DNA from: a virus
DNA: 64,000 bases
Virus record (IMG/VR): IMGVR_UViG_3300020172_001601
Span: 276,342-340,341 of that record
Reading direction: 5' to 3' (one strand)
The notes under the pieces were generated by a model. It did no database searches. It saw nothing but the letters and a program-made list of their open reading frames with translations, and was not told the DNA's origin. The stretch's first letter is position 1; each line of letters begins with the position of its first letter. Both the position numbers and the translations under genes were made by a program. This document shows, one piece after another, positions 1 to 64,000 of the stretch.

Positions 1-67
1 GCCCGGCTGCGAAGGCAGATGTAGGTCCAGTGTACCCTAGTGGGTGTCACCTAACGGGAGAAGTCGA

Positions 68-238
68 ATGTGGTATGTGATCCAAGATGACGATGGACCA
101 TTCCTGACGAATGAAACGCCTGCGGAAACAGATGTGATTCTGTTCCAAGGCACTATTGTCGAGGCCGAACGAGCCTTGCAGCGTGCTTGTGAAGATTGGG
201 AATCCGAACACGACGACATGAACGAGGACTTTCAATGA
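68..238 (+). CDS. Small acidic protein, unknown function (56 aa)
   Basis: First gene of the array. The start is ATG 68, because GGGAGAAG lies just upstream; an in-frame GTG at 44 lies inside the leader and lacks a ribosome-binding site. The product is acidic, ends in DDMNEDFQ and shows no motif I recognise. Its TGA overlaps the ATG of the next gene (ATGA), which implies translational coupling. Confidence 0.75.
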   Translation: MWYVIQDDDGPFLTNETPAETDVILFQGTIVEAERALQRACEDWESEHDDMNEDFQ

Positions 239-642
239 TTTTTGTAAGCGTCACAAAGAATGACGGCCAAGCCGTTGTTTCGATCAACGCTGCTCAGGAA
301 AGGAAGTATTTTCCTTTGACGAAGCGGGGTTGTATTGCTGCGGGTAAGTGGCTGGCTGAGATCGGAGCGGATAGTTGGAGCAATAGTTCCAGCGTTGACT
401 TCCCGAAAGAAGTCAAGCCTCGCTTCCGGCACAATGTTTCAGACCTGATGACTGAGGGCTTTCGGTCGGTGCCGCCTGTGGTCCAAGAGACTGTGGTTGG
501 CGACTACGAAATTCGTGGCAATCAATACGTTGCGATTGCCATCAACGTCAAGAACCCGAAGGACTCTCATTACTTCGACCCCGATGTGAACAACAACGCC
601 TTTATTCGAGCCTGTGGTTGGGCTTATGAACCGGAGGACTAA
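235..642 (+). CDS. Unknown protein, 135 aa
   Basis: Starts at ATG 235 in an ATGA overlap with the preceding stop, behind GAGGA. The sequence begins MIFVSVTKNDGQAVVSIN and looks like a soluble mixed alpha/beta protein with no membrane segment or metal motif. It shares a transcript with the genes on either side, since no GTGTACCC element separates them. I do not recognise the family. Confidence 0.75.
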   Translation: MIFVSVTKNDGQAVVSINAAQERKYFPLTKRGCIAAGKWLAEIGADSWSNSSSVDFPKEVKPRFRHNVSDLMTEGFRSVPPVVQETVVGDYEIRGNQYVAIAINVKNPKDSHYFDPDVNNNAFIRACGWAYEPED

Positions 643-894
643 ATGTCTTTTCCAAAAGACGGGACAGTGTTAAATGGGGCATTCTGGCTAAATGGGGAAT
701 CATGGCTAATCATGGAACCCCAAAAGCCACTGAATGAATATCTTGCACAATCATTGCAGGAGCAGCGGCAATACATTGAACGCCTGACCAAAAGGGCAGA
801 CGCACTGGAACAATGGCTGGCTAGGTCCAGTGTACCCTCAAGGGCAAGGAGAACAAAACATGGCAAGTCCTTGGAACGTGGTGGAACTGGTTGA
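643..894 (+). CDS. Unknown 83-aa protein whose C-terminus is encoded by the repeat element
   Basis: Starts at ATG 643, directly after the previous TAA and behind GGAGGA. The N-terminal two thirds includes a helical stretch around QSLQEQRQYIERLTKRADAL. The frame misses the TAG usually supplied by the intergenic element and reads through it as ARSSVPS, ending at TGA 892-894. It therefore overlaps the next gene by 35 bases. The basic tail may be an accident of cassette joining. Function unknown. Confidence 0.6.
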   Translation: MSFPKDGTVLNGAFWLNGESWLIMEPQKPLNEYLAQSLQEQRQYIERLTKRADALEQWLARSSVPSRARRTKHGKSLERGGTG

Positions 895-1297
895 GAAGCC
901 GAAAGGCAGTGTTGGCATGAGTCTGGCTGAGGCCGACAAGTTGCTGCGAACTGCGGGATATTTGCAAGGTGATTGGGACTATTTGAAGGACTATCACTTT
1001 GCGAAGTACGTTTACTTCGACATCAACACAGTGGAAGACGTGGAAGCCTTCCTTGTGAAGCTGGACAAGGACAACGAAGACCATACGAAACCTGGGCCAT
1101 TCCGATGGGGCTGCTCGAAGGCGAAGGGCATTCGGTCCTATTTGAAGAATGAAACATGGAAGAAGGACGAAACTTGGCTAAGGGCAGCAATATCCCACAA
1201 TCGTCGCATCATTTGTTCCTGCCATGAGGGTGGGTCATATAAGCGACGGGATGAACTGCCGATTGGTCATCAAGAGAGGCCGTGGGGGATGAAGTAG
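860..1297 (+). CDS. Unknown 145-aa protein with SPWxVVELVE motif
   Basis: ATG 860 is chosen because AAGGAGA lies just upstream; the frame also runs back to a GTG inside the repeat element. The N-terminus (SPWNVVELVEKPK) recurs inside the 274-aa protein encoded at 3267-4091, so the two share a small module. The C-terminal part is rich in Trp, Lys and His and has a CSC sequence. The stop TAG is the first triplet of the next intergenic element. Function unknown. Confidence 0.75.
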   Translation: MASPWNVVELVEKPKGSVGMSLAEADKLLRTAGYLQGDWDYLKDYHFAKYVYFDINTVEDVEAFLVKLDKDNEDHTKPGPFRWGCSKAKGIRSYLKNETWKKDETWLRAAISHNRRIICSCHEGGSYKRRDELPIGHQERPWGMK

Positions 1298-1349
1298 GTC
1301 CAGTGTACCCTAGCTGGTGTTGAGAGAACGAACTCGAACTGGAGAAATC

Positions 1350-2060
1350 ATGAAAGAACTCGAAGCTGCGTTGAACGAAGAGTTGGCGAAGGTGCTGGGT
1401 GCAAAGCACAACTGGATGGGCGTGATTGCCGGGGTTGCCGGTCGCCGAGCCAGTGAGTTTGCCCGGACGAAGAACGGTTTGCTGGAAGACGTTGTGACCG
1501 ACGTGACTGGCGACATCATTCTTCAGGCGAAGGAAGGCAAGCTGGCGGGTGCGGTGATTCGTGCCAAGGAAGCATCCCATACGGATGAAGAACTGGTGGA
1601 GAACTTACGGCACGTCGTCATGAAGGCGGCGTTCTACCGGGTGAGTGATGCCATGAAGTGGCGCTATCGCAGCGGCACTCAGTTCAGCCAGATCAGTGCT
1701 GAGAATGACTTCTCCGAGACTGTGGAAGCTCGCCCGGAAACCGAAACCGACTTGACCTATTACACGGACCTGTTGGTGAATGAGTTGGAAGTGATGGCGA
1801 CTGCTGCCGACTGGAAGCACAATCGCACCGGGAACCCCAGCTATCCGAAGCAGGCGAAGCGGTTACGGAAGTCCAAGGAAATGGTGCCGGATCGGGTCGA
1901 GGGGATGGCGTTGAAGGATTTGATGGAGAAGTACAGCGTCGGCAGCAAGGGCGGGATGCAACAGCATCTTGACGACATTGGGCAGGCACTTGCCCGTGTT
2001 GCCGGTCGGCTGGGTGATCCTACCTTGGTTCGAGGGACCAAGGGGATCGAGGTTGCTTAG
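1350..2060 (+). CDS. Possible sigma-70/ECF-like transcription factor (236 aa)
   Basis: ATG 1350 follows CTGGAGAAA. Residues about 44-110 (LLEDVVTDVTGD... then a helix ending SDAMKWRYR) resemble the pattern of sigma region 2. Residues about 184-222 (VEGMALKDLMEKYSVGSKGG...) look like a region 4 helix-turn-helix with the usual loop between. I rely on pattern resemblance only; catalytic-type signatures do not exist for this family, so the call is weak. If right, it is a candidate for recognising the surrounding repeated elements. A helical DNA-binding protein of another kind is the alternative. Confidence 0.4.
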   Translation: MKELEAALNEELAKVLGAKHNWMGVIAGVAGRRASEFARTKNGLLEDVVTDVTGDIILQAKEGKLAGAVIRAKEASHTDEELVENLRHVVMKAAFYRVSDAMKWRYRSGTQFSQISAENDFSETVEARPETETDLTYYTDLLVNELEVMATAADWKHNRTGNPSYPKQAKRLRKSKEMVPDRVEGMALKDLMEKYSVGSKGGMQQHLDDIGQALARVAGRLGDPTLVRGTKGIEVA

Positions 2061-2114
2061 GTCCAGTGTACCCTAGTGGGTGTAACAACCCACTAGACTT
2101 TGCGAGGGAATCAA

Positions 2115-2399
2115 ATGCCAAAAGGTCAATTGCCAAAAGATCAAATTGTATATCAGGTCGTCACTAAAGGTGGCGGCGTTGATGGTCGGGACCATACTGA
2201 CAAGGGCGGCAACATCAAGTTCGCATCCTTTGATCGTGCCGAAGCTGAGAAGCAAGTCACGGCATGGGATGACCTGAAGTTGGTTGCCATGAGTGGCAAA
2301 GAATTGCTGGCCCTTAAAAAGAAGGTCTTGGCAAAGTTGGACGGTGTTGAAAAGCTGGTGCTTGAGTTGCCCGCAACGGTGCGGACGAACAATTGGTAG
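2115..2399 (+). CDS. Unknown 94-aa protein
   Basis: ATG 2115 follows GCGAGGGA. The protein is basic at the N-terminus (MPKGQLPKDQIVYQVV) with an amphipathic helical middle (RAEAEKQVTAWDDLKLV). Its leader forms a perfect hairpin from the intergenic element: CTAGTGGGT pairs with ACCCACTAG at about 2074-2097. The stop TAG is supplied by the next element. Function unknown. Confidence 0.75.
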   Translation: MPKGQLPKDQIVYQVVTKGGGVDGRDHTDKGGNIKFASFDRAEAEKQVTAWDDLKLVAMSGKELLALKKKVLAKLDGVEKLVLELPATVRTNNW

Positions 2400-2455
2400 G
2401 TCCAGTGTACCCTAGTGGGTGTAACAGCCCACTGGACTTTGCGAGGAAGTGAACC

Positions 2456-2782
2456 ATGCGATTGAGATATGACTATTCAACAAAGATGTGCCGTGACCGA
2501 TTCGCAAGGATCGAGAAACTCGGCAAGATCAAGTTGGTGCGGGGCTATCGCTACTTTGGCCGGTACAACACGAGCCATGAAGCGGTGCTAGTTGTCGGAG
2601 AGAACGGCACTGCACGCTTCGGCGGGTTGTTGTGGGGTTATGGTGGCGAAGGTCCACGGGGATTGCAGGAACTATTGTTGAAGCTGAATGTGCCAGCGGC
2701 ACAAGCTGAAGCGATTGCTTTCTCAACACCCCGGAAGGATGAGATCGGCGAAGACTGGCGGCTGGTGCTGCCGGTCAACTAG
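2456..2782 (+). CDS. Unknown 108-aa protein
   Basis: ATG 2456 behind GCGAGGAAG. The central part is glycine- and tyrosine-rich (KLVRGYRYFGRYN, GGLLWGYGGEG). No membrane segment or catalytic motif is evident. The leader again carries a short hairpin using element sequence (AGTGGG with CCCACT). The stop TAG is the start of the next element. Function unknown. Confidence 0.75.
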   Translation: MRLRYDYSTKMCRDRFARIEKLGKIKLVRGYRYFGRYNTSHEAVLVVGENGTARFGGLLWGYGGEGPRGLQELLLKLNVPAAQAEAIAFSTPRKDEIGEDWRLVLPVN

Positions 2783-2844
2783 GTCCAGTGTACCCTAGTG
2801 GGTGTGCTGGTGAGTGTTTCAAAACCCTGTTTCGGAGAGATCGA

Positions 2845-3111
2845 ATGAGCAAGTCAAGTGCAGTTGTGGTTGTTGGTCGTGGCCGTCCTGAGCAGTACAG
2901 CGCCGGATTCATCCGTGCCTTCAAGGTGATCGTGCGGAAGCACGGTTTGCTGGCGGGTCGGGAGTTCATCAACGCCAACGGCGTGACGGTCGGCGGGAAG
3001 CATCGGGACGTGAGCATCAGCTTGCCGACCCTGAGCAAGTACGTCAAACGTGATGAAGTCGGTGGCAAGGCCGTGCCTCTCTTCCGTGGTCGTCCTACGA
3101 AGGCAGCGTAA
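2845..3111 (+). CDS. Probable small DNA-binding protein with two GRP motifs (88 aa)
   Basis: ATG 2845 behind GGAGAGA. Both ends carry AT-hook-like GRP sequences (VGRGRPEQY and FRGRPTKAA). The middle has SLPTLSKYVKRDEVG, which looks like the recognition-helix part of a helix-turn-helix. The protein is strongly basic. DNA binding is inferred from these motifs; the target is unknown. The gene is followed by a 100-base non-coding segment with a strong hairpin. Confidence 0.55.
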   Translation: MSKSSAVVVVGRGRPEQYSAGFIRAFKVIVRKHGLLAGREFINANGVTVGGKHRDVSISLPTLSKYVKRDEVGGKAVPLFRGRPTKAA

Positions 3112-3125
3112 CCTTCGGGTATGCG

Positions 3126-3172
3126 GGGCAGGGAATGGTCCCTGCCCTATAGGGTGCTTGGCCTAGCCGAGC
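3126..3172 (+). terminator. Hairpins after the 88-aa gene (terminator-like, no U-tract)
   Basis: GGGCAGGGA (3126-3134) pairs perfectly with TCCCTGCCC (3139-3147) around an ATGG loop, followed by a second stem at about 3156-3172 (GCTTGGC/GCCGAGC). No T-run follows, so it may be a processing or factor-dependent site. The next element (3214) is an intermediate TCTAATGTACCC form, fitting a new transcription start. Confidence 0.45.
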
Positions 3173-3213
3173 AATAGCAATACCCAAATGAGAATCACTG
3201 GGCGGCGTTTAGG

Positions 3214-3225
3214 TCTAATGTACCC
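3214..3225 (+). promoter_or_regulatory. GTGTACCC-family element, TCTA form (candidate promoter)
   Basis: Core TCTAATGTACCC lies about 100 bases after the previous stop codon and not on it, downstream of a hairpin. It precedes the 274-aa gene. Promoter function is inferred from position. Confidence 0.5.
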
Positions 3226-3266
3226 TAGAGGGTGTTGAACACAACATCCTTGAATGCGAGGAAATC

Positions 3267-4091
3267 ATGAGTGGATTTGCAGTCGGAACGTATGTTGGCC
3301 CGGCTGGTGTTCGTCGGCTGTCTTATGAGGACGGGCTGGCGAAGCTGAAGGGAAAAGACCAGAAGAAGTTGGAAAACAACACCTATCTGGTGAAGGTGGA
3401 TGACAAGACGCTGGGCGTGAAACTTCACAATACCATCGTCGTCTACATCTTCAAGAGCGGGGTGTACCAACTGGACACGGGCGGTTGGCGTACCGTGACC
3501 TCAAAGGACCGCATCAACCGATATGGTCCAGCGACGGTGCATCAGAAGAACAACATTTGGTACATCGGTGACGGCATCTATGAGGATGGCGTCCGGGTCA
3601 ATGCTGAAGGCAAGGTGTTGACGCCGCAACGTGGGGTCAAGGTGGTCGAAGCGAAGAAACGCAAGCTGGACCGCATGGTGTTGAAATACATCAAGGGGTT
3701 CGGGGAGCATGTGATTCGCAACGGGTTGCAAGTGGATAAAGCTGACAAGCCCACCGAGCAATCGCCGTGGAAGGTCGTGGAGTTAGTTGAAGGCCCCAAG
3801 CCTATTGCTCCGGGGCCGGGAGACTGTTGGGCGTGTTACTTCGGTATCACGTCAGACGATCCCCTGAAAGAGCCACTAGGGGTCGAGCATCTGCTTGAGC
3901 ATATGCTCGAAGCATACTTCGTCCCCAGCTTACTCTGGAAGGCGATTGTGGCGAATGGGTATCAAAACCCCGGCTTCATCTGGCATAGCATTGCCAGCGA
4001 TGCCCGGCGTGGCGAAAGCCGGTTCCTAAGTCGTGTCCTGACTGCCTACTTCCGAAAGCGGAAACCGGCACTGTTGGACTTGATGGAATAA
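3267..4091 (+). CDS. Unknown 274-aa protein with SPWxVVELVE module
   Basis: ATG 3267 behind GCGAGGAAA; among the longest products of the array. Residues about 1-165 appear beta-rich. A linker then leads to SPWKVVELVEGPK, shared with the protein at 860-1297, followed by a Cys/Trp segment (GDCWACYFG) and a helical, His-rich C-terminus (GVEHLLEHMLEAYF). HLLEH is not a convincing metalloprotease HExxH because Glu is misplaced. It looks like a fusion of two modules. Function unknown. Confidence 0.7.
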   Translation: MSGFAVGTYVGPAGVRRLSYEDGLAKLKGKDQKKLENNTYLVKVDDKTLGVKLHNTIVVYIFKSGVYQLDTGGWRTVTSKDRINRYGPATVHQKNNIWYIGDGIYEDGVRVNAEGKVLTPQRGVKVVEAKKRKLDRMVLKYIKGFGEHVIRNGLQVDKADKPTEQSPWKVVELVEGPKPIAPGPGDCWACYFGITSDDPLKEPLGVEHLLEHMLEAYFVPSLLWKAIVANGYQNPGFIWHSIASDARRGESRFLSRVLTAYFRKRKPALLDLME

Positions 4092-4098
4092 AAAACAG

Positions 4099-4140
4099 GA
4101 ACCCGCCATGAACTGAATCATGTGCGGGTTCTCTTGATTT
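4099..4140 (+). terminator. Intrinsic terminator-like hairpin
   Basis: GAACCCGC (4099-4106) plus CATGA (4107-4111) pair with TCATG (4118-4122) and GCGGGTTC (4124-4131) around ACTGAA, with one bulged base, then TCTTGATTT. It lies directly after the 274-aa gene and before thioredoxin, which has no GTGTACCC element of its own. Confidence 0.65.
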
Positions 4141-4165
4141 ACAACTTGTGAAAGGCTGGTGGACA

Positions 4166-4465
4166 ATGAACGCTGTTGGATTGAAGAACTTTACTGAACA
4201 GGTGATAAACTCGCCTGAACCCGTGCTGGTTGACTTCTGGGCAAGTTACTGCGCTCCATGCCGGGCGTTAAAGCCGATCCTGAATGAAGTGTCAGCGACG
4301 GGGGCCAAGGTTGTGACGGTGGACATAACCGAGGAACCTGAACTGACTGCCCACTACGGCATCACTGCAATTCCTACGTTGGTCGTCTTCAAGGGCGGGC
4401 AACCGGGCCAGCGGGTTGTCGGGGTGAAGAAGAAGGACGAACTTCTGCAACTCATCAGTGCCTAA
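4166..4465 (+). CDS. trxA-like: Thioredoxin
   Basis: A 99-residue single-domain thioredoxin, near the usual family length. The redox motif is WASYCAPC with cysteines at residues 29 and 32; the cis-proline is at 70 in GITAIPTL, and the conserved buried Asp is in VDFWA (residue 23). It is a cytosolic thiol-disulfide reductant, in phages often serving ribonucleotide reductase or, as in T7, polymerase processivity. ATG 4166 follows GGTGGA; the frame extends to a GTG at 4148 with no ribosome-binding site. A second, diverged thioredoxin lies at 14415-14762. Confidence 0.93.
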   Translation: MNAVGLKNFTEQVINSPEPVLVDFWASYCAPCRALKPILNEVSATGAKVVTVDITEEPELTAHYGITAIPTLVVFKGGQPGQRVVGVKKKDELLQLISA

Positions 4466-4471
4466 ACCGTG

Positions 4472-4489
4472 TGCCGCCTTCGGGCGGCA
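4472..4489 (+). terminator. UUCG-loop hairpin after thioredoxin
   Basis: TGCCGCC-TTCG-GGCGGCA, an exceptionally stable hairpin directly after the thioredoxin stop, extended by flanking GTG/CAC. There is no T-run. It is followed at 4503 by a TCTAGTGTACCC element, consistent with a transcript boundary or 3'-end stabiliser. Confidence 0.5.
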
Positions 4490-4502
4490 ACACCTTGCGA
4501 AG

Positions 4503-4514
4503 TCTAGTGTACCC
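4503..4514 (+). promoter_or_regulatory. GTGTACCC-family element, TCTAG form
   Basis: Core TCTAGTGTACCC is separated from the previous stop codon by a UUCG hairpin. It is intermediate between the TCTATTG and TCCAGTG forms. Candidate promoter for the nuclease-like gene. Confidence 0.5.
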
Positions 4515-4547
4515 TACGGGGTGTTCCAAGAAAGAAGAGGAGCTACT

Positions 4548-5153
4548 GTGAATGAGCTTGCGATTGCACGCCCCGGAAGTCTTGATCCCCGAACCCGTGT
4601 TCGTCACGGCAGAGAACGTGAACGGCAGATCGCCGTTGCGTTGAAGGATCAAGTGGGCCTCCCCATTACTGATGCCACTGAGTTCGAGGACAAAGAACGC
4701 AAGGTTGACCGATGGATCGCCTATCCTTCGGGCCGAGTTGCCCTTCAGATCAAATACCGAGAAGTCGGGGAAGACCTTCTGTTCGAGGTCTACGACAAGT
4801 TCTTCGGTTGGGATGATCCGAAGAACAAGCTGGGCCGGGATATGTTCGGCGATGCCAAGGAGTACGCCGTGCTGCTGGCTGACCGTCATACCGTCGTGAT
4901 GGTTCCGACACAGCTTGCCAAGGATACCGTCGCCAAGATGACGGAGAAGGCACGCAAAGAAGGTTTCACGCATGGAGCGGTGAGTTCAACTCTCCGCTAC
5001 TATGTTCACGGCCTGAAGCTGGAATTGAAGGTCCAGCGTGATCCCGGCGACGGACGCCAGAAGATGGTGGCATACATCCCCGCCAGCTACTTCGTGGCCG
5101 AGGCTCAAGCCAAGGTTTACCAAGTGGCACTGCCGAAGAAGTGGCAATCGTAG
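4548..5153 (+). CDS. PD-(D/E)xK nuclease-like protein (201 aa)
   Basis: GTG 4548 follows AGGAG at ideal spacing; earlier in-frame codons lie inside the repeat element. A helix with GREREROIAVAL-type spacing (Glu 23 and 25) precedes KVDRWIAYPSGRVALQIKYR, giving Asp 54, Gln 67 and Lys 69. That is the E...D-x(n)-(E/Q)xK layout of PD-(D/E)xK nucleases and resolvases. The reaction would be metal-dependent DNA cleavage; the target cannot be read. The stop TAG starts the next element. The call rests on motif spacing only. Confidence 0.45.
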   Translation: MNELAIARPGSLDPRTRVRHGRERERQIAVALKDQVGLPITDATEFEDKERKVDRWIAYPSGRVALQIKYREVGEDLLFEVYDKFFGWDDPKNKLGRDMFGDAKEYAVLLADRHTVVMVPTQLAKDTVAKMTEKARKEGFTHGAVSSTLRYYVHGLKLELKVQRDPGDGRQKMVAYIPASYFVAEAQAKVYQVALPKKWQS

Positions 5154-5154
5154 C

Positions 5155-5203
5155 TCCAGTGTACCCTATGGGGTGTGAAGACAATATTGCACCCCATAGG
5201 GAG
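5155..5203 (+). promoter_or_regulatory. Element plus 12-bp palindrome that sequesters the ribosome-binding site
   Basis: TCCAGTGTACCC (5155-5166) overlaps a perfect palindrome: CCCTATGGGGTG pairs with CACCCCATAGGG around a 14-base loop. The 3' arm contributes bases of the AGGGAG that serves the next start, so translation of the 73-aa gene could be controlled by folding or by cleavage. The usual element continuation TAGTGGG is replaced by TATGGGG and the distal arm changes to match, which is covariation within the family. Confidence 0.6.
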
Positions 5204-5209
5204 ATGATG

Positions 5210-5431
5210 ATGAGCATTGAACGACAACTTGTGAAGGGAGTAACGACGACTGATGTTGCCGAAGTCGTCAAGGTCAATGAGTGCATTCGCTACATTGAAT
5301 CTTGCGGCTGGTTGTTGAAGCAACGTGCCAGGGGCTATTACTACTTTCGCAACGAAAACGCCAATGAAGGTCAGCGAGACATGACTTTTTCCTTGGCAGA
5401 ACTTCGGGAGGCATACCACAATGGATGGTAA
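5210..5431 (+). CDS. Unknown 73-aa protein
   Basis: The third of three consecutive in-frame ATGs (5210) has the best spacing to AGGGAG. The protein has a short helical start, then IRYIESCGWLLKQRARGYYYFRNEN. It could be a small wing- or HTH-type fold, but I see no firm signature. Its 3' end overlaps the next small gene by 11 bases. Confidence 0.7.
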   Translation: MSIERQLVKGVTTTDVAEVVKVNECIRYIESCGWLLKQRARGYYYFRNENANEGQRDMTFSLAELREAYHNGW

Positions 5432-5549
5432 AGTCAAAATAAGTCACAACTATTGGTGGGAAAACGCAGTGTATTACAGGCGTTCCATCTGCGGCGGCAA
5501 TATTCAGGTCTGGAACGGTCGAATATGGACTGATGCTGCCGAGTCCTGA
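5421..5549 (+). CDS. Micro-protein, 42 aa, unknown
   Basis: ATG 5421 behind GGGAG (5406-5410), overlapping the end of the previous gene. The product begins MDGKVKISHNYWWENAVYYR and is rich in Trp and Tyr. Its size, ribosome-binding site and overlap argue for a real translationally coupled gene. Function unknown. Confidence 0.55.
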   Translation: MDGKVKISHNYWWENAVYYRRSICGGNIQVWNGRIWTDAAES

Positions 5550-5605
5550 CTTATACTGACTATTGCATACCCTTCTCCATAGGGAGTATGGGGAAGAAAG
5601 TCAGG

Positions 5606-5617
5606 TCTATTGTACCC
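5606..5617 (+). promoter_or_regulatory. TCTATTGTACCC element (candidate strong promoter)
   Basis: Core in the TCTATTG form, 57 bases after the previous stop codon. What follows is not a credible protein gene but about 310 bases of highly structured sequence ending in a terminator, so it probably drives a non-coding RNA. Confidence 0.6.
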
Positions 5618-5926
5618 TAGCCGGTGTAATCGCAAATTACAACACCCAGCACGGGTGGAACGCCGAGAGCCACAGGAGTAAGCACAGAAAGCATCCTCGC
5701 TGCGAAAACAATCGAGGATCGACCCGGAATAAGCCGGTCAGACAGAGTGTGAAGGCAAGAGGGTAAGCCCCTCCCACAATATATCACTCTGAATCAGTGT
5801 GGCCACACTGAGTCTGATCGAACGAAGAAGGGCAGTGCCGAAACGACTGGACGGGCGAAAGTCAGTCACTTGCTGTTGCACAGTGCATCGAAGACCGAAG
5901 GGGACGCCCTTCGGTTTTTCTTTTTT
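5618..5926 (+). ncRNA. Structured non-coding RNA candidate, about 310 nt
   Basis: Bounded by a TCTATTGTACCC element and an intrinsic terminator. Readable helices include CACCC/GGGTG (about 5643-5657), ATCCTCG/CGAGGAT enclosing a purine-rich loop (about 5692-5718), GAGGG/CCCTC (about 5759-5770), CAGTGTGGCCACACTG (about 5796-5811) and GACTG/CAGTC (about 5848-5870). The one long open frame (5563-5766) crosses the element, has no ribosome-binding site and is unlike the neighbours. I looked for RNase P, tmRNA and 6S signatures and did not find them. Confidence 0.55.
5894..5926 (+). terminator. Intrinsic terminator of the 310-nt RNA
   Basis: ACCGAAGGG (5894-5902) and CCCTTCGGT (5907-5915) around GACG, followed by TTTTTC and TTTTTT. 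Confidence 0.9.
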
Positions 5927-5939
5927 CATTTTGTTTAGG

Positions 5940-5951
5940 TCTATTGTACCC
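5940..5951 (+). promoter_or_regulatory. TCTATTGTACCC element (candidate strong promoter)
   Basis: Directly follows the terminator's T-rich tail (TTTTGTTTAGG), ahead of the 62-aa gene at 5985. Confidence 0.6.
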
Positions 5952-5984
5952 TAGCTGGCACAACCCCTAACGAAAGGCAATGCG

Positions 5985-6173
5985 ATGAACGAACAAGAAT
6001 GGCTGGAAGCATTCAATGCCGAGTTCCTGCGTAAAACCGGCATCACATGGGCAGACGGTGGGCTGGAAGATCAGGACGCCATCAATCGCTACTTCCCGGA
6101 AGACGTGAAAGACGCTGTTCTCCAGCACATGGAGAAATACGACTTGGACGACGTGACCCAACTGTGGGCATAG
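5985..6173 (+). CDS. Acidic 62-aa protein, unknown
   Basis: ATG 5985 behind GAAAGGCAATGCG; an out-of-frame ATG at 5980 lies in the leader, and the same leader wording recurs before the gene at 12585. The protein is acidic and helical (WLEAFNAEFLRKTG... YFPEDVKDAVLQHMEKYDLDD). The stop TAG starts the next element. Confidence 0.75.
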   Translation: MNEQEWLEAFNAEFLRKTGITWADGGLEDQDAINRYFPEDVKDAVLQHMEKYDLDDVTQLWA

Positions 6174-6194
6174 GTCCAGTGTACCCTATTGGGT

Positions 6195-6325
6195 GTAATC
6201 GACCCGGCAACGCCCGAAAGATTCTAGGCAAGTACGGCGTAACCGTGACATTCCGATCATCCTGTTCACCGGCCTGCGGGTCAAAGGGGATAGAGAGTCG
6301 GGTCGATTACATTCTTTTTCTTTTA
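6195..6325 (+). ncRNA. Structured leader or small RNA closed by a 12-bp helix
   Basis: GTAATCGACCCG (6195-6206) pairs perfectly with CGGGTCGATTAC (6299-6310), enclosing 92 bases with at least one internal helix (ACGCC/GGCGT near 6209-6240). The closing helix is followed by TTCTTTTTCTTTT and then the AGGAG of the next gene. The U-rich tail makes the outer stem resemble a terminator, so this may be a riboswitch-like attenuator or a free small RNA. No known riboswitch consensus is apparent. Confidence 0.55.
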
Positions 6326-6337
6326 GGAGAACCTGCG

Positions 6338-6502
6338 GTGAAGAAAAAATACCTTATTGCTCTGCCTTCTTTCCCTAATTCCAAGGGATTCAATCATCGA
6401 ACCATTCTTGTCAGTGCAACCGACAAGAACGATGCCGTTAGCCTTGCCCGGCATTTGCGTCCGGGTGAAAACATTGGCGACATCAAGGAAGTGAACTACT
6501 AG
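6338..6502 (+). CDS. Small basic protein, 54 aa, unknown
   Basis: GTG 6338 with AGGAG at 6325-6329. Begins MKKKYLIALPSFPNSKG and contains VSATDKNDAVSLARHL. The open frame extends upstream through the structured leader, but only this start has a ribosome-binding site. The ribosome-binding site lies just beyond the 12-bp closing helix, so its expression could be coupled to folding of that RNA. The stop TAG starts the next element. Confidence 0.65.
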   Translation: MKKKYLIALPSFPNSKGFNHRTILVSATDKNDAVSLARHLRPGENIGDIKEVNY

Positions 6503-6558
6503 GTCCAGTGTACCCTAGTGGGTGTAACGATCACTCAACCCCTGCGAAAGAAACGACA

Positions 6559-6990
6559 ATGGACAACCTCACGAAACTTGCGATTTCCAAGGCTCTGGAA
6601 AAGGACACGAAGAACTTCAAGGCCACGCCGGGAGTTCACGACATCGACACCACGATCACCCTGCGAGTCAAAGGCACGGTGAAGAAGGGTGCGGATTCGG
6701 ATTACACGCCGACCGTGGACATTCCGCTCCTGCCGACCTTGGCACTCGTCATGGAGAAGGCTGGCTTCATGCGGGAACGGGCAAAGGAATTGCTGATCGA
6801 AGCAATGACGGAAGCCCTCGAACTCAGCACCAAGGGCGAAGAGTTCGTTGCCGACCGTGTGAAGAACATCGACGAAGCGATGGCGCACGTCCGGGAAGTC
6901 ACCGGGGCCTTGCCGAAGAAGACCAAGAGCGGGGCAACGAACGTCACCGTGACGGTCGAAGAAGTCGCTCCGGTCGAAGTCGGTGCCTAA
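6559..6990 (+). CDS. Conserved-looking phage protein, 143 aa, unknown
   Basis: ATG 6559 after CCTGCGAAAG. The layout is an N-terminal helix, a beta-rich part (DTTITLRVKGTVKKG, then YTPTVDIPLLPTLALVM), a helical part (AGFMRERAKELLIEAMTEAL) and a Val-rich acidic tail. The run TPTVDIPLLPTLAL resembles small phage proteins of unknown function that I recall only by pattern. No catalytic motif is visible. It is followed by an intrinsic terminator. Confidence 0.75.
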   Translation: MDNLTKLAISKALEKDTKNFKATPGVHDIDTTITLRVKGTVKKGADSDYTPTVDIPLLPTLALVMEKAGFMRERAKELLIEAMTEALELSTKGEEFVADRVKNIDEAMAHVREVTGALPKKTKSGATNVTVTVEEVAPVEVGA

Positions 6991-6998
6991 CACTGACC

Positions 6999-7032
6999 GC
7001 ACGGCAACACTGACAATGTTGCCGTGCTTTTT
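6999..7032 (+). terminator. Intrinsic terminator
   Basis: GCACGGCAAC (6999-7008) with GTTGCCGTGC (7018-7027) and a TTTTTG tail. Confidence 0.9.
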
Positions 7033-7048
7033 GTTGGTCGTTGTTAGG

Positions 7049-7060
7049 TCTAGTGTACCC
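7049..7060 (+). promoter_or_regulatory. TCTAGTGTACCC element after a terminator
   Basis: Intermediate form. The downstream leader carries TTGGG (7063-7067) pairing with CCCAA (7078-7082). Both arms differ from the usual GTGGG/CCCAC pair, which supports a selected hairpin. Confidence 0.55.
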
Positions 7061-7096
7061 TATTGGGTGTAACGAACCCCAACCTGCGAGAATAAA

Positions 7097-7429
7097 ATGA
7101 AAACTGCGACCATCCCGCAACGCAATCAACGCCTGTACAAGTGCTGGAACGGCGAACTGGAAACAGTGCTGTTCCGTGAGCAATCAATCTCCGAAGGGGC
7201 GTTTGCCGAAACGTGGCTAGTGTTCGACCCGAAGGACAGCCGCCGCATTCGTTGCAGCATTGGCAGCTACTTCACCACGCCTTACTTGGCATGGAAGGCC
7301 GAACTCAAGAGCTACCAAGACGGCCTGAAGGCCCAACGGGTGGCACTGAAGAAGGCACGGGAAGAGATCGTCACCACGAAGGCCACCATTGCCCGGCTCA
7401 AGGACATGGTTGCCCGCTCAAGCACATAA
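7097..7429 (+). CDS. Unknown 110-aa protein with helical C-terminus
   Basis: ATG 7097 behind GCGAGAATAAA. The N-terminal 60 residues are mixed (TWLVFDPKDSRRIRCSIGSYF). The last 45 form a long charged helix (LKAQRVALKKAREEIVTTKA), probably a coiled coil. The next gene starts 10 bases after its stop with its own ribosome-binding site and no intervening element, so the two are co-transcribed. Function unknown. Confidence 0.75.
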   Translation: MKTATIPQRNQRLYKCWNGELETVLFREQSISEGAFAETWLVFDPKDSRRIRCSIGSYFTTPYLAWKAELKSYQDGLKAQRVALKKAREEIVTTKATIARLKDMVARSST

Positions 7430-7439
7430 GGAAAGAACA

Positions 7440-7673
7440 ATGGCACGGCCTCAAGCATACGACCCGCAAGAGGGTTACAAGTATCAAATCCTGACCCGCA
7501 ATCCAGCGTATGGCAGAGCATGGGAGCATTGCGACTATGCGAAGGACAAGGACGAGAAAAACCACTTGATCGGCGAATATCGCTTGGCCTATGGTGCCGG
7601 GTGGGAATTCAAGGTCATCACGTTGCCCGTCAAGTATTGGCCGAAGAGGTCCAGTGTACCCTTGATGGTGTAA
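7440..7673 (+). CDS. Unknown 77-aa protein ending in an element-encoded RSSVP tail
   Basis: ATG 7440 behind AAGGAAAG. Tyr- and Trp-rich (YDPQEGYKYQILTRNPAYGR, YGAGWEFKVI). The frame runs through the intergenic element, so the protein ends KRSSVPLMV and stops at TAA 7671. Function unknown. Confidence 0.7.
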   Translation: MARPQAYDPQEGYKYQILTRNPAYGRAWEHCDYAKDKDEKNHLIGEYRLAYGAGWEFKVITLPVKYWPKRSSVPLMV

Positions 7674-7697
7674 CCAACACCCTGCGAGGACAAGACA

Positions 7698-7928
7698 ATG
7701 ATTAGCCGTGTGCAAGTATTTGAAACCAAGGGCAAGCAGTTCCCGACCTTGAAGAAGGCAATTGACTTCCGGGAGGGGCTGATTGAAGAGTTCATTCGGA
7801 AGCTGCCAGGGTTCGATCAAATGCGACACAAGGACCGCATTGCCTTCATTCAATCCATCATCGACAACCGTGAGGTTCTGGTGGACTTGTTTGACTACAA
7901 CGAAATTCTGGACGAAGACGAAGAATAA
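7698..7928 (+). CDS. Acidic helical 76-aa protein, unknown
   Basis: ATG 7698 behind CTGCGAGGACAAG. Predominantly helical, with a very acidic tail (YNEILDEDEE). The leader carries GGTGT/ACACC, which again uses the end of the element. The gene is followed at once by a structured RNA region and no element. Function unknown. Confidence 0.75.
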   Translation: MISRVQVFETKGKQFPTLKKAIDFREGLIEEFIRKLPGFDQMRHKDRIAFIQSIIDNREVLVDLFDYNEILDEDEE

Positions 7929-7936
7929 AGAGGATC

Positions 7937-8078
7937 ATTCAGGTCTGTGAGCAGCGGGGTAACTGGCAGGGAGGCATCCTGTCAGCCTGAATCGAGCGAT
8001 GGTAAGGGCCAGCGAGGGGGCTGGACATTCGACTGTATTAGGTTCCAGCCCTGATGCGACCGAATGCCCCTCGCTGGC
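7937..8078 (+). ncRNA. Two-domain structured RNA with a pseudoknot
   Basis: Domain 1: ATTCAGG (7937-7943) with CCTGAAT (7986-7992), enclosing an 8-bp hairpin, CTGGCAGG (7963-7970) with CCTGTCAG (7978-7985). Domain 2: a perfect 12-bp helix, GCCAGCGAGGGG (8008-8019) with CCCCTCGCTGGC (8067-8078), enclosing hairpin GCTGGA/TCCAGC (8020-8025/8044-8049). In that hairpin's loop CATTCG (8026-8031) is complementary to CGAATG (8061-8066) beside the outer helix, forming a pseudoknot. The region has no credible open frame. It lies between an acidic gene and a TCTATTGTACCC element. No known class is recognised. Confidence 0.7.
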
Positions 8079-8118
8079 ACCTGCCTGCATTCAAACCAAG
8101 GGTACAAATGACCTTACG

Positions 8119-8130
8119 TCTATTGTACCC
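8119..8130 (+). promoter_or_regulatory. TCTATTGTACCC element (candidate strong promoter)
   Basis: Strong-form core placed after the pseudoknotted RNA and before the 53-aa gene. Confidence 0.6.
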
Positions 8131-8165
8131 TAGTGGGTGTAACAAACAACAAGAAAAGGAACACA

Positions 8166-8327
8166 ATGAACCCTGCCCTGCAAGCTGCTTTGATTACACT
8201 CGTTCAAGTCATTGTGAAGCTGGAGCCGCATCAATTGGCTGCGGCCCTTGACGAAATCGACCTGAGCGATGAAGGGTTCGAGGAAGAACTCAATATTGTG
8301 AAGCAAGCCATCAAGTGGCAGGATTAG
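8166..8327 (+). CDS. Small helical acidic protein, 53 aa
   Basis: ATG 8166 behind AAAAGGAAC. Two helices (PALQAALITLVQVIVKLEP and an acidic second half ending AIKWQD). Stop TAG is the start of the next element. Function unknown. Confidence 0.7.
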   Translation: MNPALQAALITLVQVIVKLEPHQLAAALDEIDLSDEGFEEELNIVKQAIKWQD

Positions 8328-8380
8328 GTCCAGTGTACCCTAGTGGGTGTAACGAATAACAATCATCAAGGAAACCGATC

Positions 8381-8584
8381 ATGGCTCGCAAGACCAAAGA
8401 AGAAAAACGAATCGAAGCCGCTGTCGATGCCGCCTTCAGCAAGGTGGGCAACCGTCGCCAGTTCAACATCTTCGACCTGAGCAAGATTCAAGCCGCTGGT
8501 GTGGCTGCTGGCAAGGCCGGGGAGGACATTGAAGCCGCCGTGAGCAAAGCCTGCGATCAATACGAGATCAAAGAAGCAGCGTAG
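8381..8584 (+). CDS. Small helical protein, 67 aa
   Basis: ATG 8381 behind AAGGAAACC. Starts with a basic segment (MARKTKEEKRIEAAVDAAF), then DLSKIQAAGVAAGKAGEDIEA. Alanine-rich and helical; a small nucleic-acid-binding role is possible, but no motif is decisive. Stop TAG starts the next element. Confidence 0.7.
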   Translation: MARKTKEEKRIEAAVDAAFSKVGNRRQFNIFDLSKIQAAGVAAGKAGEDIEAAVSKACDQYEIKEAA

Positions 8585-8634
8585 GGCCAGTGTACCCTAG
8601 TGGGTGTAACGAACAAAACTAATGCGAGACACTC

Positions 8635-9072
8635 ATGAACACCTGCAAAACCTGCAAATCTTGGAATGATGGCATTTGTGAATTGGCTGATACGGTCACA
8701 GGGCCTAAATTGTTTGACATTGTTGTTAGGGTTGCCGACGATCACGGACTTGAAACATCATTGAGAACAGGTCCAGACTTCGGCTGCGTTCATCATTCAA
8801 GCCCTGCCGTGCGACTTGGCACGTTGAACGTAGAGACTGATTGGGATTTCAGTCTTGAATTGAATGGCACTGTTTACAGCGACAGCGAGTTTTCGATTGA
8901 TATTGATTCGATGGATCAATTGGAATCAATCCAAGTTATGGGGCCATTCGGTTCACCGTCTGGCGGCAAACAATGGGAAATCCTTGCAGCTTTGGAAGCA
9001 ATCAAGGCAAATCCTAGTGAGTTCTTTTCTAATCAGGGCGGCAACCGTGGGGCAATGTGGCATCCGAAATAG
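8635..9072 (+). CDS. Putative zinc-ribbon protein, 145 aa
   Basis: ATG 8635 after ATGCGAGACACTC. The N-terminus has CKTCKSWNDGIC (Cys 4, 7 and 14) and later GPDFGCVHH, which together could bind a zinc ion. The remainder is beta-rich and acidic (DWDFSLELNGTVYS...), with a helical end (LAALEAIKANPSEFF). A metal-stabilised small fold is inferred; function unknown. Confidence 0.65.
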   Translation: MNTCKTCKSWNDGICELADTVTGPKLFDIVVRVADDHGLETSLRTGPDFGCVHHSSPAVRLGTLNVETDWDFSLELNGTVYSDSEFSIDIDSMDQLESIQVMGPFGSPSGGKQWEILAALEAIKANPSEFFSNQGGNRGAMWHPK

Positions 9073-9107
9073 CTCCAGTGTACCCTGGTGGGTAAGGAGA
9101 TCAAACC

Positions 9108-9401
9108 ATGCTGACAACTGCGGAACGAATTGAACAAGCGACAGCTTACGGCGTAGGCACCAAAGCCTATGTTGACACCTTCGGGGGAATGGTCCCCTGT
9201 GTGGTCACGGAAATTCACAAGCCGAACGCCAATGGCATTGTCATCGGCCACGACGAATTGACCGTGCGAATTGAAGAAACCCGTGGGGGATATACGAAAG
9301 GCGAGATCGTCACACGGTCAGCCGCATACACTCCCCCACGAAAGCATCGTATCCTGCGGGGATACAGCTACCGAATCAACACGGCGTACAAGTACGTCTA
9401 G
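9108..9401 (+). CDS. Unknown 97-aa beta-rich protein
   Basis: ATG 9108 behind AAGGAGA. Strand-rich sequence (VDTFGGMVPCVVTEIHKPN, ELTVRIEETRGGYTKGEIVT) suggesting a small SH3- or Tudor-like barrel; this is inference from pattern. The stop TAG is inside the next element (TCTAGTG). Confidence 0.7.
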   Translation: MLTTAERIEQATAYGVGTKAYVDTFGGMVPCVVTEIHKPNANGIVIGHDELTVRIEETRGGYTKGEIVTRSAAYTPPRKHRILRGYSYRINTAYKYV

Positions 9402-9408
9402 TGTACCC
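9397..9408 (+). promoter_or_regulatory. TCTAGTGTACCC element overlapping a stop codon
   Basis: Intermediate-form core that also provides the stop TAG (9399-9401) of the preceding gene. What follows to 9805 is a 3-codon frame and structured RNA, not a normal gene. Confidence 0.5.
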
Positions 9409-9483
9409 TACATGGCAACACGGTATGGCTGCTCAAGTGGTGTTGCAGCATTGCTTGAGCATAACACGAGGAGAGAAAAACCA

Positions 9484-9495
9484 ATGGGCAACTAA
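9484..9495 (+). other. Three-codon open frame MGN with a full ribosome-binding site
   Basis: GAGGAGAG (about 9469-9476) and then ATG GGC AAC TAA. The initiation region is as good as any in the array, but the frame stops after three codons. It is either a remnant of a disrupted gene, a mini-ORF that parks ribosomes, or the 5' end of the RNA that follows. Nothing protein-like is recognisable between 9496 and 9655. Confidence 0.4.
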
Positions 9496-9655
9496 TTCCC
9501 CGATGATGACAAATAGGCGATGCAACAAGCCTTGATCGGACGCAATCGTGCTGCAATACGATTGAACAAGACAAGAAACGACTGCAAGACCTTGCTGTTT
9601 AGGGGCGACCATACGGAATGTCGCAAAACTTAGCCGTGCCGAATTGGTCAGTGCG

Positions 9656-9745
9656 CAAAGCAGAGAAAACCAGCACCAGCTACCACTGGTGAAAGGCATC
9701 GGTAGAGCAGGTTGGAGTCCTGCAAATCTGGTTTTCTCTGCTTTG
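9656..9745 (+). ncRNA. tRNA-like RNA on an 18-bp helix
   Basis: A perfect 18-bp helix (9656-9673 with 9728-9745) encloses three elements. Hairpin CACCAG/CTGGTG (9674-9679/9686-9691) has a CTACC loop (9680-9684) complementary to GGTAG (9701-9705). CGGTAGAGCA resembles the 3' half of a tRNA D-arm. GCAGG-TTGGAGT-CCTGC (9707-9723) differs from a standard T-arm sequence by one base at position 56 (C to G). There is no anticodon arm. It looks like a tRNA-derived or tRNA-mimicking RNA. Confidence 0.6.
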
Positions 9746-9753
9746 GGCATAGG

Positions 9754-9765
9754 TCTAGTGTACCC
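9754..9765 (+). promoter_or_regulatory. TCTAGTGTACCC element after structured RNA
   Basis: Lies 8 bases after the 18-bp helix and precedes the 121-aa gene. Intermediate form, as seen after other transcript boundaries. Confidence 0.5.
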
Positions 9766-9805
9766 TAGTGTGTGTAACGAACACTCAACCCTGCGAGACA
9801 AGAAC

Positions 9806-10171
9806 ATGGCCGACTTGAAAGAAAAGATTGCTGAGTTTGTGAAGGCCGCTGACGAAGTGTCTGCCGCTTATTGGGAGCGACAGAAATTCACCTTCGCCAA
9901 GCCGACGCAACACCGTGCCGACTTCATCAGCGACAAATGGGTGCGTGTCGTGTCTCTGGACGTGCCGCATGAAGGCCCGCCAGTCGTGTCGTCGGTCTAT
10001 GCCTTCATCGCCCTGCAAGACGGCCACACGAAGACGCTGGGAGCAATCAAGGCGGGCGACATTCACAAGCCTGCCGGGTTCAAGGCCCCTGCCAAGCACG
10101 CACGGGGCAACGTCTTCGAGGATGACTTCCGCAAGGCTATCCAGCCGAACGGCATCGTTTACTTGAAATAA
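9806..10171 (+). CDS. Phage protein of unknown function, 121 aa
   Basis: ATG 9806 after CCCTGCGAGACAAG. An amphipathic helix at the start (LKEKIAEFVKAADEVSAAYW), a beta-rich core (WVRVVSLDVPHEGPPVVSSV), then GFKAPAKHARGNVFEDDF. The AKHARGNVF string resembles a motif I associate with small phage proteins of unknown function. No enzymatic signature. Confidence 0.75.
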   Translation: MADLKEKIAEFVKAADEVSAAYWERQKFTFAKPTQHRADFISDKWVRVVSLDVPHEGPPVVSSVYAFIALQDGHTKTLGAIKAGDIHKPAGFKAPAKHARGNVFEDDFRKAIQPNGIVYLK

Positions 10172-10176
10172 TACAA

Positions 10177-10237
10177 CGCAGACTAGGCCAGTCTGCGGGG
10201 GAGCCAACGAGCGGCTATGCCAAGCAGGAAACTCCCC
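10177..10237 (+). ncRNA. Short structured RNA or 3' element
   Basis: CGCAGACT/AGTCTGCG (10177-10184/10190-10197) stacks next to GGGGAG/CTCCCC (10198-10203/10232-10237), which encloses GCC/GGC. It lies after the stop of the 121-aa gene, with no T-run, and before an element at 10250. It may be a 3'-end stabiliser or a separate small RNA. Confidence 0.45.
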
Positions 10238-10303
10238 TGAAATCACAGGTCCAGTGTACCCTGGTGGGTGTGAATAACACCCACCACTTCTAAGGAATGC
10301 GAG

Positions 10304-10531
10304 TTGACTTACCAAGAATTGAAAGCAAAGGTCAGTGCAGCACTTGGCGACGTTGGATTTTCCATCGAAGCGACGGACGACGGCCAGTTGGTCATTTATA
10401 CCGACTTGAAAGAAGTCGAAGATCAGGACGAACTGGAGAACTACGAGCCGACGAATGAACCCTTGGAATCATTGGACGACTTTCTGAGAGAAGAGTTGGG
10501 CGACAAAGACGCTTCCCTGTTTCTCAAGTAG
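10304..10531 (+). CDS. Acidic 75-aa protein, TTG start
   Basis: No ATG fits; TTG 10304 has AAGGA just upstream. The leader holds a perfect hairpin, GGTGGGTGT with ACACCCACC (about 10263-10285), where an A-to-G change in the element is matched in the distal arm. The protein begins MTYQELKAKVSAALGDVGFS and is very acidic in the second half. Function unknown. Confidence 0.65.
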   Translation: MTYQELKAKVSAALGDVGFSIEATDDGQLVIYTDLKEVEDQDELENYEPTNEPLESLDDFLREELGDKDASLFLK

Positions 10532-10585
10532 GTCCAGTGTACCCTAGTGGGTGTAACGAACAACCTCAACACGGAGAACTCTGCG

Positions 10586-10816
10586 ATGGCTATTACGCTG
10601 ACCCCTTCCTATGGTCGTGACTACAAGAACGGCAAAGAAGTCCAAGAAGCCTGGGACGCTGGCAAGGACTTCACGATCAACTCCATCGGCCACCCGGACG
10701 ATGGGCGGCAGATCAACAAGCAGGACGCCGAACGTGAGGGCGGCACCTTCAACATCCGGTACAAAAAACTGACCCAGATCAAGGTCATCAAGGTCAAGAA
10801 GGTCGCTGCGGCTTAG
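10586..10816 (+). CDS. Small basic phage protein, 76 aa
   Basis: ATG 10586 behind GGAGAACTCTGCG. The sequence YGRDYKNGKEVQEAWDAGKDF followed by a Lys/Val-rich end (KVIKVKKVAAA) resembles a small conserved phage family of unknown function; I recall the pattern and cannot verify it. Stop TAG starts the next element. Confidence 0.7.
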   Translation: MAITLTPSYGRDYKNGKEVQEAWDAGKDFTINSIGHPDDGRQINKQDAEREGGTFNIRYKKLTQIKVIKVKKVAAA

Positions 10817-10842
10817 GTCCAGTGTACCTTACACAGTGTAAC

Positions 10843-11053
10843 GCCTCCCAAACATCGGCCTTGGGCAAGCCAATCAATCAGAATAAAGGAACCCCTTCCC
10901 ATGAATGTCTGAAGTCCGCTAACTCCCCGGCGTAGTCATCCACGTTAGAGCGGGGCGGGACTGCAAAGCGATGGCCGCACGTCAGCAATGGGCAGCATTG
11001 TGCTGGCTGACGTGTGAATGAAGTGCCTCCCAAACATTGGCCTTGGGCAAGCC
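10843..11053 (+). repeat. 29-bp direct repeat pair
   Basis: Copies at 10843-10871 and 11025-11053, 28 of 29 bases identical, 182 bases apart start to start. They flank the hairpin core of the structured RNA and could reflect duplication of an RNA domain. Confidence 0.85.
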
Positions 11054-11067
11054 GAAAGCAAATGCGT

Positions 11068-11100
11068 AGGGCAGGACCAACCTGCCCTTTTTTTGTTTTT
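11068..11100 (+). terminator. Intrinsic terminator
   Basis: AGGGCAGG (11068-11075) with CCTGCCCT (11081-11088) around ACCAA, then TTTTTTG and TTTTT. Confidence 0.92.
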
Positions 11101-11111
11101 GTTTGTGTAGG

Positions 11112-11123
11112 TCTATTGTACCC
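11112..11123 (+). promoter_or_regulatory. TCTATTGTACCC element (candidate strong promoter)
   Basis: Preceded by GTTTGTGTAGG right after a terminator. The same upstream block is found at four other strong-form copies. The first thing downstream is the tRNA-like gene. Confidence 0.65.
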
Positions 11124-11149
11124 TAGAGGGTGTAACAAGCGAACAACAT

Positions 11150-11286
11150 GGCGGCGTAGCTCAACTGGCTAGAGCAACCATCATTATCGTAGCGATTGAT
11201 CGGGGGTCCACGGTCAATGCGGCCAACGTGTGTACAGCGTTGGTTTGAGAGGATGGGAAGACGGGGGTTCGATGCCCTCCGCTGTC
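11150..11286 (+). tRNA. tRNA-like gene with a roughly 64-nt insertion
   Basis: The acceptor helix is complete: 11150-11156 with 11280-11286 gives 7 of 7 pairs, two of them G-U. The D-arm is GCTC/GAGC (11159-11162/11172-11175) with a 9-base loop containing GG. The T-arm is GGGGG/CCCTC (11263-11267/11275-11279) with loop TTCGATG. CCATC (11178-11182) can pair with GATGG (11252-11256), followed by a variable loop of normal size, leaving about 70 bases where 7 are expected. Inside are hairpins ATTGATC/GGTCAAT (11195-11201/11212-11218) and CCAACG/CGTTGG (11223-11228/11238-11243). The latter loop holds U33-like T then GTA (11232-11234), a Tyr anticodon. No CCA is encoded. Confidence 0.65.
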
Positions 11287-11402
11287 TGCTTACACTGTAG
11301 GGCATTTGCCCGAACAACGAGGCGTCAGAACACGCCTACAACCCCGAAAGGGGAGAGAGTGTAAGGTAGCCGTAGTGTACCCTAGTGGGCAGGAGAACAA
11401 CA

Positions 11403-11561
11403 ATGCGAAAAACTGAAGGGGCAACCAAAGCCCACGCCTCTGTCGGGTATCACAAACACCTTCGACCATTCGGCAAGCGACTGGCGAACAAAGCCACTCG
11501 CAAGAATGGCAAGCGTAGCACCAGTGTACCCTATGGGGCAGGAGACAAACATGGAAATTGA
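11403..11561 (+). CDS. Small very basic protein, 52 aa
   Basis: ATG 11403 behind AGGAG (11390-11394). Rich in Lys, Arg and His (MRKTEGATKAHASVGYHKH...KRLANKATRKNGKR). The frame passes through the next element (SVPYGAG) and overlaps the following gene by 11 bases. Probably nucleic-acid-binding by composition; function unknown. Confidence 0.6.
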   Translation: MRKTEGATKAHASVGYHKHLRPFGKRLANKATRKNGKRSTSVPYGAGDKHGN

Positions 11562-11922
11562 AGACGTGCGAAATACCCGATCCATGAGAATGGACCCGGA
11601 AAGCCCTGCGGAATACGACGAGATGGACGCCATCACCGCTGGCCCCAATGGTATGAAATTGATGCCAGTGTTCAGCGGTGAGATGTTTCAACAGTCCGTT
11701 GCCTATCCCGTCATCGTGGAAGCATGGGACAAGAAGAACAGCGGACGCCACAAACGCCGATGGGAAGCGACATTCACCCAAGCCGAACGGAACAAGATCA
11801 GCCGGTATTATGGCCGGTTTTACCGCTGGTATCTGGTCAGCGGCACGCCCAAACGTGTGTCACTGCAATTGAACACCTTGACCCTCCTGCAAAGGGCAGT
11901 GAACTTCTTCGCTGAATGTTAG
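11551..11922 (+). CDS. Unknown 123-aa protein
   Basis: ATG 11551 behind CAGGAGAC. Acidic N-terminus (EDVRNTRSMRMDPESPAEYD), then a basic helical part (WEATFTQAERNKISRYYGRF) and a hydrophobic end. Stop TAG is supplied by the next element. Function unknown. Confidence 0.7.
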   Translation: MEIEDVRNTRSMRMDPESPAEYDEMDAITAGPNGMKLMPVFSGEMFQQSVAYPVIVEAWDKKNSGRHKRRWEATFTQAERNKISRYYGRFYRWYLVSGTPKRVSLQLNTLTLLQRAVNFFAEC

Positions 11923-11943
11923 GGCTAGTGTACCCTAGAGGGC

Positions 11944-12237
11944 ATGATGAAAGACGCATACGGAAACGATCAAGTATATCTGGTCCAGCCCACAACTCTG
12001 GACTATGAGATCAGCTATGGTGGCGATGGTGTCAAAACATGCCAAGAGGGACGCTATCGACACTATTTCACTGCCAGTGCTGGCGGTTTGTCGGGTAGCA
12101 TTAGAATTCAATTGAACCGAGTCAGCGCCGAACGGTTTGCTGCCTATAACGGCCTGCGGTTGATAACCGACGTTGAACGTGAAGAAATTCAAGAAAGGTG
12201 GAGCGTCAGAGTGCCGGATTGGTCCAGTGTACCCTAG
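11944..12237 (+). CDS. Unknown 97-aa protein with an extremely short leader
   Basis: The ATG pair at 11944/11947 lies only 8-11 bases after the element core (ends 11935). The only ribosome-binding candidate is GAGGG inside the element itself, favouring 11947. The protein ends DWSSVP because the frame reads the next element and stops at its internal TAG. If the element is a promoter, this mRNA would be nearly leaderless. Function unknown. Confidence 0.65.
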   Translation: MMKDAYGNDQVYLVQPTTLDYEISYGGDGVKTCQEGRYRHYFTASAGGLSGSIRIQLNRVSAERFAAYNGLRLITDVEREEIQERWSVRVPDWSSVP

Positions 12238-12274
12238 ACGGTGTAACGATCACTCAACCCTGCGGAGAATGACA

Positions 12275-12526
12275 ATGGTTCAATTGAAAGTCGTGGCTGT
12301 GTCGAGCAACCACAATAGTTTCGGCCTGCGAAACATGATCCTCATCGGGGACAATGGCGAAGGCTGGCAAGCTGCGGCCAATGACCTGAACGTGAAGCCG
12401 AAGGATACCATCCTGCGGATACCCGAAGGGCAGGACATTCCCACGTTCCTGACGCTGCAATCTTTCGAGATTCCTTCACAACTGGCCGACCCGCCTGCCG
12501 AACTATTGAAAGAAGTTTGGGGCTAG
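12275..12526 (+). CDS. Unknown 83-aa protein
   Basis: ATG 12275 behind GCGGAGAA. Begins MVQLKVVAVSSNHNSFGLRN, with likely strands and then an acidic helix at the end. The leader contains the common AACGATCACTCAACCCTGCG wording. Stop TAG starts the next element. Confidence 0.7.
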   Translation: MVQLKVVAVSSNHNSFGLRNMILIGDNGEGWQAAANDLNVKPKDTILRIPEGQDIPTFLTLQSFEIPSQLADPPAELLKEVWG

Positions 12527-12584
12527 GTCCAGTGTACCCTAGAGGGTGTAAGGAACACTTCAGTCCTCTGCGAAAGGCAATGCG

Positions 12585-12920
12585 ATGTTGAGCCACAAAA
12601 TTGCGATTTACATTCCTTCCACTGTCAACGGCAATCAGCCCGCCCCGGTTGATATGATCGAACGGTGGGTGCGGGCCAGCAAGATCAAGCTGGCCAACCT
12701 GTTCGGTGGGTTTACGACCTACAACGGGCAAGGGGGATGGTACTCGCCCGAACACGGTTTGATCGAAGAGAACGTGATTATCGTTCAAGCGTTCACCGAT
12801 CAAGAGGGGCTGACCAAACTGGACAAAGTGAACGAACTGGCGAAGGAAATCGCCAGCGACATGGGCCAGGAAATGGTGTCGGTCGAAGTCGATGGAACAC
12901 TCAACTTCGTGACAGCGTAA
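12585..12920 (+). CDS. Conserved-looking 111-aa protein with LFGGFT motif
   Basis: ATG 12585 after CGAAAGGCAATGCG. Starts with strand IAIYIPSTVNG, then KIKLANLFGGFTTYNGQGGW and an end with QEMVSVEVDGTLNFV. The LFGGxT...GxW layout resembles a small family found in phages and bacteria whose function I do not know. Its leader hairpin uses AGAGG/CCTCT and GTGT/ACAC. An intrinsic terminator follows. Confidence 0.7.
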   Translation: MLSHKIAIYIPSTVNGNQPAPVDMIERWVRASKIKLANLFGGFTTYNGQGGWYSPEHGLIEENVIIVQAFTDQEGLTKLDKVNELAKEIASDMGQEMVSVEVDGTLNFVTA

Positions 12921-12926
12921 GGCAGG

Positions 12927-12953
12927 GACGGGCAGTAATGCCCGTCTTTTTTT
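12927..12953 (+). terminator. Intrinsic terminator
   Basis: GACGGGC (12927-12933) with GCCCGTC (12940-12946) followed by seven Ts. Confidence 0.92.
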
Positions 12954-12968
12954 CTGAGTTTGTGTAGG

Positions 12969-12980
12969 TCTATTGTACCC
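12969..12980 (+). promoter_or_regulatory. TCTATTGTACCC element (candidate strong promoter)
   Basis: Preceded by GTTTGTGTAGG after the terminator. The downstream ATG is only 8 bases after the core. Confidence 0.65.
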
Positions 12981-12988
12981 TAGAGAAC

Positions 12989-13255
12989 ATGAGAGTCAGC
13001 AACACATTATTGATTTCCCTGTTTTATGAACCGGGAACGTCACATATTGCCGGAATTGAAAACCGAGCAATACAAGCGATGGAATTGGGGATGATTTCAG
13101 AACTCCCCAAGATCACTGTGGCGAAAAGTGAGAAGACACCATTCTGGCACTTGAAGCTGGAAGTCAAGGATGAAGATCGGCCATTCTGGTTCGGTTTTTA
13201 CTTAGGGAAAGACTTCTGCATCAACAATCGACCAATCACTGTCGGCTGTGATTAG
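12989..13255 (+). CDS. Unknown 88-aa protein, near-leaderless
   Basis: ATG 12989 sits 8 bases after the element core; only the weak AGAGA of the element could act as a ribosome-binding site. The protein begins MRVSNTLLISLFYEPG and contains WHLKLEVKDEDRPFWFGFYL. Probably a small beta-rich protein. Stop TAG starts the next element. Function unknown. Confidence 0.65.
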   Translation: MRVSNTLLISLFYEPGTSHIAGIENRAIQAMELGMISELPKITVAKSEKTPFWHLKLEVKDEDRPFWFGFYLGKDFCINNRPITVGCD

Positions 13256-13309
13256 GTCCAGTGTACCCTAGAGGGTGTAAGGAACACTTAACCCCCTGCG
13301 AGATACGCC

Positions 13310-13495
13310 ATGCCGAAGAAAATGGATCATGCCGCCTACCAACGTGGTCTGCGGTCGAAGTCGGTTGCTCAACTCCAATTTATTGCGAAGGATGCCAACG
13401 AAGCCGCCACGGTTAACCCGCAAGGCGAAAACGCTGGCTACTACGCCGACGAAGTGCATTATGCACTCGCCGAACTCAAACGTCGTCAAGGATGA
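13310..13495 (+). CDS. Small conserved-looking phage protein, 61 aa
   Basis: ATG 13310 after CCCTGCGAGATACGCC. The pattern KSVAQLQFIAKDANEAATVNP followed by YYADEVHYALAELKRRQ resembles a short helical phage family of unknown function. The stop overlaps the lipoprotein gene's ribosome-binding region (AAGGATGA). Confidence 0.7.
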   Translation: MPKKMDHAAYQRGLRSKSVAQLQFIAKDANEAATVNPQGENAGYYADEVHYALAELKRRQG

Positions 13496-13500
13496 AAAAC

Positions 13501-13671
13501 ATGAAACTGGCAAGCATAGCGGTCGCATTCCTCCTGTTGGCGGGATGCGCCGCTCCTCCGAGACATTGGGAAGCTCCCCGTGAGCATTACCACAAGGAAT
13601 TAAGCGTCGAAGTCCGGGAAAGCGGCGATGGCCGTCCCCAAGTCGTTGCTACGTTCAAAATCACCAACTAG
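13501..13671 (+). CDS. Small lipoprotein, 56 aa
   Basis: ATG 13501 is preferred because AAGGA (13488-13492) is 8 bases upstream; ATG 13492 overlaps that site. The N-terminus MKLASIAVAFLLLAGC is a signal peptide with a lipobox (LAGC, Cys 16), so the product should be secreted and lipidated, leaving about 40 mature residues. Small phage lipoproteins act as outer-membrane spanins or superinfection-exclusion factors. Here the nearest genes do not encode a recognisable Rz partner, so the role is open. Stop TAG starts the next element. Confidence 0.75.
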   Translation: MKLASIAVAFLLLAGCAAPPRHWEAPREHYHKELSVEVRESGDGRPQVVATFKITN

Positions 13672-13725
13672 GTCCAGTGTACCCTATATGGTGTGAAGGA
13701 CACCAACAAAAAGGGAAACCAAGCC

Positions 13726-13911
13726 ATGCACACAACGACCGCACGAAAGGACAACAAGAAAACAACAATCGTTCTGCCGCCGCTTCCACCGTGGCAAGTG
13801 GCGAAGGGACACCAACAACACCGTGGCGGGGCAGGCACTCACGCCGACCGCCGCACGAACCGTCAACGGACACGAGCCGCCCAACAACGGGCAGCAGTGT
13901 CAGATGACTGA
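13726..13911 (+). CDS. Basic Arg/Gln-rich protein, 61 aa
   Basis: ATG 13726 behind AAGGGAAACC. A Pro-rich centre (IVLPPLPPWQVAKGH) leads to HRGGAGTHADRRTNRQRTRA. The latter resembles the C-terminal pattern of small basic phage proteins I have seen but cannot name. The leader has GGTGT/ACACC. Probably nucleic-acid-binding by charge. Confidence 0.6.
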   Translation: MHTTTARKDNKKTTIVLPPLPPWQVAKGHQQHRGGAGTHADRRTNRQRTRAAQQRAAVSDD

Positions 13912-13922
13912 AAGGCACCATC

Positions 13923-14066
13923 ATGTGCAAACTAAACTCTAAGGCAAGGAGGCTGCAAAAGGCAAGACGTTGGGCTGAAAAGATGCTGATCGACCTGAAG
14001 ACGTGGCCCGGTGGACTTGAAGACTTCGCCGAAGCACTTAGGTCCAGTGTACCCTATATGGTGTGA
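13923..14066 (+). CDS. Small basic protein, 47 aa, with element-encoded tail
   Basis: ATG 13923 behind GAAAGG. Basic helix (KARRLQKARRWAEKMLIDLK), then the frame runs through the intergenic element to end LRSSVPYMV at TGA 14064. Co-transcribed with the gene upstream (11-base gap). Confidence 0.55.
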   Translation: MCKLNSKARRLQKARRWAEKMLIDLKTWPGGLEDFAEALRSSVPYMV

Positions 14067-14093
14067 AGAACACTCAACCCTGCGAGATCAATC

Positions 14094-14321
14094 ATGAAGA
14101 CCGAACCGAAGACGTTCCGCTTGGGCAGCAACGACATGGTTTCTGCCCCCGGCATCCTCAAGTGGGCCATGAATGGCTACAAATTCAAACGTGACCGCAA
14201 GAAGATGGTCAACGTGATGAAAGCGTGGGAGGGCCTGACCGATGCCCAATGGGGCAAGGTGCTGGCGGGTGAAATCCCCCACACCATCGAAGGCGATGTC
14301 GTGGTAATCACCATCGAATGA
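14094..14321 (+). CDS. Unknown 75-aa protein
   Basis: ATG 14094 after CCCTGCGAGATCAATC. Contains GILKWAMNGYKFKRDRKKMV and ends in a strand (EGDVVVITIE). Possibly DNA- or protein-binding; no signature. A terminator follows. Confidence 0.7.
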   Translation: MKTEPKTFRLGSNDMVSAPGILKWAMNGYKFKRDRKKMVNVMKAWEGLTDAQWGKVLAGEIPHTIEGDVVVITIE

Positions 14322-14325
14322 CAAC

Positions 14326-14356
14326 AAAGGGCAGCAAGTCGCTGCCCTTTTCTTTT
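14326..14356 (+). terminator. Intrinsic terminator, duplicated at 16169
   Basis: AAAGGGCAGC (14326-14335), loop AAGTC, GCTGCCCTTT (14341-14350), then TCTTTT. The hairpin and loop are identical to those at 16169-16193. Confidence 0.92.
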
Positions 14357-14371
14357 ATGTTTTTGTGTAGG

Positions 14372-14383
14372 TCTATTGTACCC
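14372..14383 (+). promoter_or_regulatory. TCTATTGTACCC element (candidate strong promoter)
   Basis: Preceded by TTTTGTGTAGG after the terminator. Drives the second thioredoxin gene. Confidence 0.65.
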
Positions 14384-14414
14384 TAGTGGGTGTCACACAA
14401 AGGAGACAATTGCG

Positions 14415-14762
14415 ATGATTACCAAAGTATCTGCTGACACGTTTCACAATGATGTTTACCACCACGATGGCCCTGTCGTCGTGACCTTCGGCTATACGGG
14501 CTGCGGCCCATGCCGTTCCTTGCAACCCAGCCTTGAGAAGCTGGCCGAAACTGGCGTCAAGGTCGTCAAGGTCGATATTGTCGATGACCCTGACATTGCC
14601 ACGCACTTCGGCATCAGCAGCGTGCCGACAACCCTGTTCTTCGCCCGTGGCGAACCACGATTGTCGTTCAATGGCGTTGCCAACGTCAAGAAGCTGCAAG
14701 CACTGCTGGCTGAAGCCGTGGCCGATGGCGAGAAGTCGCCCGCCGACCACGCCCATGCCTAG
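14415..14762 (+). CDS. trx2-like: Thioredoxin-fold protein, second copy
   Basis: ATG 14415 behind AAGGAGACAATTGCG. A 115-residue thioredoxin with GYTGCGPC (Cys 30 and 33) and cis-Pro 71 in GISSVPTT. The usual Trp before the active site is Tyr here, so redox potential or partner may differ from the copy at 4166. The His/Asp/Ala-rich tail (GEKSPADHAHA) is an extension beyond the family core. Cytosolic thiol-disulfide exchange is the expected activity. Stop TAG starts the next element. Confidence 0.9.
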   Translation: MITKVSADTFHNDVYHHDGPVVVTFGYTGCGPCRSLQPSLEKLAETGVKVVKVDIVDDPDIATHFGISSVPTTLFFARGEPRLSFNGVANVKKLQALLAEAVADGEKSPADHAHA

Positions 14763-14816
14763 CCCTAGTGTACCCTATAGGGTGTGATGGAACGAAACCT
14801 TCAACGGAGAACTGCG

Positions 14817-15056
14817 ATGGCTAACGGTTGGCATGAAGACTTTGAAGACGAAACCTTCCCGCCCGAACTGCACGAGCAGGAAGACTGGAGCGAACTCGAA
14901 GAAGACTTCGACGACGAAGAGTTCGACGATGACGAATTCGAGGACGATGACGGCGAACTGGCCCGTGACCTGATCCTTGAACGTCAGGAACTCGAAGACT
15001 TCGAGGGCCTTGATCCCTTCGAGGATCGCTACGACTACGAAGGCGACGGCTTCTAA
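14817..15056 (+). CDS. Extremely acidic protein, 79 aa
   Basis: ATG 14817 behind GGAGAACTGCG. Most of residues 7-75 are Asp and Glu mixed with Phe and Leu (EEDFDDEEFDDDEFEDDDGE). Such composition is seen in DNA-mimic inhibitors and in charge-compensating phage proteins; either is inference. It has no Cys and no membrane segment. A terminator follows. Confidence 0.75.
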   Translation: MANGWHEDFEDETFPPELHEQEDWSELEEDFDDEEFDDDEFEDDDGELARDLILERQELEDFEGLDPFEDRYDYEGDGF

Positions 15057-15064
15057 GGGCAACG

Positions 15065-15094
15065 AAGGACAGGGAAAGCCTCCCTGTCCTTTTT
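15065..15094 (+). terminator. Intrinsic terminator
   Basis: AAGGACAGGGA (15065-15075) with TCCCTGTCCTT (15081-15091) around AAGCC, then TTTC. Confidence 0.92.
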
Positions 15095-15113
15095 CTTTCT
15101 GAGTTTGTGTAGG

Positions 15114-15125
15114 TCTATTGTACCC
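15114..15125 (+). promoter_or_regulatory. TCTATTGTACCC element (candidate strong promoter)
   Basis: Preceded by GTTTGTGTAGG after the terminator; precedes the 61-aa gene at 15173. Confidence 0.65.
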
Positions 15126-15172
15126 TAGTGGGTGTGTCGAAGAGAACGAAACCTGTCCAACGGAGAACTGCA

Positions 15173-15358
15173 ATGGTGACTGCGACCATCGAAGGCAACG
15201 AACTCGTGATTCGCCTTCCCCTCAACACGCCCCGGCCCAGCGCCACGGGCAAGACGCTCGTGGTTGCCACGAGCAGCGGCAACAAGGCCACCGAAGCCGA
15301 AGTCAACGGGCAAAAGGTAGTCGTCGGCGTCAACGCCTACATCTACCCGCCCAAATAG
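15173..15358 (+). CDS. Small beta-rich protein, 61 aa
   Basis: ATG 15173 behind CGGAGAACTGCA. The pattern ELVIRLPLNTPRPSATGKTL then VVATSSGNKATEAEVNGQKV resembles a small family seen in phages and cyanobacteria, of unknown function. No catalytic residues evident. Confidence 0.65.
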   Translation: MVTATIEGNELVIRLPLNTPRPSATGKTLVVATSSGNKATEAEVNGQKVVVGVNAYIYPPK

Positions 15359-15365
15359 TCAACAA

Positions 15366-15404
15366 AAGGCAACACTAGGGTACGTCCAGTGTACCCTAGT
15401 GTGT
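15366..15404 (+). promoter_or_regulatory. Element inside a near-perfect inverted repeat
   Basis: AACACTAGGGTAC precedes the core TCCAGTGTACCC (15385-15396), and CACTAGGGTAC pairs with GTACCCTAGTG across it. Here the partner arm is upstream of the core; in other copies it lies downstream. Confidence 0.6.
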
Positions 15405-15438
15405 GTTGGGATCAATCACCTTCACTCAAGGATCGACC

Positions 15439-15684
15439 ATGCGAGTATTGGCTAAGACGTTCGGCTGGCTTGTCGTCAGTGGGCTTATCATCTTCATCAG
15501 CAACCTGAGCGCCGGTGTCGATTGGAAAGTCGCCCTGATCGGTGCGGCTGTTGCGAAGATCGGCACGACCATTGCCTACTTCTTCTACGAAATCGGCTTC
15601 GAGAAGGCGTGGAAACGTCAGCCAAAGGCAACGACGGTCACGGCAACAACGGCATCGGCAACGCCATGCCCTTGCCCGGCTTAG
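15439..15684 (+). CDS. DUF2061-like small membrane protein, 81 aa
   Basis: ATG 15439 behind AAGGATCG. Two membrane segments, about residues 7-26 (FGWLVVSGLIIFISNLSAG) and 32-52 (ALIGAAVAKIGTTIAYFFYE), then GFEKAWKRQ. This follows the DUF2061 pattern of short paired helices with K...YxxhErvW, with Tyr-Glu-Ile here. The Thr/Ala-rich tail ends CPCPA. It probably sits in the inner membrane; function of the family is unknown. Confidence 0.6.
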   Translation: MRVLAKTFGWLVVSGLIIFISNLSAGVDWKVALIGAAVAKIGTTIAYFFYEIGFEKAWKRQPKATTVTATTASATPCPCPA

Positions 15685-15752
15685 GGCTAGTGTACCCTAG
15701 AGGGTGTCCAACACGGACGAACGACAACCCCCTGCGAATGAGGAACTGAGTT

Positions 15753-16160
15753 ATGGCCACTACTGAAGTCAAGCTGGTATCGGAAATCATCGAAGCTGTC
15801 CCCGGCGTCAAGCGTGCGTTCCACGTCTTCACGCCAGCCCTTCAGCATCGCCTTGAGAACAACGCCAGCAACCTGCCGGTGATGGCCCTGCGGTCTTCAA
15901 TCCACAACTACGGCAAGATGAAGCTGTACGCTCGCATCGAATGCCTTGGGCCGTCCAGCCTTGACCCGCTGTTCGGCAACCCACTGCCCGGCACGGGTGG
16001 CCGTGGCGTGGCAATCATGTTCACCGAATTCCCCCTTCGGGTATGGTATCCCGAAGGGCAAAAGCCCCCGGTCGTTGACACGCCGGACGGACGCAACCCG
16101 AAGGACATACTTGAGGAAGTCAAGCTCAAGTATGAACTCGCCTTCCACGACGATTTCTAA
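15753..16160 (+). CDS. Unknown 135-aa protein
   Basis: ATG 15753 after GCGAATGAGGAACTGAG. Helical first half, Gly/Pro-rich centre (GNPLPGTGGRGVAIMFTEF) and a charged helical end. No recognised motif. Followed by the same terminator hairpin as at 14326. Confidence 0.7.
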   Translation: MATTEVKLVSEIIEAVPGVKRAFHVFTPALQHRLENNASNLPVMALRSSIHNYGKMKLYARIECLGPSSLDPLFGNPLPGTGGRGVAIMFTEFPLRVWYPEGQKPPVVDTPDGRNPKDILEEVKLKYELAFHDDF

Positions 16161-16168
16161 TCGTCAGG

Positions 16169-16199
16169 AAAGGGCAGCAAGTCGCTGCCCTTTCTTTTT
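16169..16199 (+). terminator. Intrinsic terminator, copy of the one at 14326
   Basis: AAAGGGCAGC (16169-16178), loop AAGTC, GCTGCCCTTT (16184-16193), then CTTTTTG. Confidence 0.92.
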
Positions 16200-16216
16200 G
16201 TTTATGTTTGTGTAGG

Positions 16217-16228
16217 TCTATTGTACCC
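16217..16228 (+). promoter_or_regulatory. TCTATTGTACCC element (candidate strong promoter)
   Basis: Preceded by GTTTGTGTAGG after the duplicated terminator. Precedes the 31- and 35-aa micro-genes. Confidence 0.65.
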
Positions 16229-16250
16229 TAGAGGGCAAGGAGATCGGCAC

Positions 16251-16346
16251 ATGACCTTTCGAGAGTGGTATCGGATGACCGAACGTGAGATTCGGTGGAA
16301 TCGCAGTTTCCTGTATCGTGTCTTCAACAAGATCGGACTCGCATGA
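16251..16346 (+). CDS. Micro-protein, 31 aa
   Basis: ATG 16251 behind AAGGAGATC. Basic and aromatic (MTFREWYRMTEREIRWNRSF...). The stop overlaps the next start (ATGA). Function unknown. Confidence 0.55.
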   Translation: MTFREWYRMTEREIRWNRSFLYRVFNKIGLA

Positions 16347-16450
16347 TTCGCAAAGCTCTGGCCTTCGTGGTCAACGTCTTCAACTTCCTCGTTCCTGCGA
16401 ACCAAGGGCCGCAACCGACGCCGCCCAACTACTTCGGCCCCTGCCCGTAG
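16343..16450 (+). CDS. Micro-protein, 35 aa, possible membrane anchor
   Basis: ATG 16343 in an ATGA overlap. A hydrophobic start (ALAFVVNVFNFLVPA) is followed by a Pro-rich tail (PQPTPPNYFGPCP). Could be a short single-pass membrane peptide, translationally coupled to the 31-aa gene. Function unknown. Confidence 0.5.
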   Translation: MIRKALAFVVNVFNFLVPANQGPQPTPPNYFGPCP

Positions 16451-16514
16451 TAGGTCAAGTGTACCCTAGTGAGTGCGGGCAATGTCGCCCGCCTCACTCT
16501 TGGGGTTTTACAAA

Positions 16515-16655
16515 ATGAAAAAGAAACATCGCAACGACAAGAACCACGGGCGCAACGGCTGGGTCGGTGGCAACCCACGCTATGCGGGCAAGGGATTCAA
16601 GAAGGGCGACCGAGCCAAGGCAAAGGCCGAAGCCCGTAGGTCCAGTGTACCCTAG
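16515..16655 (+). CDS. Small very basic protein, 46 aa, RSSVP tail
   Basis: ATG 16515; the ribosome-binding site is weak (GGGG at about 16500). Lys/Arg/Gly-rich (MKKKHRNDKNHGRNGWVGGN...GKGFKKGDRAKAKAEA). The last residues RRSSVP come from the element, ending at its internal TAG. Likely nucleic-acid-binding by composition. Confidence 0.55.
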   Translation: MKKKHRNDKNHGRNGWVGGNPRYAGKGFKKGDRAKAKAEARRSSVP

Positions 16656-16731
16656 TGAGCTAGTGTACCCTATGGTGCATAGTGCATAGTGCATAGCATA
16701 GACTATGCACTTCTTTATTCAAAGAAGCATA

Positions 16732-16743
16732 GGGTACAATAGC
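16732..16743 (-). promoter_or_regulatory. Reverse GCTATTGTACCC element
   Basis: Minus-strand copy of the strong form, followed leftward by CCTATGC and a hairpin. It points into the rightward array, so any transcript would be antisense or a short RNA. Confidence 0.5.
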
Positions 16744-16793
16744 CCTAACAATGTTGCATAATTAAAAACAAAACAATTATTCGAGAAAACATT

Positions 16794-16805
16794 GGGTACA
16801 ATAGA
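16794..16805 (-). promoter_or_regulatory. Reverse TCTATTGTACCC element
   Basis: Exact strong-form core on the minus strand preceded by TAGG, 180 bases past the stop of the last leftward gene. Confidence 0.5.
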
Positions 16806-16984
16806 CCTACCCACCCCCTCCCCCACGCAATGACTGTGTTTTCTTTTTAATGTCCAAAAGAAAAATCCTGGCCGGGGAAAACAAAAATCGCAAATCGGCA
16901 ATTTTGAGTATGTCCTGCCACGATTTTGAGTTTTTGTGTGAACTCATCCTGAAAAAATCGCCGGGGCAAAAATTCTGGCCCTGG

Positions 16985-17578
16985 CTAACCTTTTGATCGC
17001 TCGGCTTTGTTTAAGTAGTATGCCACCTTCTCCTCAATAGTGGCCCACATTCCTGGCTTGGCCCGGAACTCTTCCTCAATGACATCATGATCCCACCAAT
17101 ATGTCTTGTGAACTGGCACCTGAAGTTCCACATCCTGCACTTCTTCGTCTTCTGGAAAGATTGCGTCATGTAAAGGCAACAAGTCTGGTGGTAGTCCAGC
17201 AACTTTCGTCAGTGTGTCGGCAATTAGACTTTGCCGCTTCAATTCACAATAGGCTTCTGGATTGGTCCTGTAGCCATTCATGGTATTGGGACTGTTCTCC
17301 TCGACAACCCACCCGATGGCAATCTTGCGAAACTTCTCTTCGACCGGAGGCACTTCAGTAGTTTCTTTGATGATTCGCTTTAAGACGATATGCTTGTCTG
17401 CATCCTTGAAGTATTCATCGTAGTCTTCGTTAGGTTTGCCAAAGTGCCGCTTGTCAAATTCCCGTGGTGTGACTTGATTTGAGTAATCGCTATATGGAGA
17501 TTCTGGCACTGAACCAATAGTGCCGCAACCATAAGAAGTCACAGTATTAGATGGCGGGAACCCTTTTAATATTGCCAT
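16985..17578 (-). CDS. Unknown 197-aa protein
   Basis: ATG at 17578 behind GGGAGAAGAT. Begins MAILKGFPPSNTVTSYGCG; acidic, with a helical segment and WWDHDVIEEEFRAKPG near the end. No membrane segment or catalytic motif. Follows the 210-aa gene after a 67-base gap holding a hairpin. Function unknown. Confidence 0.75.
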   Translation of the reverse strand: MAILKGFPPSNTVTSYGCGTIGSVPESPYSDYSNQVTPREFDKRHFGKPNEDYDEYFKDADKHIVLKRIIKETTEVPPVEEKFRKIAIGWVVEENSPNTMNGYRTNPEAYCELKRQSLIADTLTKVAGLPPDLLPLHDAIFPEDEEVQDVELQVPVHKTYWWDHDVIEEEFRAKPGMWATIEEKVAYYLNKAERSKG

Positions 17579-17601
17579 ATCTTCTCCCAAGGTAGAGCAA
17601 T

Positions 17602-17622
17602 GGCTGGGGAGAAGCCCCAGCC
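17602..17622 (-). terminator. Intergenic hairpin
   Basis: GGCTGGGG/CCCCAGCC with a 5-base loop between two leftward genes. No T-run, so termination is uncertain; it may stabilise or process the message. Confidence 0.4.
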
Positions 17623-17645
17623 CTGCTATGCGAAAGCATTATCAA

Positions 17646-18278
17646 TTATCCTAACAAGTTGGCGATCTCTACTGCTGACACCATATTAACGATCTGGGCA
17701 GTCTGCTCCAGGCTCAATGACTCGGACAGATCGAGTGAGTCATGATAAGCTCGGTGAGCGGCATTAGCAGCGAACAAAGCCGGGTCATCCAGCATCACCG
17801 ATGCCAAAACAGCATGGCAACAAGCGGTGTATTCGTGTTCCCTGGGAACATTCGTCCCCAATTGGGCAATTAGCTTTTCATTCACGGCATGGGCCGATTC
17901 CTTGGTCTGATCTTCCCCACGGAGATACTTCAAGGCCCACTCACGGAACAAGGGATTCAACACCAAGTTCATGGCACAGAGAATTCCGAAGGTTACTCGC
18001 TGTTCGGTCGTGGGGAGCGTGATCGGAAGCTCATTGACCGTAGTGAGTTTGGCGAATTTGGTCCTGAACCCCTCATCACGAGTGAGATGTTCCCCAGCCG
18101 CCGTCCAAAGTTTCGGATTCTTGGTTCCCTCGTAACAGGGATACATATAGCAAGCGACTTGGGGGCTATTGTAAACGACAAAGTGATAATTGGAGTTTTC
18201 CTCCTCGTGGGTGACGTTAGCGCCCCACTGAATATCTCGCCAAGTCTTGTTGTCTTGATCTGTAATCAGGTAAAACAT
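17646..18278 (-). CDS. Phage protein of unknown function, 210 aa
   Basis: ATG at 18278, after GGGAATAGG on the minus strand; the frame extends further upstream, but that would lie within the divergent gene. Contains LPTTEQRVTFGILCAMNLVL, then FREWALKYLRGEDQTKESA. This resembles a recurrent phage/actinophage protein pattern of unknown function. It has a TACCCHA-like Cys pair (residues EYTACCHAVLASVML). Its start codon shares CATG with the divergent peptidase gene. Confidence 0.7.
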   Translation of the reverse strand: MFYLITDQDNKTWRDIQWGANVTHEEENSNYHFVVYNSPQVACYMYPCYEGTKNPKLWTAAGEHLTRDEGFRTKFAKLTTVNELPITLPTTEQRVTFGILCAMNLVLNPLFREWALKYLRGEDQTKESAHAVNEKLIAQLGTNVPREHEYTACCHAVLASVMLDDPALFAANAAHRAYHDSLDLSESLSLEQTAQIVNMVSAVEIANLLG

Positions 18279-18921
18279 GAAACTACCTATTCCCAATAGA
18301 AAAGATTGGACGATCTTATTCATCCTCTTCTCAGGCATCTTTATTGTGTATTTAAGTGGGGCCGAAGAACGTACTCATCCCGATGAATACGTTATAAAAT
18401 TCAATTCGCCCCTGCAACAACCGGATCACATCACCTGTGGTCCAACGTCTGCTGCCATGATACTTCATCATTACGATATAAGAGTATCCCCAGACGAAGT
18501 AAAGAAACATAGCAAAACAGTTTGGTTTGCCCAAAACGGTAAAGATGTCGGCATGACTAGCCCGGATTACCTGCCCATCGCCATGAACAAGCTCGGTTTG
18601 CCCGCCACGATGAAATATGGCGATCTGGACGTACTAAAGCACTATGTTGCCAAAGACAAACCCTGTATCGTATTGGTGCGAAGCGGCGAAGCTCTCTGGC
18701 ATTATGTTGTTGTTTATGGCTTCACCCCGGAAAAACTCAATATCGCCGATCCAGGGAGCGGGACTTTATACGAAATGACTGAGAAAACATTCATCGGATG
18801 CTGGTCCTGGGCCACCGACATGGACGGAATTGCCTGCGGGAACAAATACCTTTGTACTCTATTACAAGCAATGGAGGTTTATCCCTATACCTTCATTTGC
18901 CCGGACAAGTCGCCGAACTAA
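18277..18921 (+). CDS. Membrane-anchored C39-like cysteine peptidase
   Basis: A 214-residue protein. An N-terminal membrane segment (about 11-28, WTILFILFSGIFIVYLSG) is followed by a papain-like peptidase domain. HITCGPTSAAMIL gives catalytic Cys 54, LWHYVVVYGF gives His 142, and NIADPGSG gives Asp 158. C39 and related enzymes cleave after double-Gly leaders or cut peptides; in phages they could process envelope or virion proteins. ATG 18277 has only a weak AGG upstream. It is followed by a second anchored hydrolase-like gene, suggesting they act together at the membrane. Confidence 0.75.
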   Translation: MKLPIPNRKDWTILFILFSGIFIVYLSGAEERTHPDEYVIKFNSPLQQPDHITCGPTSAAMILHHYDIRVSPDEVKKHSKTVWFAQNGKDVGMTSPDYLPIAMNKLGLPATMKYGDLDVLKHYVAKDKPCIVLVRSGEALWHYVVVYGFTPEKLNIADPGSGTLYEMTEKTFIGCWSWATDMDGIACGNKYLCTLLQAMEVYPYTFICPDKSPN

Positions 18922-18932
18922 AGGAACAATAT

Positions 18933-19940
18933 ATGGGTGACAGCAGAATCAAACTCTTGATCGTTGCAATTATTCTCATGCTGGGAATTGGCTATGCTTA
19001 CAAGCAAAAACGACATGACACACCCATTATTCAAGAACAGCCCACGCTGCCAATCCCCACTCCACCGGAAACACCCCCGGAAAAGCCTCCACAACCACCG
19101 CCAGAGATTAAATCCGTAGAACCTCAGTTTGATCCCTGGCCGAAAGTCCGCAATGTACAAAATACGGCCCTGGGGAAAATCCTCCAAGATATTGATTCCC
19201 ATATGCCTGCCGGACACCAATATTCCGATGGCAACAAAGTAACCTGGGCGCACGAAACCACCCACGGCATCAATAGCAATATCCGCAACAAACAACAAGC
19301 ATTGGAATTTGAAAACAAAACCAAAAAGATAGCCAACGGCTTCTATTGTCTGCAAGATCGGGCCTGCGTCATCTATGAACCCAAAACAACGATCCGGGCT
19401 ATTGCCCCCAAGGTTCCCCAGGCTCTCCGAGGACCAAGTTATCAGTTGTATCTGGTACAACAAGCAGGGGACTGGAATGATCGACCGCTTTATCTCTTTG
19501 ATGAGTGGATTGCCTATACCAATGGTAGTGAAACAGGCAGAGAACTGAATCACCAGGGTTGGTATTACGAATTGCTCCAGGCACATAACTTCAATGTGTA
19601 TTGCATGTATCTGGCCATGACCGTCAAGAAGACTTGCCCGGAATACGATGACAAACAAATGAAGGCATTCATGATGTGGAACATCGAGCGTACCTTCCGG
19701 TTGGCCGCACCCTTTGAGAAGCGAGCAGTTATGCAATCTGAACCAGAGGAAGTCGGCAATATATTGAAGAAACACTTGCACCACCATGATATTCCACATG
19801 GCGGGGACGATAATGATCCGATTACCAGTGCCTTGGGATATGTCGAAAAGGTGAGAACCCTACCCGAAGCGGAAGAACTCAGGAAGTTCGCCAGGGACTA
19901 TTTCGGGGCCGACTGGTGCAAGAAGGTCTATGGATTCTAA
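18933..19940 (+). CDS. Membrane-anchored HETTH putative zinc metallopeptidase
   Basis: A 335-residue protein; ATG 18933 behind AAAGGAAC, 11 bases after the peptidase gene. Layout: membrane anchor (about 7-22), a Pro-rich spacer (about 35-58) and an extracytoplasmic domain. In that domain WAHETTHGINSNIRN carries HExxH (His 107, Glu 108, His 111). YLFDEWIAYTNGSE downstream could supply the third ligand Glu. The metalloprotease call rests on HExxH; no named family is recognised. With the neighbouring C39-like enzyme it suggests a cell-envelope proteolysis module. Confidence 0.6.
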   Translation: MGDSRIKLLIVAIILMLGIGYAYKQKRHDTPIIQEQPTLPIPTPPETPPEKPPQPPPEIKSVEPQFDPWPKVRNVQNTALGKILQDIDSHMPAGHQYSDGNKVTWAHETTHGINSNIRNKQQALEFENKTKKIANGFYCLQDRACVIYEPKTTIRAIAPKVPQALRGPSYQLYLVQQAGDWNDRPLYLFDEWIAYTNGSETGRELNHQGWYYELLQAHNFNVYCMYLAMTVKKTCPEYDDKQMKAFMMWNIERTFRLAAPFEKRAVMQSEPEEVGNILKKHLHHHDIPHGGDDNDPITSALGYVEKVRTLPEAEELRKFARDYFGADWCKKVYGF

Positions 19941-19982
19941 CCAGATGACTACATATGGTTGCCCCAATTAGGAAGCCACCTT

Positions 19983-20858
19983 ATGCCGAAGCTAACCAGA
20001 GAACAAAGCGAAGAGATCGCCAAGTGTGCCGCAGACTTTCCCTATTTCTGCGAGCAGTATGTAAAGATATACGTTACCAAGGGTGCTAACACGGAAATAC
20101 AGCCGTTTAAGCTGCATCCTTATCAGGTACGTTTATATGAGCATGTAGAGGATAATCGCTTCTCCATATTCAGTAAATTCCGACAGGGCGGCTTTACGAC
20201 GGAGTTAGCGATTTATGGACTCTGGAAGTGCTTATTCCGATTGGATCAGCGGGTATTGTGGTTATCTCAATCAGATCGTGCGTCACAGGATGTTTGTGAT
20301 CGGATCGTGAAGCGAGTCATTGACCATTTGCCGGAATGGATGAAGGGCAATGTCATGAAGATGACGAATTCCCATCAGAAGTCCTTTCCTGATACGGACA
20401 GTGCGATGCAGTTCTATACACCGGAAGCAGCGTGTGGTAAGTCAGTCAGTTTATTGATTGTAGACGAAGCCAGTTTCATCAAGGATATGACTAAGCATTG
20501 GAAAGCCATGTGGCCTTGTTTGAGTACGGGCGGCAGTGCCATTGTATTGAGTACCCCCAATTATGATGACGATTGGTTCTGGCAGACGATGGAGGATGCA
20601 GCCCTGAAGTTGAATTCATTTGCCATTTATCGCTGCAACTATAAGGAGCGGCCAGAACATTGCGATCCCCAATGGGAGATGGATGCCAAGAACAATCTCG
20701 GTCAGAAGGGATGGGAAGTCGAGTACGAGCAGAAACCTATGGAAAGGGTGCAGATCGAGAAGACCTCCAGGAAGCCCTCCAAGAAGCTGTGGCGGTCTAT
20801 TTGGGATGAATGGGATAGTTCGTCGTCTTTAGATGAGAGGGGCTTAGAAGGGCAATGA
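19983..20858 (+). CDS. terL-like: Terminase large subunit, ATPase domain only
   Basis: A 291-residue protein. ATG 19983 behind AGGAAGCC; an upstream in-frame start at 19959 lacks a ribosome-binding site. KFRQGGFTTE (67-73) is the terminase-type Walker A, LLIVDEASF (Asp 161, Glu 162) is Walker B, and VLSTPNYDDDWFW the coupling motif. It should power DNA packaging. At 291 residues it lacks the C-terminal RNase H-like nuclease that brings most large subunits to 450-600 residues. The nuclease may be elsewhere, in the 74-aa gene region, or lost. Confidence 0.85.
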   Translation: MPKLTREQSEEIAKCAADFPYFCEQYVKIYVTKGANTEIQPFKLHPYQVRLYEHVEDNRFSIFSKFRQGGFTTELAIYGLWKCLFRLDQRVLWLSQSDRASQDVCDRIVKRVIDHLPEWMKGNVMKMTNSHQKSFPDTDSAMQFYTPEAACGKSVSLLIVDEASFIKDMTKHWKAMWPCLSTGGSAIVLSTPNYDDDWFWQTMEDAALKLNSFAIYRCNYKERPEHCDPQWEMDAKNNLGQKGWEVEYEQKPMERVQIEKTSRKPSKKLWRSIWDEWDSSSSLDERGLEGQ

Positions 20859-21079
20859 GAGATCGTAGGAGGCTGGATCAATTCCTTCATGTCAAAGAGA
20901 CGATAAAAAGACTAGAGGCGTCGAGGCGACGGTATCGTTCGATGAACTTCGCCAACTTGCAGGCTTTGATTGTACTGTTGGGCAGAGTATTAGAGGGAGC
21001 TTCGCCGGGGCGATACACGGCGATGGTGAAGTCGATCATGAACGAGCATACAACCGATGAGGATGTAAGATGGCATTAA
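20855..21079 (+). CDS. Small basic protein downstream of terminase, 74 aa
   Basis: ATG 20855 in an ATGA overlap with terminase, behind AGAAGGGC. Arg-rich helical start (MRDRRRLDQFLHVKETIKRL), then LQALIVLLGRVLEGASPGRY. It is too short for a nuclease domain and lacks an acidic cluster. A packaging cofactor is possible from context only. Confidence 0.65.
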   Translation: MRDRRRLDQFLHVKETIKRLEASRRRYRSMNFANLQALIVLLGRVLEGASPGRYTAMVKSIMNEHTTDEDVRWH

Positions 21080-21149
21080 GGTATTAAGGTATTAAGTGCG
21101 GCCCAGATGTATGTAATGGGGCAAAAATATTTAATACGTCTACCCCGAT

Positions 21150-21190
21150 AGGACACCCGTGATTTAATAGGGTATCCCTTAACGGGTATA
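21150..21190. terminator. Convergent-gene hairpin region
   Basis: ACCCGT...ACGGGT encloses AGGGTATCCCT between the rightward terminase operon and the leftward block. The preceding bases hold short TATTAAGG repeats. It may terminate in both directions. Confidence 0.4.
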
Positions 21191-21454
21191 TCAAGCCTGA
21201 AAATCGACGTTTGTTACATATCCACCTTGTTCTTCCACTTCAAAGTTGTAGTCGAACGGATCATTGCCATCTGAGAAATACTTCAATTCATCCGGGTGGG
21301 CTTTGAAGTATTTGACAACAACTTTGCGCATAGATGTAAACAAGTCGTCAATAGGATTTAACTTATGTCCGACGAACTTCAGTAACATTCCATTGATAGC
21401 ACGGGTAGCAAGCCTCTTGCCTCTACGATTTGTCCAATAATTGATTGCTGGCAT
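21191..21454 (-). CDS. Unknown 87-aa protein
   Basis: ATG at 21454 behind GGAGTAAT. Basic first half (YWTNRRGKRLATRAINGML) and an acidic second half. No motif recognised. Last gene of the leftward block before the terminase operon. Confidence 0.65.
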   Translation of the reverse strand: MPAINYWTNRRGKRLATRAINGMLLKFVGHKLNPIDDLFTSMRKVVVKYFKAHPDELKYFSDGNDPFDYNFEVEEQGGYVTNVDFQA

Positions 21455-21471
21455 ATTACTCCGAAAACGAA

Positions 21472-21514
21472 AAAGGCCCGATAAGCTATTTAAGCCTTAT
21501 CGGGCCTTTGTTTT
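21472..21514 (-). terminator. Intrinsic terminator (minus strand)
   Basis: AAAGGCCCGATAAG (21472-21485) with CTTATCGGGCCTTT (21496-21509); on the minus strand it is followed by TTTTTCGTTTT. Ends the transcript of the 91-aa gene; the 87-aa gene start lies just beyond. Confidence 0.88.
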
Positions 21515-21530
21515 TCGGAATGTTGCCAGA

Positions 21531-21806
21531 CTACGAGAACTTGCGGTCGGCGAACTCCTGCGCCTTGTCGAATCGTTCTTTCGAGATGTGTTTCGTGAAC
21601 TTCTTCTTCTGCATCAGTTCAAAAACAGCCTCCAATTGATCGAAGCTGACTGGCTTGGAGAAGTGAACCTTCTCTTCACCCTCAAGCCTGCCGATGTAGG
21701 CTAAGACTTCTGACGTATGTGGATCGGTCAACTTCACCACATTGTCGCCGAACCCCGAAAGGTCATTGCGAGTGGTCGGGGTTTCGGTCACGGCTTTCTT
21801 CGGCAC
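21531..21806 (-). CDS. Unknown 91-aa protein, GTG start
   Basis: GTG at 21806 is chosen because AGGAGAG precedes it by 6 bases; a longer frame begins with TTG/ATG at 21863/21860 but overlaps the upstream gene and has no ribosome-binding site. Contains SEVLAYIGRLEGEEKVHFSK and a basic helical end. Function unknown. Confidence 0.65.
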   Translation of the reverse strand: MPKKAVTETPTTRNDLSGFGDNVVKLTDPHTSEVLAYIGRLEGEEKVHFSKPVSFDQLEAVFELMQKKKFTKHISKERFDKAQEFADRKFS

Positions 21807-21834
21807 GAATTCTCTCCTATCATTGAGGAACGGA

Positions 21835-21987
21835 TCACCAAGGCGGGGTCCAGTCATCATCAATGGTCCGATGACTTGGTTTTTTCTTGGCTGGTTTGTT
21901 GTTCTTTTGGTTTATCTGATCCTCAATTTTCTTGAGGACTATCTTGGCTGTCAGTTTTACTGGATTCGTCGGGATTGGCAAGACCAT
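21835..21987 (-). CDS. Possible small basic protein, 50 aa
   Basis: ATG at 21987, weak ribosome-binding site (GAAGTGG). Lys-rich (KLTAKIVLKKIEDQINQKNN) ending DDDWTPPW. It fills the gap between two firmer genes but overlaps the upstream one by 65 bases, so it is tentative. Confidence 0.35.
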   Translation of the reverse strand: MVLPIPTNPVKLTAKIVLKKIEDQINQKNNKPAKKKPSHRTIDDDWTPPW

Positions 21988-22189
21988 CCACTTCGTTGAT
22001 GTTTTTTTCTTCTTGCTTATCATGACGTTTCCTTCTTCCGTCTCTACCATTGAGAGCAGAAGATTCCGCTGACCCATAGTCGAACTCACCAGGGTCAGCG
22101 GACAAGTCTTTCAAGAAGCGTCGAAGTTTTCGCTTTCCTGTTTTTTTGACCTCTTGCTTCAGCTTTCGATAAAATCGCTTGTCGTCCAT
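21923..22189 (-). CDS. Highly charged 88-aa protein
   Basis: ATG at 22189, preceded by CTAAATAAGGT, which supplies both a late-promoter-like octamer and a ribosome-binding AAGG. Begins MDDKRFYRKLKQEVKKTGKR and continues basic, then acidic and polar. Probably a structural or scaffold-associated small protein; inference only. Confidence 0.65.
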   Translation of the reverse strand: MDDKRFYRKLKQEVKKTGKRKLRRFLKDLSADPGEFDYGSAESSALNGRDGRRKRHDKQEEKNINEVDGLANPDESSKTDSQDSPQEN

Positions 22190-22193
22190 ACCT

Positions 22194-22200
22194 TATTTAG
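22194..22200 (-). promoter_or_regulatory. CTAAATA late-promoter-like site
   Basis: CTAAATAAGG on the minus strand, immediately upstream of ATG 22189. Similar to the T4 late consensus TATAAATA. Confidence 0.4.
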
Positions 22201-22202
22201 TC

Positions 22203-22970
22203 TCAGCCCAGCTTGTCTTCGTCCTTCCAAGCCGAGTCAGAAATCTTCTTGAGAATATCGGCGACACCTTCGTAGATCATACGACCGATGCGACGAAGCG
22301 GGTCGTTGAGCAGAGTCCAGAACAAGGACGGTGGCCAATACACAATCCATGCGGTAATGCGTGCCTTGAACTTATCTGGAGTCGGCTTTTCAATGCTGAT
22401 CCGGCGACCAAACCAATCCGAAAAGGTAGATTCCTGTTGATAGGACTTCCAATACGGAAGAAGGGCTTCGGTCATAACGCCATTGGAGGCCGTCCATGCG
22501 TTCAATTCTTCAGTGGCCCTGTCAATAGCTTGTTGATATTCGGGGTTGAGTGAATTGCCGTTGGCGGTATCACGCTTGGAGCGTTCCGTGTTGTTTTGGA
22601 TAGTATACTTCAAATCGGTAATGTGACGCTGCCAAGCTGCGAGCCAAGTCTGCTTCTGCTCCCGGTTGTTGTCACGAACATCCCGAACGAACCACCACCA
22701 TTTTCCGATATACGGAGAAATGACGTAGAGCGTACCGAATAGGAAATAACCAAGAACACCCGCCACAGTATAGGTGGGATTGTTATAAACCCACCGGACC
22801 AAATCCCCCAGGCCGGAGCCGCCGAAAATCACCAAGCCCAGCACGAGCAATAGGGAGAAGGGCGCTGCCAAATATCGTTCACGTTCCAGAAAGTATATCA
22901 GGAAAATGAATTCGATGGCGATCAACGCCCAAAACCAAAAAGTACCCACCACAAACAGTTCAAAAAGCAT
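22203..22970 (-). CDS. Membrane protein with cytoplasmic/coiled C-terminus, 255 aa
   Basis: ATG at 22970 behind GAAGGAAGAAG. Three membrane segments near residues 4-27, 35-52 and 66-84, then a long soluble part with helix WLAAWQRHITDLKYTIQNNT and IVYWPPSLFWTLLNDPLRRI, which may re-enter the membrane. Function unknown; a holin is unlikely because of the large C-terminal region. Confidence 0.7.
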   Translation of the reverse strand: MLFELFVVGTFWFWALIAIEFIFLIYFLERERYLAAPFSLLLVLGLVIFGGSGLGDLVRWVYNNPTYTVAGVLGYFLFGTLYVISPYIGKWWWFVRDVRDNNREQKQTWLAAWQRHITDLKYTIQNNTERSKRDTANGNSLNPEYQQAIDRATEELNAWTASNGVMTEALLPYWKSYQQESTFSDWFGRRISIEKPTPDKFKARITAWIVYWPPSLFWTLLNDPLRRIGRMIYEGVADILKKISDSAWKDEDKLG

Positions 22971-22989
22971 TTCTTCTTCTTCCTTCTTC

Positions 22990-23358
22990 TTACTGGACGA
23001 CTTGGACAACACCACGAAGCACGAGCGGTTGGGCCAACGGCGTCCAATTGGTCAACTCATTGCTGTGCTTCGCTTTACCCCCGCCGTTCACATTGACGGC
23101 CACGGTAATATGTTTAATCTTGTTATTGCTGGGGACCATTGATGCAACGCCCACAGCAAATACACGTTTATCCTGGCCAACAGTTGTGGCTGTAACCACG
23201 AATTCCTGCCCAATCAAATCAGCAGCGGGTCCGGCCTCGGCGTTACCAAGGTTGATCGTCATGTGATGAGCAATTATCTGCCAATCACTTGGCACAACGA
23301 ATTGTGCCACTAATTTGGCATGAGATTCTGCATCAAGAACTAAGGCAGTGTATGTCAT
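22990..23358 (-). CDS. 2H phosphoesterase-like protein, 122 aa
   Basis: ATG at 23358 overlaps the stop of the upstream gene (ATGA). Two HxT motifs of the 2H (LigT/CPDase) superfamily are visible: HHMTINLG (His 32, Thr 34) and KHITVAVN (His 83, Thr 85), with the usual near-50-residue spacing. C-terminal GGKAKHSNELTNWTP fits RNA-repair-associated versions I recall. The reaction would be hydrolysis of 2',3'-cyclic phosphate or a 2'-5' bond in RNA. Not proven by sequence alone. Confidence 0.65.
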   Translation of the reverse strand: MTYTALVLDAESHAKLVAQFVVPSDWQIIAHHMTINLGNAEAGPAADLIGQEFVVTATTVGQDKRVFAVGVASMVPSNNKIKHITVAVNVNGGGKAKHSNELTNWTPLAQPLVLRGVVQVVQ

Positions 23359-23681
23359 TCCTTCTCTCTCTTTTGGCGAGCAATATTGTCCAGTGCTTCT
23401 TCAATAGCCCCTGGAACTGCCCCGGCGAAATTGACTGGCTCGCCATTGGCTTTTTGTTCAATGGCTCGCTTCTGAATGCAAGGTACGCAAATCAGATTGG
23501 CTTTGGGATTTTCCGCAAGGAACTTTTGGCTGGTAGGTGCCAGATGAATTTCGATACCACAAGTTCCGCAGTGTTTAACGACACATCCTTCAGCGACATT
23601 CGAGGGATTCCACAATCCCATCTGGACGGTCATGCAGCCGATATAAATCTCGTCTTCCTTCGTTTCATCGGTCACGATCAT
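23355..23681 (-). CDS. Zinc-ribbon protein, 108 aa
   Basis: ATG at 23681 after GAGGACG; longer versions lack a ribosome-binding site. CVVKHCGTCGIEIH and NLICVPCI give paired CxxC motifs for one zinc. A helical, charged C-terminus follows (AIEEALDNIARQKREKE). Probably a small structural zinc protein; partner unknown. Confidence 0.65.
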   Translation of the reverse strand: MIVTDETKEDEIYIGCMTVQMGLWNPSNVAEGCVVKHCGTCGIEIHLAPTSQKFLAENPKANLICVPCIQKRAIEQKANGEPVNFAGAVPGAIEEALDNIARQKREKE

Positions 23682-23847
23682 CGTCCTCATAGGGCAAGTA
23701 GTCGTAATTATCCCGATAACTACGTCTAGTTTGATTTTGATATTGTTCGATGGTTGTATTGGCGGCACGGAGCCGAGCCTGAAGCGAAGCGACCAATGCC
23801 TCAAGTTCCTTGATCCGTGCTTCCTTTGCTGCGTCGTTTTCGCTCAT
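23665..23847 (-). CDS. Small coiled-coil protein, 60 aa
   Basis: ATG at 23847. Heptad-like helix (EARIKELEALVASLQARLRA) followed by an Arg/Asp/Tyr tail (YDYLPYEDDDRDR). Overlaps the genes on both sides by 17-47 bases, typical of translational coupling. Function unknown. Confidence 0.6.
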   Translation of the reverse strand: MSENDAAKEARIKELEALVASLQARLRAANTTIEQYQNQTRRSYRDNYDYLPYEDDDRDR

Positions 23848-24007
23848 ATACCTTCATGTTCTTGAATTGAAGGGTTTCGTTGCCTTGTTCGTCCGACTCT
23901 CGTTCGATAAAGACTTGCTTGGCAACGGGTTGCGGAGGCTCCCACATGGAAACGCTCCAAGGTTCCTCTATTGAACGAGCTTTAAGTTTCCTACGACGCT
24001 TCTTCAT
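23801..24007 (-). CDS. Small basic protein, 68 aa
   Basis: ATG at 24007 behind GGTGAG. Lys/Arg-rich N-terminus (MKKRRRKLKARSIEEPW), then acidic and basic alternation. First gene of the leftward run; a hairpin GCAGAC/GTCTGC lies upstream at 24035-24055. Function unknown. Confidence 0.6.
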   Translation of the reverse strand: MKKRRRKLKARSIEEPWSVSMWEPPQPVAKQVFIERESDEQGNETLQFKNMKVYERKRRSKGSTDQGT

Positions 24008-24062
24008 CTTGACTCACCATTCTACCACGAAAAAGCAGACTTGTAAAATGTCTGCCTGAAAC

Positions 24063-24069
24063 CTAAATA
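24063..24069 (+). promoter_or_regulatory. CTAAATA late-promoter-like site
   Basis: CTAAATA lies six bases upstream of ATG 24075, as at 35465 (also short spacing). Confidence 0.45.
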
Positions 24070-24074
24070 ATCCC

Positions 24075-24434
24075 ATGACGACCTTCCGTGATTTCATAGA
24101 GACAGCAGCAACTCCGGTTTACTATCGGTATATTCATCGAAACGGCCTGGGGCTGATGAACAATCAGGGGTTGAATCGCAGTCGTTTGAACGATGACGAA
24201 GAAGCAGAATTGGTTGATTTGATGGATTTTGGTTTGCGACAACCCATTCAAGTCCCCAATGATGCAATATTCGCATTTACCGAAGAAGGCAAAAGACGCC
24301 ATTTGCGTCTAATCAATCTTTTGAAAAAAGCATCCATTTACGGAGTCACGATGCAAAAATTACCGGGTGTTAATTATCAGGTGATTTGGGATAGTGGCGA
24401 TGGTCAAGTTGGACTACGGCCTATTTCTTCCTGA
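24075..24434 (+). CDS. Unknown 119-aa protein
   Basis: ATG 24075, with CTAAATAATCCC as its leader and no clear ribosome-binding site. Contains LNRSRLNDDEEAELVDLMDF and a helical basic segment (GKRRHLRLINLLKKASIYG). Its 3' end overlaps the convergent SNase-like gene by 14 bases. Function unknown. Confidence 0.65.
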   Translation: MTTFRDFIETAATPVYYRYIHRNGLGLMNNQGLNRSRLNDDEEAELVDLMDFGLRQPIQVPNDAIFAFTEEGKRRHLRLINLLKKASIYGVTMQKLPGVNYQVIWDSGDGQVGLRPISS

Positions 24435-24900
24435 AATCCCAGGGCGGGACGGGATGTTTATCGGCCCACAGGCCCAGCTTATGGCTTTTGGCGTATTCTT
24501 GTGCCTCGGCCATTTCCGGTGAATGAGAATAATCCGTATAGTGCCATGCCCAGCCTTCCTCGATCATTTCCTTGTTGATGTACCTGCCATTCAAATAGAC
24601 CTTGCCGATAACTCGACCATATCGGTCTTTTTTGGTCCATTCCACTTTGACGTATTTGCCGAATATTTTCTCGCTGAGTGCTTCTTTGGCTTTGGTTCCG
24701 AATGGCTGTTTCTTTTCGGGACAGTCGATTTCGGCCAAGCGAACCTTCATTTGAGTTTTGTCAGGCTGCAATACTGTGATGGTATCGCCATCGGATATGC
24801 CTACAACATTCCCTGGGTCGGAAATAGAAAGACATATCCAAATCACTGGAATGAACGAAAGTATGGCAAGAACATAAACCGTCTTATACAGTTTGCTCAT
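24421..24900 (-). CDS. Staphylococcal nuclease-like (SNase/thermonuclease) protein
   Basis: A 159-residue protein with an N-terminal signal anchor (about 7-25), then an OB-fold SNase domain. It has DGDTI (Asp 39), RLAEIDCPE (Arg 54, Glu 57 or 62) and DRYGRVIGKV (Arg 96), matching the Ca-binding Asp and the Arg/Glu/Arg catalytic set. It would hydrolyse DNA or RNA, probably facing the periplasm or outside. The ATG overlaps the synthetase stop (TAATG), so both come from one message. Confidence 0.85.
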   Translation of the reverse strand: MSKLYKTVYVLAILSFIPVIWICLSISDPGNVVGISDGDTITVLQPDKTQMKVRLAEIDCPEKKQPFGTKAKEALSEKIFGKYVKVEWTKKDRYGRVIGKVYLNGRYINKEMIEEGWAWHYTDYSHSPEMAEAQEYAKSHKLGLWADKHPVPPWDFRKK

Positions 24901-26000
24901 TAGTTGATCCTAACGAAATCACGGCGTCCACATTGAACGACTTGCCCTGATTGCAGCAACAATTGTTCATCAAAGACTTTGGTGCCGTCTACTTTGACGG
25001 CTCCATCTTTAAGTCTTTGTCGGGCAGCGGTTTTCGAGATATTGCAACAGGCAACTACGGCACTCAATAGCGAAGAGGCCGGTAGTGTAGGAATATCTGG
25101 AGGCAGTTCTTTGTTCTGCACGGTCTTGAGGAAGTGTTCCTGAGCCGCCTGAGCGACTTGTAGTGTGTGTAGTTGATTCACGATCTCGACGGCAAGAATC
25201 TTCTTCTTGTCCATCGGATGAATATCCTCGACTGTGAAATCTACAAATAAAGGGAACCATTCCTGCATGACGGCATCAGGAATAGACATGACCTTCCCAA
25301 ATACGTCATTAGGGTCTTCATCGAAGAAGATGCAGTTGTCCAGGCTCTTGCTCATCTTTCTGCCATCTGTGCCATTGATGATGGGCATCATGATGCAAGA
25401 CTGAGGTTTCTGTCCGTTGGCTTCTTGTAGATGCCGGGCGACTTGAAAGTTAAACAATTGATCCTGCCCGCCGATTTCGATTTCAGATCGGAGGGCAACA
25501 CTATCCCAGCCTTGGCAGATAGGGACCAAGAGTTCGTGCATACCAATAGATTGCTGATTGGCAATACGATCTTGGAAGGCGTTACGGCTGGTCATGTGCG
25601 AGAGTGTGAACTTTGCCACCTGTTTCATAAAGGTGGGAAGTGTCATCTGATTATGCAGCCAACCATTTTTACATATGGTCCATTTTCCTGGGGATTCTGG
25701 CCCGAAGTTATCGTTGCCAAGTATTTGCTTGATTTGCACGAAGATGGATTCGGCGTTGGCTTCAACATCATCTTCAGCCAATATTGGCCGGGTTGTATCA
25801 CGACCAGAAGGGTCGCCGAGTTGGGCTGTGAAAGTTCCCAATACGATTGTGAGTTGATGCCCTTCTTGCATCATCTTTTTGGCGAGACGTAGCGGCACAA
25901 GATGCCCCAAATGCAAACGGGGGAAGGTCGGGTCGATCCCAAACTTCACCCGTTTGCAAGGGGGCAAATCGGCATTTTCAGGAAATACTTGAAAAGCCAT
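24900..26000 (-). CDS. tyrS-like: Tyrosyl-tRNA synthetase-like enzyme (TyrRZ type)
   Basis: A 366-residue class I synthetase. HLGH (30-33), a GDPSGR segment (62-67), GGQDQLFN and KMSKS (215-219) are all in TyrRS order, and a C-terminal S4-like RNA-binding domain ends the protein (ARQRLKDGAVKVDGTKV). It would charge tRNA-Tyr with ATP. Where bacterial TyrRS reads YPLLQGYD, this has VPICQGWD (159-166), so the conserved substrate-binding Tyr is Val. Specificity or activity may be altered. TyrRS genes are rare in phages. The roughly 50-residue shortfall against about 420 suggests a trimmed N- or C-terminus. Confidence 0.9.
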   Translation of the reverse strand: MAFQVFPENADLPPCKRVKFGIDPTFPRLHLGHLVPLRLAKKMMQEGHQLTIVLGTFTAQLGDPSGRDTTRPILAEDDVEANAESIFVQIKQILGNDNFGPESPGKWTICKNGWLHNQMTLPTFMKQVAKFTLSHMTSRNAFQDRIANQQSIGMHELLVPICQGWDSVALRSEIEIGGQDQLFNFQVARHLQEANGQKPQSCIMMPIINGTDGRKMSKSLDNCIFFDEDPNDVFGKVMSIPDAVMQEWFPLFVDFTVEDIHPMDKKKILAVEIVNQLHTLQVAQAAQEHFLKTVQNKELPPDIPTLPASSLLSAVVACCNISKTAARQRLKDGAVKVDGTKVFDEQLLLQSGQVVQCGRRDFVRIN

Positions 26001-26009
26001 GACTATTGC

Positions 26010-26579
26010 TCACACTAAATCTTTCAGGGACAAACCCGCTGCTCTTGCCTTCTGAATGAAGGCAGTGACCTTCACAGCAAAGGCGTCATAGTGGGCCATC
26101 AGTTCTTCAGGGATCACGTCGAAAATATCATCGCAGGCATTCTCGGCATAATCGGCGATGACCCCATTGAGGGTAGCAACTTGACTCTTGGTCAAGTTAT
26201 GGTCTTTCATCAGTTTCGCTTCAAATCTATGACTGAAGAGATCATCTTCAGTCACTTCGCCGTCATAGGCAAAGATGTTGGTGTAGGTGTCATCTTGGCC
26301 CAGGTTTGGCCCTTCGGTATTGATGGTGAATCGAATTGGAAGCACCAATTCAAAGGTGGATTTCCGGGCCAGCTTCTTGCCTTCTTTTCCGAGAGCCAGG
26401 AATTCCTTCTTGAAGGAATCCAGTTCACCGGACGCTTTGAGGGCTTTGACAGCCGCCTTGGTTTCTTTTTCACCTTGTTCGATTGCCCTAGTTCTGGCCT
26501 CTACGACCAGTGCTTCGAGTTGCGCAGTAGACAATCCAGTGAGATCAACGCCACTTGCCACGGGTTTTGTTTTCGCCAT
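26010..26579 (-). CDS. Unknown 189-aa protein
   Basis: ATG at 26579. Helical N-terminus (LSTAQLEALVVEARTRAIEQ), a beta region (TFELVLPIRFTINTEGPN) and a helical C-terminus. Its stop lies 9 bases from the synthetase start. No known signature; possibly a structural or nucleotide-related protein. Confidence 0.7.
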   Translation of the reverse strand: MAKTKPVASGVDLTGLSTAQLEALVVEARTRAIEQGEKETKAAVKALKASGELDSFKKEFLALGKEGKKLARKSTFELVLPIRFTINTEGPNLGQDDTYTNIFAYDGEVTEDDLFSHRFEAKLMKDHNLTKSQVATLNGVIADYAENACDDIFDVIPEELMAHYDAFAVKVTAFIQKARAAGLSLKDLV

Positions 26580-26584
26580 TGGAC

Positions 26585-26977
26585 TTAGAGTTCCTTTTGG
26601 AATAGAGACACTTGCTTAGTCTTGACACGATCCATCCAGACCATCTGGACAGGATTCGCTTCAATAGTAAGCTCAACAACTACTTCGCCGACTTTGGTTT
26701 CAATTCCATTGACGGTTGCGAACAACCGCACATAGGAGTTGTCGGCGGCGAGTTCGAGTCGAAGCGGCTGGCCATCAGAAGTGGCCTTATCGCCCTCGAT
26801 GACCATTACCAGATTGCCATCTGGTTCAAACCCGTTGCCATCCGGGTCGGTAATTTCAACGACTTTCCATTTGCCCTGAATATCCGTGATGGAAGAAATC
26901 GTCCTCACAGTGGGTTTTTCAGGGGCGCAGCCAGATACGAGCAGGGCCAAAACAAGGCACGAAAAAGCCTTCCACAT
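26585..26977 (-). CDS. Lipoprotein, 130 aa
   Basis: ATG at 26977. Signal peptide with lipobox: MWKAFSCLVLALLVSGC, lipidated at Cys 17, followed by APEKPTVRTISS. The mature part looks like a small beta-barrel (GKWKVVEITDPDGNGFEPDG). Likely membrane-anchored outside the cytoplasm; perhaps superinfection exclusion, inferred only from type. Confidence 0.7.
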   Translation of the reverse strand: MWKAFSCLVLALLVSGCAPEKPTVRTISSITDIQGKWKVVEITDPDGNGFEPDGNLVMVIEGDKATSDGQPLRLELAADNSYVRLFATVNGIETKVGEVVVELTIEANPVQMVWMDRVKTKQVSLFQKEL

Positions 26978-27044
26978 GATCTTTCTCCCGAATGAAGGAG
27001 ACAGAATATACCACAGGGACCGGCATTTTGTAAAGTCGATTTCG

Positions 27045-27293
27045 TCACTCTGGACTGCCGTAGTATGGATACGGACAGATTTTGGTTTCGTGATATAGAA
27101 TCAGTTTGTTCTTGGCTGAATTGAGAACATCGAGAACGAACGAATATGCCCGATGACTTTTTTCGTCCGTGCAATTATCGAGCAAAAATTTGATGCGATC
27201 ACAAACGAAATATATTTCAGCAATTTCTTTTATTCGACAAAAGCCTGAGTCTGTGGTTATTTCAATGCAACCTGTTTTGTATTCGACTTTCAT
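27045..27293 (-). CDS. Unknown Cys-containing 82-aa protein
   Basis: ATG at 27293, uncertain: a TTG four codons earlier (27305) lies closer to GGAATGA. Contains CIEITTDSGFCRIKEIAEIY and CDRIKFLLDNCTDE, and ends KICPYPYYGSPE. Five cysteines suggest disulfides or metal binding. Function unknown. Confidence 0.55.
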   Translation of the reverse strand: MKVEYKTGCIEITTDSGFCRIKEIAEIYFVCDRIKFLLDNCTDEKSHRAYSFVLDVLNSAKNKLILYHETKICPYPYYGSPE

Positions 27294-27337
27294 ATAGTTG
27301 CTCAATCATTCCGAATGGGAAGGTCATATATAACAGC

Positions 27338-27949
27338 ATGTACGATGAGTTGCAAGGCTTTAAGAAGTTTCTGATTGAAAGTGAACTCGCTCCGGTAAGT
27401 CGGGATGCGGGCCATGCCGAACTTGCACGTCTGGAGCGAGGGCATTATTTCTTTGTTTTGCCCACCGATCATAAGCTCGCTGGATATTTCATGCAGGGAC
27501 ACCTGATGAAAGCCAGCTTCATGAATTCTACATCGGCAGACGAATCTGATATTGGAAAAGCAATTACAAAATTGACACCAGAAAAAGACACCCTATTGAT
27601 TGTCTGTTTCCCCAAACGATGGGAGAAGAAATTGGGACGTGGCAAAAACGTCAAAGAATTGTTTGCCAATATGTTTGGTTCGCATGGAAAATCTGCTCAA
27701 TATGTTTGGGGCATATATTCACATTGGAATCCACGGCTTGAAGATCATGACGAGGGACATTTCTTCCGTAATCCAAAATATCATGCCAGCGACAGCTTAT
27801 TGGACAAGTGGTTGGAAAAGCATCCAGCCGTTAAAGAGAAGCCCGCAGTGCCGTTAAATCGCCAACCAAGAGTAATGGGACACCATTTATTGGATCAAGG
27901 CCGTCCTTCATTTCACGGTTGGAAAGAACCGGAATTACCGAGCAGCTAG
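27338..27949 (+). CDS. Unknown 203-aa protein
   Basis: ATG 27338 preceded by CATATATAACAGC. Contains HYFFVLPTDHKLAGYFMQGH, LIVCFPKRWEKKLGRGKNVK and a His/Trp/Pro-rich C-terminus. No motif I can name. Converges on the glycosyltransferase-like gene with a 15-base overlap. Confidence 0.7.
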   Translation: MYDELQGFKKFLIESELAPVSRDAGHAELARLERGHYFFVLPTDHKLAGYFMQGHLMKASFMNSTSADESDIGKAITKLTPEKDTLLIVCFPKRWEKKLGRGKNVKELFANMFGSHGKSAQYVWGIYSHWNPRLEDHDEGHFFRNPKYHASDSLLDKWLEKHPAVKEKPAVPLNRQPRVMGHHLLDQGRPSFHGWKEPELPSS

Positions 27950-28792
27950 GCTTCTCTTTGCTAATTCAGAAATGAAGTGTGCGCTTTCGGTCGGAGAGTT
28001 CTCAGCCAACACTTCAAATGGATCACCGAACGATACGAAGTCTGGTGCTGCATATTGGAACATTGTCTTATTGAAGACAGGCGGCAACCCATGCTCATAA
28101 TGAACAAATGGCGAATTGCTGCTATCCAGCATGGTCATAGTCAGAGTGTAGTCTCCTCTTAGCAATAGTTGTCCTACAAAATCTGATAGGTTCATAGCCC
28201 AGGCCAAAGTAGCTGTATGTTCCCATATTGGTTGTTTGTTTAGCAATTGTTGAAGTGCCAATTTCTCAGCTAACACAATAGCTCTATCGAAAAAGTCTTC
28301 TGGTATTTTGTTGAATACCATGATGGGTCCAAGTGGAATCCATGCCGTTTCATAGTCAGCCCTATTTTTGTTTGTTACTTCCCAAAATGGACCAACTGCT
28401 TCTTCTGCCGATTCCAGCGTGAAGAATGGCGATGGAGAGAATACAACTTCTGAAAATTCAGATTGTAGCTGGATGTCGAGTTTGTTTTTCAAAACAACAT
28501 CTGTTGGGATATAAGCAAAAGGCTGAGTGATCCACTTGCTATGGACGGCCCAGGCGAGGTCATAGAGAGCGTTAAGTCCTTTATAACCTCTGATCTTGCC
28601 TATGTTTTCGTGGCCTTGAATTCTTTGATGTGTAGCGATATTGCGCCAAAACAAAGGATGTGTTGGCGCATCAGACTCGGCTAGGCAAACCAGCAGGTCT
28701 TTTTCGCAATTATGATATTTGAAGCTCTCGATCAAGAGTTCAAGTTGCCATTGTTGATATGGCGTGTTTTCGGCGCTTACTAAGTAGTCCAT
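27935..28792 (-). CDS. Glycosyltransferase-like protein (GT-A fold), 285 aa
   Basis: ATG at 28792. The start YLVSAENTPYQQWQLELLIESF resembles the N-terminus of nucleotide-sugar transferases of the SERGT/hydroxyproline type. YIPTDVVLKN carries the Asp expected at the metal/sugar-nucleotide site (here TDV, not a full DxD). Probably transfers a sugar to a protein or envelope component. Family match is by pattern and moderate. Confidence 0.5.
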   Translation of the reverse strand: MDYLVSAENTPYQQWQLELLIESFKYHNCEKDLLVCLAESDAPTHPLFWRNIATHQRIQGHENIGKIRGYKGLNALYDLAWAVHSKWITQPFAYIPTDVVLKNKLDIQLQSEFSEVVFSPSPFFTLESAEEAVGPFWEVTNKNRADYETAWIPLGPIMVFNKIPEDFFDRAIVLAEKLALQQLLNKQPIWEHTATLAWAMNLSDFVGQLLLRGDYTLTMTMLDSSNSPFVHYEHGLPPVFNKTMFQYAAPDFVSFGDPFEVLAENSPTESAHFISELAKRSLAAR

Positions 28793-28804
28793 ACTTTGAA
28801 AGAG

Positions 28805-29176
28805 TTATTTGTACCGAATTTTATTGCACTTGGTCGTTTCATTTACTGTCGTCAAGTAGCATTGTTCATAAACCCGATAAACTTCACTATAGGCAACGCC
28901 CCAGGAGGCGTCGTGAGATCGCTTCTCGAATTCATGCCAATCTAAAGAGTCATGCAAATGATTCCAGGCAATGGCGTGCGCCCATTCATGCAATAGCGTA
29001 TCAATAGCCGAAGACTCAGATATGTCTCGGTTAATACGAATGAAGAATCTCTTTTTGCCAAGACTGCAATCACCATCTAATCCAACCATCTTTACCCGGC
29101 GAACACTTACGGGAAAAGCAGCAGGGCATTTTTTCTTTAATATGCACACCAAATGTTTATAGGCTCGATAATCCAT
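28805..29176 (-). CDS. SprT-like zinc metallopeptidase-like protein, 123 aa
   Basis: ATG at 29176. DTLLHEWAHAIAWNH gives HExxH (His 63, Glu 64, His 67) on a helix, followed by SLDWHEFEKRSHDASWGVAY, where a downstream Asp/His may be the third ligand. This matches small SprT/WLM-like phage proteins. The substrate is unknown; it may process a phage or host protein. Confidence 0.65.
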   Translation of the reverse strand: MDYRAYKHLVCILKKKCPAAFPVSVRRVKMVGLDGDCSLGKKRFFIRINRDISESSAIDTLLHEWAHAIAWNHLHDSLDWHEFEKRSHDASWGVAYSEVYRVYEQCYLTTVNETTKCNKIRYK

Positions 29177-29202
29177 TTTCGTCCCCCAATGCCAATGAAA
29201 AA

Positions 29203-29236
29203 ACCCATGAGTAAGCCGGGCGGCTCGCTCATGGGT
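29203..29236 (-). terminator. Intrinsic terminator (minus strand)
   Basis: ACCCATGAG (29203-29211) with CTCATGGGT (29228-29236); on the minus strand it is followed by TTTTTTC. Located just after the HAD gene. Confidence 0.85.
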
Positions 29237-29258
29237 ATATACTGGCAGGGAGGGCTAA

Positions 29259-29861
29259 TTAAATATCGTGTTTTTCACCAGTTAAAACGTCGTGAATAAC
29301 GATTCTCTCCAAATGAGTGAATTTAGCCTTCCAACGCTTCGCCAAGGTGAAAAATGCACTGGTATGTTCAGGCCGATCTTCCCAAATCTCCAGCACCGTA
29401 AGTCCTTCGTGCATAAGGTCTTCGGTGATAAAGTTCGACTTGATCTCCAGCGTATCCCTTCCTTTTTGACCGGGTTGCCCCCTGAAATAGTGGCCGTGGA
29501 AGATCAGGTCAAAATGTTCACAGATCGCAATAACTCGCTTGCGATTCTTGAACGGACGACCTGTCATAAGGACGAGTTCGGTTTCGTCGTCCTTAAAATC
29601 TTTCCGATATGCAGTGATGGTATCTGCAATCAGCCACTCTTCTCCTGGCTTTTCCGGGACGATAGGTGGCGACAGAGATTCCAATCGACCCCACCATCCA
29701 GGGAACGGCAGCGTATTCCCGGTAGCTTCCAGGTACGCAAGTTCCCCAGCTTCTCGGTCGGGAGAATTGAACAGGGTTCCGTCGAAGTCGTAAATAACCA
29801 ACCGCTTTTTACGGTTGCGGGGCTTCGGGAGCCATTTTTCGAGGGTTTGTTGCTTGCTCAT
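29259..29861 (-). CDS. HAD hydrolase of the RNA-repair (Swiss Army Knife) type, 200 aa
   Basis: ATG at 29861. YDFDGTLFNSP (Asp 25, Asp 27) is the HAD nucleophile motif, with VLMTGRPFKNR and later WEDRPEHTSAF as further HAD motifs. The tight DFDGTLF...W pattern resembles the HAD domain of Swiss Army Knife RNA-repair proteins. It would remove phosphates from RNA ends or nucleotides. The adjacent nucleotidyltransferase (29957) fits an RNA-end-processing set. Confidence 0.6.
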   Translation of the reverse strand: MSKQQTLEKWLPKPRNRKKRLVIYDFDGTLFNSPDREAGELAYLEATGNTLPFPGWWGRLESLSPPIVPEKPGEEWLIADTITAYRKDFKDDETELVLMTGRPFKNRKRVIAICEHFDLIFHGHYFRGQPGQKGRDTLEIKSNFITEDLMHEGLTVLEIWEDRPEHTSAFFTLAKRWKAKFTHLERIVIHDVLTGEKHDI

Positions 29862-29925
29862 GATATACCTTGCCTACAGATTTCAAGAATATATCTTACC
29901 ACAAAATATCCGGTCTGTAAAGCAC

Positions 29926-29949
29926 AAAGGCCAGCTTTTGCTGGCCTTT
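29926..29949 (-). terminator. Intrinsic hairpin after the nucleotidyltransferase gene
   Basis: AAAGGCCAGC-TTTT-GCTGGCCTTT between the two leftward genes; the minus-strand tail is TGTGCTTT. Confidence 0.7.
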
Positions 29950-29956
29950 GCTTTGA

Positions 29957-31573
29957 TTATTCGTCGTCTTCTGGTGATGGAGAACCTGAAGGAGCGGCGG
30001 GTTTGCCGCCACCACTCTTCAGCTTGTTCAGACTGTCCTTCCAACGCTGAGTTGAAAGATTTCGTTTGACGGAATCGAACTCGCTGCCTTGTGGCGCACG
30101 TCCCAGGAACTTCGTATATTCTGGGTTGACGGTTCTTTTGCCATCAGCACCCTGCGAATATGGTGTCAAATCTTTGTCGTCATGAGCTAAGAAGTTATCG
30201 ACTTCTGGACCGTGAGCTTTGGCCATCTGCATCCATTCACGAATCTTGCTCTTGGTCAAACCTGTGTGTGCAGATTTCATGTCATAGAAGTCTTTAGGGT
30301 CGAACTTGTTCTTGGCTCCCCACTGATACAGCTTAACCAAATAAGCAATATCTCCAGACTCTTGCTTGGACCAACCGCCACCAGTCAACATTTTCTTGAC
30401 ATCTTCTGGATCGTTATTGCGAAGAACCCAGGCCGGAGCCAACCAACGGTCGCCTCGGAAGTCTTCTGGCATTTGTTCTGGGTCAAAGTCAACACCTGGG
30501 AAAACACTATTGAGCAAACCAGTATTCTGGAATGCCTTCATGTATTTGCGAGGATCGCTATCTGGATGTTCCAGACCGCTAAGGAATTCCTTACGAACTG
30601 TGTCCTTATCGACGCCATTCATGTCTTTGTGACGGGAGATAGATGCTTGATACTTTTCAGGAATCTTGTCGGAATTGCCATATCGTGTGACCATCTTCAT
30701 ATATCGCAGAGCGGTAGATGGGTCTTCTGACATGCGGGATTCCAGGTCGTCGCCAACAGCCTTAACTTCACCATTCTTCAAATGGTGAGCGCCACCGTGC
30801 GGGTCGATCAAGTCGCTATTGTCACCGTCCGCAGTCGTCAGCGGGATGTATAGTGAGTTAATCGTAAAGTCACGATTGGCTGAATCTTCTTCCACGGATG
30901 CGGCTGATTCACCCTTGTCAGGCTGAACTCGGCGGCTCTTAGAAGACTTAGAAAGGGTGGCAATAGAGAATTGTTCGCCGTTGATTTCGGCGGTTACTTC
31001 CAATTCTTTGCCTTGTTTGTCCCAGCGAGAAGCGTAGAAAATCTTGTTCTTAGTGCCTGGAGATGGAAGTTTTGCATATCTCTCGTCGCTGGCGTAGTCT
31101 CCTTCACGGGGCTTCGTTTCGGAAAACTGCGTTTCTAGCTGAGTCAGAATCATACGCATTTCACTTGGCGTAGCATCTGTAACCAGATCGTAGTTACGAG
31201 GGGTCTTGCCCTTCAAATGGTCACGAACGGCACCACCTGTGAGGTACAATACCTTCTTTTTGAGGTTTGGCTCAACTTCACCCTTGGACTTATCAATCGT
31301 GGTGTAGCCTACTCCCACGTTCTGGGAGTCGGCAAATGCCTTGATAAGCACTCTAAGGTTAGGGTGCGTGGTTTTATTGATGGTAAACGGTGCGAATTCC
31401 TTGGAGCCTTCCTTCTTCTGCAATTTAATGCGTGAAGTGATGTTTCCGGCTCCTGGTTGACCGCTACTACCGCTACTACCGCTGCCACCATTTCCACCGC
31501 TGGCCTCGCCTTCACTTGGCTTGGCTCCGGTTTCTTCTCTTAACTGAAAGTAACTTGCGAATAACTTTTTCAT
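29957..31573 (-). CDS. CCA-adding enzyme / poly(A) polymerase-like nucleotidyltransferase, 538 aa
   Basis: ATG at 31573. A low-complexity Gly/Ser segment (residues about 25-43) precedes a class II nucleotidyltransferase domain: LTGGAVRDHLKG (about 111-121) and NYDLVTDATP with catalytic Asp 129 and a second acidic residue at Asp 133. Then come DFTINSLYIPL and EDPSTALRYMKMVTRYG, the neck/body motifs. It would add CCA or A residues to RNA 3' ends. The N-terminal spacer and long C-terminus are additions. Because the tRNA-like gene at 11150 lacks CCA, this enzyme could mature it. Confidence 0.8.
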   Translation of the reverse strand: MKKLFASYFQLREETGAKPSEGEASGGNGGSGSSGSSGQPGAGNITSRIKLQKKEGSKEFAPFTINKTTHPNLRVLIKAFADSQNVGVGYTTIDKSKGEVEPNLKKKVLYLTGGAVRDHLKGKTPRNYDLVTDATPSEMRMILTQLETQFSETKPREGDYASDERYAKLPSPGTKNKIFYASRWDKQGKELEVTAEINGEQFSIATLSKSSKSRRVQPDKGESAASVEEDSANRDFTINSLYIPLTTADGDNSDLIDPHGGAHHLKNGEVKAVGDDLESRMSEDPSTALRYMKMVTRYGNSDKIPEKYQASISRHKDMNGVDKDTVRKEFLSGLEHPDSDPRKYMKAFQNTGLLNSVFPGVDFDPEQMPEDFRGDRWLAPAWVLRNNDPEDVKKMLTGGGWSKQESGDIAYLVKLYQWGAKNKFDPKDFYDMKSAHTGLTKSKIREWMQMAKAHGPEVDNFLAHDDKDLTPYSQGADGKRTVNPEYTKFLGRAPQGSEFDSVKRNLSTQRWKDSLNKLKSGGGKPAAPSGSPSPEDDE

Positions 31574-31607
31574 GTATCCTTCCCGGCTGATAATGAGACG
31601 ACTGGTT

Positions 31608-31614
31608 TATTTAC
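31608..31614 (-). promoter_or_regulatory. GTAAATA late-promoter-like site
   Basis: On the minus strand GAGTAAATAAACC, 35 bases upstream of ATG 31573. It departs from CTAAATA at the first base, so weak support. Confidence 0.3.
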
Positions 31615-31648
31615 TCTTGTGGAGTGATATTTTTGCGTTTTATCAGAG

Positions 31649-32146
31649 TTAGTTTGGTGGTGCTTGTAATCCCAACTTGTAAAGAATGTAGCCCGCAATA
31701 CACATAAGGGCTACTTTCCATACGGCATCGAATATTTGAGTCCACCTGTGATCGTGATGCCCGATCCTCATTTGAATGGTTTCGGCCTTGACTTCAAGGT
31801 TGTGGACTTTGGTTCTTAGTTCAATCAACTCTTTTTGAGGATCGTCGCTAACAATAATAGCAACCTTCTCACTAAGAGAGTGTAGGCTTTCCTGAACGCC
31901 ATTGAAGTCTTTTGACTCTACAGCAGACAATCGAGTAAGGGTGCTATGTTGTAGTTCCAAAAGTTTTTCAATTTGTACATCAAGTTCTTTTTGTCGTTCA
32001 ATTAGCATTTTGACCCGTTCATCAATCCTTGACGTTAATTCAAAGAGCATTTGGATTGATTCGGAGACTTGTCCAAAGAACTGTTCTGTCAGGGCAGCGT
32101 CTTTAACAGTCTTAGATGTTGGCGGCATATTTTTCCATTTCTCCAT
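31649..32146 (-). CDS. Coiled-coil protein with C-terminal membrane anchor, 165 aa
   Basis: ATG at 32146 behind GGGCAGGAA. Long coiled coil (about 20-130, e.g. KMLIERQKELDVQIEKLLEL), then WKVALMCIAGYILYKLGL as a C-terminal membrane segment. A spanin- or DUF7201-like tail-anchored protein is possible. Divergent from the structural gene at 32170. Confidence 0.7.
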   Translation of the reverse strand: MEKWKNMPPTSKTVKDAALTEQFFGQVSESIQMLFELTSRIDERVKMLIERQKELDVQIEKLLELQHSTLTRLSAVESKDFNGVQESLHSLSEKVAIIVSDDPQKELIELRTKVHNLEVKAETIQMRIGHHDHRWTQIFDAVWKVALMCIAGYILYKLGLQAPPN

Positions 32147-32169
32147 TTCCTGCCCTATATATTTACGCT

Positions 32170-32718
32170 ATGACGAATAAACCCAAAGTCGAAGAAAAAC
32201 AGGAACCAGCAGTCACTCTGGAAGAAATCCCAGAGCAAACTGACGATAATTCTTTATGCGAACAAACCGATGAATTCTCTGAAGATGATCTCGATTTGCC
32301 ACAAATGAATGTCACCATGCCTGCCCAACAGGGGTCCGACGCCTCAGCCTTAATTACCGACTCTCAGTATCTAGGAGTGTTGGATGAAATCATGAACAAT
32401 ATCCGGGAAGACCGGAAACAAGTTAGTGATTACATTGACAACATAGCCGATATGGTCATCAATGATGGTGATGCGACGACTTCCAGCAAGGAAGCCTTGG
32501 TCAATTTTGTAAAAATCAAAACTGACCTTCAGGACAAGATGCTAAAAGCTGCGGATTTGATGACAAGGTTGAAGCTAAAGAATACATATGCGTATTCTGG
32601 TCCCCACTTAAATGCTATGCAGCAAAACAATTTCAATATTGGTGGCGGGGATTCGACGGATTTCAGCCGTAAGGAACTGATCCGAGCTATCAATCATGCA
32701 AAGAAGAAAAAGGATTAA
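32170..32718 (+). CDS. Unknown structural-region protein, 182 aa (terminase small subunit?)
   Basis: ATG 32170, with CCTATATATTTACGCT just upstream. Acidic, disordered N-terminal half, then helical coil (YIDNIADMVIND... DLQDKMLKAADLMTRLKLKN), ending with basic NHAKKKKD. The layout could fit a small terminase or a scaffold-like protein, but no decisive motif. Immediately precedes the 434-aa virion gene. Confidence 0.5.
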   Translation: MTNKPKVEEKQEPAVTLEEIPEQTDDNSLCEQTDEFSEDDLDLPQMNVTMPAQQGSDASALITDSQYLGVLDEIMNNIREDRKQVSDYIDNIADMVINDGDATTSSKEALVNFVKIKTDLQDKMLKAADLMTRLKLKNTYAYSGPHLNAMQQNNFNIGGGDSTDFSRKELIRAINHAKKKKD

Positions 32719-32721
32719 ACA

Positions 32722-34026
32722 ATGTCAAACCATGCACTAGAAGAATGGCTGATCGAAGATGCCGGAAATGTTGCTGGCGGTCCTCCAATGGCTGGCGGTG
32801 GCCCTCTTGGTGGAAACCCTGGTGCCGCTCCGGGAGCAGGTGCGCCTAATGATCCCAATGTTGCCAACCCAGCACCGCCAGACAGCGATCCTGAGCCACA
32901 GCAGCAGCAAAACTCAATGCCGGACATCACTCACGATCCCGCTACTCCAGATATGCCTGAGCAGATGGACGAGCAAGACTTCGAGCAATGGAAGGACTCA
33001 TTCTTCAAAGAAACAGTCAAAGGCGATGTCAACAAATTGGTAGACATGATTAGTCAAGTCCGTGATTTAGACTTGGATGCCTATCCCCGCAAATTCGTAG
33101 AAGACAATCTTCAAGTATGCTTTTTGCGACAGCACGCCAATGTGGATAAGGCGTCCAAAGAAATCAGGAAGTTGGTAAAAGACGATCTCGATCAGAACAA
33201 TCCTTCTGTATCTTTGGTTAACCACATTATCAACACACTAGGAGCCATGCCTGAACTCAATAACGTCTTCATTAAGCTGAAGGGCTTATTGGGCATGAAG
33301 GGCGATCTCCACCGCAAGTTCATTACTGGCATCATTGGCGGCGTTCAGGTTGGAACAGGCGGCAATAACGAAGATGTGGTCTACAACGAAAAGGACTACT
33401 CGATTCGTTTGTCCACTCGATATAACGACAAGTGGGGCAAAGTCGATATTGGCAAGTGGAGTCTGCGAGAAGACGATCCAGAGCGATACCTGACTGAGCC
33501 GGAACAACGACGTTTGGAAGAAGGCAGTCCAGAAGAAAAGGATGTACTTCGTCGTCGAGTGGTATTGGAAAGTATTGCCGAAACATTCAAGAAACGTGGC
33601 TTCTTGGTTAATGTTGTTGGACAAGACGGAACCATTTATACACTTGGATGGGATTTGGCTGGCAGTTTGAAGGGTGCTTATACAGACGGCAAGTTGGTTG
33701 TCCGCACCATTCAAAGCGACAATAGCGAGGCCATGATTGACGATCAGGGTGCCATCATTCCTTATGTGGACATCAAGATCAAGTATGTCAAAGAAGCTGG
33801 CGGTGTTGATGACCAAGGCAAACCAGCCAAAGAAGAACACGATTTCATGGAACGCATTGATGGGATGCTGTTTTTGACGGCTCAGTTCAATATTATCCGT
33901 GAGGCATCAACTTCATTCCCTGGCATCGTATTGAAAGAAACACCATACACAGGCAATCCTAGCGACCTGAGAGTTCTTCAGCGTTGCGTGCCGAATGCCC
34001 CTGAAATTCTAATGAGGCAATGCTAA
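32722..34026 (+). CDS. Probable virion protein, 434 aa
   Basis: ATG 32722, 4 bases after the previous stop. N-terminal 90 residues are Gly/Pro/Ala/Gln-rich and disordered. The rest is a folded domain with helical and beta parts (VGQDGTIYTLGWDLAGSLKG). Placed at the head of the structural operon. It does not match major capsid or portal signatures that I recognise. Confidence 0.6.
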   Translation: MSNHALEEWLIEDAGNVAGGPPMAGGGPLGGNPGAAPGAGAPNDPNVANPAPPDSDPEPQQQQNSMPDITHDPATPDMPEQMDEQDFEQWKDSFFKETVKGDVNKLVDMISQVRDLDLDAYPRKFVEDNLQVCFLRQHANVDKASKEIRKLVKDDLDQNNPSVSLVNHIINTLGAMPELNNVFIKLKGLLGMKGDLHRKFITGIIGGVQVGTGGNNEDVVYNEKDYSIRLSTRYNDKWGKVDIGKWSLREDDPERYLTEPEQRRLEEGSPEEKDVLRRRVVLESIAETFKKRGFLVNVVGQDGTIYTLGWDLAGSLKGAYTDGKLVVRTIQSDNSEAMIDDQGAIIPYVDIKIKYVKEAGGVDDQGKPAKEEHDFMERIDGMLFLTAQFNIIREASTSFPGIVLKETPYTGNPSDLRVLQRCVPNAPEILMRQC

Positions 34027-34508
34027 TGGCTATTCAATTTCTTGAATTCGTTGACCGTAAGCAGCGTGAGGGCAAAAAGCATCTCAAGTTGATCGAGCGT
34101 CTTCTGCGTAAGGGCGGGATGCAAGTCTATGCTCACCTAGAAGACGAAGAACAGCCCTATGTCTTTGTCAAGGCTCCTAATGAGAAGTTGAGCTTTGATG
34201 GAATTCGTGTTTACGAAATTGGCGAAATGATTGCCTATCGTATTCAGAAGGAAGAGAAGACCCACCCGTTTGGTAAGGCTTATATGTTAGACATTGAAGA
34301 TATGTTTAACGATTTCATGTCTGAGAACATGGAAGAGGAAGAAGCAGGACAGAAAGTCATTGAAAGCGTGGTTGAAGAACTGAAGAAGTTCTTTACCAAG
34401 AGTGGTAAGGCAGAGCAAGAGATGCGAGATAGCGGGGCAGATGGCAGTGGTTTGATTATCAAGACAGGCGGCAACGATTATGCAAGCTCAGTCTTAAACC
34501 GTGCCTAA
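34026..34508 (+). CDS. Unknown 160-aa protein, structural operon
   Basis: ATG 34026, spaced 9 from GAGG; the ATG at 34020 is too close to it. Helical and charged, with an acidic centre (FMSENMEEEEAGQKVIESVV) and a C-terminus rich in Gly/Asp. Overlaps the stop of the 434-aa gene by one base. Probably a virion or assembly protein by location. Confidence 0.65.
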   Translation: MAIQFLEFVDRKQREGKKHLKLIERLLRKGGMQVYAHLEDEEQPYVFVKAPNEKLSFDGIRVYEIGEMIAYRIQKEEKTHPFGKAYMLDIEDMFNDFMSENMEEEEAGQKVIESVVEELKKFFTKSGKAEQEMRDSGADGSGLIIKTGGNDYASSVLNRA

Positions 34509-34549
34509 TTTGCATATATAAGGTGTCTCTTTACCACATGGAGGTTTCA

Positions 34550-34756
34550 ATGGACGACAATAACGAAGTACAGAAACAAGACGTGCAAATTGATGAGACG
34601 AGCCTCATCGCTCTCATCCTAGCTTTCTTTCTGCCACCTTTGGGTGTAGCGTTGAAGGATGGGCTGGGCAGTAGCTTTATCATCAACTGCCTGTTGACCC
34701 TGCTAGGGTTTTTCCCAGGCATCATTCACGCTCTGTTCGTGATCTTGAGAAAGTAA
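34550..34756 (+). CDS. Pmp3/YqaE-like small membrane protein, 68 aa
   Basis: ATG 34550 behind GGAGG. After an acidic 18-residue start come two membrane helices (SLIALILAFFLPPLGVALKD and FIINCLLTLLGFFPGIIHAL) with the LPPLGV...G motif of the Pmp3/UPF0057 family. Such proteins affect membrane potential and stress tolerance in cells. It is unexpected within a phage structural operon; it may be a moron that modifies the host membrane or a lysis-related peptide. A bidirectional terminator follows. Confidence 0.8.
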   Translation: MDDNNEVQKQDVQIDETSLIALILAFFLPPLGVALKDGLGSSFIINCLLTLLGFFPGIIHALFVILRK

Positions 34757-34761
34757 ACGAG

Positions 34762-34790
34762 AAGGCCCCGGAGAAATCCGGGGCCTTTTT
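34762..34790. terminator. Bidirectional intrinsic terminator
   Basis: AAGGCCCCGGA (34762-34772) with TCCGGGGCCTT (34777-34787), then TTTTTT on the plus strand; it serves both the Pmp3 gene and the convergent 199-aa gene. Confidence 0.88.
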
Positions 34791-35389
34791 TATTCGTCAT
34801 CAATCCCATTGTGATATTTGAACATGAAGTCATTTTTGACTTTAGCAACCAGATATGGTGGCAAGTTCAATAATCTTTGAGCCTCATCCAATTCTGCTTC
34901 AGTCCAGCACTTATCCAGGATGAATTGTTTGAGATTAGGGTTGGAAAGCACTGTCCGAATAAATTCGACCTCGACAAGAAATTCTTCATGTCGATTTTTT
35001 GGATAGTTGGCAAAGGGATCGGCAGGAGCCACGGCAACTTGTTGCGTTGACACCGGCTGTTCGACTCGTGGGTTATTTGTATTTTCGTTGATTCGAGAGG
35101 TTGGCAATCCTTTTCCACATGCCCAGCAGTGGCTTGGCGAGGATGAACCACCGTCACCAATGCGAATCCGTGAATTACAGTACGGACAAGCCGTATGATT
35201 TGGGAGTTCGTAAGAGTCTCCCCAAAAAAGCGAGAGAGGGTTCAAATATTTGTTCACGACAAAATCGAGAGCAGCAAGATTAGCCCAGATTCCACGAAAT
35301 CGCCGCCCACAATTGCATGTGAAGATGTCGTAACGGCTTTCAGCGCCAATATCCACTCGGCTTTGACAAGACGGACAGATGAGTTTCAT
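34790..35389 (-). CDS. Two-zinc-ribbon protein, 199 aa
   Basis: ATG at 35389. CPSCQSRVDIG with CNCGRR, and CPYCNSRIRIG with CWACGKG, give two zinc ribbons. A Pro/Gln linker (about 105-135) leads to a helical domain (LVEVEFIRTVLSNPNLKQFI). It could bind nucleic acid or act as a regulatory adaptor. Leftward gene inside the rightward structural block, between terminator 34762 and late-like site 35465. Confidence 0.65.
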   Translation of the reverse strand: MKLICPSCQSRVDIGAESRYDIFTCNCGRRFRGIWANLAALDFVVNKYLNPLSLFWGDSYELPNHTACPYCNSRIRIGDGGSSSPSHCWACGKGLPTSRINENTNNPRVEQPVSTQQVAVAPADPFANYPKNRHEEFLVEVEFIRTVLSNPNLKQFILDKCWTEAELDEAQRLLNLPPYLVAKVKNDFMFKYHNGIDDE

Positions 35390-35464
35390 GGAAGTCTTTC
35401 AAAAAATGGAGGAGTACCCGTCCTCACATTTATATTGTACCGTGGAAATACCCGGTTGTAAAGC

Positions 35465-35471
35465 CTAAATA
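35465..35471 (+). promoter_or_regulatory. CTAAATA late-promoter-like site
   Basis: CCTAAATATCTGC immediately precedes ATG 35477, with no obvious ribosome-binding site. Confidence 0.45.
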
Positions 35472-35476
35472 TCTGC

Positions 35477-35998
35477 ATGGCGATACCTTTTCAAGATGCG
35501 GTGCTTCCCAGCGGTCTGTCGGCTCCTTCCACGGTCAACCCTACAGTGGGCCGAGGCAGTCTCGTAACCTTCAGCTACCTATTCCACAAACCGGGCCACG
35601 ATGCGGCTCCTTTGGTGCTGGTGACAGATGTTTGGGGCAAGTACATTCGGGGTATTAACCTGCATTATTTGACCTTCCCGACTATTAAGAAGCTACTTTT
35701 CCCTGGTCCCGGTCAGTCGATTTGTGACAGCCCACAATTTACATACCAATATATCAAGGGCAACGACTACATAGTTTCAGCCTTCCGACAATACAAAAGG
35801 AACGGCATTGAGTCTTTGAAAAAGCTCAACTGCGAGTTCATTGTAAACGCTCTTGCCATATCTCGGTCATTCGACCCCAACGAGATAGAAGCTATACGCA
35901 AATCTGTGCGAGAGCAAATTCGACGCATGGCCAATCCGCAGGCCGCTCCCACGGGCGAAATGCCGATGGGACAGAATCCACAAACGCCGAATTTATAA
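35477..35998 (+). CDS. Virion-associated protein of unknown function, 173 aa
   Basis: ATG 35477. PLVLVTDVWGKYIRGINLHYLTFPTIKKLL, in two blocks of the pattern, followed by YQYIKGNDYIVSAFRQYKRNGI, resembles proteins next to tape measures in T4-like and cyanophage-type phages that lack a named role. The Pro/Gln-rich tail is probably disordered. Located directly before the tape measure. Confidence 0.6.
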   Translation: MAIPFQDAVLPSGLSAPSTVNPTVGRGSLVTFSYLFHKPGHDAAPLVLVTDVWGKYIRGINLHYLTFPTIKKLLFPGPGQSICDSPQFTYQYIKGNDYIVSAFRQYKRNGIESLKKLNCEFIVNALAISRSFDPNEIEAIRKSVREQIRRMANPQAAPTGEMPMGQNPQTPNL

Positions 35999-36012
35999 GT
36001 TTCCCCTGCTGA

Positions 36013-36019
36013 CTAAATA
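36013..36019 (+). promoter_or_regulatory. CTAAATA late-promoter-like site
   Basis: GACTAAATAACTTG lies 54 bases upstream of the tape-measure ATG; a candidate late promoter for the largest gene of the window. Confidence 0.45.
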
Positions 36020-36072
36020 ACTTGAACGATCAACTTCTCTATTAGGGAAGCAGAATAGCAATGTAGGTATCA

Positions 36073-36700
36073 ATGGCAACAGCGATAGACAATCTCGGAC
36101 GAAAAATCGACTCCACCAATATGTCACTTGGCGAGATCAAAGCCCTAGTTGGGACAATGATGAAATCCAAGGTGGGAGCGGCACGCCCCGTTGAATCCAA
36201 AAAAGAAGGCGTACCACAAGGCGACATGGGGAAAGTGCGTGAATTGCTTGAGCAATACACAAAGGACTTTGCCAAAGATATGCAGGAGCAGAAAGGCTTC
36301 TTGTCCGATGTTGTTGGTAGCTTAAAAGACCTTGTTCAGAAAAGACTGGCTAAAAAGGCAGAATCCAAAGGCCAGCCAAAAAAGGAAAAGAAAGAAAAGC
36401 CTTTCGTCAGCAAAGAAGAAAAGGCCATGTCTAAGAGCAGCGAAGGTCTTTACAAGACTTTCGCCAAGAAGGGTTCTGGCTACACTCACGACATCTATGT
36501 TGAAAAGGCCATTTACGAACTATGCAACTGTCTCAAGGGAATGACCCCTGCAACGCCATCGCCAGCAGCAGGAGATGGTGGTGCTGCGGGTGGTGGAGGC
36601 TCTGGTGGCAGTACAGGCGGTGCAGGAGCAGCCCCAGCCCCAGGTGGTGGCAAGAAAAAAGAAAAAACAAGAATGATGGGCGGTTTGCCAATCGCAGATG
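36073..36700 (+). other. Charged/Gly-rich N-terminal segment of the tape measure
   Basis: Lys/Glu-rich followed by a Gly-Gly-Ser linker (about 36575-36650) that precedes the folded helical repeats. Such a region is probably the part near the tail terminus and may be cleaved or flexible. Confidence 0.4.
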
Positions 36701-39700
36701 ACTTGGCAATCATGAGCTATTTCATTGGTCAGATTACCAATGAACTGGCAAAAGTAGAACAACACATCTTAGGCTTCAATGCTTTGTCTGAAGTGTTCAA
36801 AGGAACAATCAAACAAGAGCGAGAGTTTGTTCAGGGAATGCGTGCCATCAGCTATGAAACAGCCGGTGCGACGAAAGAAGCCAAGGGTTTAATGCGTTCT
36901 TTTGAGGATATTGGAGCGACCACCAAGCAGACAGGTGTAGATCGTGATGTATTCCAGAAATCATACATCAAAGCATTGAAGCACGGCATTAAAGACCTAA
37001 AGGTTGCATCTAATATTGTCAAAACCCAATTGAACACTGAAAAGCAATTGGGAATGGAAGCTGGAACTCTCAGCGAAGAATTCACCAATTGGAATAAAGC
37101 CGGTCGCATGTCGATGGGCCAAATTGCCGATATGGGTCGAGGTATGCGAGAAGTTGCTCGCAACACCGGAATGACCGGCGATGAATTGGCTGGAGTTGTA
37201 AAAAGCAGTGGCGAATTCATCAGCTCTTTAAGAAATGCTGCAACGCTAACGTCAGCAGCCGCTAAGAACGTCATTGAAATCGGCGTCAATGCAAAGAAGC
37301 TGGGTATTGAAAGCCAAATGCAACCTTTGTTGAAGGCAATGAGTAGTTCGTCCAATTTGATTCTTGAAGCATCAGATCAGACTAGAGCATTCTTGTTATC
37401 TGCCGCAGGTAGCGTAGGTCGCATTGACGAATTGATGAACGGCACAATCCTTCGGTCCAAGGCCGGAATCAAAGACATGGCTAAGGGCATGGACAATATG
37501 CTGAAACGCTTTGGCGTTGAAAGCATGGATGCCATCGACCAATTGTCGGACGATGCCAAGATGCGACTGAACGTATCTTTGAAGGCCACGTTCGGCATTG
37601 AACTTGGAGAACTGCGATCTCAATATGAGGCTTTGAATGAAGCCGGTAAGGGGATGGCAGAGCGACTGGCCGACATCAATAAGAAGCGTCAACAGAATTT
37701 GACGTTAGAAGAGAAGGCTGCGCTCATGGAAGATGAGCGAAAATTGAAGGCCAGCAAGAACCTAGAAGTGTTAACGGCCCTGGATGAAGCGTCCAAAGGT
37801 GCCAAGGACATGAATCAAGCTCTAGCCACCTTCGGAAAACGTCGAGGCGAATTCGAGGCAGACTTAAACGCCCTGGGTCAAACATGGACTAGCGAAGCTG
37901 ACGTAGCACGAGGAGCGATCCAAAGTGCTATGGACAGTGTTAATGCTGGGTTGAAGAAGTCCGGCAAACAAGAAATTAAGATTGATTCCACTGCAATCGA
38001 GCAGGCGTTGAAAGACCCAGCAGCGATGCGGGAGCTTACGGGAAAAATTGCAAAGGGAGAACAAGAGTTAGCTACGGCTCAAAAGGCTCAACTTGATCCG
38101 ATGACGGATATGCAGCAATCTTTAAGTGAAATCAATGATAACATTAGGAACTTTACAAACAAAGGATTTTCTTCCTTATTCAATAGTTTGATTGGCAAAA
38201 TTGCCGTAATCGGTGCTACTATCGCAGGTGTTATTGGTGGCATTTCTTTACTTGCTATAGGCATTATCAGCAAAATCGACAGCTTTAGTCGTGTATTCAA
38301 AGAAATGAAAGATCATGGTGGCCCGCTTAAAGTCCTCATGGGAGCAATATTAGGAAGAAGAGACAATTCACCCGATCCTGCTGCCGAAGCTAATGATGCC
38401 GCATCTGCTGGAGGTAAAACTACAGGAAAAAACACTGCTGCAACAGCAGTGAAAGATGCTCTGGCTGGGCTTAAAAAGGATGATGACCAAGACATCTTCC
38501 CGTTGATGCTGAAAGAGCTTCAGGCTATCCGTCAGTGTATCTGCACCGATAAGGCAAAGACAACTGCCGACAAAGCCAGCGCTCAAGAAAAGAGAGATGA
38601 AAAAACCAGAAGAAGACTGTTGAAAAATGAAGTTAAGTCTGCCAAGGTTGGCGACAACATTCAAGACCGAACAGACAAATTGGTTGATCGACAAACAGTT
38701 GTTGCAAAAGCACAAAAAGTACCAGGAACTCCTAGTGTAGAAGGATTCGACATTGCTGGAATGATGGGTGCTGGAAAAGAAATGGCTAAGGCTGCTATTG
38801 GCGTGGCTATTTTGGGTCTTGGAGTTGTTGCTCTTGGAGCGGCCATTGTATTCTTGTCTGCCAAGATCATGAAGGCTTTCAAGTTAGACATTAAGACTGT
38901 GCTTGAAACAGCAGCAGTTGTTGGAGCAGTGGCTCTTGCTGGCGGTGCCATTGCCGCTGCTGGTGTTGTTGCCTTCCAAGCATTAGCTTCTGACGAAATG
39001 AAAGGCTTCACAGAAAAAGCCAAATCATCTTATCCACAAGTTCTTAAAGCCGCAGCAGCACTGCTACTGATTGGTCCCGCTATTGTTCTGCTTGGTGCAG
39101 CAGTTGTCGCATTGACTGGACTCATTTTGTCTAAGCTGGGATTAAGTCTTGGTTCTGTTGCCGAAACCGCTGGTGTAGTTATCGCCGTAGCTGGTGTCGC
39201 TGGTGCAATGGCAGCAGGGGCCTCTCAATTCGTTGAGTGCTTGGACGAACTCAAAAAGAACAAGACTTGGAATGACATCATCAGCAAGCCAGGAACTCTT
39301 GCCAAAGAAATAGGCAAGACTGCTTTGGCGCTTCTGTTGGTTGGTGGTGCCATCATGGTCCTGGGCGTTGCTCTGGTCAAGATGGGTCAGGTCATCATGA
39401 GTGTGGCCGGATTGGATGGTTCAACAGCAGCTAAAGTCGGAATGCAAGTCGCTGGATTGATTGTCGCCGCTGGCGCAATAGCCGGTGCTATCATTGGTGC
39501 GTCTTTTGGATTGAAGGCTTTAGGTGAATTCGCAAAGAAGTCAACAGGTCTTGTTAAGGACATGGCAGTTGGAGCTTTGGCTCTTTTGATTATGACTCCG
39601 GCCATCGTGTTGTTGGCATCTGCTGTTGTCTGGATGTCCAAGTCGATCATGAGTGCATTTGGAATGGATTCTGGAACTGCCGCTAAAGCAGCAATGAATA

Positions 39701-42700
39701 TTGCTGAACTATTGTTGGCAACAGGATTTATTGCCTTGGCCGTTATTGGTGCGTCGGCTGGATTGATTGCCCTTGGTACATTAGTCACAAGTCTCGGCAC
39801 TTACACTGGTGGCATTGGCTTGTTGGCCGCTGCTGGACTGATGGCAGCAGGGGCCGCAGCCCTATTGATTATGACTCCGGCGATCACTGCTTTGGCTGCT
39901 GGCGTTGTATATCTTGCACAACAAGTCATGGGTTCATTTGGACTAGACTTGGGAACGGCAGCGAAAGTAGCTAAAGACTTGGCGGGAGTGCTAATGGCGG
40001 CTGGCTTCATTGCCTTGGCCGTCATCGGGGCCGCATGGGGATTGGGTCAACTCGGCGCACTGGTATGGAGCGGGCTGATTTGGCCTACAGTATTGTTGGC
40101 AGGGTTAGGAGCAATCGGATTGATGGCTTTGACTCCAGCAATCGCTGCATTGGCCTCAAGTGTAATCTACATGGCTCAGTCTGTGATGAAAAGCATCATC
40201 GACCCATCAGAAGCCGGTAAGGTAGCCGAAGCACTGGCAGACGTAATCGGTGCTGCTGCTGAAATTTCCCTGTCGGTGCTTGGCATGGGCGCTGCATTAG
40301 CAGCTTTGGGCTTGGCAATGACAACAGGGGTCTTCTGGATCATGGCTGTCTTGGCTGTGATGGGGGCCGCTGCAATGTTGGTTCTAACACCAGCAGTTGT
40401 TGCTTTGAATACGGCAATTATCAACATGGCCCAAAGTGTCATGAAGGGATCAGTCAGTCCTGAAGAAGCCAAGATGACATCTGAAGCACTAGCTTCAATT
40501 CTAGCAAGTGCTGCAAGTATTTCTTGGTCGGTCATTAAGAGCGCAACAACCCTGGGCATATTGGGTCTGCTGGCCGCATTCTCGGCTGTAGCCTGGGTGA
40601 TTACTGGTGCCATGTATCTTGGCTCTAAGGCACTTCAGTTCTTGACTCCTGCTGTAGTGCATATGGCCAACACCATTATTCAAATGGCTGGTGGCTTAAT
40701 GGCAACTGGCGTAAGCCCGGCTCACGGCAAGGAAATTGCCGAAGCCCTGTCTTCGATATTGAGTTCCGCAGGAAACATTGCCGATGGCGTGCTAGGTGCA
40801 GTTAGCAGCTTGAGCAAGCTAGGGCTTCTCAGTTTCTTTGCCGGAATGATTGCTGGATTGATGTGGATGGGCGTAGGAGCGTTAGCAGTCCTAGCAGAAC
40901 CAGTAAAGGGTTACATTGGTGCGGTTGTAGACATTGCCAAGTCAATGGGTTCAACTCTCAACCCTAAACAGGCCGCTGAAATGGCTCAAGGTGTAGCCGA
41001 TGTATTGGCGGCTTGTGGTGATGTTACAAACAGGATCATGGCAGCAAAAGAGAAACTATTGTCTTTGCCAGCATCTACTGGTTTTTGGGCTTGGTTGACG
41101 GGAAATGGAGTTACTGCCATGCAAAATGGAGTAGATTCACTTACGGCGATCAAGAAGCCAATCGTCAATTATGTTGGAGCAATAGTTGACATTGCTCAAA
41201 GCATCGGTAGCAAACTCAATCCTAAGCAAGCAGTAGAAATGGCAAAGGGTGTTGCAGACATCCTCGCTGCTTGTGGTGCGGTCACAGATGAGATTATGAA
41301 GGCCAAAGACAAACTCGTGTCCATGTCTCCAAGTGTGGCCGGAAGACTATGGACATGGCTTACAAGTTCATTCATGCCAAGCATTGAAGGTGGAATTGAT
41401 GTTCTGAAGAAGCTAGAAAAGCCTCTCACCAGTTATGTTGAAACAGTAATTGGCGTTGCACGAAGCATTGGTGGAAAGCTCGATCCTCGTCTAGCAACTT
41501 CGATGGCTAGAGGAGTCGCTGACATCTTGAATGCCACAGGCGCAGTCACAGACGAAATCATGAAGACTAAGGATCGCTTGTTGTCAATCAAGTCGAGCCA
41601 GGGATTCTGGATTTGGGCAAGTGGCATCGAAGATTCAATGAAGGCTGGAGTTGAAACGCTCAATAAAATGAAGCAGCCAATCATGGATTATGTTGGAACC
41701 ATTGTTGGTTTCGCTAGAGACATGGGCAGCAAAGTTGACATTGGTTCGGCTAAGTCAATGGTCAAGAGCCTAACAGCCGTATCAACCATTATTGAACTCG
41801 TCTCGAAGGTTTTGAACACCTTATCTGAGAAGATCGTGCCATTGACACAAGGCGGCTGGTTCAGCGGTTCTCCTATCAAGCAGATGACAAGAGCCAAGGG
41901 CCAAATGGAAGTGTTCTTCCCAGCTATGGTTGACCTTATCAGAACAATTGTCGATAAGGTTCGTGGCAGCATGGGCGACACCAAAGAATTGAAGAGTGCG
42001 GCCAAGGGTCTTAATGCAATGGCAATGATTTTGAATGCGGCCATGCCGTCAATTTCAATCATGAGCGAAAAGATTGCACCGCTGACCCAGGGTGGATTCT
42101 TCAGTGCATCTCCTGTTGACAAGATTAAGTCGGCCATTCCTCAGTTCAACGGATTCTTCGATTCCGTCAGTGACTTCGTGAATACGATTGTCGCTTCGAT
42201 GACAAAGATCAAGGATACGACTGGCTTGAAAGAAGCCGCCAAGAAAATGACCATGTTGGCTGTTGTTCTGGATTCGACCAGCAAAGCCATCGGTTCTTTG
42301 GCGAGCATGGTCGGATTGATGGACGACGGGTTCTTCACCAAGTCGCCGATCACCAAGATTATTGAAAACAAAACCAAATTCGCCGATTACTTCGGACAGA
42401 TCGCTGAGTTCGTCAACACGGGAATTGTTTACCCGATCAACAACGTCATTCCAGATGCCAAGAAGCTCCAGAATGCCTCGGTGATTGTATTGGCCCTAGC
42501 ACGACTATTGTGCGGAACCAAAGTAACATTAGAAAGTCTGGCAGCAGTGATCGGACTGATGGAGCCTAAGTGGTTCTTCCAGAAGGCTCCTCTCCAGAAG
42601 ATCATGGATAACAAGGACCAGTTCAAGGAATGGTTCATTGCCATCGCCAACTTCGTCAACAATGGCATTGTGAAGCCGGTCAACGATGAATTCAAAGACC

Positions 42701-45411
42701 CATCGCAAATCCTAAATGCGGCAAAGATTGTCAATGCAATGGCTGTTGTTGCCAAAAACATTGTTCCAATGATTAAGAATCTGGCTGCTGCGATTGCACT
42801 TGGAACGGATGCTTCTAGCTTCTTCTCGGAAGCACCAATTCCAAAAATCATTAGCAACAAAAAACAATTCGGAGAGTGGTTCCAGGCCATTGCCATCTTC
42901 ATGAGAGACGGGATTGTAAATCCGGTCAACAAGGAAATGGCTGGAGTTGACATCTCTGGTGCAGCGAAAACGATCACGGCTATGGCCAAGATTGCGGCGA
43001 ACATCGTCCCATTGATTAAGAATCTATCCGGTGCCATGAGTCTCATGAGCAGCCCGGCTGAACGCTATTTCGACACAGACTTCCCAATTGACAAGATTAT
43101 GGTCTACAAGGGCGAATTCGCCCTGTGGTTCAAGAGTATTGCCATCTTCATGAGAGACGGCATTGTGAATCCAATTCTCAATGAACTGCCAGAGCCTCGC
43201 ACCATCATGATGGCAGCTAAGATTCTGTCGGCCATGAGTCGCATTGTCACATTGATTCCTATTGTCATCAACAATATGGCTAACGGACTCATTCCTTTGA
43301 TTGACTCTGGCATGTCCATGAAGGATACAGCTAAAGAGAAGATGGAAGGAAAGACCAAGTTGTTTGGCGACTGGTTCACCAGCATAGCCGCCTTCATGCG
43401 AGATGGAATTATCGCTCCAATCTTGAATGAGCTTCCAGAACCTCGAACCATCATGATGGCAGCTAAGATTCTGTCGGCTATGAGCCGCATCTTCACCCTG
43501 TTGCCTTCAGTGATCTCCAAGTTGTCAGCTTTGTTTGTTCCACTGGATGCAAGCAAGTGTCTGAAGGATTCGCCTATTGGCATGTTGGCTGCTAATACAG
43601 ATATGTTCTCAGCGTGGTTCTATTCCATCACATCATTCGTGCGTGACGGAATCTTGTATCCAATCATGAACAATCTGCCTACAGCAGAAGAGATTACTGC
43701 TGGCATGAGCCAAATGAGCAATATGTCAAAGGGACTTGATGCCGCTGAACAAATTATTGCTTATGTCTCAGAGAGAATGAATAAGTTTTCAATCAATCCA
43801 TTCTGGATGATGATGGCAAGCTGGAAGGCTTCAATGTTTGGGTATGCCTTTATGAGCATGGCAAATGCCATCAATAACGGGATTCTTCAGCCAATGAAGT
43901 TGTTGCCGCCATCTTCTGAAATTGATGAAGTTGTGAATCAGCTTGACGGAATGGTTCAGGCACTTAACAAGGTCGAAGAGGTCTTGGGTGCTATGGACAT
44001 CGCCATGAAGTCGATTTCCAATTCTGGACTGGACTTCTCCGCTCTGGACAAGATTCCAATCCAGAAGATGGCAATGTTCGCATCGGCCTTGAAAGACATG
44101 ACTGCTGCCACAAGCATGGGCGGCGGTGCTGCAACTGGTGCGGGTGGCAGTGGTGTCGTAAATCCGAGCGACAAGGCTATTGAAACACAATTGTTGAGAG
44201 ATCAGTCAATTGCTCAACAATCAATGGCAAAATCTCTGAGCGAAATGGTTGTGGAGGCCCTGACTGGCGATGGTCTGTTTGTTCGAGACAGATTGAATTT
44301 CAAGGCTCAAAACGACATGATTAAGATTCAGCGGGACGAAGCCAAGTCTGCGTTGATGCCAACTGCCGCTGAATCTGCTGCTGGAATTAAGTCGGACTTT
44401 GGAAGTGGAGACAAGAAGTTAAGAGAAGAGTCTGAGAAGAAATTCAAGGAAAATCAGGCAAAGTCTAATCTACTGAAGCCTGCCATTAAATCTGTCAATC
44501 CTGCTCCTGCTGCGGGCAATGTTGATATGCGTCGTGCTTCTGAAAGCATGAGAGACACGCCGATGCAAAGAGCGTTGGGCGATGAAGTTCGTGAACGCCG
44601 TAGTCGAAATCCATACACAGATCGTCTTAAAGAAAGAAACGAAGCTCGTCGAATCAGAAGAGAGCAGGCTGGATTTGAAACTGGCGGGACAATCATGCCA
44701 TCTCAAGGTGGCAGCGTTCGTGGTTCTGCTGGCAGTCCTCGTGGGGAAGCTCATGGCCAAGGATTGATGACTGAGCAAGCTATGGCTAAAGCTATGGAGC
44801 GTCAAGCAAGAGAAGCACAAGGCGACCAGCCTATTGGTTACAAGTTGGCTAATGCAGCTAGTGCGCAGCAAATTGCAAACCAGGGAATGATGCCTTCGAT
44901 TAGCGCTCCTCAGATGGGAACATCTGAAACAGATGCTCTATCGGCTTTGAGCAGACTGGTTAACCAGCCAACATCTGCCAGCGGAATGATTGCTCAGGGG
45001 CCAATGAGTGTTGAGCCGATGTCTGTGGCGGGAGCCGGAGAGTCGCCAGCAAGCGTTCGACCTATTGCGCAAACATCACCAGCAATGCCAGACATGCACT
45101 CGGCAATTGCCGGAGAACGTGCGGCAACGTCACCAGTTAAAACGGAGATCACATCTCCTGAATTGGGTGCTATTGCATCTGAAGCTGGGGACCATAATGC
45201 GAAATTGGATACATTGATAACATTATTCCAGCAAGTTTTGACTGCTTTGAAGCCCACAAGCACTCCTATTACAAGTAGCGGTGGTGTTCCAGGTGACACA
45301 GCCACTAGAGAAGTTGTTCACAAGCCAGCAAATTACTTTAGAAACACAGTAGGCTTGGCTTCTCAAACTGCTGGAAAAGCAGCACTTAACTTAGGCCCAC
45401 AAACATCGTAA
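36073..45411 (+). CDS. Tape-measure protein, 3,112 aa
   Basis: ATG 36073. The size, place before the baseplate genes and long helical sequence identify it. Layout: charged N-terminus and Gly/Ser linker (to about residue 200), helical core, then three families of internal repeats. First, hydrophobic Ala/Gly segments of about 80 residues with TPAI-L-A--V signatures (about 38.7-40.6 kb). Second, a group of units with KxYVGAIVDIAxSIGSKLNPKQA (about 40.9-41.8 kb). Third, units around PIxKI-NKxxFxxWFxxIAxFMRDGIV (about 42-43.6 kb). The C-terminus is polar and disordered. By the usual 0.15 nm per residue, the tail would be about 460 nm. The hydrophobic units may deliver DNA through the cell membrane. 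Confidence 0.92.
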   Translation: MATAIDNLGRKIDSTNMSLGEIKALVGTMMKSKVGAARPVESKKEGVPQGDMGKVRELLEQYTKDFAKDMQEQKGFLSDVVGSLKDLVQKRLAKKAESKGQPKKEKKEKPFVSKEEKAMSKSSEGLYKTFAKKGSGYTHDIYVEKAIYELCNCLKGMTPATPSPAAGDGGAAGGGGSGGSTGGAGAAPAPGGGKKKEKTRMMGGLPIADDLAIMSYFIGQITNELAKVEQHILGFNALSEVFKGTIKQEREFVQGMRAISYETAGATKEAKGLMRSFEDIGATTKQTGVDRDVFQKSYIKALKHGIKDLKVASNIVKTQLNTEKQLGMEAGTLSEEFTNWNKAGRMSMGQIADMGRGMREVARNTGMTGDELAGVVKSSGEFISSLRNAATLTSAAAKNVIEIGVNAKKLGIESQMQPLLKAMSSSSNLILEASDQTRAFLLSAAGSVGRIDELMNGTILRSKAGIKDMAKGMDNMLKRFGVESMDAIDQLSDDAKMRLNVSLKATFGIELGELRSQYEALNEAGKGMAERLADINKKRQQNLTLEEKAALMEDERKLKASKNLEVLTALDEASKGAKDMNQALATFGKRRGEFEADLNALGQTWTSEADVARGAIQSAMDSVNAGLKKSGKQEIKIDSTAIEQALKDPAAMRELTGKIAKGEQELATAQKAQLDPMTDMQQSLSEINDNIRNFTNKGFSSLFNSLIGKIAVIGATIAGVIGGISLLAIGIISKIDSFSRVFKEMKDHGGPLKVLMGAILGRRDNSPDPAAEANDAASAGGKTTGKNTAATAVKDALAGLKKDDDQDIFPLMLKELQAIRQCICTDKAKTTADKASAQEKRDEKTRRRLLKNEVKSAKVGDNIQDRTDKLVDRQTVVAKAQKVPGTPSVEGFDIAGMMGAGKEMAKAAIGVAILGLGVVALGAAIVFLSAKIMKAFKLDIKTVLETAAVVGAVALAGGAIAAAGVVAFQALASDEMKGFTEKAKSSYPQVLKAAAALLLIGPAIVLLGAAVVALTGLILSKLGLSLGSVAETAGVVIAVAGVAGAMAAGASQFVECLDELKKNKTWNDIISKPGTLAKEIGKTALALLLVGGAIMVLGVALVKMGQVIMSVAGLDGSTAAKVGMQVAGLIVAAGAIAGAIIGASFGLKALGEFAKKSTGLVKDMAVGALALLIMTPAIVLLASAVVWMSKSIMSAFGMDSGTAAKAAMNIAELLLATGFIALAVIGASAGLIALGTLVTSLGTYTGGIGLLAAAGLMAAGAAALLIMTPAITALAAGVVYLAQQVMGSFGLDLGTAAKVAKDLAGVLMAAGFIALAVIGAAWGLGQLGALVWSGLIWPTVLLAGLGAIGLMALTPAIAALASSVIYMAQSVMKSIIDPSEAGKVAEALADVIGAAAEISLSVLGMGAALAALGLAMTTGVFWIMAVLAVMGAAAMLVLTPAVVALNTAIINMAQSVMKGSVSPEEAKMTSEALASILASAASISWSVIKSATTLGILGLLAAFSAVAWVITGAMYLGSKALQFLTPAVVHMANTIIQMAGGLMATGVSPAHGKEIAEALSSILSSAGNIADGVLGAVSSLSKLGLLSFFAGMIAGLMWMGVGALAVLAEPVKGYIGAVVDIAKSMGSTLNPKQAAEMAQGVADVLAACGDVTNRIMAAKEKLLSLPASTGFWAWLTGNGVTAMQNGVDSLTAIKKPIVNYVGAIVDIAQSIGSKLNPKQAVEMAKGVADILAACGAVTDEIMKAKDKLVSMSPSVAGRLWTWLTSSFMPSIEGGIDVLKKLEKPLTSYVETVIGVARSIGGKLDPRLATSMARGVADILNATGAVTDEIMKTKDRLLSIKSSQGFWIWASGIEDSMKAGVETLNKMKQPIMDYVGTIVGFARDMGSKVDIGSAKSMVKSLTAVSTIIELVSKVLNTLSEKIVPLTQGGWFSGSPIKQMTRAKGQMEVFFPAMVDLIRTIVDKVRGSMGDTKELKSAAKGLNAMAMILNAAMPSISIMSEKIAPLTQGGFFSASPVDKIKSAIPQFNGFFDSVSDFVNTIVASMTKIKDTTGLKEAAKKMTMLAVVLDSTSKAIGSLASMVGLMDDGFFTKSPITKIIENKTKFADYFGQIAEFVNTGIVYPINNVIPDAKKLQNASVIVLALARLLCGTKVTLESLAAVIGLMEPKWFFQKAPLQKIMDNKDQFKEWFIAIANFVNNGIVKPVNDEFKDPSQILNAAKIVNAMAVVAKNIVPMIKNLAAAIALGTDASSFFSEAPIPKIISNKKQFGEWFQAIAIFMRDGIVNPVNKEMAGVDISGAAKTITAMAKIAANIVPLIKNLSGAMSLMSSPAERYFDTDFPIDKIMVYKGEFALWFKSIAIFMRDGIVNPILNELPEPRTIMMAAKILSAMSRIVTLIPIVINNMANGLIPLIDSGMSMKDTAKEKMEGKTKLFGDWFTSIAAFMRDGIIAPILNELPEPRTIMMAAKILSAMSRIFTLLPSVISKLSALFVPLDASKCLKDSPIGMLAANTDMFSAWFYSITSFVRDGILYPIMNNLPTAEEITAGMSQMSNMSKGLDAAEQIIAYVSERMNKFSINPFWMMMASWKASMFGYAFMSMANAINNGILQPMKLLPPSSEIDEVVNQLDGMVQALNKVEEVLGAMDIAMKSISNSGLDFSALDKIPIQKMAMFASALKDMTAATSMGGGAATGAGGSGVVNPSDKAIETQLLRDQSIAQQSMAKSLSEMVVEALTGDGLFVRDRLNFKAQNDMIKIQRDEAKSALMPTAAESAAGIKSDFGSGDKKLREESEKKFKENQAKSNLLKPAIKSVNPAPAAGNVDMRRASESMRDTPMQRALGDEVRERRSRNPYTDRLKERNEARRIRREQAGFETGGTIMPSQGGSVRGSAGSPRGEAHGQGLMTEQAMAKAMERQAREAQGDQPIGYKLANAASAQQIANQGMMPSISAPQMGTSETDALSALSRLVNQPTSASGMIAQGPMSVEPMSVAGAGESPASVRPIAQTSPAMPDMHSAIAGERAATSPVKTEITSPELGAIASEAGDHNAKLDTLITLFQQVLTALKPTSTPITSSGGVPGDTATREVVHKPANYFRNTVGLASQTAGKAALNLGPQTS

Positions 45412-45424
45412 TGGATAAAAATCA

Positions 45425-45982
45425 ATGAAAGCGACACTGCCATCTGGCGTATTGACTCCACTTCAGGAATGTTATATTGACATTCCTGAACTAGAGACAA
45501 AAATTACAATGAACATTCTGCCAGATTTGTCGGACTCTAAGTCTGCGAGCTATCCTGACGAGAATGCCATTGGTCGATCCATGCCATTCAAGAGCTACCA
45601 GAACTCGGAAAACAGAACGATTTCTTGGACGGCTCACTTTGTTGTGTGCAAGGAAGGCGACCAACAGCAAATTATTGATTGGCTTAGGGTCATTGAGGCT
45701 TGTACTTATCCAATGACTCAGACAACGGGTGGCGCACCATATGCCCCACCACCAATTTGTCATTTGCGATGCGGAGACTTGCTATCGGATCGTGGTGCGC
45801 CTGAATTATGTACTGTGATGAAAAGTTACTCTGTTAAGTTCGATACAAGTGTGCCTTGGGATGTAGAGGGGTATATCCCTTACAAGTTAGATGTGGATAT
45901 GCAATTTGAAGTTGTTTACAACCAAGCTGACTTGCCTGGGGCTGAACAAATCATGATAGATGGAGTAGGCAATCCTAATTAA
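45425..45982 (+). CDS. Baseplate-region protein, 185 aa
   Basis: ATG 45425, 13 bases after the tape measure. Beta-rich with Cys pairs (ICHLRCGDLLSDRGAPELC). Its position corresponds to tail-tube-initiator or gp48/gp54-type genes, but the sequence does not let me name it. A ribosome-binding site is weak (GGATAAAAATCA). Confidence 0.55.
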   Translation: MKATLPSGVLTPLQECYIDIPELETKITMNILPDLSDSKSASYPDENAIGRSMPFKSYQNSENRTISWTAHFVVCKEGDQQQIIDWLRVIEACTYPMTQTTGGAPYAPPPICHLRCGDLLSDRGAPELCTVMKSYSVKFDTSVPWDVEGYIPYKLDVDMQFEVVYNQADLPGAEQIMIDGVGNPN

Positions 45983-45992
45983 AGGAAGTGAT

Positions 45993-46319
45993 ATGGCAAA
46001 CTACATTGAAACAACAAGAATTGACCCTAAAAGATTCGTGCCAGTCACAAGTCGCTATGCTGATGTGCCTGTAATCTACTACACAGAAAACAAACTTCTG
46101 ACTTTCACGATTTACAAAAAGACACAAACGCCACTTAGTCGAAAAGATAAGTATTACGTTGTTACGGCTGGTACGGAATATCGGCCCGATTTGGTATCAC
46201 AAACAGCTTATGGAACGGTTGATTTCTGGTGGAAAATTATGGAGGCCAATGAGATCAAAGATATATTTGAATTCAAGGCTGGACTTAACATCAGAATTCC
46301 TGACGCCGTATTTGGGTAA
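45993..46319 (+). CDS. gp53/LysM-like baseplate protein, 108 aa
   Basis: ATG 45993 behind AAAGGAAGTG. The motif YVVTAGTEYRPDLVSQTAYG then FWWKIMEANEI and GLNIRIPD matches the LysM-like region of T4 gp53 and related wedge proteins. It would link the baseplate hub to its wedges. Confidence 0.7.
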   Translation: MANYIETTRIDPKRFVPVTSRYADVPVIYYTENKLLTFTIYKKTQTPLSRKDKYYVVTAGTEYRPDLVSQTAYGTVDFWWKIMEANEIKDIFEFKAGLNIRIPDAVFG

Positions 46320-46322
46320 ACT

Positions 46323-47789
46323 ATGGCTTGTACAGTAGATTGTCTTCAAACATATGGTTGTGGAGCGCCACAAGAGCCTACACCTGGAGCTATTTTTGCG
46401 CCATATTTGAAGCTGGAATTTGGCGGCGGTCAAGTTATCACAGTCGGAAATGCTTCGGCTCCTCCTGACAACCATGCGACTATCAGTTCGTTTCAATATG
46501 GCTTTGGTCCTGGAACGCCCGGTTATGGTGCGGACTTTGAGATTATTGACCAAGGCGGCGTCATGTACAGAAGGATCATTAAGGCTCTGAATAAGACCAT
46601 TACTAGGGCCAATGATGAAGTGTTAGGCACACACTTTGATTTTGGATGGATCATCAAAAGTTGTGATGGACAGGTGCAATTACAAACAGCATACACCATG
46701 ACTGGCAAGAAGCTCCACGGTATGTTTACAGGAGTGGAGCAGACCTATGAAGGTGGTAAAGTAAAGCTCAAGTTTAGACTTGAAGGACCGCAAAATCGCA
46801 TTCCTGACGTTCGCCACGACGATACTGAAGGGGACGAGGCTCAAAAAATTACATTGAAAGAAGCGTTGAGAGAACTGTTCACGGAAAACCATCCTAAGTT
46901 CACTGATATTCAATTTCGCAGTAAAGATGATGGCGAACTTAAATTCAAAGAATCTGATGGTGGGGAAGACGGACCTAAAGGTGCATGGCCGATAAATCAA
47001 CAAAATCCATTGGCGGCGGCTAGAACATGGTTAAGTTCTGTTTCCACAGAGAATGATCGAGGCATTTTAATTTGTTATGATCCTGATACTTCATCTATCA
47101 TTTTTCAGGAAGACAAAACAGAAACACAATGTTGTGGACAAAACATTGCAACCTATATCGTCAATGGTGGAAATTGCTCGCCTGTACTGGAATTTAACCC
47201 AACCATCAAATGGCCTTTAGGCTTCGTTCCTGGTGGTGGTGCGACTACAGGTGGCAATGCCAGCGGTGCCAATGATGCTTATGTAGAGCCAACAATAGAT
47301 GTGCAAAATGCAGGAACTCAAACTGGTCCTGCGATTCAACAGCATGAATGGATGTGGAGACACCCAGACTCTTTGTCTACAGGAGCATCTCAGGGAAATG
47401 CTGCCCACATGGAAGCCAACAAGAATGTTGAACACATTCCAGGCTTTAGTGCCGAATTGAAGATTCATGGCGATCCTGGATACGCCGATCCGATCTATAT
47501 GATGGCTAAGACAATATCCATTATTGTAATCAATCCTTTTCACATTAACGATCAATGTACTTGGATAACAAAACCTAATTGCAATGCGATCATGAGCAAT
47601 AAGAAATATCGAATTCAAGGTGTAAGTCACCAAATCACTGGTGGTAGTTTTGTGACAACACTAAAAGTTTTCGTGGAACAACCCAACAAAGACATTGACG
47701 CAAGTGATGCTTTGGGCGGCAATGGTTGCGGAACTGAAACATTTGGAGACGATCCAGGTGGTTCATTCGCAACGGACGCCAACGAATAA
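46323..47789 (+). CDS. Baseplate hub protein (gp27/gpD-like), 488 aa
   Basis: ATG 46323, four bases after the previous stop. Beta-rich N-terminal domain with FQYGFGPGTPGYGADFEI and GVEQTYEGGKVKLKF, a helical insert, and a C-terminal domain with MMAKTISIIVINPF and YRIQGVSHQITGGSFVTTLK, typical of hub proteins that carry the spike. Upstream of the gp5/VgrG-like gene, as expected. Confidence 0.75.
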   Translation: MACTVDCLQTYGCGAPQEPTPGAIFAPYLKLEFGGGQVITVGNASAPPDNHATISSFQYGFGPGTPGYGADFEIIDQGGVMYRRIIKALNKTITRANDEVLGTHFDFGWIIKSCDGQVQLQTAYTMTGKKLHGMFTGVEQTYEGGKVKLKFRLEGPQNRIPDVRHDDTEGDEAQKITLKEALRELFTENHPKFTDIQFRSKDDGELKFKESDGGEDGPKGAWPINQQNPLAAARTWLSSVSTENDRGILICYDPDTSSIIFQEDKTETQCCGQNIATYIVNGGNCSPVLEFNPTIKWPLGFVPGGGATTGGNASGANDAYVEPTIDVQNAGTQTGPAIQQHEWMWRHPDSLSTGASQGNAAHMEANKNVEHIPGFSAELKIHGDPGYADPIYMMAKTISIIVINPFHINDQCTWITKPNCNAIMSNKKYRIQGVSHQITGGSFVTTLKVFVEQPNKDIDASDALGGNGCGTETFGDDPGGSFATDANE

Positions 47790-47799
47790 GGAGAATTAA

Positions 47800-49986
47800 A
47801 TGTCATTAGCAAGACAAGATTATGTAGAGCTACTAGAACGTCGCATTGCTTCTCTTGAGAATCAAATCGGTGGAGTAGCATACAACATGAAATCAGTCGC
47901 AAGACAAGAGCTTGTGGCCAATGCTACCGTTGTAGAACAAGCAGAAATGCAATTCGGCATGTATACAGCGTTATGTATAGAAACAATTGACATTTGGAAG
48001 CAGAACCGAGTTCGCTTCTTTTCTCCTTTGTTCCACGATCAAAAGATGACCGTCAAGAAATTGCCGTGGGCAAGTCCAGTCTCTAATCTGGGCGGCTTCG
48101 ATGACTGTGGAGCCACTTGGGTTCCACCGGCTGGTTCGACGGTTTGCATCATGTTCGAGAACGGAAACCGTGCGTCCCCATACTACATCGGAACGACATG
48201 GCATAGAAACCGTGGTCCCGATGGGCAGCACAATTGGGGCTACAACATTGAAGAATACTACAAGATTTGGGACGGTAAACGCAAAGGGTATTTGGTTGGC
48301 CCCGACGATGGTTCTCAAGTATTTCCACCTTGGAATACAGAAAACTATAACGGGTTCGATCTGTCGTCTCTTGTTGACTTTGCCGACAACCCTGAAGCAC
48401 AAAAGTTAATCACCTATCCAAACATCTTTGGCATCAAAACCCCAGAGAAGCATTACATCAAGATGGTGGATGGTGATCCAAAGTGCAATAGAAAATGGAA
48501 GCGGTTTGAAATCATGTCCAGTTGTGGAAACTGGATCATGCTTAAAGACGATCACTTGCATTATGCAGGGCAGTGGGCGCACCCACAGTGCGGGGTTCCA
48601 GATGGAGAAACAAGTTGCGTAGAAGACGCAGACAATAGTTCTCAAGAAGACAAACTAAGGGGTGGATTCGGTATTCAAGGATTGAATACTGAGGTTCAGG
48701 GAGAAATCACAGTCAAGACTGTGGCTGATGCCGAAGAAGAAGCGAACACAACAGATATAACGCCAAAAACAGGAAAGAAGAAAGAAGAAGTTCCTTGCGA
48801 GGGCAAAAAGAGCAATAGCAAGATTATTGGTGGACACCCTTCTACTGGTGCGCCAAATACGAAACACTACAAGTCTCAGGTTGGAGCAAACCCATTCTTC
48901 AAGCATCGTCAAGAATGTCGTCCATACAAGGGACCACCAACTCCACAGAACAATACTTGTGATTTACCTCAAAGCGGCATTCAGATTATGTCGATTAGCG
49001 GACACACGTTCGTTATGGACGATTCTGTTGAGGAACCATCGGGAGAGCCAACTTGGGATAGAGAGTTTGATTTCGGTTGTAATGACCATTATGTGGGCCG
49101 AACGTATTGGAAGTCTGCCACGGGCCATCTCATTGAGATAAGTGATGTGGAAAGTCCTCCAGGCGATGATGGGGCCAAATTGCGTGGCAAAGACAACTAT
49201 ATCAAGATTTTGACTGCCACTGGCAACAAAATCGAGTTAAACGATCACACAGAGTCCCAGAAGGACTGTCCTGGTTGCCCGCCAAACATTGCCGGTTCTG
49301 AACGTGGCATTCACCTAAGAAGCACTAGCAATCACACCATTGATATGGTGGATGAGACGAATGAGCAATGCGCTCCATGTCGTATGGAAGGCGGCGTGCC
49401 GATTCCGAAGGCGAAGAAGGCTTTCGTTAGAATCCGCACAGGGTATGGTCTGGAGATGAAGTATCATGATGATGATAGCCAAGAAGAGACAAAGCAACAA
49501 TACATTCAAATATTCTGCCCTCAAAAAGACAACGAAGAACGTGGTCCGCACATTCACAGGTATCAGGAAGCCCCATCGGGTCCAGGTCTTGTATTCCTGC
49601 GTGTAGGTGGAAACTACATTGTTTCAACTTACGACAACCACATTACCATTGTGGGCGACGAAGAGAAAAATCCGTCAGATTTGATGGAGATAGTAACCAG
49701 AACCAACCTCGTATATACCAAAGACGTATACCTCAACATCACCGACAAACTCCATCTGTTTTATGCCAAGGAAGTCATATTGCTACTGGCCGGTGAGGAT
49801 TGCAGTCCTCCTCCGGGTTGCGGGGGTTGTGGTGGTCCAGACCCGTGCTTCGGAGCCGTTATTGTTTACGACTTCTGTACTGGCTGCGTGAGGATTAGTG
49901 ACCGTGTATTTGCCAGCACATCTGCAAAGGCACAACAATTGTCAATCTTCCAGTTGGCACCGTTCATGAAATGCCCACCATGCTAA
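47800..49986 (+). CDS. Baseplate spike (gp5/VgrG-like) protein, 728 aa
   Basis: ATG 47800 behind AAGGAG. N-terminal OB-fold-like domain (WASPVSNLGGFDDCGATWVP and GSTVCIMFENGNRASPYYIG), then long beta-strand repeats with KRGI-like turns (e.g. RGIHLRSTSNHTIDMVDETN) consistent with a trimeric beta-helix, and a Cys-rich C-terminus (PPPGCGGCGGPDPC) that could bind a metal at the tip. It punctures the cell envelope on contraction. Confidence 0.78.
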   Translation: MSLARQDYVELLERRIASLENQIGGVAYNMKSVARQELVANATVVEQAEMQFGMYTALCIETIDIWKQNRVRFFSPLFHDQKMTVKKLPWASPVSNLGGFDDCGATWVPPAGSTVCIMFENGNRASPYYIGTTWHRNRGPDGQHNWGYNIEEYYKIWDGKRKGYLVGPDDGSQVFPPWNTENYNGFDLSSLVDFADNPEAQKLITYPNIFGIKTPEKHYIKMVDGDPKCNRKWKRFEIMSSCGNWIMLKDDHLHYAGQWAHPQCGVPDGETSCVEDADNSSQEDKLRGGFGIQGLNTEVQGEITVKTVADAEEEANTTDITPKTGKKKEEVPCEGKKSNSKIIGGHPSTGAPNTKHYKSQVGANPFFKHRQECRPYKGPPTPQNNTCDLPQSGIQIMSISGHTFVMDDSVEEPSGEPTWDREFDFGCNDHYVGRTYWKSATGHLIEISDVESPPGDDGAKLRGKDNYIKILTATGNKIELNDHTESQKDCPGCPPNIAGSERGIHLRSTSNHTIDMVDETNEQCAPCRMEGGVPIPKAKKAFVRIRTGYGLEMKYHDDDSQEETKQQYIQIFCPQKDNEERGPHIHRYQEAPSGPGLVFLRVGGNYIVSTYDNHITIVGDEEKNPSDLMEIVTRTNLVYTKDVYLNITDKLHLFYAKEVILLLAGEDCSPPPGCGGCGGPDPCFGAVIVYDFCTGCVRISDRVFASTSAKAQQLSIFQLAPFMKCPPC

Positions 49987-49996
49987 TGGAGATTAA

Positions 49997-50419
49997 ATGA
50001 GATTATTCCTCGGCGTACCATATCCTATCGTAAAGAATGCAAGGGGCTTCCTTTATTCTCAGGATGGGATTGACCAGATTAAATCCGATATGTTGGTTCT
50101 TTTGTTGACCAATCCAGGCGAACGGGTGATGAACCCGACTTTCGGCACTCCACTGCGCAAGTTGATTTTCGAGCCTAATGATGTTGCACTAAGACTTCAG
50201 GCAAAAAACATGATAATCAACTCAATTAAGAAGTGGGAGCCACGAATTGCCGTCACGAACATTGAAGTTAGCTCGAAGATTGACAAGAACTCCTTAAACA
50301 AAGCAGAGCAAAAACAAGACCTTGAGCATATTTTGTTCATCCGAATTATTTTCGTGGACCCACAAAACATTAAAGAAGTGCAAGAATTACTGCTCGAAGT
50401 GCCACTAGGGGGAACATAA
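49997..50419 (+). CDS. Baseplate wedge protein gp25-like, 140 aa
   Basis: ATG 49997 behind GGAGATTAA. Length and NPGERVMNPTFGTPLRKLIFEPN with KKWEPRIAVTNIEV (the EPR motif) fit the gp25/lysozyme-like wedge family. Directly precedes the gp6-like gene, whose start overlaps its stop (TAATG). Structural role in initiating the sheath. Confidence 0.85.
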   Translation: MRLFLGVPYPIVKNARGFLYSQDGIDQIKSDMLVLLLTNPGERVMNPTFGTPLRKLIFEPNDVALRLQAKNMIINSIKKWEPRIAVTNIEVSSKIDKNSLNKAEQKQDLEHILFIRIIFVDPQNIKEVQELLLEVPLGGT

Positions 50420-51975
50420 TGGCGACCAATAACTGCCCGTTTGACATTACACCATATACTCAGTCGCAAATTATCACGACTCCGAACATCTTTAATTTGA
50501 ACTATACAAATCAAGATTTCTGGTCGATGAAAACCCGATTGATTGAATTCACAAGACAGAAGTTTGACAAGGAATTTTCAGACTTCGTAGAGTCGTCGCT
50601 TGCCATTATGCTCATCGAAAATTGGGCGTTTTTGGCTGATACTCTGTCTTTCAAAATGGACCAAATTGCCAATGAAGTATTCATTGACACCGTTACAGAA
50701 GCAGAAAACGCATTTCGGTTGGCAAAGCTAGTTGGCTTTAAGCCACAGCCACCTATTGCTGCAAGAATGCTATGGACTGCGAGTCTGAATAATCCGGTTT
50801 TGACTGATGTGGTCATTCCTGCTCCGTTTGATTTGAAAATCAGCACTGGCAACAAACAACTATCAATTGAACTATTCCCTGCTGACGCTGACAACAACCC
50901 TATCTTCGACCAGGATATTTTGATTCCTGCCGGTGGCGTGGTGAATGCCAGTATCGTCGGATTGGAAGGCATTACCCGCCTGTTGGAAACAAATGGCAAT
51001 GGAACAGTAGCCCAGACAATCACACTAGAAGAATTCCCTGTAATCTACGACTCGGTTCGAGTGCAGGTCGATGGCGTATTGTGGACTCAGGTTGATTATT
51101 TCACCGACTCTCAGCCACGAAGAGAATACCGACTGGAGTTCAATTCCAATTATCAAGCATTCGTGATTTTTGGAAACAATCGAGCCGGATTGATTCCTTC
51201 TCAGGGAAGCAAAATTTTAATCACTTACCGCAAGGGTGGTGGTTCAATTGGAAACATCGTCAGTGGAACCATTGAAAAACAAACCATTGTCAATGTTCCC
51301 GGACTCTCTTTCAGTGTGCCTATTGGTTTAAGAAATTACACCAAAGGTGAATTTGGTTATGACGGCGACACGATTGAAGACATCAGAAATAAATTGCCAG
51401 CCTGGGTAAGAGCGCAAAATCGAGCAGTCACCGGATTAGATTACAAGACGTTGACCGATCAGTTTGCTACGGCTTACCAGGGTCAAATCGGTAAATCCAC
51501 AGCAGTATTAAGAAACTATGGTTGCTCTGGCAACATCGTTGACTTGTATGTTTTGGCATTGAATGGAAATGACAAGTTGCAGGAAGCAAGCAATGAGCTA
51601 AAGGTAGAATTAGAGAACTACATAGATTCCTTAAAGATGTTTACAGATCACGTCTGTATTCGTGATGGGCAAGTAGTGGTTGTCGATACAGGACTTGATG
51701 TTGTGCTGGATCGGTTTTACCGAAAGTTTGAAGATGAATTGAGAATCAAAATTCAAAGAAGGCTTGATTCTTTCTTTGCATTGAAAAATTGGGAATACGG
51801 TCAGACCCTAAGAGATTCAGACATGATTAAGTCTCTTTCCGACTTGAAAGAGATTCAGAGATACGAAGTAAATTTCGTTACGAACGATGCCGACAATGGT
51901 GGGAGCAGAGTGACAACTAAGTTCTACGAAATCATCCGGCCCGACACAACGGATATTACATTCACATACGAGTAA
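50419..51975 (+). CDS. Baseplate J/gp6-like wedge protein, 518 aa
   Basis: ATG 50419. A helical start, beta domains, RAQNRAVTGLDYKTLTDQF in the middle and DTGLDVVLDRFYRKFEDELR near the end follow the baseplate J (P2) / T4 gp6 layout. It dimerises to form the wedge ring around the hub. Confidence 0.82.
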   Translation: MATNNCPFDITPYTQSQIITTPNIFNLNYTNQDFWSMKTRLIEFTRQKFDKEFSDFVESSLAIMLIENWAFLADTLSFKMDQIANEVFIDTVTEAENAFRLAKLVGFKPQPPIAARMLWTASLNNPVLTDVVIPAPFDLKISTGNKQLSIELFPADADNNPIFDQDILIPAGGVVNASIVGLEGITRLLETNGNGTVAQTITLEEFPVIYDSVRVQVDGVLWTQVDYFTDSQPRREYRLEFNSNYQAFVIFGNNRAGLIPSQGSKILITYRKGGGSIGNIVSGTIEKQTIVNVPGLSFSVPIGLRNYTKGEFGYDGDTIEDIRNKLPAWVRAQNRAVTGLDYKTLTDQFATAYQGQIGKSTAVLRNYGCSGNIVDLYVLALNGNDKLQEASNELKVELENYIDSLKMFTDHVCIRDGQVVVVDTGLDVVLDRFYRKFEDELRIKIQRRLDSFFALKNWEYGQTLRDSDMIKSLSDLKEIQRYEVNFVTNDADNGGSRVTTKFYEIIRPDTTDITFTYE

Positions 51976-51985
51976 GGAGAAGGTT

Positions 51986-54900
51986 GTGGCGATACTGACA
52001 ATAAATGACAACCCGTCTATTTCGGACACGATTGTATTCACTTTGTATACACCGGATGCCCAAGGCTGCTTCACGTCCAATCCTTACAAAGTCAATCGTC
52101 TTGTCATCTATTATGTAGAACGTGATTTCACCAGTGGTAACTTAAATGAGTATCAAAACAAGACCTATGACTTAGCAAAACTAAAGGCTGCTGAAGTTGC
52201 CGAGGCCACAGCTTGTGCCACGCCAAATGATGCAAATATAGCAGAAGCCAAAAGACTTCGAGCCATTGCAGAAAGCAATGTGACGGTTTCGCCATTCTTC
52301 TTCAATGAAGCATCTCCAGTTCACATCGTAGGCAATGATAGTTTCCCGGCATGGCTCTCCACTGATCTGGACAACACCTTTGTCGATTTAGTTGATGGAG
52401 TCTTTGGTCAATACACCTACACATGGCAACCACAAGGTATGCGTGAAGGTGACTATTTCATTTGTTGGACTTGGACACCGTTGATTGCTGGCGACAGCTT
52501 GTCGGCCCATGTTAGGTTTACCCTAAAGGGCGACACACAAACCACCACCAGCATTCCATCGCACTTTACCAATCCAGATAAATATGAAACGCTGCTTGAG
52601 CGATACACTCCCGATATGTTCAAGATGGTCATATCAGAAAATGACCGTACACCTGACGTATTGGATAAATTCAATAAAGCAGTTGCGTTGGGATTCAACA
52701 CCTTAGAAGACCTGGGCAATCAGATTGTCGATCTTCAAGATGCCAACTCAATTCATGAAGCCTTAATCCCATATTTGTCCAATTTGTTTGATCTCAAACT
52801 GAAGACAGACGACCCTACACGTTGGAGAGGTCAAATCAAACGTGCCGTTCCGTTATACAAAATGAAAGGAACAAAAAAGGGTTTGGCCGAAGCGTTAGAA
52901 CATGCAGCTATCACCATGATGGGATTGACCCAATTATGGGAGGTCACTTCATCTTACACATGGCAAGAAGTGGTCAAGTTCGATGGAACAAGCGATACCT
53001 TTGAGCTTGAAAAAGTTGCATTGCCTATTGATTACGACAATTTTGAATTGTGGCTACGACCTGCGGACAGCACGACATGGATTCCTTTAAGTTCTGATTA
53101 TGTTGAGTTTCTAACTAGCGATGGCACAACCTATATGACTTGGGCAGGAAGCGGCCTGTCTATTGAGCCTATTGATCTATTAGAGGGAGATGAAATCAGG
53201 GTTCTGTACAAGTATGCAGAAGTTGCCGATCCCACCACCCAAGCAATAGAAAACTATGTTAGGTCATTGCCCTTAATGGACCAACGAGATGAACGAGATC
53301 AAGTTTATCCTTTGAAGAATTGGAATGTCCGAGTAATCCCTGAAAATGATTCGATGTTTGACTTAGTGATTCCAACTCGCCATCCATACCATGAATTTTT
53401 GGTATATGGAAAGGTGCGAACTGAATTCCCATATAGTGAAAACATCTACAACATGGAAGAATACAACGGCAGTATTCGCAACTCTAAATTGCCTTGCGAT
53501 ATTGACCGCAACTTCGTTGATCCATGCACTGCATGTATTAGCAGCAACTACAACATCGACTTGGAAATTGAAAACTTATCAGATGATCGCATTCTTGAAG
53601 CAAAGGAAGTTCTTCGAGAATTTTCGCCGTTTCATGCTGTGCTGCACACTTTCAATTTTATTGGTGGCATCAACGAATTCGTTGAATCTCCAATCGAAGA
53701 AGTAGAAGCCTTAGTATCCATGCAAGGCAGTGAGTTTGTTATTGCTGGTGAGGGCCAACAATACTTCAACCGAATCATGAGATTGGTTGAGACGACTGGC
53801 ATTCTTAGAGATGAACTGGCAGACAAAACGGTTGCTGTGGCAACTACCACGGGAACAGCATACAACGATGAAGTTGTATTGTTCTGTCCTGACTTGCAAT
53901 TAAATCGAATTGGAATGGCATTAGATGGCAGTGCCACAATGACTGTGTTTGCTCCGTCGCTTCTCGCTGGCGGCTACACGGTAGACAATCCGAGGGGTAA
54001 TGCTGCATCGGTTTCTGGTGCCATCAATGTAAACTTAATGGTGACAAGCAATCAGGCTTTTACTTTTGACATCGACAATTTGGTGTTGGATGGAACACTG
54101 TGCAACATTGCCCAAGACAACATCTTTGTCATTTCAGATGCTACTCAAGATTTTGGACTGCTGGGAACCCAATCAACATTTGACGTAGATCAAGGAACTG
54201 CAATAACTGCATGGAAAGTTTTGATTCCGGCTTATAGCGGCACGCCATATGTGATTAAAAACGTACAACCAGATGGAAGTTTGGTTTTAACCAATGATGG
54301 CACGTTGCCTAGCAATAATGCTTCCAATGTAACTTACAGTTTGATTCGCAACCTGACAACAATTGTCACAAGTACAGTTGGTGAGTTTAACGTCACTAAG
54401 CGTGGTCGTGTGACTGCTTTGAGTAGTTCAGTGTTGCCAATTCGCAATGCAATCCGACTGGATAATACATTCCAAAAGATCAACTTGGAAGAATACCCAA
54501 TTCTTGAATTTGTAGATGGCACAACTGACCAGTATTACATCGGCAAATATTATGACAATATGGGCAACAACCGGGGCGACATCAACAACACCAACTTGCG
54601 GGTCAACCAAAAAGTTGCCGAAAAACAAGTTGGCTACCTGCATTATCGAGGCTTAAAGCTACAGATGGCAGGCAATTTAGAGTCCAGTCTGGGAATCCAG
54701 AACGGTGCTAACTCTCTTGTAGTTGTGGACGAAGGTGTTGAAAACAATGAATTTAGAGAGAATTTCGTTGTTGTTATTGGGTCTGACAGCTACTTCATGG
54801 ATCAAATAGACGGCGATAATCCATCAGGATTTACGACGTTTACATTGTCTGGCAACCCTTATTGGTGGAAAACATTAAATCTGGGTGGAACATCCGTCAG

Positions 54901-55150
54901 CGTGACTATTTACAAATACACAAAGAATGGTGCAACTATAGCTGGACAGCAATTCAATTTGCCCGCACATACTTTCCGTACATTGGATCGGGCTGGACGC
55001 CCTGTGATTGATCGAGTGGATCAAGACGGGACGGTAACTGGATTAAGTCTGCCTGAAGGGAATCAAATTAACGAATTCGTTCAACAAACTGAGGGGATCA
55101 CCTTTAGCATTGAATATGCTGACGGAACGACCGAACAAGGAGAGATATGA
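51986..55150 (+). CDS. Large tail protein with gpI-like domain, 1,054 aa
   Basis: GTG 51986 behind AAGGAGAAG. N-terminal Ig-like region, then residues about 205-310 (LLERYTPDMFKMVISENDRT, then DDPTRWRGQIKRAVPLYKMKGTKKGLAEAL) matching the KGT motif of P2 gpI/T4 gp7-type tail proteins. A long beta-rich C-terminal half with Asp/Asn/Gly turns follows and looks like fibre or adhesin modules. It probably joins the wedge to the fibres. Confidence 0.7.
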   Translation: MAILTINDNPSISDTIVFTLYTPDAQGCFTSNPYKVNRLVIYYVERDFTSGNLNEYQNKTYDLAKLKAAEVAEATACATPNDANIAEAKRLRAIAESNVTVSPFFFNEASPVHIVGNDSFPAWLSTDLDNTFVDLVDGVFGQYTYTWQPQGMREGDYFICWTWTPLIAGDSLSAHVRFTLKGDTQTTTSIPSHFTNPDKYETLLERYTPDMFKMVISENDRTPDVLDKFNKAVALGFNTLEDLGNQIVDLQDANSIHEALIPYLSNLFDLKLKTDDPTRWRGQIKRAVPLYKMKGTKKGLAEALEHAAITMMGLTQLWEVTSSYTWQEVVKFDGTSDTFELEKVALPIDYDNFELWLRPADSTTWIPLSSDYVEFLTSDGTTYMTWAGSGLSIEPIDLLEGDEIRVLYKYAEVADPTTQAIENYVRSLPLMDQRDERDQVYPLKNWNVRVIPENDSMFDLVIPTRHPYHEFLVYGKVRTEFPYSENIYNMEEYNGSIRNSKLPCDIDRNFVDPCTACISSNYNIDLEIENLSDDRILEAKEVLREFSPFHAVLHTFNFIGGINEFVESPIEEVEALVSMQGSEFVIAGEGQQYFNRIMRLVETTGILRDELADKTVAVATTTGTAYNDEVVLFCPDLQLNRIGMALDGSATMTVFAPSLLAGGYTVDNPRGNAASVSGAINVNLMVTSNQAFTFDIDNLVLDGTLCNIAQDNIFVISDATQDFGLLGTQSTFDVDQGTAITAWKVLIPAYSGTPYVIKNVQPDGSLVLTNDGTLPSNNASNVTYSLIRNLTTIVTSTVGEFNVTKRGRVTALSSSVLPIRNAIRLDNTFQKINLEEYPILEFVDGTTDQYYIGKYYDNMGNNRGDINNTNLRVNQKVAEKQVGYLHYRGLKLQMAGNLESSLGIQNGANSLVVVDEGVENNEFRENFVVVIGSDSYFMDQIDGDNPSGFTTFTLSGNPYWWKTLNLGGTSVSVTIYKYTKNGATIAGQQFNLPAHTFRTLDRAGRPVIDRVDQDGTVTGLSLPEGNQINEFVQQTEGITFSIEYADGTTEQGEI

Positions 55151-55626
55151 TAGAAATTACTGACGGGCTGAAGCCCTGCGGGTTCGTCCAAGCTATAATT
55201 GATTATGAATCCGGCGAACGAAAGATCGTTGAATTCCCCAATACTGTATTGACGAAAGGGCGAGAAGCCCTAGCTTCTTGTTTGGCTCGTGACATCGGTG
55301 ATGGATTCAACTTCTATGTCAATCGAATGTTATTTGGCGACGGCGGCACAGCAGACGGTTCCACTAAATTTGTGGCGACCAGTCGAAATGGTTTGTTTGG
55401 AATTACCCAAGCCAGCAAACCAGTTGTAGCCTCAGTTGATCCCAATATTCCTTCGCAAGTGATTTTCACATCTGTTATTGCTTTCTCCGAAGCTAATGGT
55501 GCAGTTCTTAACGAAATGGCACTTCAAATGGCAAGCGGGAATCTATACAGCATGGTGACGTTCCCAGACTTAACCAAGACTGCACAAATGCAGATCACTT
55601 GGAATTGGCGATTAACTTTTGTATAA
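55147..55626 (+). CDS. Baseplate/tail protein, 159 aa
   Basis: ATG 55147 in an overlap with the previous gene. ERKIVEFPNTVLTKGREALA and YVNRMLFGDGGTADG recur in phage tail proteins located near fibre genes. Beta-rich. Likely a fibre adaptor. Confidence 0.65.
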   Translation: MIEITDGLKPCGFVQAIIDYESGERKIVEFPNTVLTKGREALASCLARDIGDGFNFYVNRMLFGDGGTADGSTKFVATSRNGLFGITQASKPVVASVDPNIPSQVIFTSVIAFSEANGAVLNEMALQMASGNLYSMVTFPDLTKTAQMQITWNWRLTFV

Positions 55627-55640
55627 ACACAGGAATAAAA

Positions 55641-55988
55641 ATGAAGAATTTTTGGTTAGAAAGAGCAGAGAAGAAAGAAGCCGCAGCAATGGAGCAAAGC
55701 ATTGAGAAGATTCTCGATACTTACTTTAGCTATGTAATCACCCCATTGACAATGGACACATGCGGCCCTTGTAGCACAATTACTGTAAGTATTGGATATT
55801 TGCCAACAAGCCTTTATGCTTCAATCGGCACAGTGGTTGCCTCTATTGACGCAGATGGTTTTGCACGAGATGCGGGCAACACAATGATTACTTGTAGTCC
55901 ACAGCTTACTGGCTTTGTCTATACAGACTCATCTTTTCAGAAAGAATCAGAACGTGTCGAAGCTCAAGGCTGGGTTTTGGACGTTTAA
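55641..55988 (+). CDS. Unknown tail-region protein, 115 aa
   Basis: ATG 55641 behind ACAGGAAT. Helical N-terminus (LERAEKKEAAAMEQSIEKIL), then a strand-rich Cys-containing domain (CGPCSTITVSIGYLPTSLYA). CGPC resembles a thioredoxin site, but neither the length nor the flanks fit that fold. Function unknown. Confidence 0.6.
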   Translation: MKNFWLERAEKKEAAAMEQSIEKILDTYFSYVITPLTMDTCGPCSTITVSIGYLPTSLYASIGTVVASIDADGFARDAGNTMITCSPQLTGFVYTDSSFQKESERVEAQGWVLDV

Positions 55989-56016
55989 GCAATAGATAAG
56001 ATAATCAAGGAGAGCC

Positions 56017-56868
56017 ATGCCAGATTTAAGCCAATTACCAGTACCGCTATACAGCGCAGATCAGCCGTACCATTGGGAATATGACAATTTGCCGTTGAAG
56101 ACTCTGGCAGACAGAGACTTAATCATCAACGCCGAAGTCGATGTCCAAGGAGCGGTTCTGCGTGAAACCGCAGGCACACAGGGTACATTGGCTAATCGCT
56201 TGGCTCAATCCATTGATGAAGATGGCAATTTGCTTCCTGATGCTGTCGATCAGGCTGCACATAATATTGCCGAGCATACAGATGGCACAAAAAGTGTATC
56301 AGGCCCAGAATTAGCTGACTATATTGCTCTAGGGTTTCCCACCTTAACTAACCCTGTGGGCTTTGTCAGAATGCTTGCCTCTGAACGAGACAAGCTGGCC
56401 CTGATAGCTGATGAAGCTACAAATTTGATGATGTCAGTTGAGACAATATCGAATATAGTGCTTTTTGAAGAAGGCACGGTAGAATTTGTATCTTCAGAAA
56501 GCGTCAATTGGGAAGTTGAAGCACCAAACAAGGTCAAGGCTGTACTAACAATCTCGACCGAGTTTGCTCATCGACACTATTACGATCTGACGCCGATAAT
56601 GCTACCGACAAACGATCTAGTGCCTATTGACTACAAACTCTTCAAGGTTACTTCAACGTCTACGCCATATATCGAGGACAGTCTTCGTGTATATGTTAAC
56701 GGAGTTCGATTGAACCGCAACTACAGCGTTTATTATCCAAGCAATCCAATTTCAACATGGAGCTTGAATGCTTTCACCGCTGATGCCGCAAACGGCTTGT
56801 TCACCCTGAGCAATCCAATTACCGATGAAGATATTATCCAGATCGACTTCGACGAAGCCTTAACCTAA
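56017..56868 (+). CDS. Probable tail fibre or collar protein, 283 aa
   Basis: ATG 56017 behind AAGGAGAGCC. PYHWEYDNLPLKTLADRDLI and AAHNIAEHTDGTKSVSGPEL occur as a repeat-like sequence, followed by a beta-rich end (YKLFKVTSTSTPYIEDSLRV, VYVNGVRLNRNYSVYYPSNP). Typical of trimeric fibres in composition. Attachment role inferred from position. Confidence 0.6.
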   Translation: MPDLSQLPVPLYSADQPYHWEYDNLPLKTLADRDLIINAEVDVQGAVLRETAGTQGTLANRLAQSIDEDGNLLPDAVDQAAHNIAEHTDGTKSVSGPELADYIALGFPTLTNPVGFVRMLASERDKLALIADEATNLMMSVETISNIVLFEEGTVEFVSSESVNWEVEAPNKVKAVLTISTEFAHRHYYDLTPIMLPTNDLVPIDYKLFKVTSTSTPYIEDSLRVYVNGVRLNRNYSVYYPSNPISTWSLNAFTADAANGLFTLSNPITDEDIIQIDFDEALT

Positions 56869-56889
56869 TCTCCAATCAGGAGAATCAAT

Positions 56890-57426
56890 TTGAAAATGTA
56901 TAGCCACAAAGACCTTAAATGTGGTTTTGTGATACTCTGCCCTGAGCATACCGTAGGGCTGCTTAAATGCACTGTGAATTCAATCAAGTGCCGCTACCCA
57001 GACTTGCCGATGGTATGCGCTACAGATGACTCGGCGACCGCCGCAGACATGAAAGAATTAAAGGCTATTTGCCCAACCTACAAGGGCAAATCGACCTTCT
57101 CTTCTCTTATCAATGTTGGAATGAGACACGCCCCAGCCGAATGGAGCTTCATCCTTTGTGCCGGAGTTACCGTAAACTGGAAAATGGACGAGCGATTCGC
57201 CTACTTCACAGAAAGCGAAAAAGACATCTTGTTTCCTATTGTCGAAAAGAAGGCCAACTTTGTTGACGCCACCCTCAATGGTCTTTTCATTAACAAAAAG
57301 ACATGGAAAGAAGTTGGCGATATGGACAATGACGGCACCTTTGAGGAAGTTAAAATTCTCTGGGGCATAAGAGCCATTGATAAAGGCGTCCAATTCAAAG
57401 CCATTGCAGGCAGCAAAGTCTGCTAA
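56890..57426 (+). CDS. Glycosyltransferase-like protein, 178 aa
   Basis: TTG 56890 has AGGAG 7 bases upstream; ATG 56896 is too far from it. LKCGFVILCPEHTVGLLKCT resembles the start of GT-A enzymes seen in T4-like phages, with ATDDSATAADMKELKAI and a metal-site-like region. It is short for a full enzyme (250 or more), so it may be partial or a minimal type. It could modify the fibre or host envelope. Confidence 0.5.
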   Translation: MKMYSHKDLKCGFVILCPEHTVGLLKCTVNSIKCRYPDLPMVCATDDSATAADMKELKAICPTYKGKSTFSSLINVGMRHAPAEWSFILCAGVTVNWKMDERFAYFTESEKDILFPIVEKKANFVDATLNGLFINKKTWKEVGDMDNDGTFEEVKILWGIRAIDKGVQFKAIAGSKVC

Positions 57427-57944
57427 ATTAGGCCATACCGATACCGCCACCGACGATTCTCGGTGTGCTTCCAGTCTACTACCTCTTGTAGATAGACGTA
57501 TAAATCCTCCCACGATCCGAACATGCAGGCATGGGGAATAAACCCATAATACCAGAGCGGGACGTGCTGCTTGCCCTGTGGACAAACCAGTAGGGTGGGT
57601 TTTTTGTTGTTGCTGCTAAAGATGATCTCATGGTGAGTGCCAGTTGTCGGCACCCCTTTAGGCAGATATGACACCAAGAAATCTGACCGTTCGACCATAA
57701 TCAGGTCTTTGGAAACAAAATCTTTAGCAATCCTGGTCATTGTCTCGAAGTCGCATTTTTCACGAGCTTCCGTTAATGTCGGAACCCATTGCTGCTTAGG
57801 GTCCGCAAAGGGGTCAAATAGATTGACCCCAAATCTCTCAATTAGAACCTTCGTCGGCTCCGTCCTCCAATTATGGTGGGTGGAGTCGTTTTCTATAGGA
57901 CCGCCCAAATAACATCGGGCATCTTTCAGTGGGTTTATTTTCAT
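57423..57944 (-). CDS. Nucleoside 2-deoxyribosyltransferase-like protein, 173 aa
   Basis: ATG at 57944. CYLGGPIENDSTHHNWRTEP and LFDPFADPKQQWVP match the N-terminal signature of this family, with a Glu in GTHHEIIFSS where the catalytic residue is expected. The enzymes transfer a deoxyribose between bases or hydrolyse nucleotides; some phages use relatives in base modification or nucleotide salvage. Lone leftward gene in the structural module, overlapping the previous gene's end by 4 bases. Confidence 0.65.
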   Translation of the reverse strand: MKINPLKDARCYLGGPIENDSTHHNWRTEPTKVLIERFGVNLFDPFADPKQQWVPTLTEAREKCDFETMTRIAKDFVSKDLIMVERSDFLVSYLPKGVPTTGTHHEIIFSSNNKKPTLLVCPQGKQHVPLWYYGFIPHACMFGSWEDLYVYLQEVVDWKHTENRRWRYRYGLI

Positions 57945-57998
57945 CGTATCCTCGCTATTGGAAACTCTACTATAGCAGCTTTACAAAAAGGAGCCAAT

Positions 57999-58703
57999 AT
58001 GTCAACCGAAAACAACAACAAATTGTTCGCAGAAATGGATGAAGCATTGAAGCATGAAGTAGCACAAAGGCACAGCTATTTCCAACTCAAATACTTCGTA
58101 ATAGGCAAAGAGCCTACTGTACAGTCAAAAATGTGGCAGTGTCTTCGAGAATTGAAGACACGCCGGGAGTCCCTGGGAGCCATTGAGCTTGAGGTAGAAG
58201 ACTCAAAAGACAAGCTGGAACTACTAGATATTTCTATCGAAAAGATTGATCTCGCACGTCCTAATGCCGACGAACTCACCCAGCGGGAGAGCGACATCAG
58301 AATTCGACAGATCGAGAGACAGAAGAAGGCTGCTCAGGCGAACCTACTACAACTCGCCGAACGTAAAAAATGGCTGGAGGAGGAATCTCGATTCTTCTTG
58401 GAAACATACAAAAACCTTCTACGGATTGAGCCTCTGAAGCATTTTGATGATCTCGACTCCCAGAAACAATATTGGGGCGAGCGACTGGCTCAGAAACTTA
58501 ACCTCAAGATGTTAACTCAAAATCAACTAGATACCGAACTGGTGGAAACCATTGTCGCCTTACCAGATGACATGCCCATCAAAAAACAAGCTCTTGGAAC
58601 GCTGGAACTGCGACATGCCAATATGGTTCATCAATTGAAATCAACGATGCAGCATATCGGAGCAATCGAAGGCAAGCAAGAGGAAAAAAATAAGGAGAAC
58701 TAA
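57999..58703 (+). CDS. Coiled-coil protein, 234 aa
   Basis: ATG 57999 behind AAAAAGGAGCC. Long charged helices (RRESLGAIELEVEDSKDKLE, LLQLAERKKWLEEESRFFLE) over most of the length. Possibly a fibre connector or chaperone. Its stop overlaps the next start (TAATG). A longer frame upstream overlaps the deoxyribosyltransferase gene. Confidence 0.7.
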   Translation: MSTENNNKLFAEMDEALKHEVAQRHSYFQLKYFVIGKEPTVQSKMWQCLRELKTRRESLGAIELEVEDSKDKLELLDISIEKIDLARPNADELTQRESDIRIRQIERQKKAAQANLLQLAERKKWLEEESRFFLETYKNLLRIEPLKHFDDLDSQKQYWGERLAQKLNLKMLTQNQLDTELVETIVALPDDMPIKKQALGTLELRHANMVHQLKSTMQHIGAIEGKQEEKNKEN

Positions 58704-59770
58704 TGGCCGTCACAAGAGTTGCATCTACCGATACAGGATATACGACCGGATCATTGTCGTTATTCCCCCAAGCCAAAGACTCGAAATTCCAGCTATATCA
58801 GGCGAGCAACAATTGCCAGACGACATTGAAACAAAGCCTCACTTATGCTGGCAAATATATCGTCGTAGAAGACAACAGCCTCTTCCCCGATAGTGGAATA
58901 TTGAGAGTTGGACCGCCACCTGGAAAACCGGGTGCTGCGGAGATGATATATTACGAAACAAAAACCCCTGGCGTATTTCGCAACCTCATTCGAGGCTTTG
59001 CTGGATCACGACAGAACCCCTGGCCTGTAACGAGTTACGTCACCAACGCCGTCTTTGCGGAACATCACAATGCCACCAAAGATGCGATCATTCAGATCGA
59101 GCGAGACTTGGGAACAGAAGACTTACCGGACCCATTATCGCTTAATGGCATTCTGAAGGCCCAGGAGAATCGGTTTTTGTCTCCACGGCCTTTATTCCGT
59201 GCATATCCATTCAAAGGCGCACCACCGCTGAAGGTTAGATTTCAAAACTTTAGCACGGGACCATTGATTCGATATTTATGGGATTTTGGAGACGGCACAA
59301 CCTCAATCGAGAAATCGCCAACCCATACCTTCCAAAAAGAGGGCATATACACGGTCAAGTTGAATATTATCACGTCTCTGGGTGCGCAGGGTGTTATCAC
59401 AAAGACTAACTATATCACTGTGTCTGAGGAAGAAAAACAACCTTTTTTCTATGTGACGCCGAACCAGGGTTATTCAGTTCAAACAGCAGAAGCAATGACT
59501 GCTGGCGGAAACCCAACCGATCCAACTGTATTTACATATGTGGATCAAACGGATGGCGACATTATCCAAAGATATTGGATTTTCGATGGGCCGGGAAAAC
59601 ATGATGGGCAAGATGTTCCCACTCAGAGTATTCCAGAATACGACCCGAACATTCATACAACCAGTTTTGTATATGACAGTCCTGGAGATTATGAGCCTTC
59701 TTTGTTGATCTTATTTGAAAGCCAAAGATTACAAAGAGCGTTCTTGAAAGACAAAATTACGGTGACATAA
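58703..59770 (+). CDS. PKD-domain fibre-type protein A, 355 aa
   Basis: ATG 58703 in TAATG. First of three related genes: YVTNAVFAEHHNATKDAIIQ with IERDLG occurs near residue 118-136. It is followed by a PKD-like domain with YLWDFGDGTTSIEKSP and a second beta domain. PKD modules are typical of adhesins. Adjacent paralogues follow directly with one-base overlaps. Confidence 0.72.
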   Translation: MAVTRVASTDTGYTTGSLSLFPQAKDSKFQLYQASNNCQTTLKQSLTYAGKYIVVEDNSLFPDSGILRVGPPPGKPGAAEMIYYETKTPGVFRNLIRGFAGSRQNPWPVTSYVTNAVFAEHHNATKDAIIQIERDLGTEDLPDPLSLNGILKAQENRFLSPRPLFRAYPFKGAPPLKVRFQNFSTGPLIRYLWDFGDGTTSIEKSPTHTFQKEGIYTVKLNIITSLGAQGVITKTNYITVSEEEKQPFFYVTPNQGYSVQTAEAMTAGGNPTDPTVFTYVDQTDGDIIQRYWIFDGPGKHDGQDVPTQSIPEYDPNIHTTSFVYDSPGDYEPSLLILFESQRLQRAFLKDKITVT

Positions 59771-62040
59771 TGACAATACCAGTAGCCTCTACATATCCGA
59801 CCACAATTGACACCAATCAGAACTTGTATCAAGTTCATGACTCGCTCAGGGTACGTCTAATTGAAGACTACACTCCAGGCGATACTTCAATCACTGTGTT
59901 CGGCGATGAACCTACCATGCGGGCATTTAATGCTACTGGCATCATTACGCTCACAGAGCAGTGCAGCGAGCCAGAATACAGAGCCATTTCCTTTTACTAT
60001 GGTTCTCGGACATTAACCACGTTCGATCAACTAGAACTATTGCCTGGATTCGTGGATGTAGCAAAGCCAAAGAGCTTGACCAATGTGACCCAGAACGTCA
60101 TGTCGGTGCATCATAACTCCCTGAAGGATGCTTTGATCGCCATTGAACGCTTTGCTGGCAAAAAAGGAGAAGTGGCTTTAAGACCATTAGAAGGAACAAT
60201 GGAGCAAAGAATCAATTACCTTCGTAAATTGGCTTTGGCTCCGAAAGCATGGTTCAGAGTAAATAAGACCATAGGACTTGCCCCATTAACTGTGGAGTTT
60301 GAAGATCAGAGCTTCCGATTAGGTGGTGATGGCACTTCGCACTCAATTGAACATTTATGGGACTTTGGTGATAACAGTGGGCCTTCCATCATCACCATCA
60401 GCGAAGACACAGAAGTTCCATCTAACATCAGTGATGTCTTAGTAAAAGACACAGATGGTGGAATAATCAGAAAAACATACACAAGACCTGGAATTTACAC
60501 TGTGACTTTGACCGTCACAAATGATTTCGGTTCAGACAGTGTTACATTTGACGACATTATCACAGCCCGGTTCCCGGCTCCAGATTACGCAGTTGTTAAC
60601 TTTGTTCAAAGAGCAGGACAAATAGTAACTCCTGGATCGCCAATTGGTGGACCATACACAACAACGCCGCCTAAAATTCGTGCGGCTTCAAACACCATCA
60701 TTGATTTGGCAATCTCACCTGGAATCAATTCGTTTACAGGAAGAACATACGGCGGCGAAGCAGTAGATGGAACAAACACTCCCATTGACCCTATTCAGGA
60801 TTACACATGGTCCTTGTCTGACGACTTAATTCACAGCAATGCTTCAAGTGCAAGAGCGGTATTTAGCGTCGGTGGACTCTATGACTTAAATCTACGAGTA
60901 GATACAGAATTTGGTGCTTACAGAATTACAACTTACGAAGACAGCTTTGATATTGTCGAAAAAGTAAACCTTTGGTTGTGGACTTACAATAACACCAATT
61001 CTGTGTCATCTTCTGAATTTGGAATGATAAGTGAAACATTCAAAGCCAAAGGTGCAGGCAGTCTTTCATTGGGCGTTGATGATTCGTTCTTGACGGGACA
61101 GTTAAACGAAACACAACAAAAACGTGAATTCCACAGAAATAATGGATTCGCACAAAGAGGGTCAGCAGCATCGGGGGCTGGTGGTGTCGGACTACTGTAT
61201 TGGGCCAGCGGCAGAAGCAGCGTTGACAGTCCAACGACTGAAGAAATTCTAATGTCTGAATACAACGGATTTGTTGAAACGTACACATCTCGACCTTCCG
61301 TTTCACGTCCTTGGAATTGGATTAGCTTTGCATCAGCAGACAGTCTTTATTTCTTTTTAGGTGGAGTGACTGGTTCTATTGCTCCAGATACGTCTCCGAC
61401 AAACCAAGTCAAAAATAGGATGCTCTTAAATGATCTTTCTGTTTCTTCTTCAACAATAGCTAATGCCAATTACAAAAACGGCGCTGATGAATTGACGAAT
61501 AATGAGGTAACATACAATATTTCTGGTGAGCCGCTTCAAGGACACATGAGCGTTTATCGCTCAACATGGCACGAGGAGACAGGATATTTTTTGCGAAATG
61601 AAGGGGTGGGCGATTTCTTCAGAATCAAGAGCTTTTACAAAACCAGCGGAAATTCCGCTGAACCATTCCAAGACATTAGAAAGCTGCCTGACATGATTGG
61701 CTCTGCCAAAGTGGAAGGACAATTGGTGTCTTTGAGCCAAGGCGTGTATTTCTTCAGTAATTCTGGCGCTGTGGCTGCTTACAACCCGACGAGTGGAATT
61801 TGGGCGACTGGCGGTCCAGGAGCCAATTCTTCATCATTCCGACTACTACAAGATACTGATGTTGTTGGCTTTGATGAGCCAAATCAAACATTCCTGGCGG
61901 CTTCAGACGGGGATCGCACGGCGTATTTGAGCTTTGATTACAGCCCGAAGGCATTCATTAAGTTCAATGAGTCAGACACCACATTTAGTGGGGTCACTTC
62001 ACGTCCAGCGGGGACGCAGTGGCAAATGTCGATCTTTTAA
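59770..62040 (+). CDS. PKD-domain fibre-type protein B, 756 aa
   Basis: ATG 59770. QNVMSVHHNSLKDALIAIER near residue 115 repeats the paralogue motif. A PKD-like domain (LWDFGDNSGPS..., then TYTRPGIYTVTLTVTNDFGS) is followed by additional beta modules and a C-terminal region rich in Ser/Thr/Gly. Probably a receptor-binding fibre component. Confidence 0.72.
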   Translation: MTIPVASTYPTTIDTNQNLYQVHDSLRVRLIEDYTPGDTSITVFGDEPTMRAFNATGIITLTEQCSEPEYRAISFYYGSRTLTTFDQLELLPGFVDVAKPKSLTNVTQNVMSVHHNSLKDALIAIERFAGKKGEVALRPLEGTMEQRINYLRKLALAPKAWFRVNKTIGLAPLTVEFEDQSFRLGGDGTSHSIEHLWDFGDNSGPSIITISEDTEVPSNISDVLVKDTDGGIIRKTYTRPGIYTVTLTVTNDFGSDSVTFDDIITARFPAPDYAVVNFVQRAGQIVTPGSPIGGPYTTTPPKIRAASNTIIDLAISPGINSFTGRTYGGEAVDGTNTPIDPIQDYTWSLSDDLIHSNASSARAVFSVGGLYDLNLRVDTEFGAYRITTYEDSFDIVEKVNLWLWTYNNTNSVSSSEFGMISETFKAKGAGSLSLGVDDSFLTGQLNETQQKREFHRNNGFAQRGSAASGAGGVGLLYWASGRSSVDSPTTEEILMSEYNGFVETYTSRPSVSRPWNWISFASADSLYFFLGGVTGSIAPDTSPTNQVKNRMLLNDLSVSSSTIANANYKNGADELTNNEVTYNISGEPLQGHMSVYRSTWHEETGYFLRNEGVGDFFRIKSFYKTSGNSAEPFQDIRKLPDMIGSAKVEGQLVSLSQGVYFFSNSGAVAAYNPTSGIWATGGPGANSSSFRLLQDTDVVGFDEPNQTFLAASDGDRTAYLSFDYSPKAFIKFNESDTTFSGVTSRPAGTQWQMSIF

Positions 62041-62049
62041 CAATCAAGG

Positions 62050-62056
62050 CTAAATA
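62050..62056 (+). promoter_or_regulatory. CTAAATA late-promoter-like site
   Basis: GGCTAAATAAC, ten bases after the 756-aa gene and 35 bases upstream of GTG 62091. It is followed by a seven-codon mini-frame ATG 62059 (MKHYRKE) before the real start. Confidence 0.4.
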
Positions 62057-62090
62057 ACATGAAGCATTACCGCAAGGAATAAGGACTGCC

Positions 62091-64000
62091 GTGGCAAACT
62101 ACTTCCCGCCTACACCTGTTTATCCGAAAAACTACGATAGTGATTACACGCTGTTCTTGGTCTACAACACCAGCGAAACAATCACGACCGAGGACAATGC
62201 GCCTTGGTCGGCAGAAATTGCCATCAAGCCTGTGGCCCCGGATAAGGACGAATTGTGGGCGACCAATGGATTTGCCAATATTGATGGCGAATTGTTCTAC
62301 TACGACGATGTTGGCTATAACATTTATGGAAAAATCAACAAGCTAAAGAGATGCGCACGCAACATCGGTGGCACTCACACAAAACATAATCGAGCAGGAT
62401 CAGAAGTTCGTGGATTTGTTATTGCAGAACACCACAATCAAATTGTGGATGCGATCATAAAGATCGAAGACTTTGTTGGAGCCAACTTCACAGATGAGAA
62501 AGCGACGTTAGATTGGCGAATTCGTAATCTGCAACAGCTTCCTGTAATTTTCGATGACTTTAGTTGTCCTGACGTATCTTTTGACTTCTTTATCGTTAGT
62601 GATGACCCTGCGACGGGCATTGTCGCACAATACACAATTGTTATTGATGGAGTGTTCACCAGTTATCGTTTGGACTTTGGAGACGGAGAGTTTACGACTA
62701 CCTCAACCAGAGGCACGCACCGCTACGCACCAAACGCAACGATTGACCCGATCATTACGATTGCTAATTCAAAATGTACCATTGTACAAACGCCGATTGA
62801 AAGAACGGTTGCTACAGAGCCACCGAATCAGACCACCCCAACAAGATTCGAGATCAAAATCCCAACGATCCCGAATATTCCACCTTTCAATCCACCAATA
62901 CCACCAACGCCGTCCAATATTGTGACGCCGCCTCCAATTGTGTTCCCATGTTTAGACATTGGGCCAATTGGACCAATTAACATACCATCGGTTATTGTCA
63001 TTGATCCGCCAATCAACTTGCCGTCGATCATCGAGATTGTAACGCCATTCAGCTTACCATCTTTGATTGAGATCACGCCAATTGATTTGCCAACACTGAT
63101 TACCATCACGTCAGTTAACATCCCGACTTTGATTAACTTCGGGCCAGTGAACATCCCGACTTTGATTAGCTTCGGGCCAGTGAACATCCCGACTTTGATT
63201 AGCTTCGGGCCAGTGAATATCCCGACCTTGATTAGCTTCGGGCCGGTAAACATCCCGACTTTGATTAACTTTGGTCCAGTGAACATCCCGACTTTGATTA
63301 ACTTCGGGCCGGTAAACATTCCGACTTTGATTAACTTCGGGCCGGTAAACATTCCGACGCTAATCAACTTCGGGCCGGTAAACATTCCGACGCTAATTAA
63401 CTTCGGACCAGTGAACATTCCGACGCTAATCAACTTCGGGCCGGTAAACATTCCGACCTTGATTAACTTCGGGCCGGTAAACATTCCGACGCTAATTAAC
63501 TTCGGACCAGTGAACATCCCGACCTTGATTAACTTCGGGCCGGTAAACATCCCGACGCTAATTAACTTCGGACCAGTGAACATCCCGACCTTGATTAACT
63601 TCGGGCCGGTAAACATTCCGACTTTGATTAACTTTGGTCCGGTGAATGTTCCGACTTTGATTAACTTCGGGCCGGTGACAGTGCCAACACTAATCAACTT
63701 CGGACCAGTAAATATTCCGACTTTGATTAACTTTGGTCCAGTGACCATTCCGACTTTGATTAACTTTGGTCCGGTAACAATACCATCCACGATTAACTTT
63801 GGTCCGGTAACAATACCATCCACGATTAACTTTGGTCCAGTGACATTACCATCCACGATTAACTTTGGTCCGGTAAGTGTTCCATCCACGATTAACTTCG
63901 GGCCGGTAAGTGTTCCATCCACGATTAACTTCGGGCCGGTAAGTGTTCCATCCACGATTAACTTCGGGCCGGTAAGTGTTCCATCCACGATTAACTTCGG
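62091..64000 (+). CDS. PKD-domain fibre-type protein C with 11-residue repeats (partial)
   Basis: GTG 62091 behind AAGGAC; the frame is open to the end of the window (at least 636 codons), so the 3' end is missing. It opens with ANYFPPTPVYPKNYDSDYTL; VIAEHHNQIVDAIIKIEDFV is the third copy of the paralogue motif; YRLDFGDGEFTTTST is PKD-like. From about residue 270 a Pro/Ile-rich stalk begins, grading from imperfect 12-residue units (NLPSIIEIVTPF) into perfect 11-residue units NIPTLINFGPV and then STINFGPVSVP. Probably a fibre shaft. The reverse-strand open frame here is only its shadow. Confidence 0.8.
   Translation, partial: MANYFPPTPVYPKNYDSDYTLFLVYNTSETITTEDNAPWSAEIAIKPVAPDKDELWATNGFANIDGELFYYDDVGYNIYGKINKLKRCARNIGGTHTKHNRAGSEVRGFVIAEHHNQIVDAIIKIEDFVGANFTDEKATLDWRIRNLQQLPVIFDDFSCPDVSFDFFIVSDDPATGIVAQYTIVIDGVFTSYRLDFGDGEFTTTSTRGTHRYAPNATIDPIITIANSKCTIVQTPIERTVATEPPNQTTPTRFEIKIPTIPNIPPFNPPIPPTPSNIVTPPPIVFPCLDIGPIGPINIPSVIVIDPPINLPSIIEIVTPFSLPSLIEITPIDLPTLITITSVNIPTLINFGPVNIPTLISFGPVNIPTLISFGPVNIPTLISFGPVNIPTLINFGPVNIPTLINFGPVNIPTLINFGPVNIPTLINFGPVNIPTLINFGPVNIPTLINFGPVNIPTLINFGPVNIPTLINFGPVNIPTLINFGPVNIPTLINFGPVNIPTLINFGPVNIPTLINFGPVNVPTLINFGPVTVPTLINFGPVNIPTLINFGPVTIPTLINFGPVTIPSTINFGPVTIPSTINFGPVTLPSTINFGPVSVPSTINFGPVSVPSTINFGPVSVPSTINFGPVSVPSTINF
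63114..64000 (+). repeat. Tandem 33-bp repeats, at least 26 copies
   Basis: From GTTAACATCCCGACTTTG the sequence repeats every 33 bases with synonymous and a few amino-acid variants. The last five copies before the window end are almost identical to each other (GTAAGTGTTCCATCCACG type), showing recent local duplication. The unit encodes NIPTLINFGPV and its STINFGPVSVP-like variant. It continues past the window. Confidence 0.95.

Follow-up and report, generated by a model that had tools for sequence, protein, structure and literature searches.

An array of oriented intergenic elements in a large phage genome, partly paired with terminators, as a candidate lineage-specific promoter system

Introduction

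The promoter-early stem-loop cassettes (PeSLs) of T4-type phages carry a sigma70-type early promoter. T7-type single-subunit promoters are contiguous sequences of ~23-26 bp with no separate -35 box and a G-rich start. To our knowledge, almost nothing is known of transcription control in the largest phages beyond the phiKZ/AR9 type. PeSLs have been described by Arbiol et al. 2010 and Comeau et al. 2014, as cited in PMC4503421. Cluster K mycobacteriophages harbor SAS/ESAS, a 13-bp motif lying 3-7 bp from the start codon with the Shine-Dalgarno core inside it (PMC3203893). The stoperators of Cluster A mycobacteriophages are described as many sites for a repressor, scattered through the genome of the phage (PMC9283540), and Cluster O mycobacteriophages contain more than 30 copies of a 17-bp dyad repeat, partly intergenic, between which recombination causes deletions (PMC4351075).

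Results

The copies of the element form one strand-biased array

The window, that is, the whole 64,000-nt stretch of DNA analyzed here, contains 45 copies of TAGGTCYAKTGTACCCTAGNGGGTGT: 43 on the plus strand, a count that includes the TTGTACCC/ATGTACCC variants, and two on the minus strand, at 16738 and 16800. The 45 copies of the preliminary description are thus recovered once the variants and the two minus-strand copies are counted. A search with GTGTACCC gave 33 matches in the window, all on the plus strand (0.76 expected), and 46 plus-strand and no minus-strand matches in the whole 340,341-base record, spanning 265,504-293,011. The full array comprises 61 plus-strand and two minus-strand copies over ~28 kb of this record (G000), and marks almost every junction in a run of small genes. 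The element had been described as confined to the first 16.8 kb, which is correct within the window; the array itself, however, begins at record position 265,233, ~11.1 kb upstream of it.

Stoperators, too, are asymmetric, numerous DNA sites that act on transcription, but they are spread genome-wide and read by an immunity repressor (PMC9283540), whereas here all record-wide matches with at most one mismatch fall in 265.2-293.2 kb of 340 kb, in one 28-kb array with terminator partners. The Cluster O repeats share the copy number above 30 and the partly intergenic position, but are symmetric, without clear orientation, and lie genome-wide and inside genes (PMC4351075).

Two classes of element differ in their position relative to genes

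Among the plus-strand copies we distinguished a TAT class (TAGGTC-TAT-TGTACCC, n=13), mostly 24-28 nt behind terminators, and a CAG class (TAGGTC-CAG-TGTACCC, n=34), directly behind genes and with the element's TAG usually serving as the gene stop, plus hybrids. The features are as follows (coordinates in the window, strand, description).

22..47 (+) CAG-class element; TAG is stop of preceding gene
822..847 (+) CAG-class element
1295..1320 (+) CAG-class element; TAG is gene stop
2058..2083 (+) CAG-class element; TAG is gene stop
2397..2422 (+) CAG-class element; TAG is gene stop
2780..2805 (+) CAG-class element; TAG is gene stop
3210..3235 (+) element, TAA variant
4499..4524 (+) element, TAG hybrid
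5151..5176 (+) CAG-class element; TAG is gene stop
5602..5627 (+) TAT-class element; precedes non-coding unit with terminator at its end
5628..5919 (+) apparently non-coding unit between two TAT-class elements; terminator at end; no Rfam match
5890..5919 (+) terminator; next element core 25 nt downstream
5936..5961 (+) TAT-class element behind terminator
6171..6196 (+) CAG-class element; TAG is gene stop
6500..6525 (+) CAG-class element; TAG is gene stop
6999..7027 (+) terminator; next element core 26 nt downstream
7045..7070 (+) element, TAG hybrid, behind terminator
7646..7671 (+) CAG-class element
8115..8140 (+) TAT-class element; inverted half-site upstream, GGGTACAA-N15-TTGTACCC
8325..8350 (+) CAG-class element; TAG is gene stop
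8582..8607 (+) CAG-class element; TAG is gene stop
9070..9095 (+) CAG-class element; TAG is gene stop
9393..9418 (+) element, TAG hybrid
9750..9775 (+) element, TAG hybrid
10246..10271 (+) CAG-class element
10529..10554 (+) CAG-class element; TAG is gene stop
10814..10839 (+) CAG-class element (ACCTTA variant); TAG is gene stop; followed by stretch without clear gene
11068..11088 (+) terminator; next element core 28 nt downstream
11108..11133 (+) TAT-class element behind terminator; precedes tRNA-like unit
11367..11392 (+) element, TAG hybrid
11516..11541 (+) CAG-class element
11920..11945 (+) element, TAG hybrid; TAG is gene stop
12219..12244 (+) CAG-class element
12524..12549 (+) CAG-class element; TAG is gene stop
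12924..12949 (+) terminator; next element core 24 nt downstream
12965..12990 (+) TAT-class element behind terminator
13253..13278 (+) CAG-class element; TAG is gene stop
13669..13694 (+) CAG-class element
14039..14064 (+) CAG-class element
14326..14350 (+) terminator; next element core 26 nt downstream
14368..14393 (+) TAT-class element behind terminator
14760..14785 (+) element, TAG hybrid; TAG is gene stop
15064..15092 (+) terminator; next element core 26 nt downstream
15110..15135 (+) TAT-class element behind terminator
15381..15406 (+) CAG-class element; found with ~100 bp of flank at another gene boundary in close relative L012
15682..15707 (+) element, TAG hybrid; TAG is gene stop
16166..16196 (+) terminator; next element core 25 nt downstream
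16213..16238 (+) TAT-class element behind terminator
16451..16476 (+) element, AAG variant
16637..16662 (+) CAG-class element behind the array's last gene; no following gene on plus strand
16655..16680 (+) second, partial element, 18 bp beyond the preceding one
16722..16747 (-) TAT-class element facing into the array
16784..16809 (-) TAT-class element facing into the array; TAGGTCTATTG in G000/G001, TAGTGTAATTG in G002

Across the full array, 39/61 elements include all or part of the stop codon of a gene 35 or more codons long, against 11.7% for random positions. In 34 of these 39 the offset is the same and the stop is the TAG of the element itself, which makes more exact the earlier statement that the element usually carries the preceding stop codon. 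This double use of the TAG of the CAG class packs the genes tightly. The start codon follows at a median of 46 nt downstream, with a separate ribosome-binding site. Like SAS, the element is short, asymmetric, present in many copies in one orientation beside non-structural genes, and able to contain the upstream stop codon, and ESAS has inverted repeats upstream in its extended form and a subcluster-specific consensus (PMC3203893); the ~46-nt distance to the start, the separate ribosome-binding site and the coupling to terminators set it apart. Inverted half-sites were found at a fixed N15 spacing in G000 and its relatives G001 and G002, and at N25 (plus or minus 1) in relative G024, a difference of about one helical turn.

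Elements of the TAT class precede the unit at 5628-5919, the tRNA-like unit near 11150 and a terminator-ended unit of ~80 nt at the array start. At the right end of the array, the last plus-strand copies and the two minus-strand copies are not upstream of an obvious gene, an arrangement common to G000, G001 and G002.

Terminators stand at a fixed distance ahead of TAT-class elements

Taking as terminators hairpins with a dG of at most -12 plus a T run, we found one before 10/13 TAT-class but only 2/48 other elements in G000 (p=1.9e-7). The same association was seen in G002 (6/9 versus 2/38, p=1.9e-4) and G001 (5/7 versus 0/29, p=5.6e-5). Nine of the ten element-linked terminators of G000 end 24-28 nt ahead of the core; the distance is mostly 22-26 nt in G002 and 25-28 nt in G001. 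In a separate scan of G000 for strong hairpins, 9/10 had an element 24-37 nt downstream, and the tenth was the inverted repeat of an element itself.

Sigma70-like promoters in window positions 1-17000 were not above chance (8 found, 9.1 expected), and we rejected them as drivers of the array. No conserved -35 region was found in the CAG class, and no known promoter consensus fitted the element. RNA folding of the G000 core gave no signal (z = +0.12; coding control, -0.41), and a simple scan found no covarying helix there. A hairpin within the element, ACCC-UAGU-GGGU, was rejected as the main reading because it showed no folding excess over shuffles and its 5' arm is invariant. No known RNA family in Rfam matched at gathering score, including in the unit at 5628-5919.

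By analogy, the array cassette may work like PeSLs, which combine a terminator stem-loop with a promoter, are repeated among small genes of variable regions and accompany whole-gene shuffling (PMC4503421). The stem-loop at a fixed distance is, however, a property of the TAT class only (9/10 in G000 at 24-28 nt). Most copies here lack a stem-loop and are fused to a gene's stop codon, the element differs between lineages, and in place of a sigma70-type early promoter (8 versus 9.1 expected) there is a novel 26-bp element.

The record encodes sigma70-family proteins

G000 encodes four proteins with sigma70 region-2 matches, three above the family cut-off and one FliA/WhiG-like, as would be expected for promoters read by a phage sigma factor; the records of relatives G020 and G021 had no such match, though their arrays are comparable. 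PF00940 polymerase was absent from G000, G001, G002 and G024 (T7 control, 9.9e-110; for G001 and G002 the sequence searched was a fragment of 42 and 46 kb, respectively), and we rejected a T7-type polymerase as the reader, although the element resembles T7-type promoters in being one contiguous block of ~23-26 bp that has a G-rich start and lacks a separate -35 box. PF00562, the cellular-type RNA polymerase beta subunit, gave no match either, with positive controls, a search that divergent beta/beta-prime-like phage subunits of the phiKZ/AR9 type may escape. The suggested clustering of the element with sigma or polymerase genes was not borne out: genes of the sigma70 family are in other parts of the record, and these searches revealed no polymerase.

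Similar arrays in relatives have lineage-specific elements

The same array recurs in relative G002 (74% identity for one array protein), where most copies of the element have TGT in place of GTC at bases 4-6. Across 34 orthologous element pairs of G000 and G002, identity at bases 4-6 was 0/2/0%, so that every site differs, whereas TGTACCC was 100% identical and the ungapped flanks ~40%. Arrays of a similar kind occur in further relatives, among them the public 595-kb LR756511, and consist of other elements, most of which contain a GTAC core; in LR756511 the orientation of the elements follows that of the genes. G024 has a different intergenic element behind its genes, with a covarying RNA hairpin (91.1% of stem cells paired; covariation score 0.332; 0/500 shuffles as high); this element overlaps gene stops in 12/16 cases. 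No enriched element was found in the stretches examined of the distant relatives G022 and G023, and some 8-mer enrichments in stretches of G020, G021 and G010 were rejected as further elements, as they lay in repetitive, apparently coding sequence.

Discussion

We favor, with a probability of roughly 0.6, the view that the element is a compact, self-contained phage promoter, paired with terminators in a composite cassette and read by an RNA polymerase together with a lineage-specific factor. In this model, the ~26-bp TAGGTCYAKTGTACCCTAGNGGGTGT would be a transcription-start element for a polymerase with a phage-specified sigma factor or activator, and transcription would start at the elements, probably near GTGGGTGT. 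A TAT-class element 24-28 nt behind a strong terminator would form one cassette with it and restart transcription for whichever gene or non-coding unit follows; the CAG class, behind terminator-less genes, may be a weaker internal promoter. Bases 4-6, the ones changed in G002, would be recognized by a trans-acting factor. A phage-specific promoter was among the options first raised, and we prefer it because the terminator spacing is fixed, sigma70-like promoters are not above chance, non-coding units are preceded by elements, the core lacks an RNA-folding signal and three bases changed in concert in a relative. Against it stand the lack of a conserved -35 region in the CAG class and of a fit to any known promoter consensus, the lack of sigma70 region-2 matches in the G020 and G021 records, the last plus-strand elements, which have no downstream gene, and the two TAT-class minus-strand elements, which point into the array. 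Since G024 uses an RNA-hairpin element behind its genes, the CAG class of G000 could also have a different job.

Dozens of asymmetric, oriented, intergenic copies overlapping stop codons, inverted half-sites at fixed spacing and a coordinated base change, as a repressor with switched specificity might cause, would also suit an operator or stoperator like those of Cluster A mycobacteriophages, where a repressor or roadblock protein made by the phage would silence the array or set its timing. We consider this unlikely: alone, it explains neither the 24-28 nt terminator spacing nor the TAT/CAG split, and with sigma70-like promoters not above chance it would leave the genes without promoters. An intercistronic processing, stabilizing or translation signal in the mRNA seems no more probable. 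The position between stop codon and ribosome-binding site fits it, and G024 does have a second intergenic element with a covarying stem and frequent stop overlap; yet the G000 core shows no folding signal and, in a simple scan, no covarying helix, copies also stand before non-coding units, and transcripts from upstream ought to have stopped at the terminators before they reach the TAT class. The RNA cleavage site proposed earlier is accordingly unsupported for this element, the covarying hairpin belonging to G024's different one.

A site at which a dedicated recombinase moves gene-plus-element cassettes, as in integrons, is the least probable reading, and we regard it as very unlikely. Gene-content edges between G000 and G001 fall within -15..+45 of an element in 19/27 cases (16% expected), one element-bearing piece of ~100 bp has another location among the gene boundaries of G001, and the array's last gene has an element behind it. 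However, gene gain and loss normally happen at gene boundaries, nearly all of which carry an element, so that part of the edge signal is expected by construction; homologous recombination of the ordinary kind is enough. Moreover, the first gene is preceded by an element, terminator-linked copies hold a fixed spacing, and no integron core sequence was seen by eye, the consensus TAGGTCYAKTGTACCCTAG not reading as GTTRRRY. Of the gene shuffling suggested earlier, what stands is a consequence: under the promoter model, the recurrence of one sequence at every boundary allows homologous recombination to add, drop or move gene-plus-element units, and the turnover of genes by cassette would seem to be a side effect.

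More tentatively, and with somewhat less than even confidence, we suggest that throughout a clade of huge phages dozens of small genes are driven by a repeated promoter element, and that each lineage has exchanged its sequence at every copy in step with a phage specificity factor that evolves fast. The GTC to TGT change would then record one such switch, and the terminator and the start element would together make up a modular expression cassette with no relation to sigma70 promoters. Such a concerted change offers a clean natural experiment in the joint evolution of a set of promoters and the factor that reads them. In small-gene regions that are otherwise unreadable, a per-gene signal could be used to delimit genes, predict transcript starts and guide the search for the factor by co-variation. 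A host-derived motif was rejected, as 84,980 bacterial and archaeal genomes gave two single matches and no array. When IMG/VR was scanned for the motif, a single close relative came up, along with three isolated matches that we took as chance. The clade is nevertheless broad, with 308 relatives of one baseplate protein found in IMG/VR.

Copies of the element at stop codons and behind terminators

The preliminary description had put 45 copies of the element in the window; with the TTGTACCC and ATGTACCC variants included, we recounted 43 plus-strand and 2 minus-strand copies. GTGTACCC itself occurs there 33 times, on the plus strand only (0.76 expected), and across the 340,341-base record (G000) 46 times on the plus strand and never on the minus strand, all within 265.5-293.0 kb. 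The window covers 276,342-340,341 of this virus record, and the array extends 11 kb upstream of the window, bringing the plus-strand copies to 61.

The G000 consensus is TAGGTC-(CAG or TAT)-TGTACCCTAGNGGGTGT. Of the 61 elements, 39 overlapped the stop codon of a gene 35 or more codons long, compared with 11.7% at random positions; in 34 of these 39, the element's own TAG is the stop codon, at one common offset. A ribosome-binding site and start codon follow 10-90 nt downstream in 64% of elements (median 46 nt). Upstream of TAG, the CAG class shows no conservation, and the TAT class has a terminator's T-rich tail. Terminators preceded 10 of 13 TAT-class elements but only 2 of the other 48 in G000, 6/9 versus 2/38 in the relative G002, and 5/7 versus 0/29 in the relative G001. 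The terminator stem lay 24-28 nt from TGTACC in nine of ten G000 cases; the tenth pair was 37 nt apart, and its element carries an upstream half-site. Sigma70-like promoters were not enriched in the array (8 versus 9.1 expected), leaving the element as the sole recurring sequence found between a terminator and the next gene. From this anatomy and the comparison with relatives, we infer a repeated transcription-start element that is clade-wide, lineage-specific and paired with terminators.

Elements ahead of non-coding units

TAT-class elements also stand in front of the following units:

Window 5628-5919: unit that appears non-coding, flanked by two TAT-class elements, terminator at its end
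Window near 11150-11290: tRNA-like unit, TAT-class element in front
Array start: 80-nt unit, TAT-class element in front, terminator at its end

Their position ahead of non-coding units disfavors a purely translational role. The 5628-5919 unit recurs in G001 (locus L012) and, it seems, at the equivalent position in G002 (locus L096); it had no Rfam match at the gathering score. In the tRNA-like sequence the acceptor ends match and a long insert lies around the anticodon region; no tRNA in the window was reported by ARAGORN. RNA folding showed no excess for the element core: the mean z was +0.12 for the core, -0.23 for the element with its leader and -0.41 for the coding control. A simple scan for helices gave nothing convincing. 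Our reading is that the element signals as DNA rather than RNA.

Three bases change together in a relative

L012 (42 kb) aligns with G000 in blocks mostly 87-97% identical, with the same elements and other gene content. Block edges fell within -15 to +45 of an element core in 19 of 27 cases (16% expected), an excess that is partly inherent, since elements mark every gene boundary. One piece of ~100 bp sits with its element at different boundaries (window 15329-15432; L012 5909-6008).

G002 (loci L096, L098 and L099), in which one array protein is 74% identical to that of G000, has TAGTGTCAGTGTACCC as its element behind genes; behind terminators, it is mostly TAGTGTAATTGTACCC. Across 34 one-to-one orthologous element pairs, identity was 0, 2 and 0% at bases 4-6, 100% over TGTACCC and 91-94% over TAG, with ~40% in the ungapped flanks. 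Exact GTC faced TGT in 25 of the 34 pairs, and the remainder were one-base variants of these. Alteration of the same three bases at some 60 sites would be expected from a change in a trans-acting reader; alternatively, gene conversion across the array could account for it.

Elements across the wider clade

IMG/VR contains 308 relatives of the baseplate protein encoded at window 50419-51975. Among relatives' records, G020 and G021 carry TTTTGGTACGGT; G016 has a longer element containing AAAGCCGATATATGGGTGTAACGA and shares the leader GGGTGTAACGA with G000; and G017 carries TTAATTGTATTTTTGAAAC, the same 8-mers being reverse-complemented in G018. The public relative LR756511 (595 kb) has 55 plus-strand copies of AAGCTGTAC in its first 19.5 kb and then minus-strand copies, which go with apparent minus-strand genes. 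No element was found in the stretches of G022 and G023 examined. At 5900-9900, L125 (record G010, another relative) has AAGTCTTGTACTATA repeats, tandem and inverted, and also CGATAGGTAAGTGTAGGG.

In G024 (533 kb) the elements contain TTGTACC, and eleven of them have GGTACAA upstream at a spacing of N25 (plus or minus 1), versus N15 in G000, G001 and G002. Nine copies, almost all of them with this half-site, have a terminator 50-54 nt upstream; for two copies that lack it, the distance is 25-26 nt. A second intergenic element, AAGTTTCCGAACC-stem-loop-GGTCTTCC, occurs in 16 copies in the array stretch (L104 2700-19800); its stem covaries, and it begins close to the stop codon of the gene, 12 of the 16 copies overlapping a gene stop. 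Its first part is present elsewhere in the record too. Post-terminator and behind-gene signals in G024 are thus mostly different sequences, and the latter probably acts as RNA, which is the main reason for caution over the G000 CAG class. In L104, ATAGGGAG, often as CATAGGGAG, recurs beside start codons and resembles a start-associated sequence.

Candidate readers and known systems

Searches for a T7-type polymerase (T7 control positive) and a PF00562 polymerase found neither. Four G000 proteins contain sigma70 region 2, three of them above the family cut-off; one is FliA/WhiG-like, with a FliA structure as its best solved relative. The FliA -10 box is GCCGATAA, and the GCCGATA within the G016 element bears a resemblance to it that is suggestive only. 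The region-2 search gave zero matches in G020 and G021.

The nearest described kinds include Cluster K start-associated sequences (PMC3203893), Cluster O dyad repeats (PMC4351075), stoperators (PMC9283540) and promoter-early stem-loops (PeSLs; as cited in PMC4503421). The PeSL cassette of T4-type phages comes nearest to the element-terminator array; sigma70-type promoters, a feature of that cassette, are not enriched here. A literature search of partial coverage returned no account of arrays like these from huge phages, though one may still exist. Word searches of a huge-phage survey (PMC7162821) returned passages in which no such element appears.

The right end of the array and other window features

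The array ends in a convergent arrangement:

Window 16690-16830; L012 14620-14833; L099 2290-2460: two minus-strand TAT-class elements

The last array gene is followed by plus-strand elements with no downstream gene and by these two, which face into the array. The two stand 62 bp apart; the AT-rich stretch that separates them is conserved, as is a C-rich flank. The flanks of these plus- and minus-strand elements are conserved among G000, G001 and G002; the GTC-to-TGT change is seen in the outer minus-strand element. This end might hold a short regulatory RNA or a start site of replication.

Two array genes are thioredoxin-like: 14415-14759, which matches Pfam Thioredoxin at 3e-18, and 4140-4470, called by eye only. 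At the record's right end, window 62828-63988 holds a long open frame of GPKLI-type repeats on the minus strand.

Follow-up and report, generated by a model that had tools for sequence, protein, structure and literature searches.

A probable tail-fibre family of huge phages with conserved ends and a lineage-specific repeat rod

The window analysed here, comprising the last 64 kb (64,000 nucleotides) of a 340,341-bp IMG/VR viral contig (G000:C1:276342-340341), ends within a gene encoding a long tandem array of 11-residue units. The product is probably a tail fibre attached to the baseplate of a huge phage with a contractile tail, anchored at one end and extended by an oligomeric stalk of units sharing the motif hP..h.h (hydrophobic-Pro-x-x-hydrophobic-x-hydrophobic), with the length of the stalk being changed through the turnover of units. 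The protein and its relatives have a common anatomy, the units are constrained in their amino acids, one pair of relatives differs in length by exactly one unit and the rods of different lineages diverge greatly. The family is judged to be one of length-variable phage fibres, with conserved ends and a lineage-specific rod.

Anatomy of the repeat protein and its relatives

The repeat gene comprises the following features, all on the forward strand:

62091..64000 (+): repeat-protein open reading frame (ORF), GTG start, 636 codons, 3'-open at the contig end
62091..62540 (+): N-terminal domain with a conserved AEHHNQ motif, a predicted attachment domain with a weak likeness to the N-parts of two upstream PKD proteins
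62551..62805 (+): PKD-like domain with an RLDFGDG motif
62840..63116 (+): proline-rich linker and the initial degenerate rod units, at spacings of 11 and 12 residues
63117..63974 (+): 26 complete 11-residue (33-nt) units, consensus NIPTLINFGPV
63975..64000 (+): partial 27th unit (26 nt), then the contig end

As the window end is also the contig end, the assembly breaks off within the array, meaning that 26 units represent a minimum and that the gene lacks its 3' end. An exact pattern search with the unit at the contig end found no continuation of the array.

A sequence-only reading of this DNA had reported at least 26 copies of the unit at 33-bp intervals, which agrees both with the 26 complete in-frame units counted from 63117 and with the output of TRF (period 33, 26 copies, score 790). 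Identity at a lag of 33 nt over 62880-64000 is 0.76, whereas 500 shuffles averaged 0.25 and peaked at 0.30. The sequence NIPTLINFGPV is found unchanged in 14 units, the others being variants such as NIPTLISFGPV, TIPSTINFGPV and SVPSTINFGPV, and the window rod contains 31 instances of the hP..h.h motif, 28 of these at a spacing of 11, against 5.9 expected from composition. The same reading described a gradation from degenerate units to near-identical copies at the end of the array. Degenerate units do indeed lie ahead of the array, at about 62980-63116, but the gradation is not smooth, with units near 63678-63875 among the most divergent of all, and at the end of the array identity at the DNA level extends over no more than the last three complete units. 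An antisense ORF of 386 residues (62828-63988, -) overlaps the array; this is probably mechanical, since the period is divisible by three and an open frame is therefore repeated.

Relatives on more than 50 IMG/VR contigs show the complete protein architecture, with 37 loci matched by the whole protein, 54 by its N-part and 22 by the C-part of a relative (overlapping sets). Common to them are an N-terminal domain with a PKD-like part, in which HHNQ and DFGDG are invariant, a proline-rich rod, and a C-terminal domain of ~200 residues that is also conserved and mostly finishes near CVAIVPC. Complete relatives span 602 to 1352 residues counted from the match start, including rods of about 180 to 905 residues, and the rod unit is lineage-specific, for instance FGPAPTIPTSIT, VVPDIPTEIT, DDLPTTIT or FTPPDIPTVIT, with the strongest periods mostly 5 or 10-14 residues. 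Hence both the length and the unit of the rod vary widely between lineages. One relative ~48% identical overall (L014) has NIPSIINFGPV, a unit near that of the window, and the rods of three others (L029, L033 and L034) form a composite higher-order repeat including IDIQVCLPTLINFGPIP blocks and GEWLPSLI insertions. Ten relatives each have 7-13 occurrences of hP..h.h in their C-terminal 200 residues, where about one is expected; as the motif is enriched in both regions, the C-terminal domain seems to share its type of building unit with the rod. This domain was not found elsewhere on the window's own contig, in a search of which an empty answer shows little.

Among 50,697 GenBank phage records, the sole relative was found in LR756511.1, an unannotated 595 kb sequence from an uncultured phage, and the family had no cultured member among the records searched. 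This homologue is complete, at 34% identity for the N-part and 35% for the C-part, and likewise has a repeat rod, but with the unit SFDCISFCxPP; the record assigns it no function. A further relative, with 71% identity in the N-part, lies on a contig within a Neisseriaceae MAG (L115) and also ends within the rod; it is probably a mis-binned phage contig, and so provides only a weak hint as to the host.

Gene neighbourhood

The genes upstream of the repeat ORF include a baseplate module and two PKD proteins:

47800..49986 (+): spike protein, Phage_base_V OB domain
49997..50419 (+): baseplate wedge protein, gp25-like
50419..51975 (+): baseplate wedge protein, gp6-like
51986..55150 (+): Tail_P2_I (gpI-like) baseplate protein
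58703..59770 (+): PKD protein of 355 aa, N-terminal part weakly related to the repeat protein
59770..62040 (+): PKD protein of 756 aa, N-terminal part weakly related to the repeat protein

In phage P2, the genes V-W-J-I are followed by the fibre gene H. With spike, gp25-like, gp6-like, gpI-like and two PKD proteins lying upstream, a fibre gene is expected at the position occupied by the repeat gene, which is thus encoded beside baseplate genes as tail fibres are. The N-part shares 22% identity with those of the two PKD proteins (E 2e-07 and 1e-08, single comparisons). The earlier proposal of a fibre stalk therefore gains support from gene order and from the full-length relatives, though short of proof, and a fibre role is probable on the basis of gene order and architecture. 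Counting against it is the conservation of the C-terminal end of the family, unlike the usual variable receptor-binding tip, and in the one relative inspected downstream (L008) a fibre chaperone was not recognised. In that relative, an MptE-like protein directly follows the fibre gene (L008:10715-11578, E 2.6e-06, below the cut-off) and a Volactin-family actin-like protein is encoded further downstream (L008:14075-15079, E 6e-64).

Elsewhere in the window, a 3112-residue ORF ahead of the baseplate genes (36073-45411, +) has no PHROG match and is possibly the tape measure protein, judging by position only. A nucleoside 2-deoxyribosyltransferase-like protein is found inside the tail module on the opposite strand (57423-57944, -; below the Pfam cut-off). 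The window also encodes a phage tyrosyl-tRNA synthetase (24900-26000, -; phrog_9270 E 8e-59, Pfam tRNA-synt_1b E 1e-53) and a phage tRNA nucleotidyltransferase with a PolyA_pol head domain (29957-31573, -; E 1.5e-20), and ARAGORN found zero tRNA genes within it.

Fold of the rod and comparison with known shafts

The sequence-only reading knew of no named shaft motif with this unit, and accordingly no Pfam, PHROG or NCBIfam family covers the rod, no PDB sequence matches it, Foldseek searches of the PDB and BFVD gave no meaningful match for it, and no description of the NIPTLINFGPV repeat was found in the open literature searched. PHROG matches to the family are weak and scattered, each PHROG family being matched by one of 35 relatives. 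WSN (PF02206) was rejected as a candidate, as its E-value of 2e-08 is a sum over repeats of which no single stretch passes. The PKD profiles (PF18911/PF00801) score the window protein at 16.2 bits, under the cut-off of 27, and match 13 of 35 relatives at E<=0.01 (best 3e-05). AlphaFold models the PKD-like region with a pLDDT of about 85-94, for which Foldseek returned 1l0q, 6aem and 4jgu at a probability of 1.00 (TMt 0.15, 0.53 and 0.56, respectively), with no E-value <0.001. Profile searches of the PDB gave only marginal PKD/collagenase matches (E about 0.4) and no match for the C-terminal domain. With regard to a shared N-terminal attachment part, the best viral fold matches reached an E-value of 1.7e-04 but had TM-scores of 0.1-0.2.

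In single-chain AlphaFold models, much of the N-part is well modelled, in blocks of 84-94, whereas the rod has one strand of 3-4 residues per unit at a pLDDT of about 57-67, and the C-terminal domain modelled with a few units has a mean of 52 and is nearly devoid of secondary structure. The beta-solenoid for which the sequence-only reading had suggested structure prediction was thus not predicted with confidence as a monomer. As a stable monomeric solenoid is normally predicted more confidently, an intertwined oligomer is favoured; the low confidence would fit an obligate oligomer but also disorder.

The adenovirus shaft repeat is ~15 residues long, and the window's unit 11. In the triple beta-spiral shafts of adenovirus and reovirus, short repeats combine hydrophobic positions with turns at Pro/Gly (PMC7565637), but the unit has no detectable sequence relation to PDB chains. 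The triple-stranded beta-helix of T4 gp5 is a short-repeat tail shaft with a length that can be changed by adding units (PMC4576200); its motif is the 8-residue VxGxxxxx, distinct from the 11-residue hP..h.h unit, and there is no sequence match. The delta beta-bracelet fibre of Orsay virus is also built from short repeats, each a strand plus a loop, and has a hydrophobic core (PMC7565637), although this fibre, from a nematode virus, is pentameric, has the consensus (V/L)x2Vx4V and does not match the window rod in sequence. Hence the rod corresponds to none of the three in repeat length or motif. Tandem BACON repeats of crAssphage, found in a probable phage tail protein, arose by duplication (PMC6949934), but these are Ig-like domains in few copies, unlike the dozens of 11-residue units found here. 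The rod may also resemble the Pro/Ile-rich tails of mycobacterial PPE-MPTR proteins, a family that did not appear in the Pfam and NCBIfam scans. That these huge-phage fibres have a new oligomeric shaft fold based on an hP..h.h unit of ~11 residues, and tune the length and surface of their stalks by unit-by-unit turnover while the ends stay constant, is a tentative and rather doubtful proposal.

Turnover of the array and alternative readings

Adjacent units of the window array differ at 46% of synonymous sites (pS 0.46) and 2.5% of nonsynonymous sites (pN 0.025), and all pairs of units at a pS of 0.586 and a pN of 0.098 (pN/pS 0.17); the units are constrained as protein, with their codons free to vary. 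By comparison, the N-parts of the window protein and a close relative (L039) have a pS of 0.18, indicating that the bulk of the array is not freshly copied. The earlier description of a recent expansion is consequently not supported for most of the array, as exact consecutive DNA copies are limited to units 2-3 (63150-63215) and the last three complete units (63876-63974). When compared unit for unit in order, the window array and that of the same relative have a pS of 0.63, well above that of the N-parts, indicating either the replacement or shifting of units since the split or a faster evolution of the array. Inter-repeat pS in other arrays of the family ranges from 0.16 to 0.66 (several at a 22-residue period).

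The expectation of rapid length variation has one direct case in its favour. Two relatives (L012 and L013) share 99.7% identity across 13.5 kb, their alignment showing five mismatches and a single 33-nt gap. No aligned base differs between their repeat ORFs, which are exactly one in-frame unit apart. Conversely, eight other groups of near-identical ORFs have zero length difference, though some of these may be re-assemblies of the same material. A more diverged pair (L096 and L097), with about 93-95% identity across most of the sequence they have in common, have different dominant units, PPSFPTVISFT and PPDIPTVITFT.

An array inflated or collapsed by short-read assembly, with neither the copy number nor the last identical units being real, is improbable. 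The window's own contig stops within the array, and of the 54 contigs with an N-part match, 21 end inside the repeat ORF compared with four starting <=2 kb upstream; however, synonymous differences tell most units apart, and rods of equal length were assembled on contigs from three metagenomes (L059, L060 and L081). Still less credible is that the repeat acts as DNA, in the form of an origin, recombination or packaging site, with the protein incidental. Such a role could account for so long and regular a tandem repeat, yet residues are kept while synonymous positions vary freely, the single observed length change is in frame, and the arrays of relatives encode other units.

Two readings accept the rod as a functional protein, and both are unlikely, if less so. 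That it is a flexible, largely unfolded proline-rich spacer joining two folded ends, rather than a rigid stalk, would be in keeping with the two prolines among the 11 residues of the unit, the low AlphaFold confidence in both the rod and C-terminal domain, and the wide variation in rod sequence and period. The content of Phe, Ile and Val is nevertheless unusually high for a disordered linker, the hydrophobic positions of the unit are kept, with hP..h.h continuing through the rod and C-terminal domain, and the model places one short strand, albeit at low confidence, in each unit. Slightly less likely again is that receptors or glycans are bound by the surface of the rod itself, with unit turnover generating diversity in binding rather than length. 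This would suit unit sequences that are wholly different between lineages while both ends are conserved, but the units within one array are nearly identical as protein and constrained, and no lectin or carbohydrate-binding family was matched.

In the favoured reading, that of a baseplate-attached fibre, the N-terminal domain would anchor the protein to the baseplate, the stalk would consist of a rod of stacked ~11-residue hP..h.h units, which probably has to intertwine as an oligomer, most likely a trimer, in order to fold, and the conserved C-terminal domain, apparently built on the rod motif, would end the stalk. In-frame units may be gained, lost or replaced through slippage or recombination, leaving frame and stacking intact, so that the length and surface of the stalk could change with both ends of the protein fixed. 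If this is right, the family is one of fibres with a possible new shaft repeat, and the conserved ends and replaceable middle make stalk length a testable trait.

The regularity of the array would account for the many contigs of these phages that end at the repeat gene, which matters for closing their genomes. In metagenome 3300032462, one contig ends (L003) and another begins (L093) in the unit GPISFGPTPTL, and the two look like one genome split at the array. A gp23-type capsid gene lies ~30-36 kb downstream of the repeat gene on the same strand in two relatives, and the absence of a full-length gp23 match from the window's own contig fits truncation of that contig at the array. Elsewhere on the same contig, in a region with no Rfam match, a standalone ORF of 85 residues (G000:C1:124977-125141; L119:1463-1720) aligns with positions 1-55 of the T4 gp23 capsid profile (E 2e-15).
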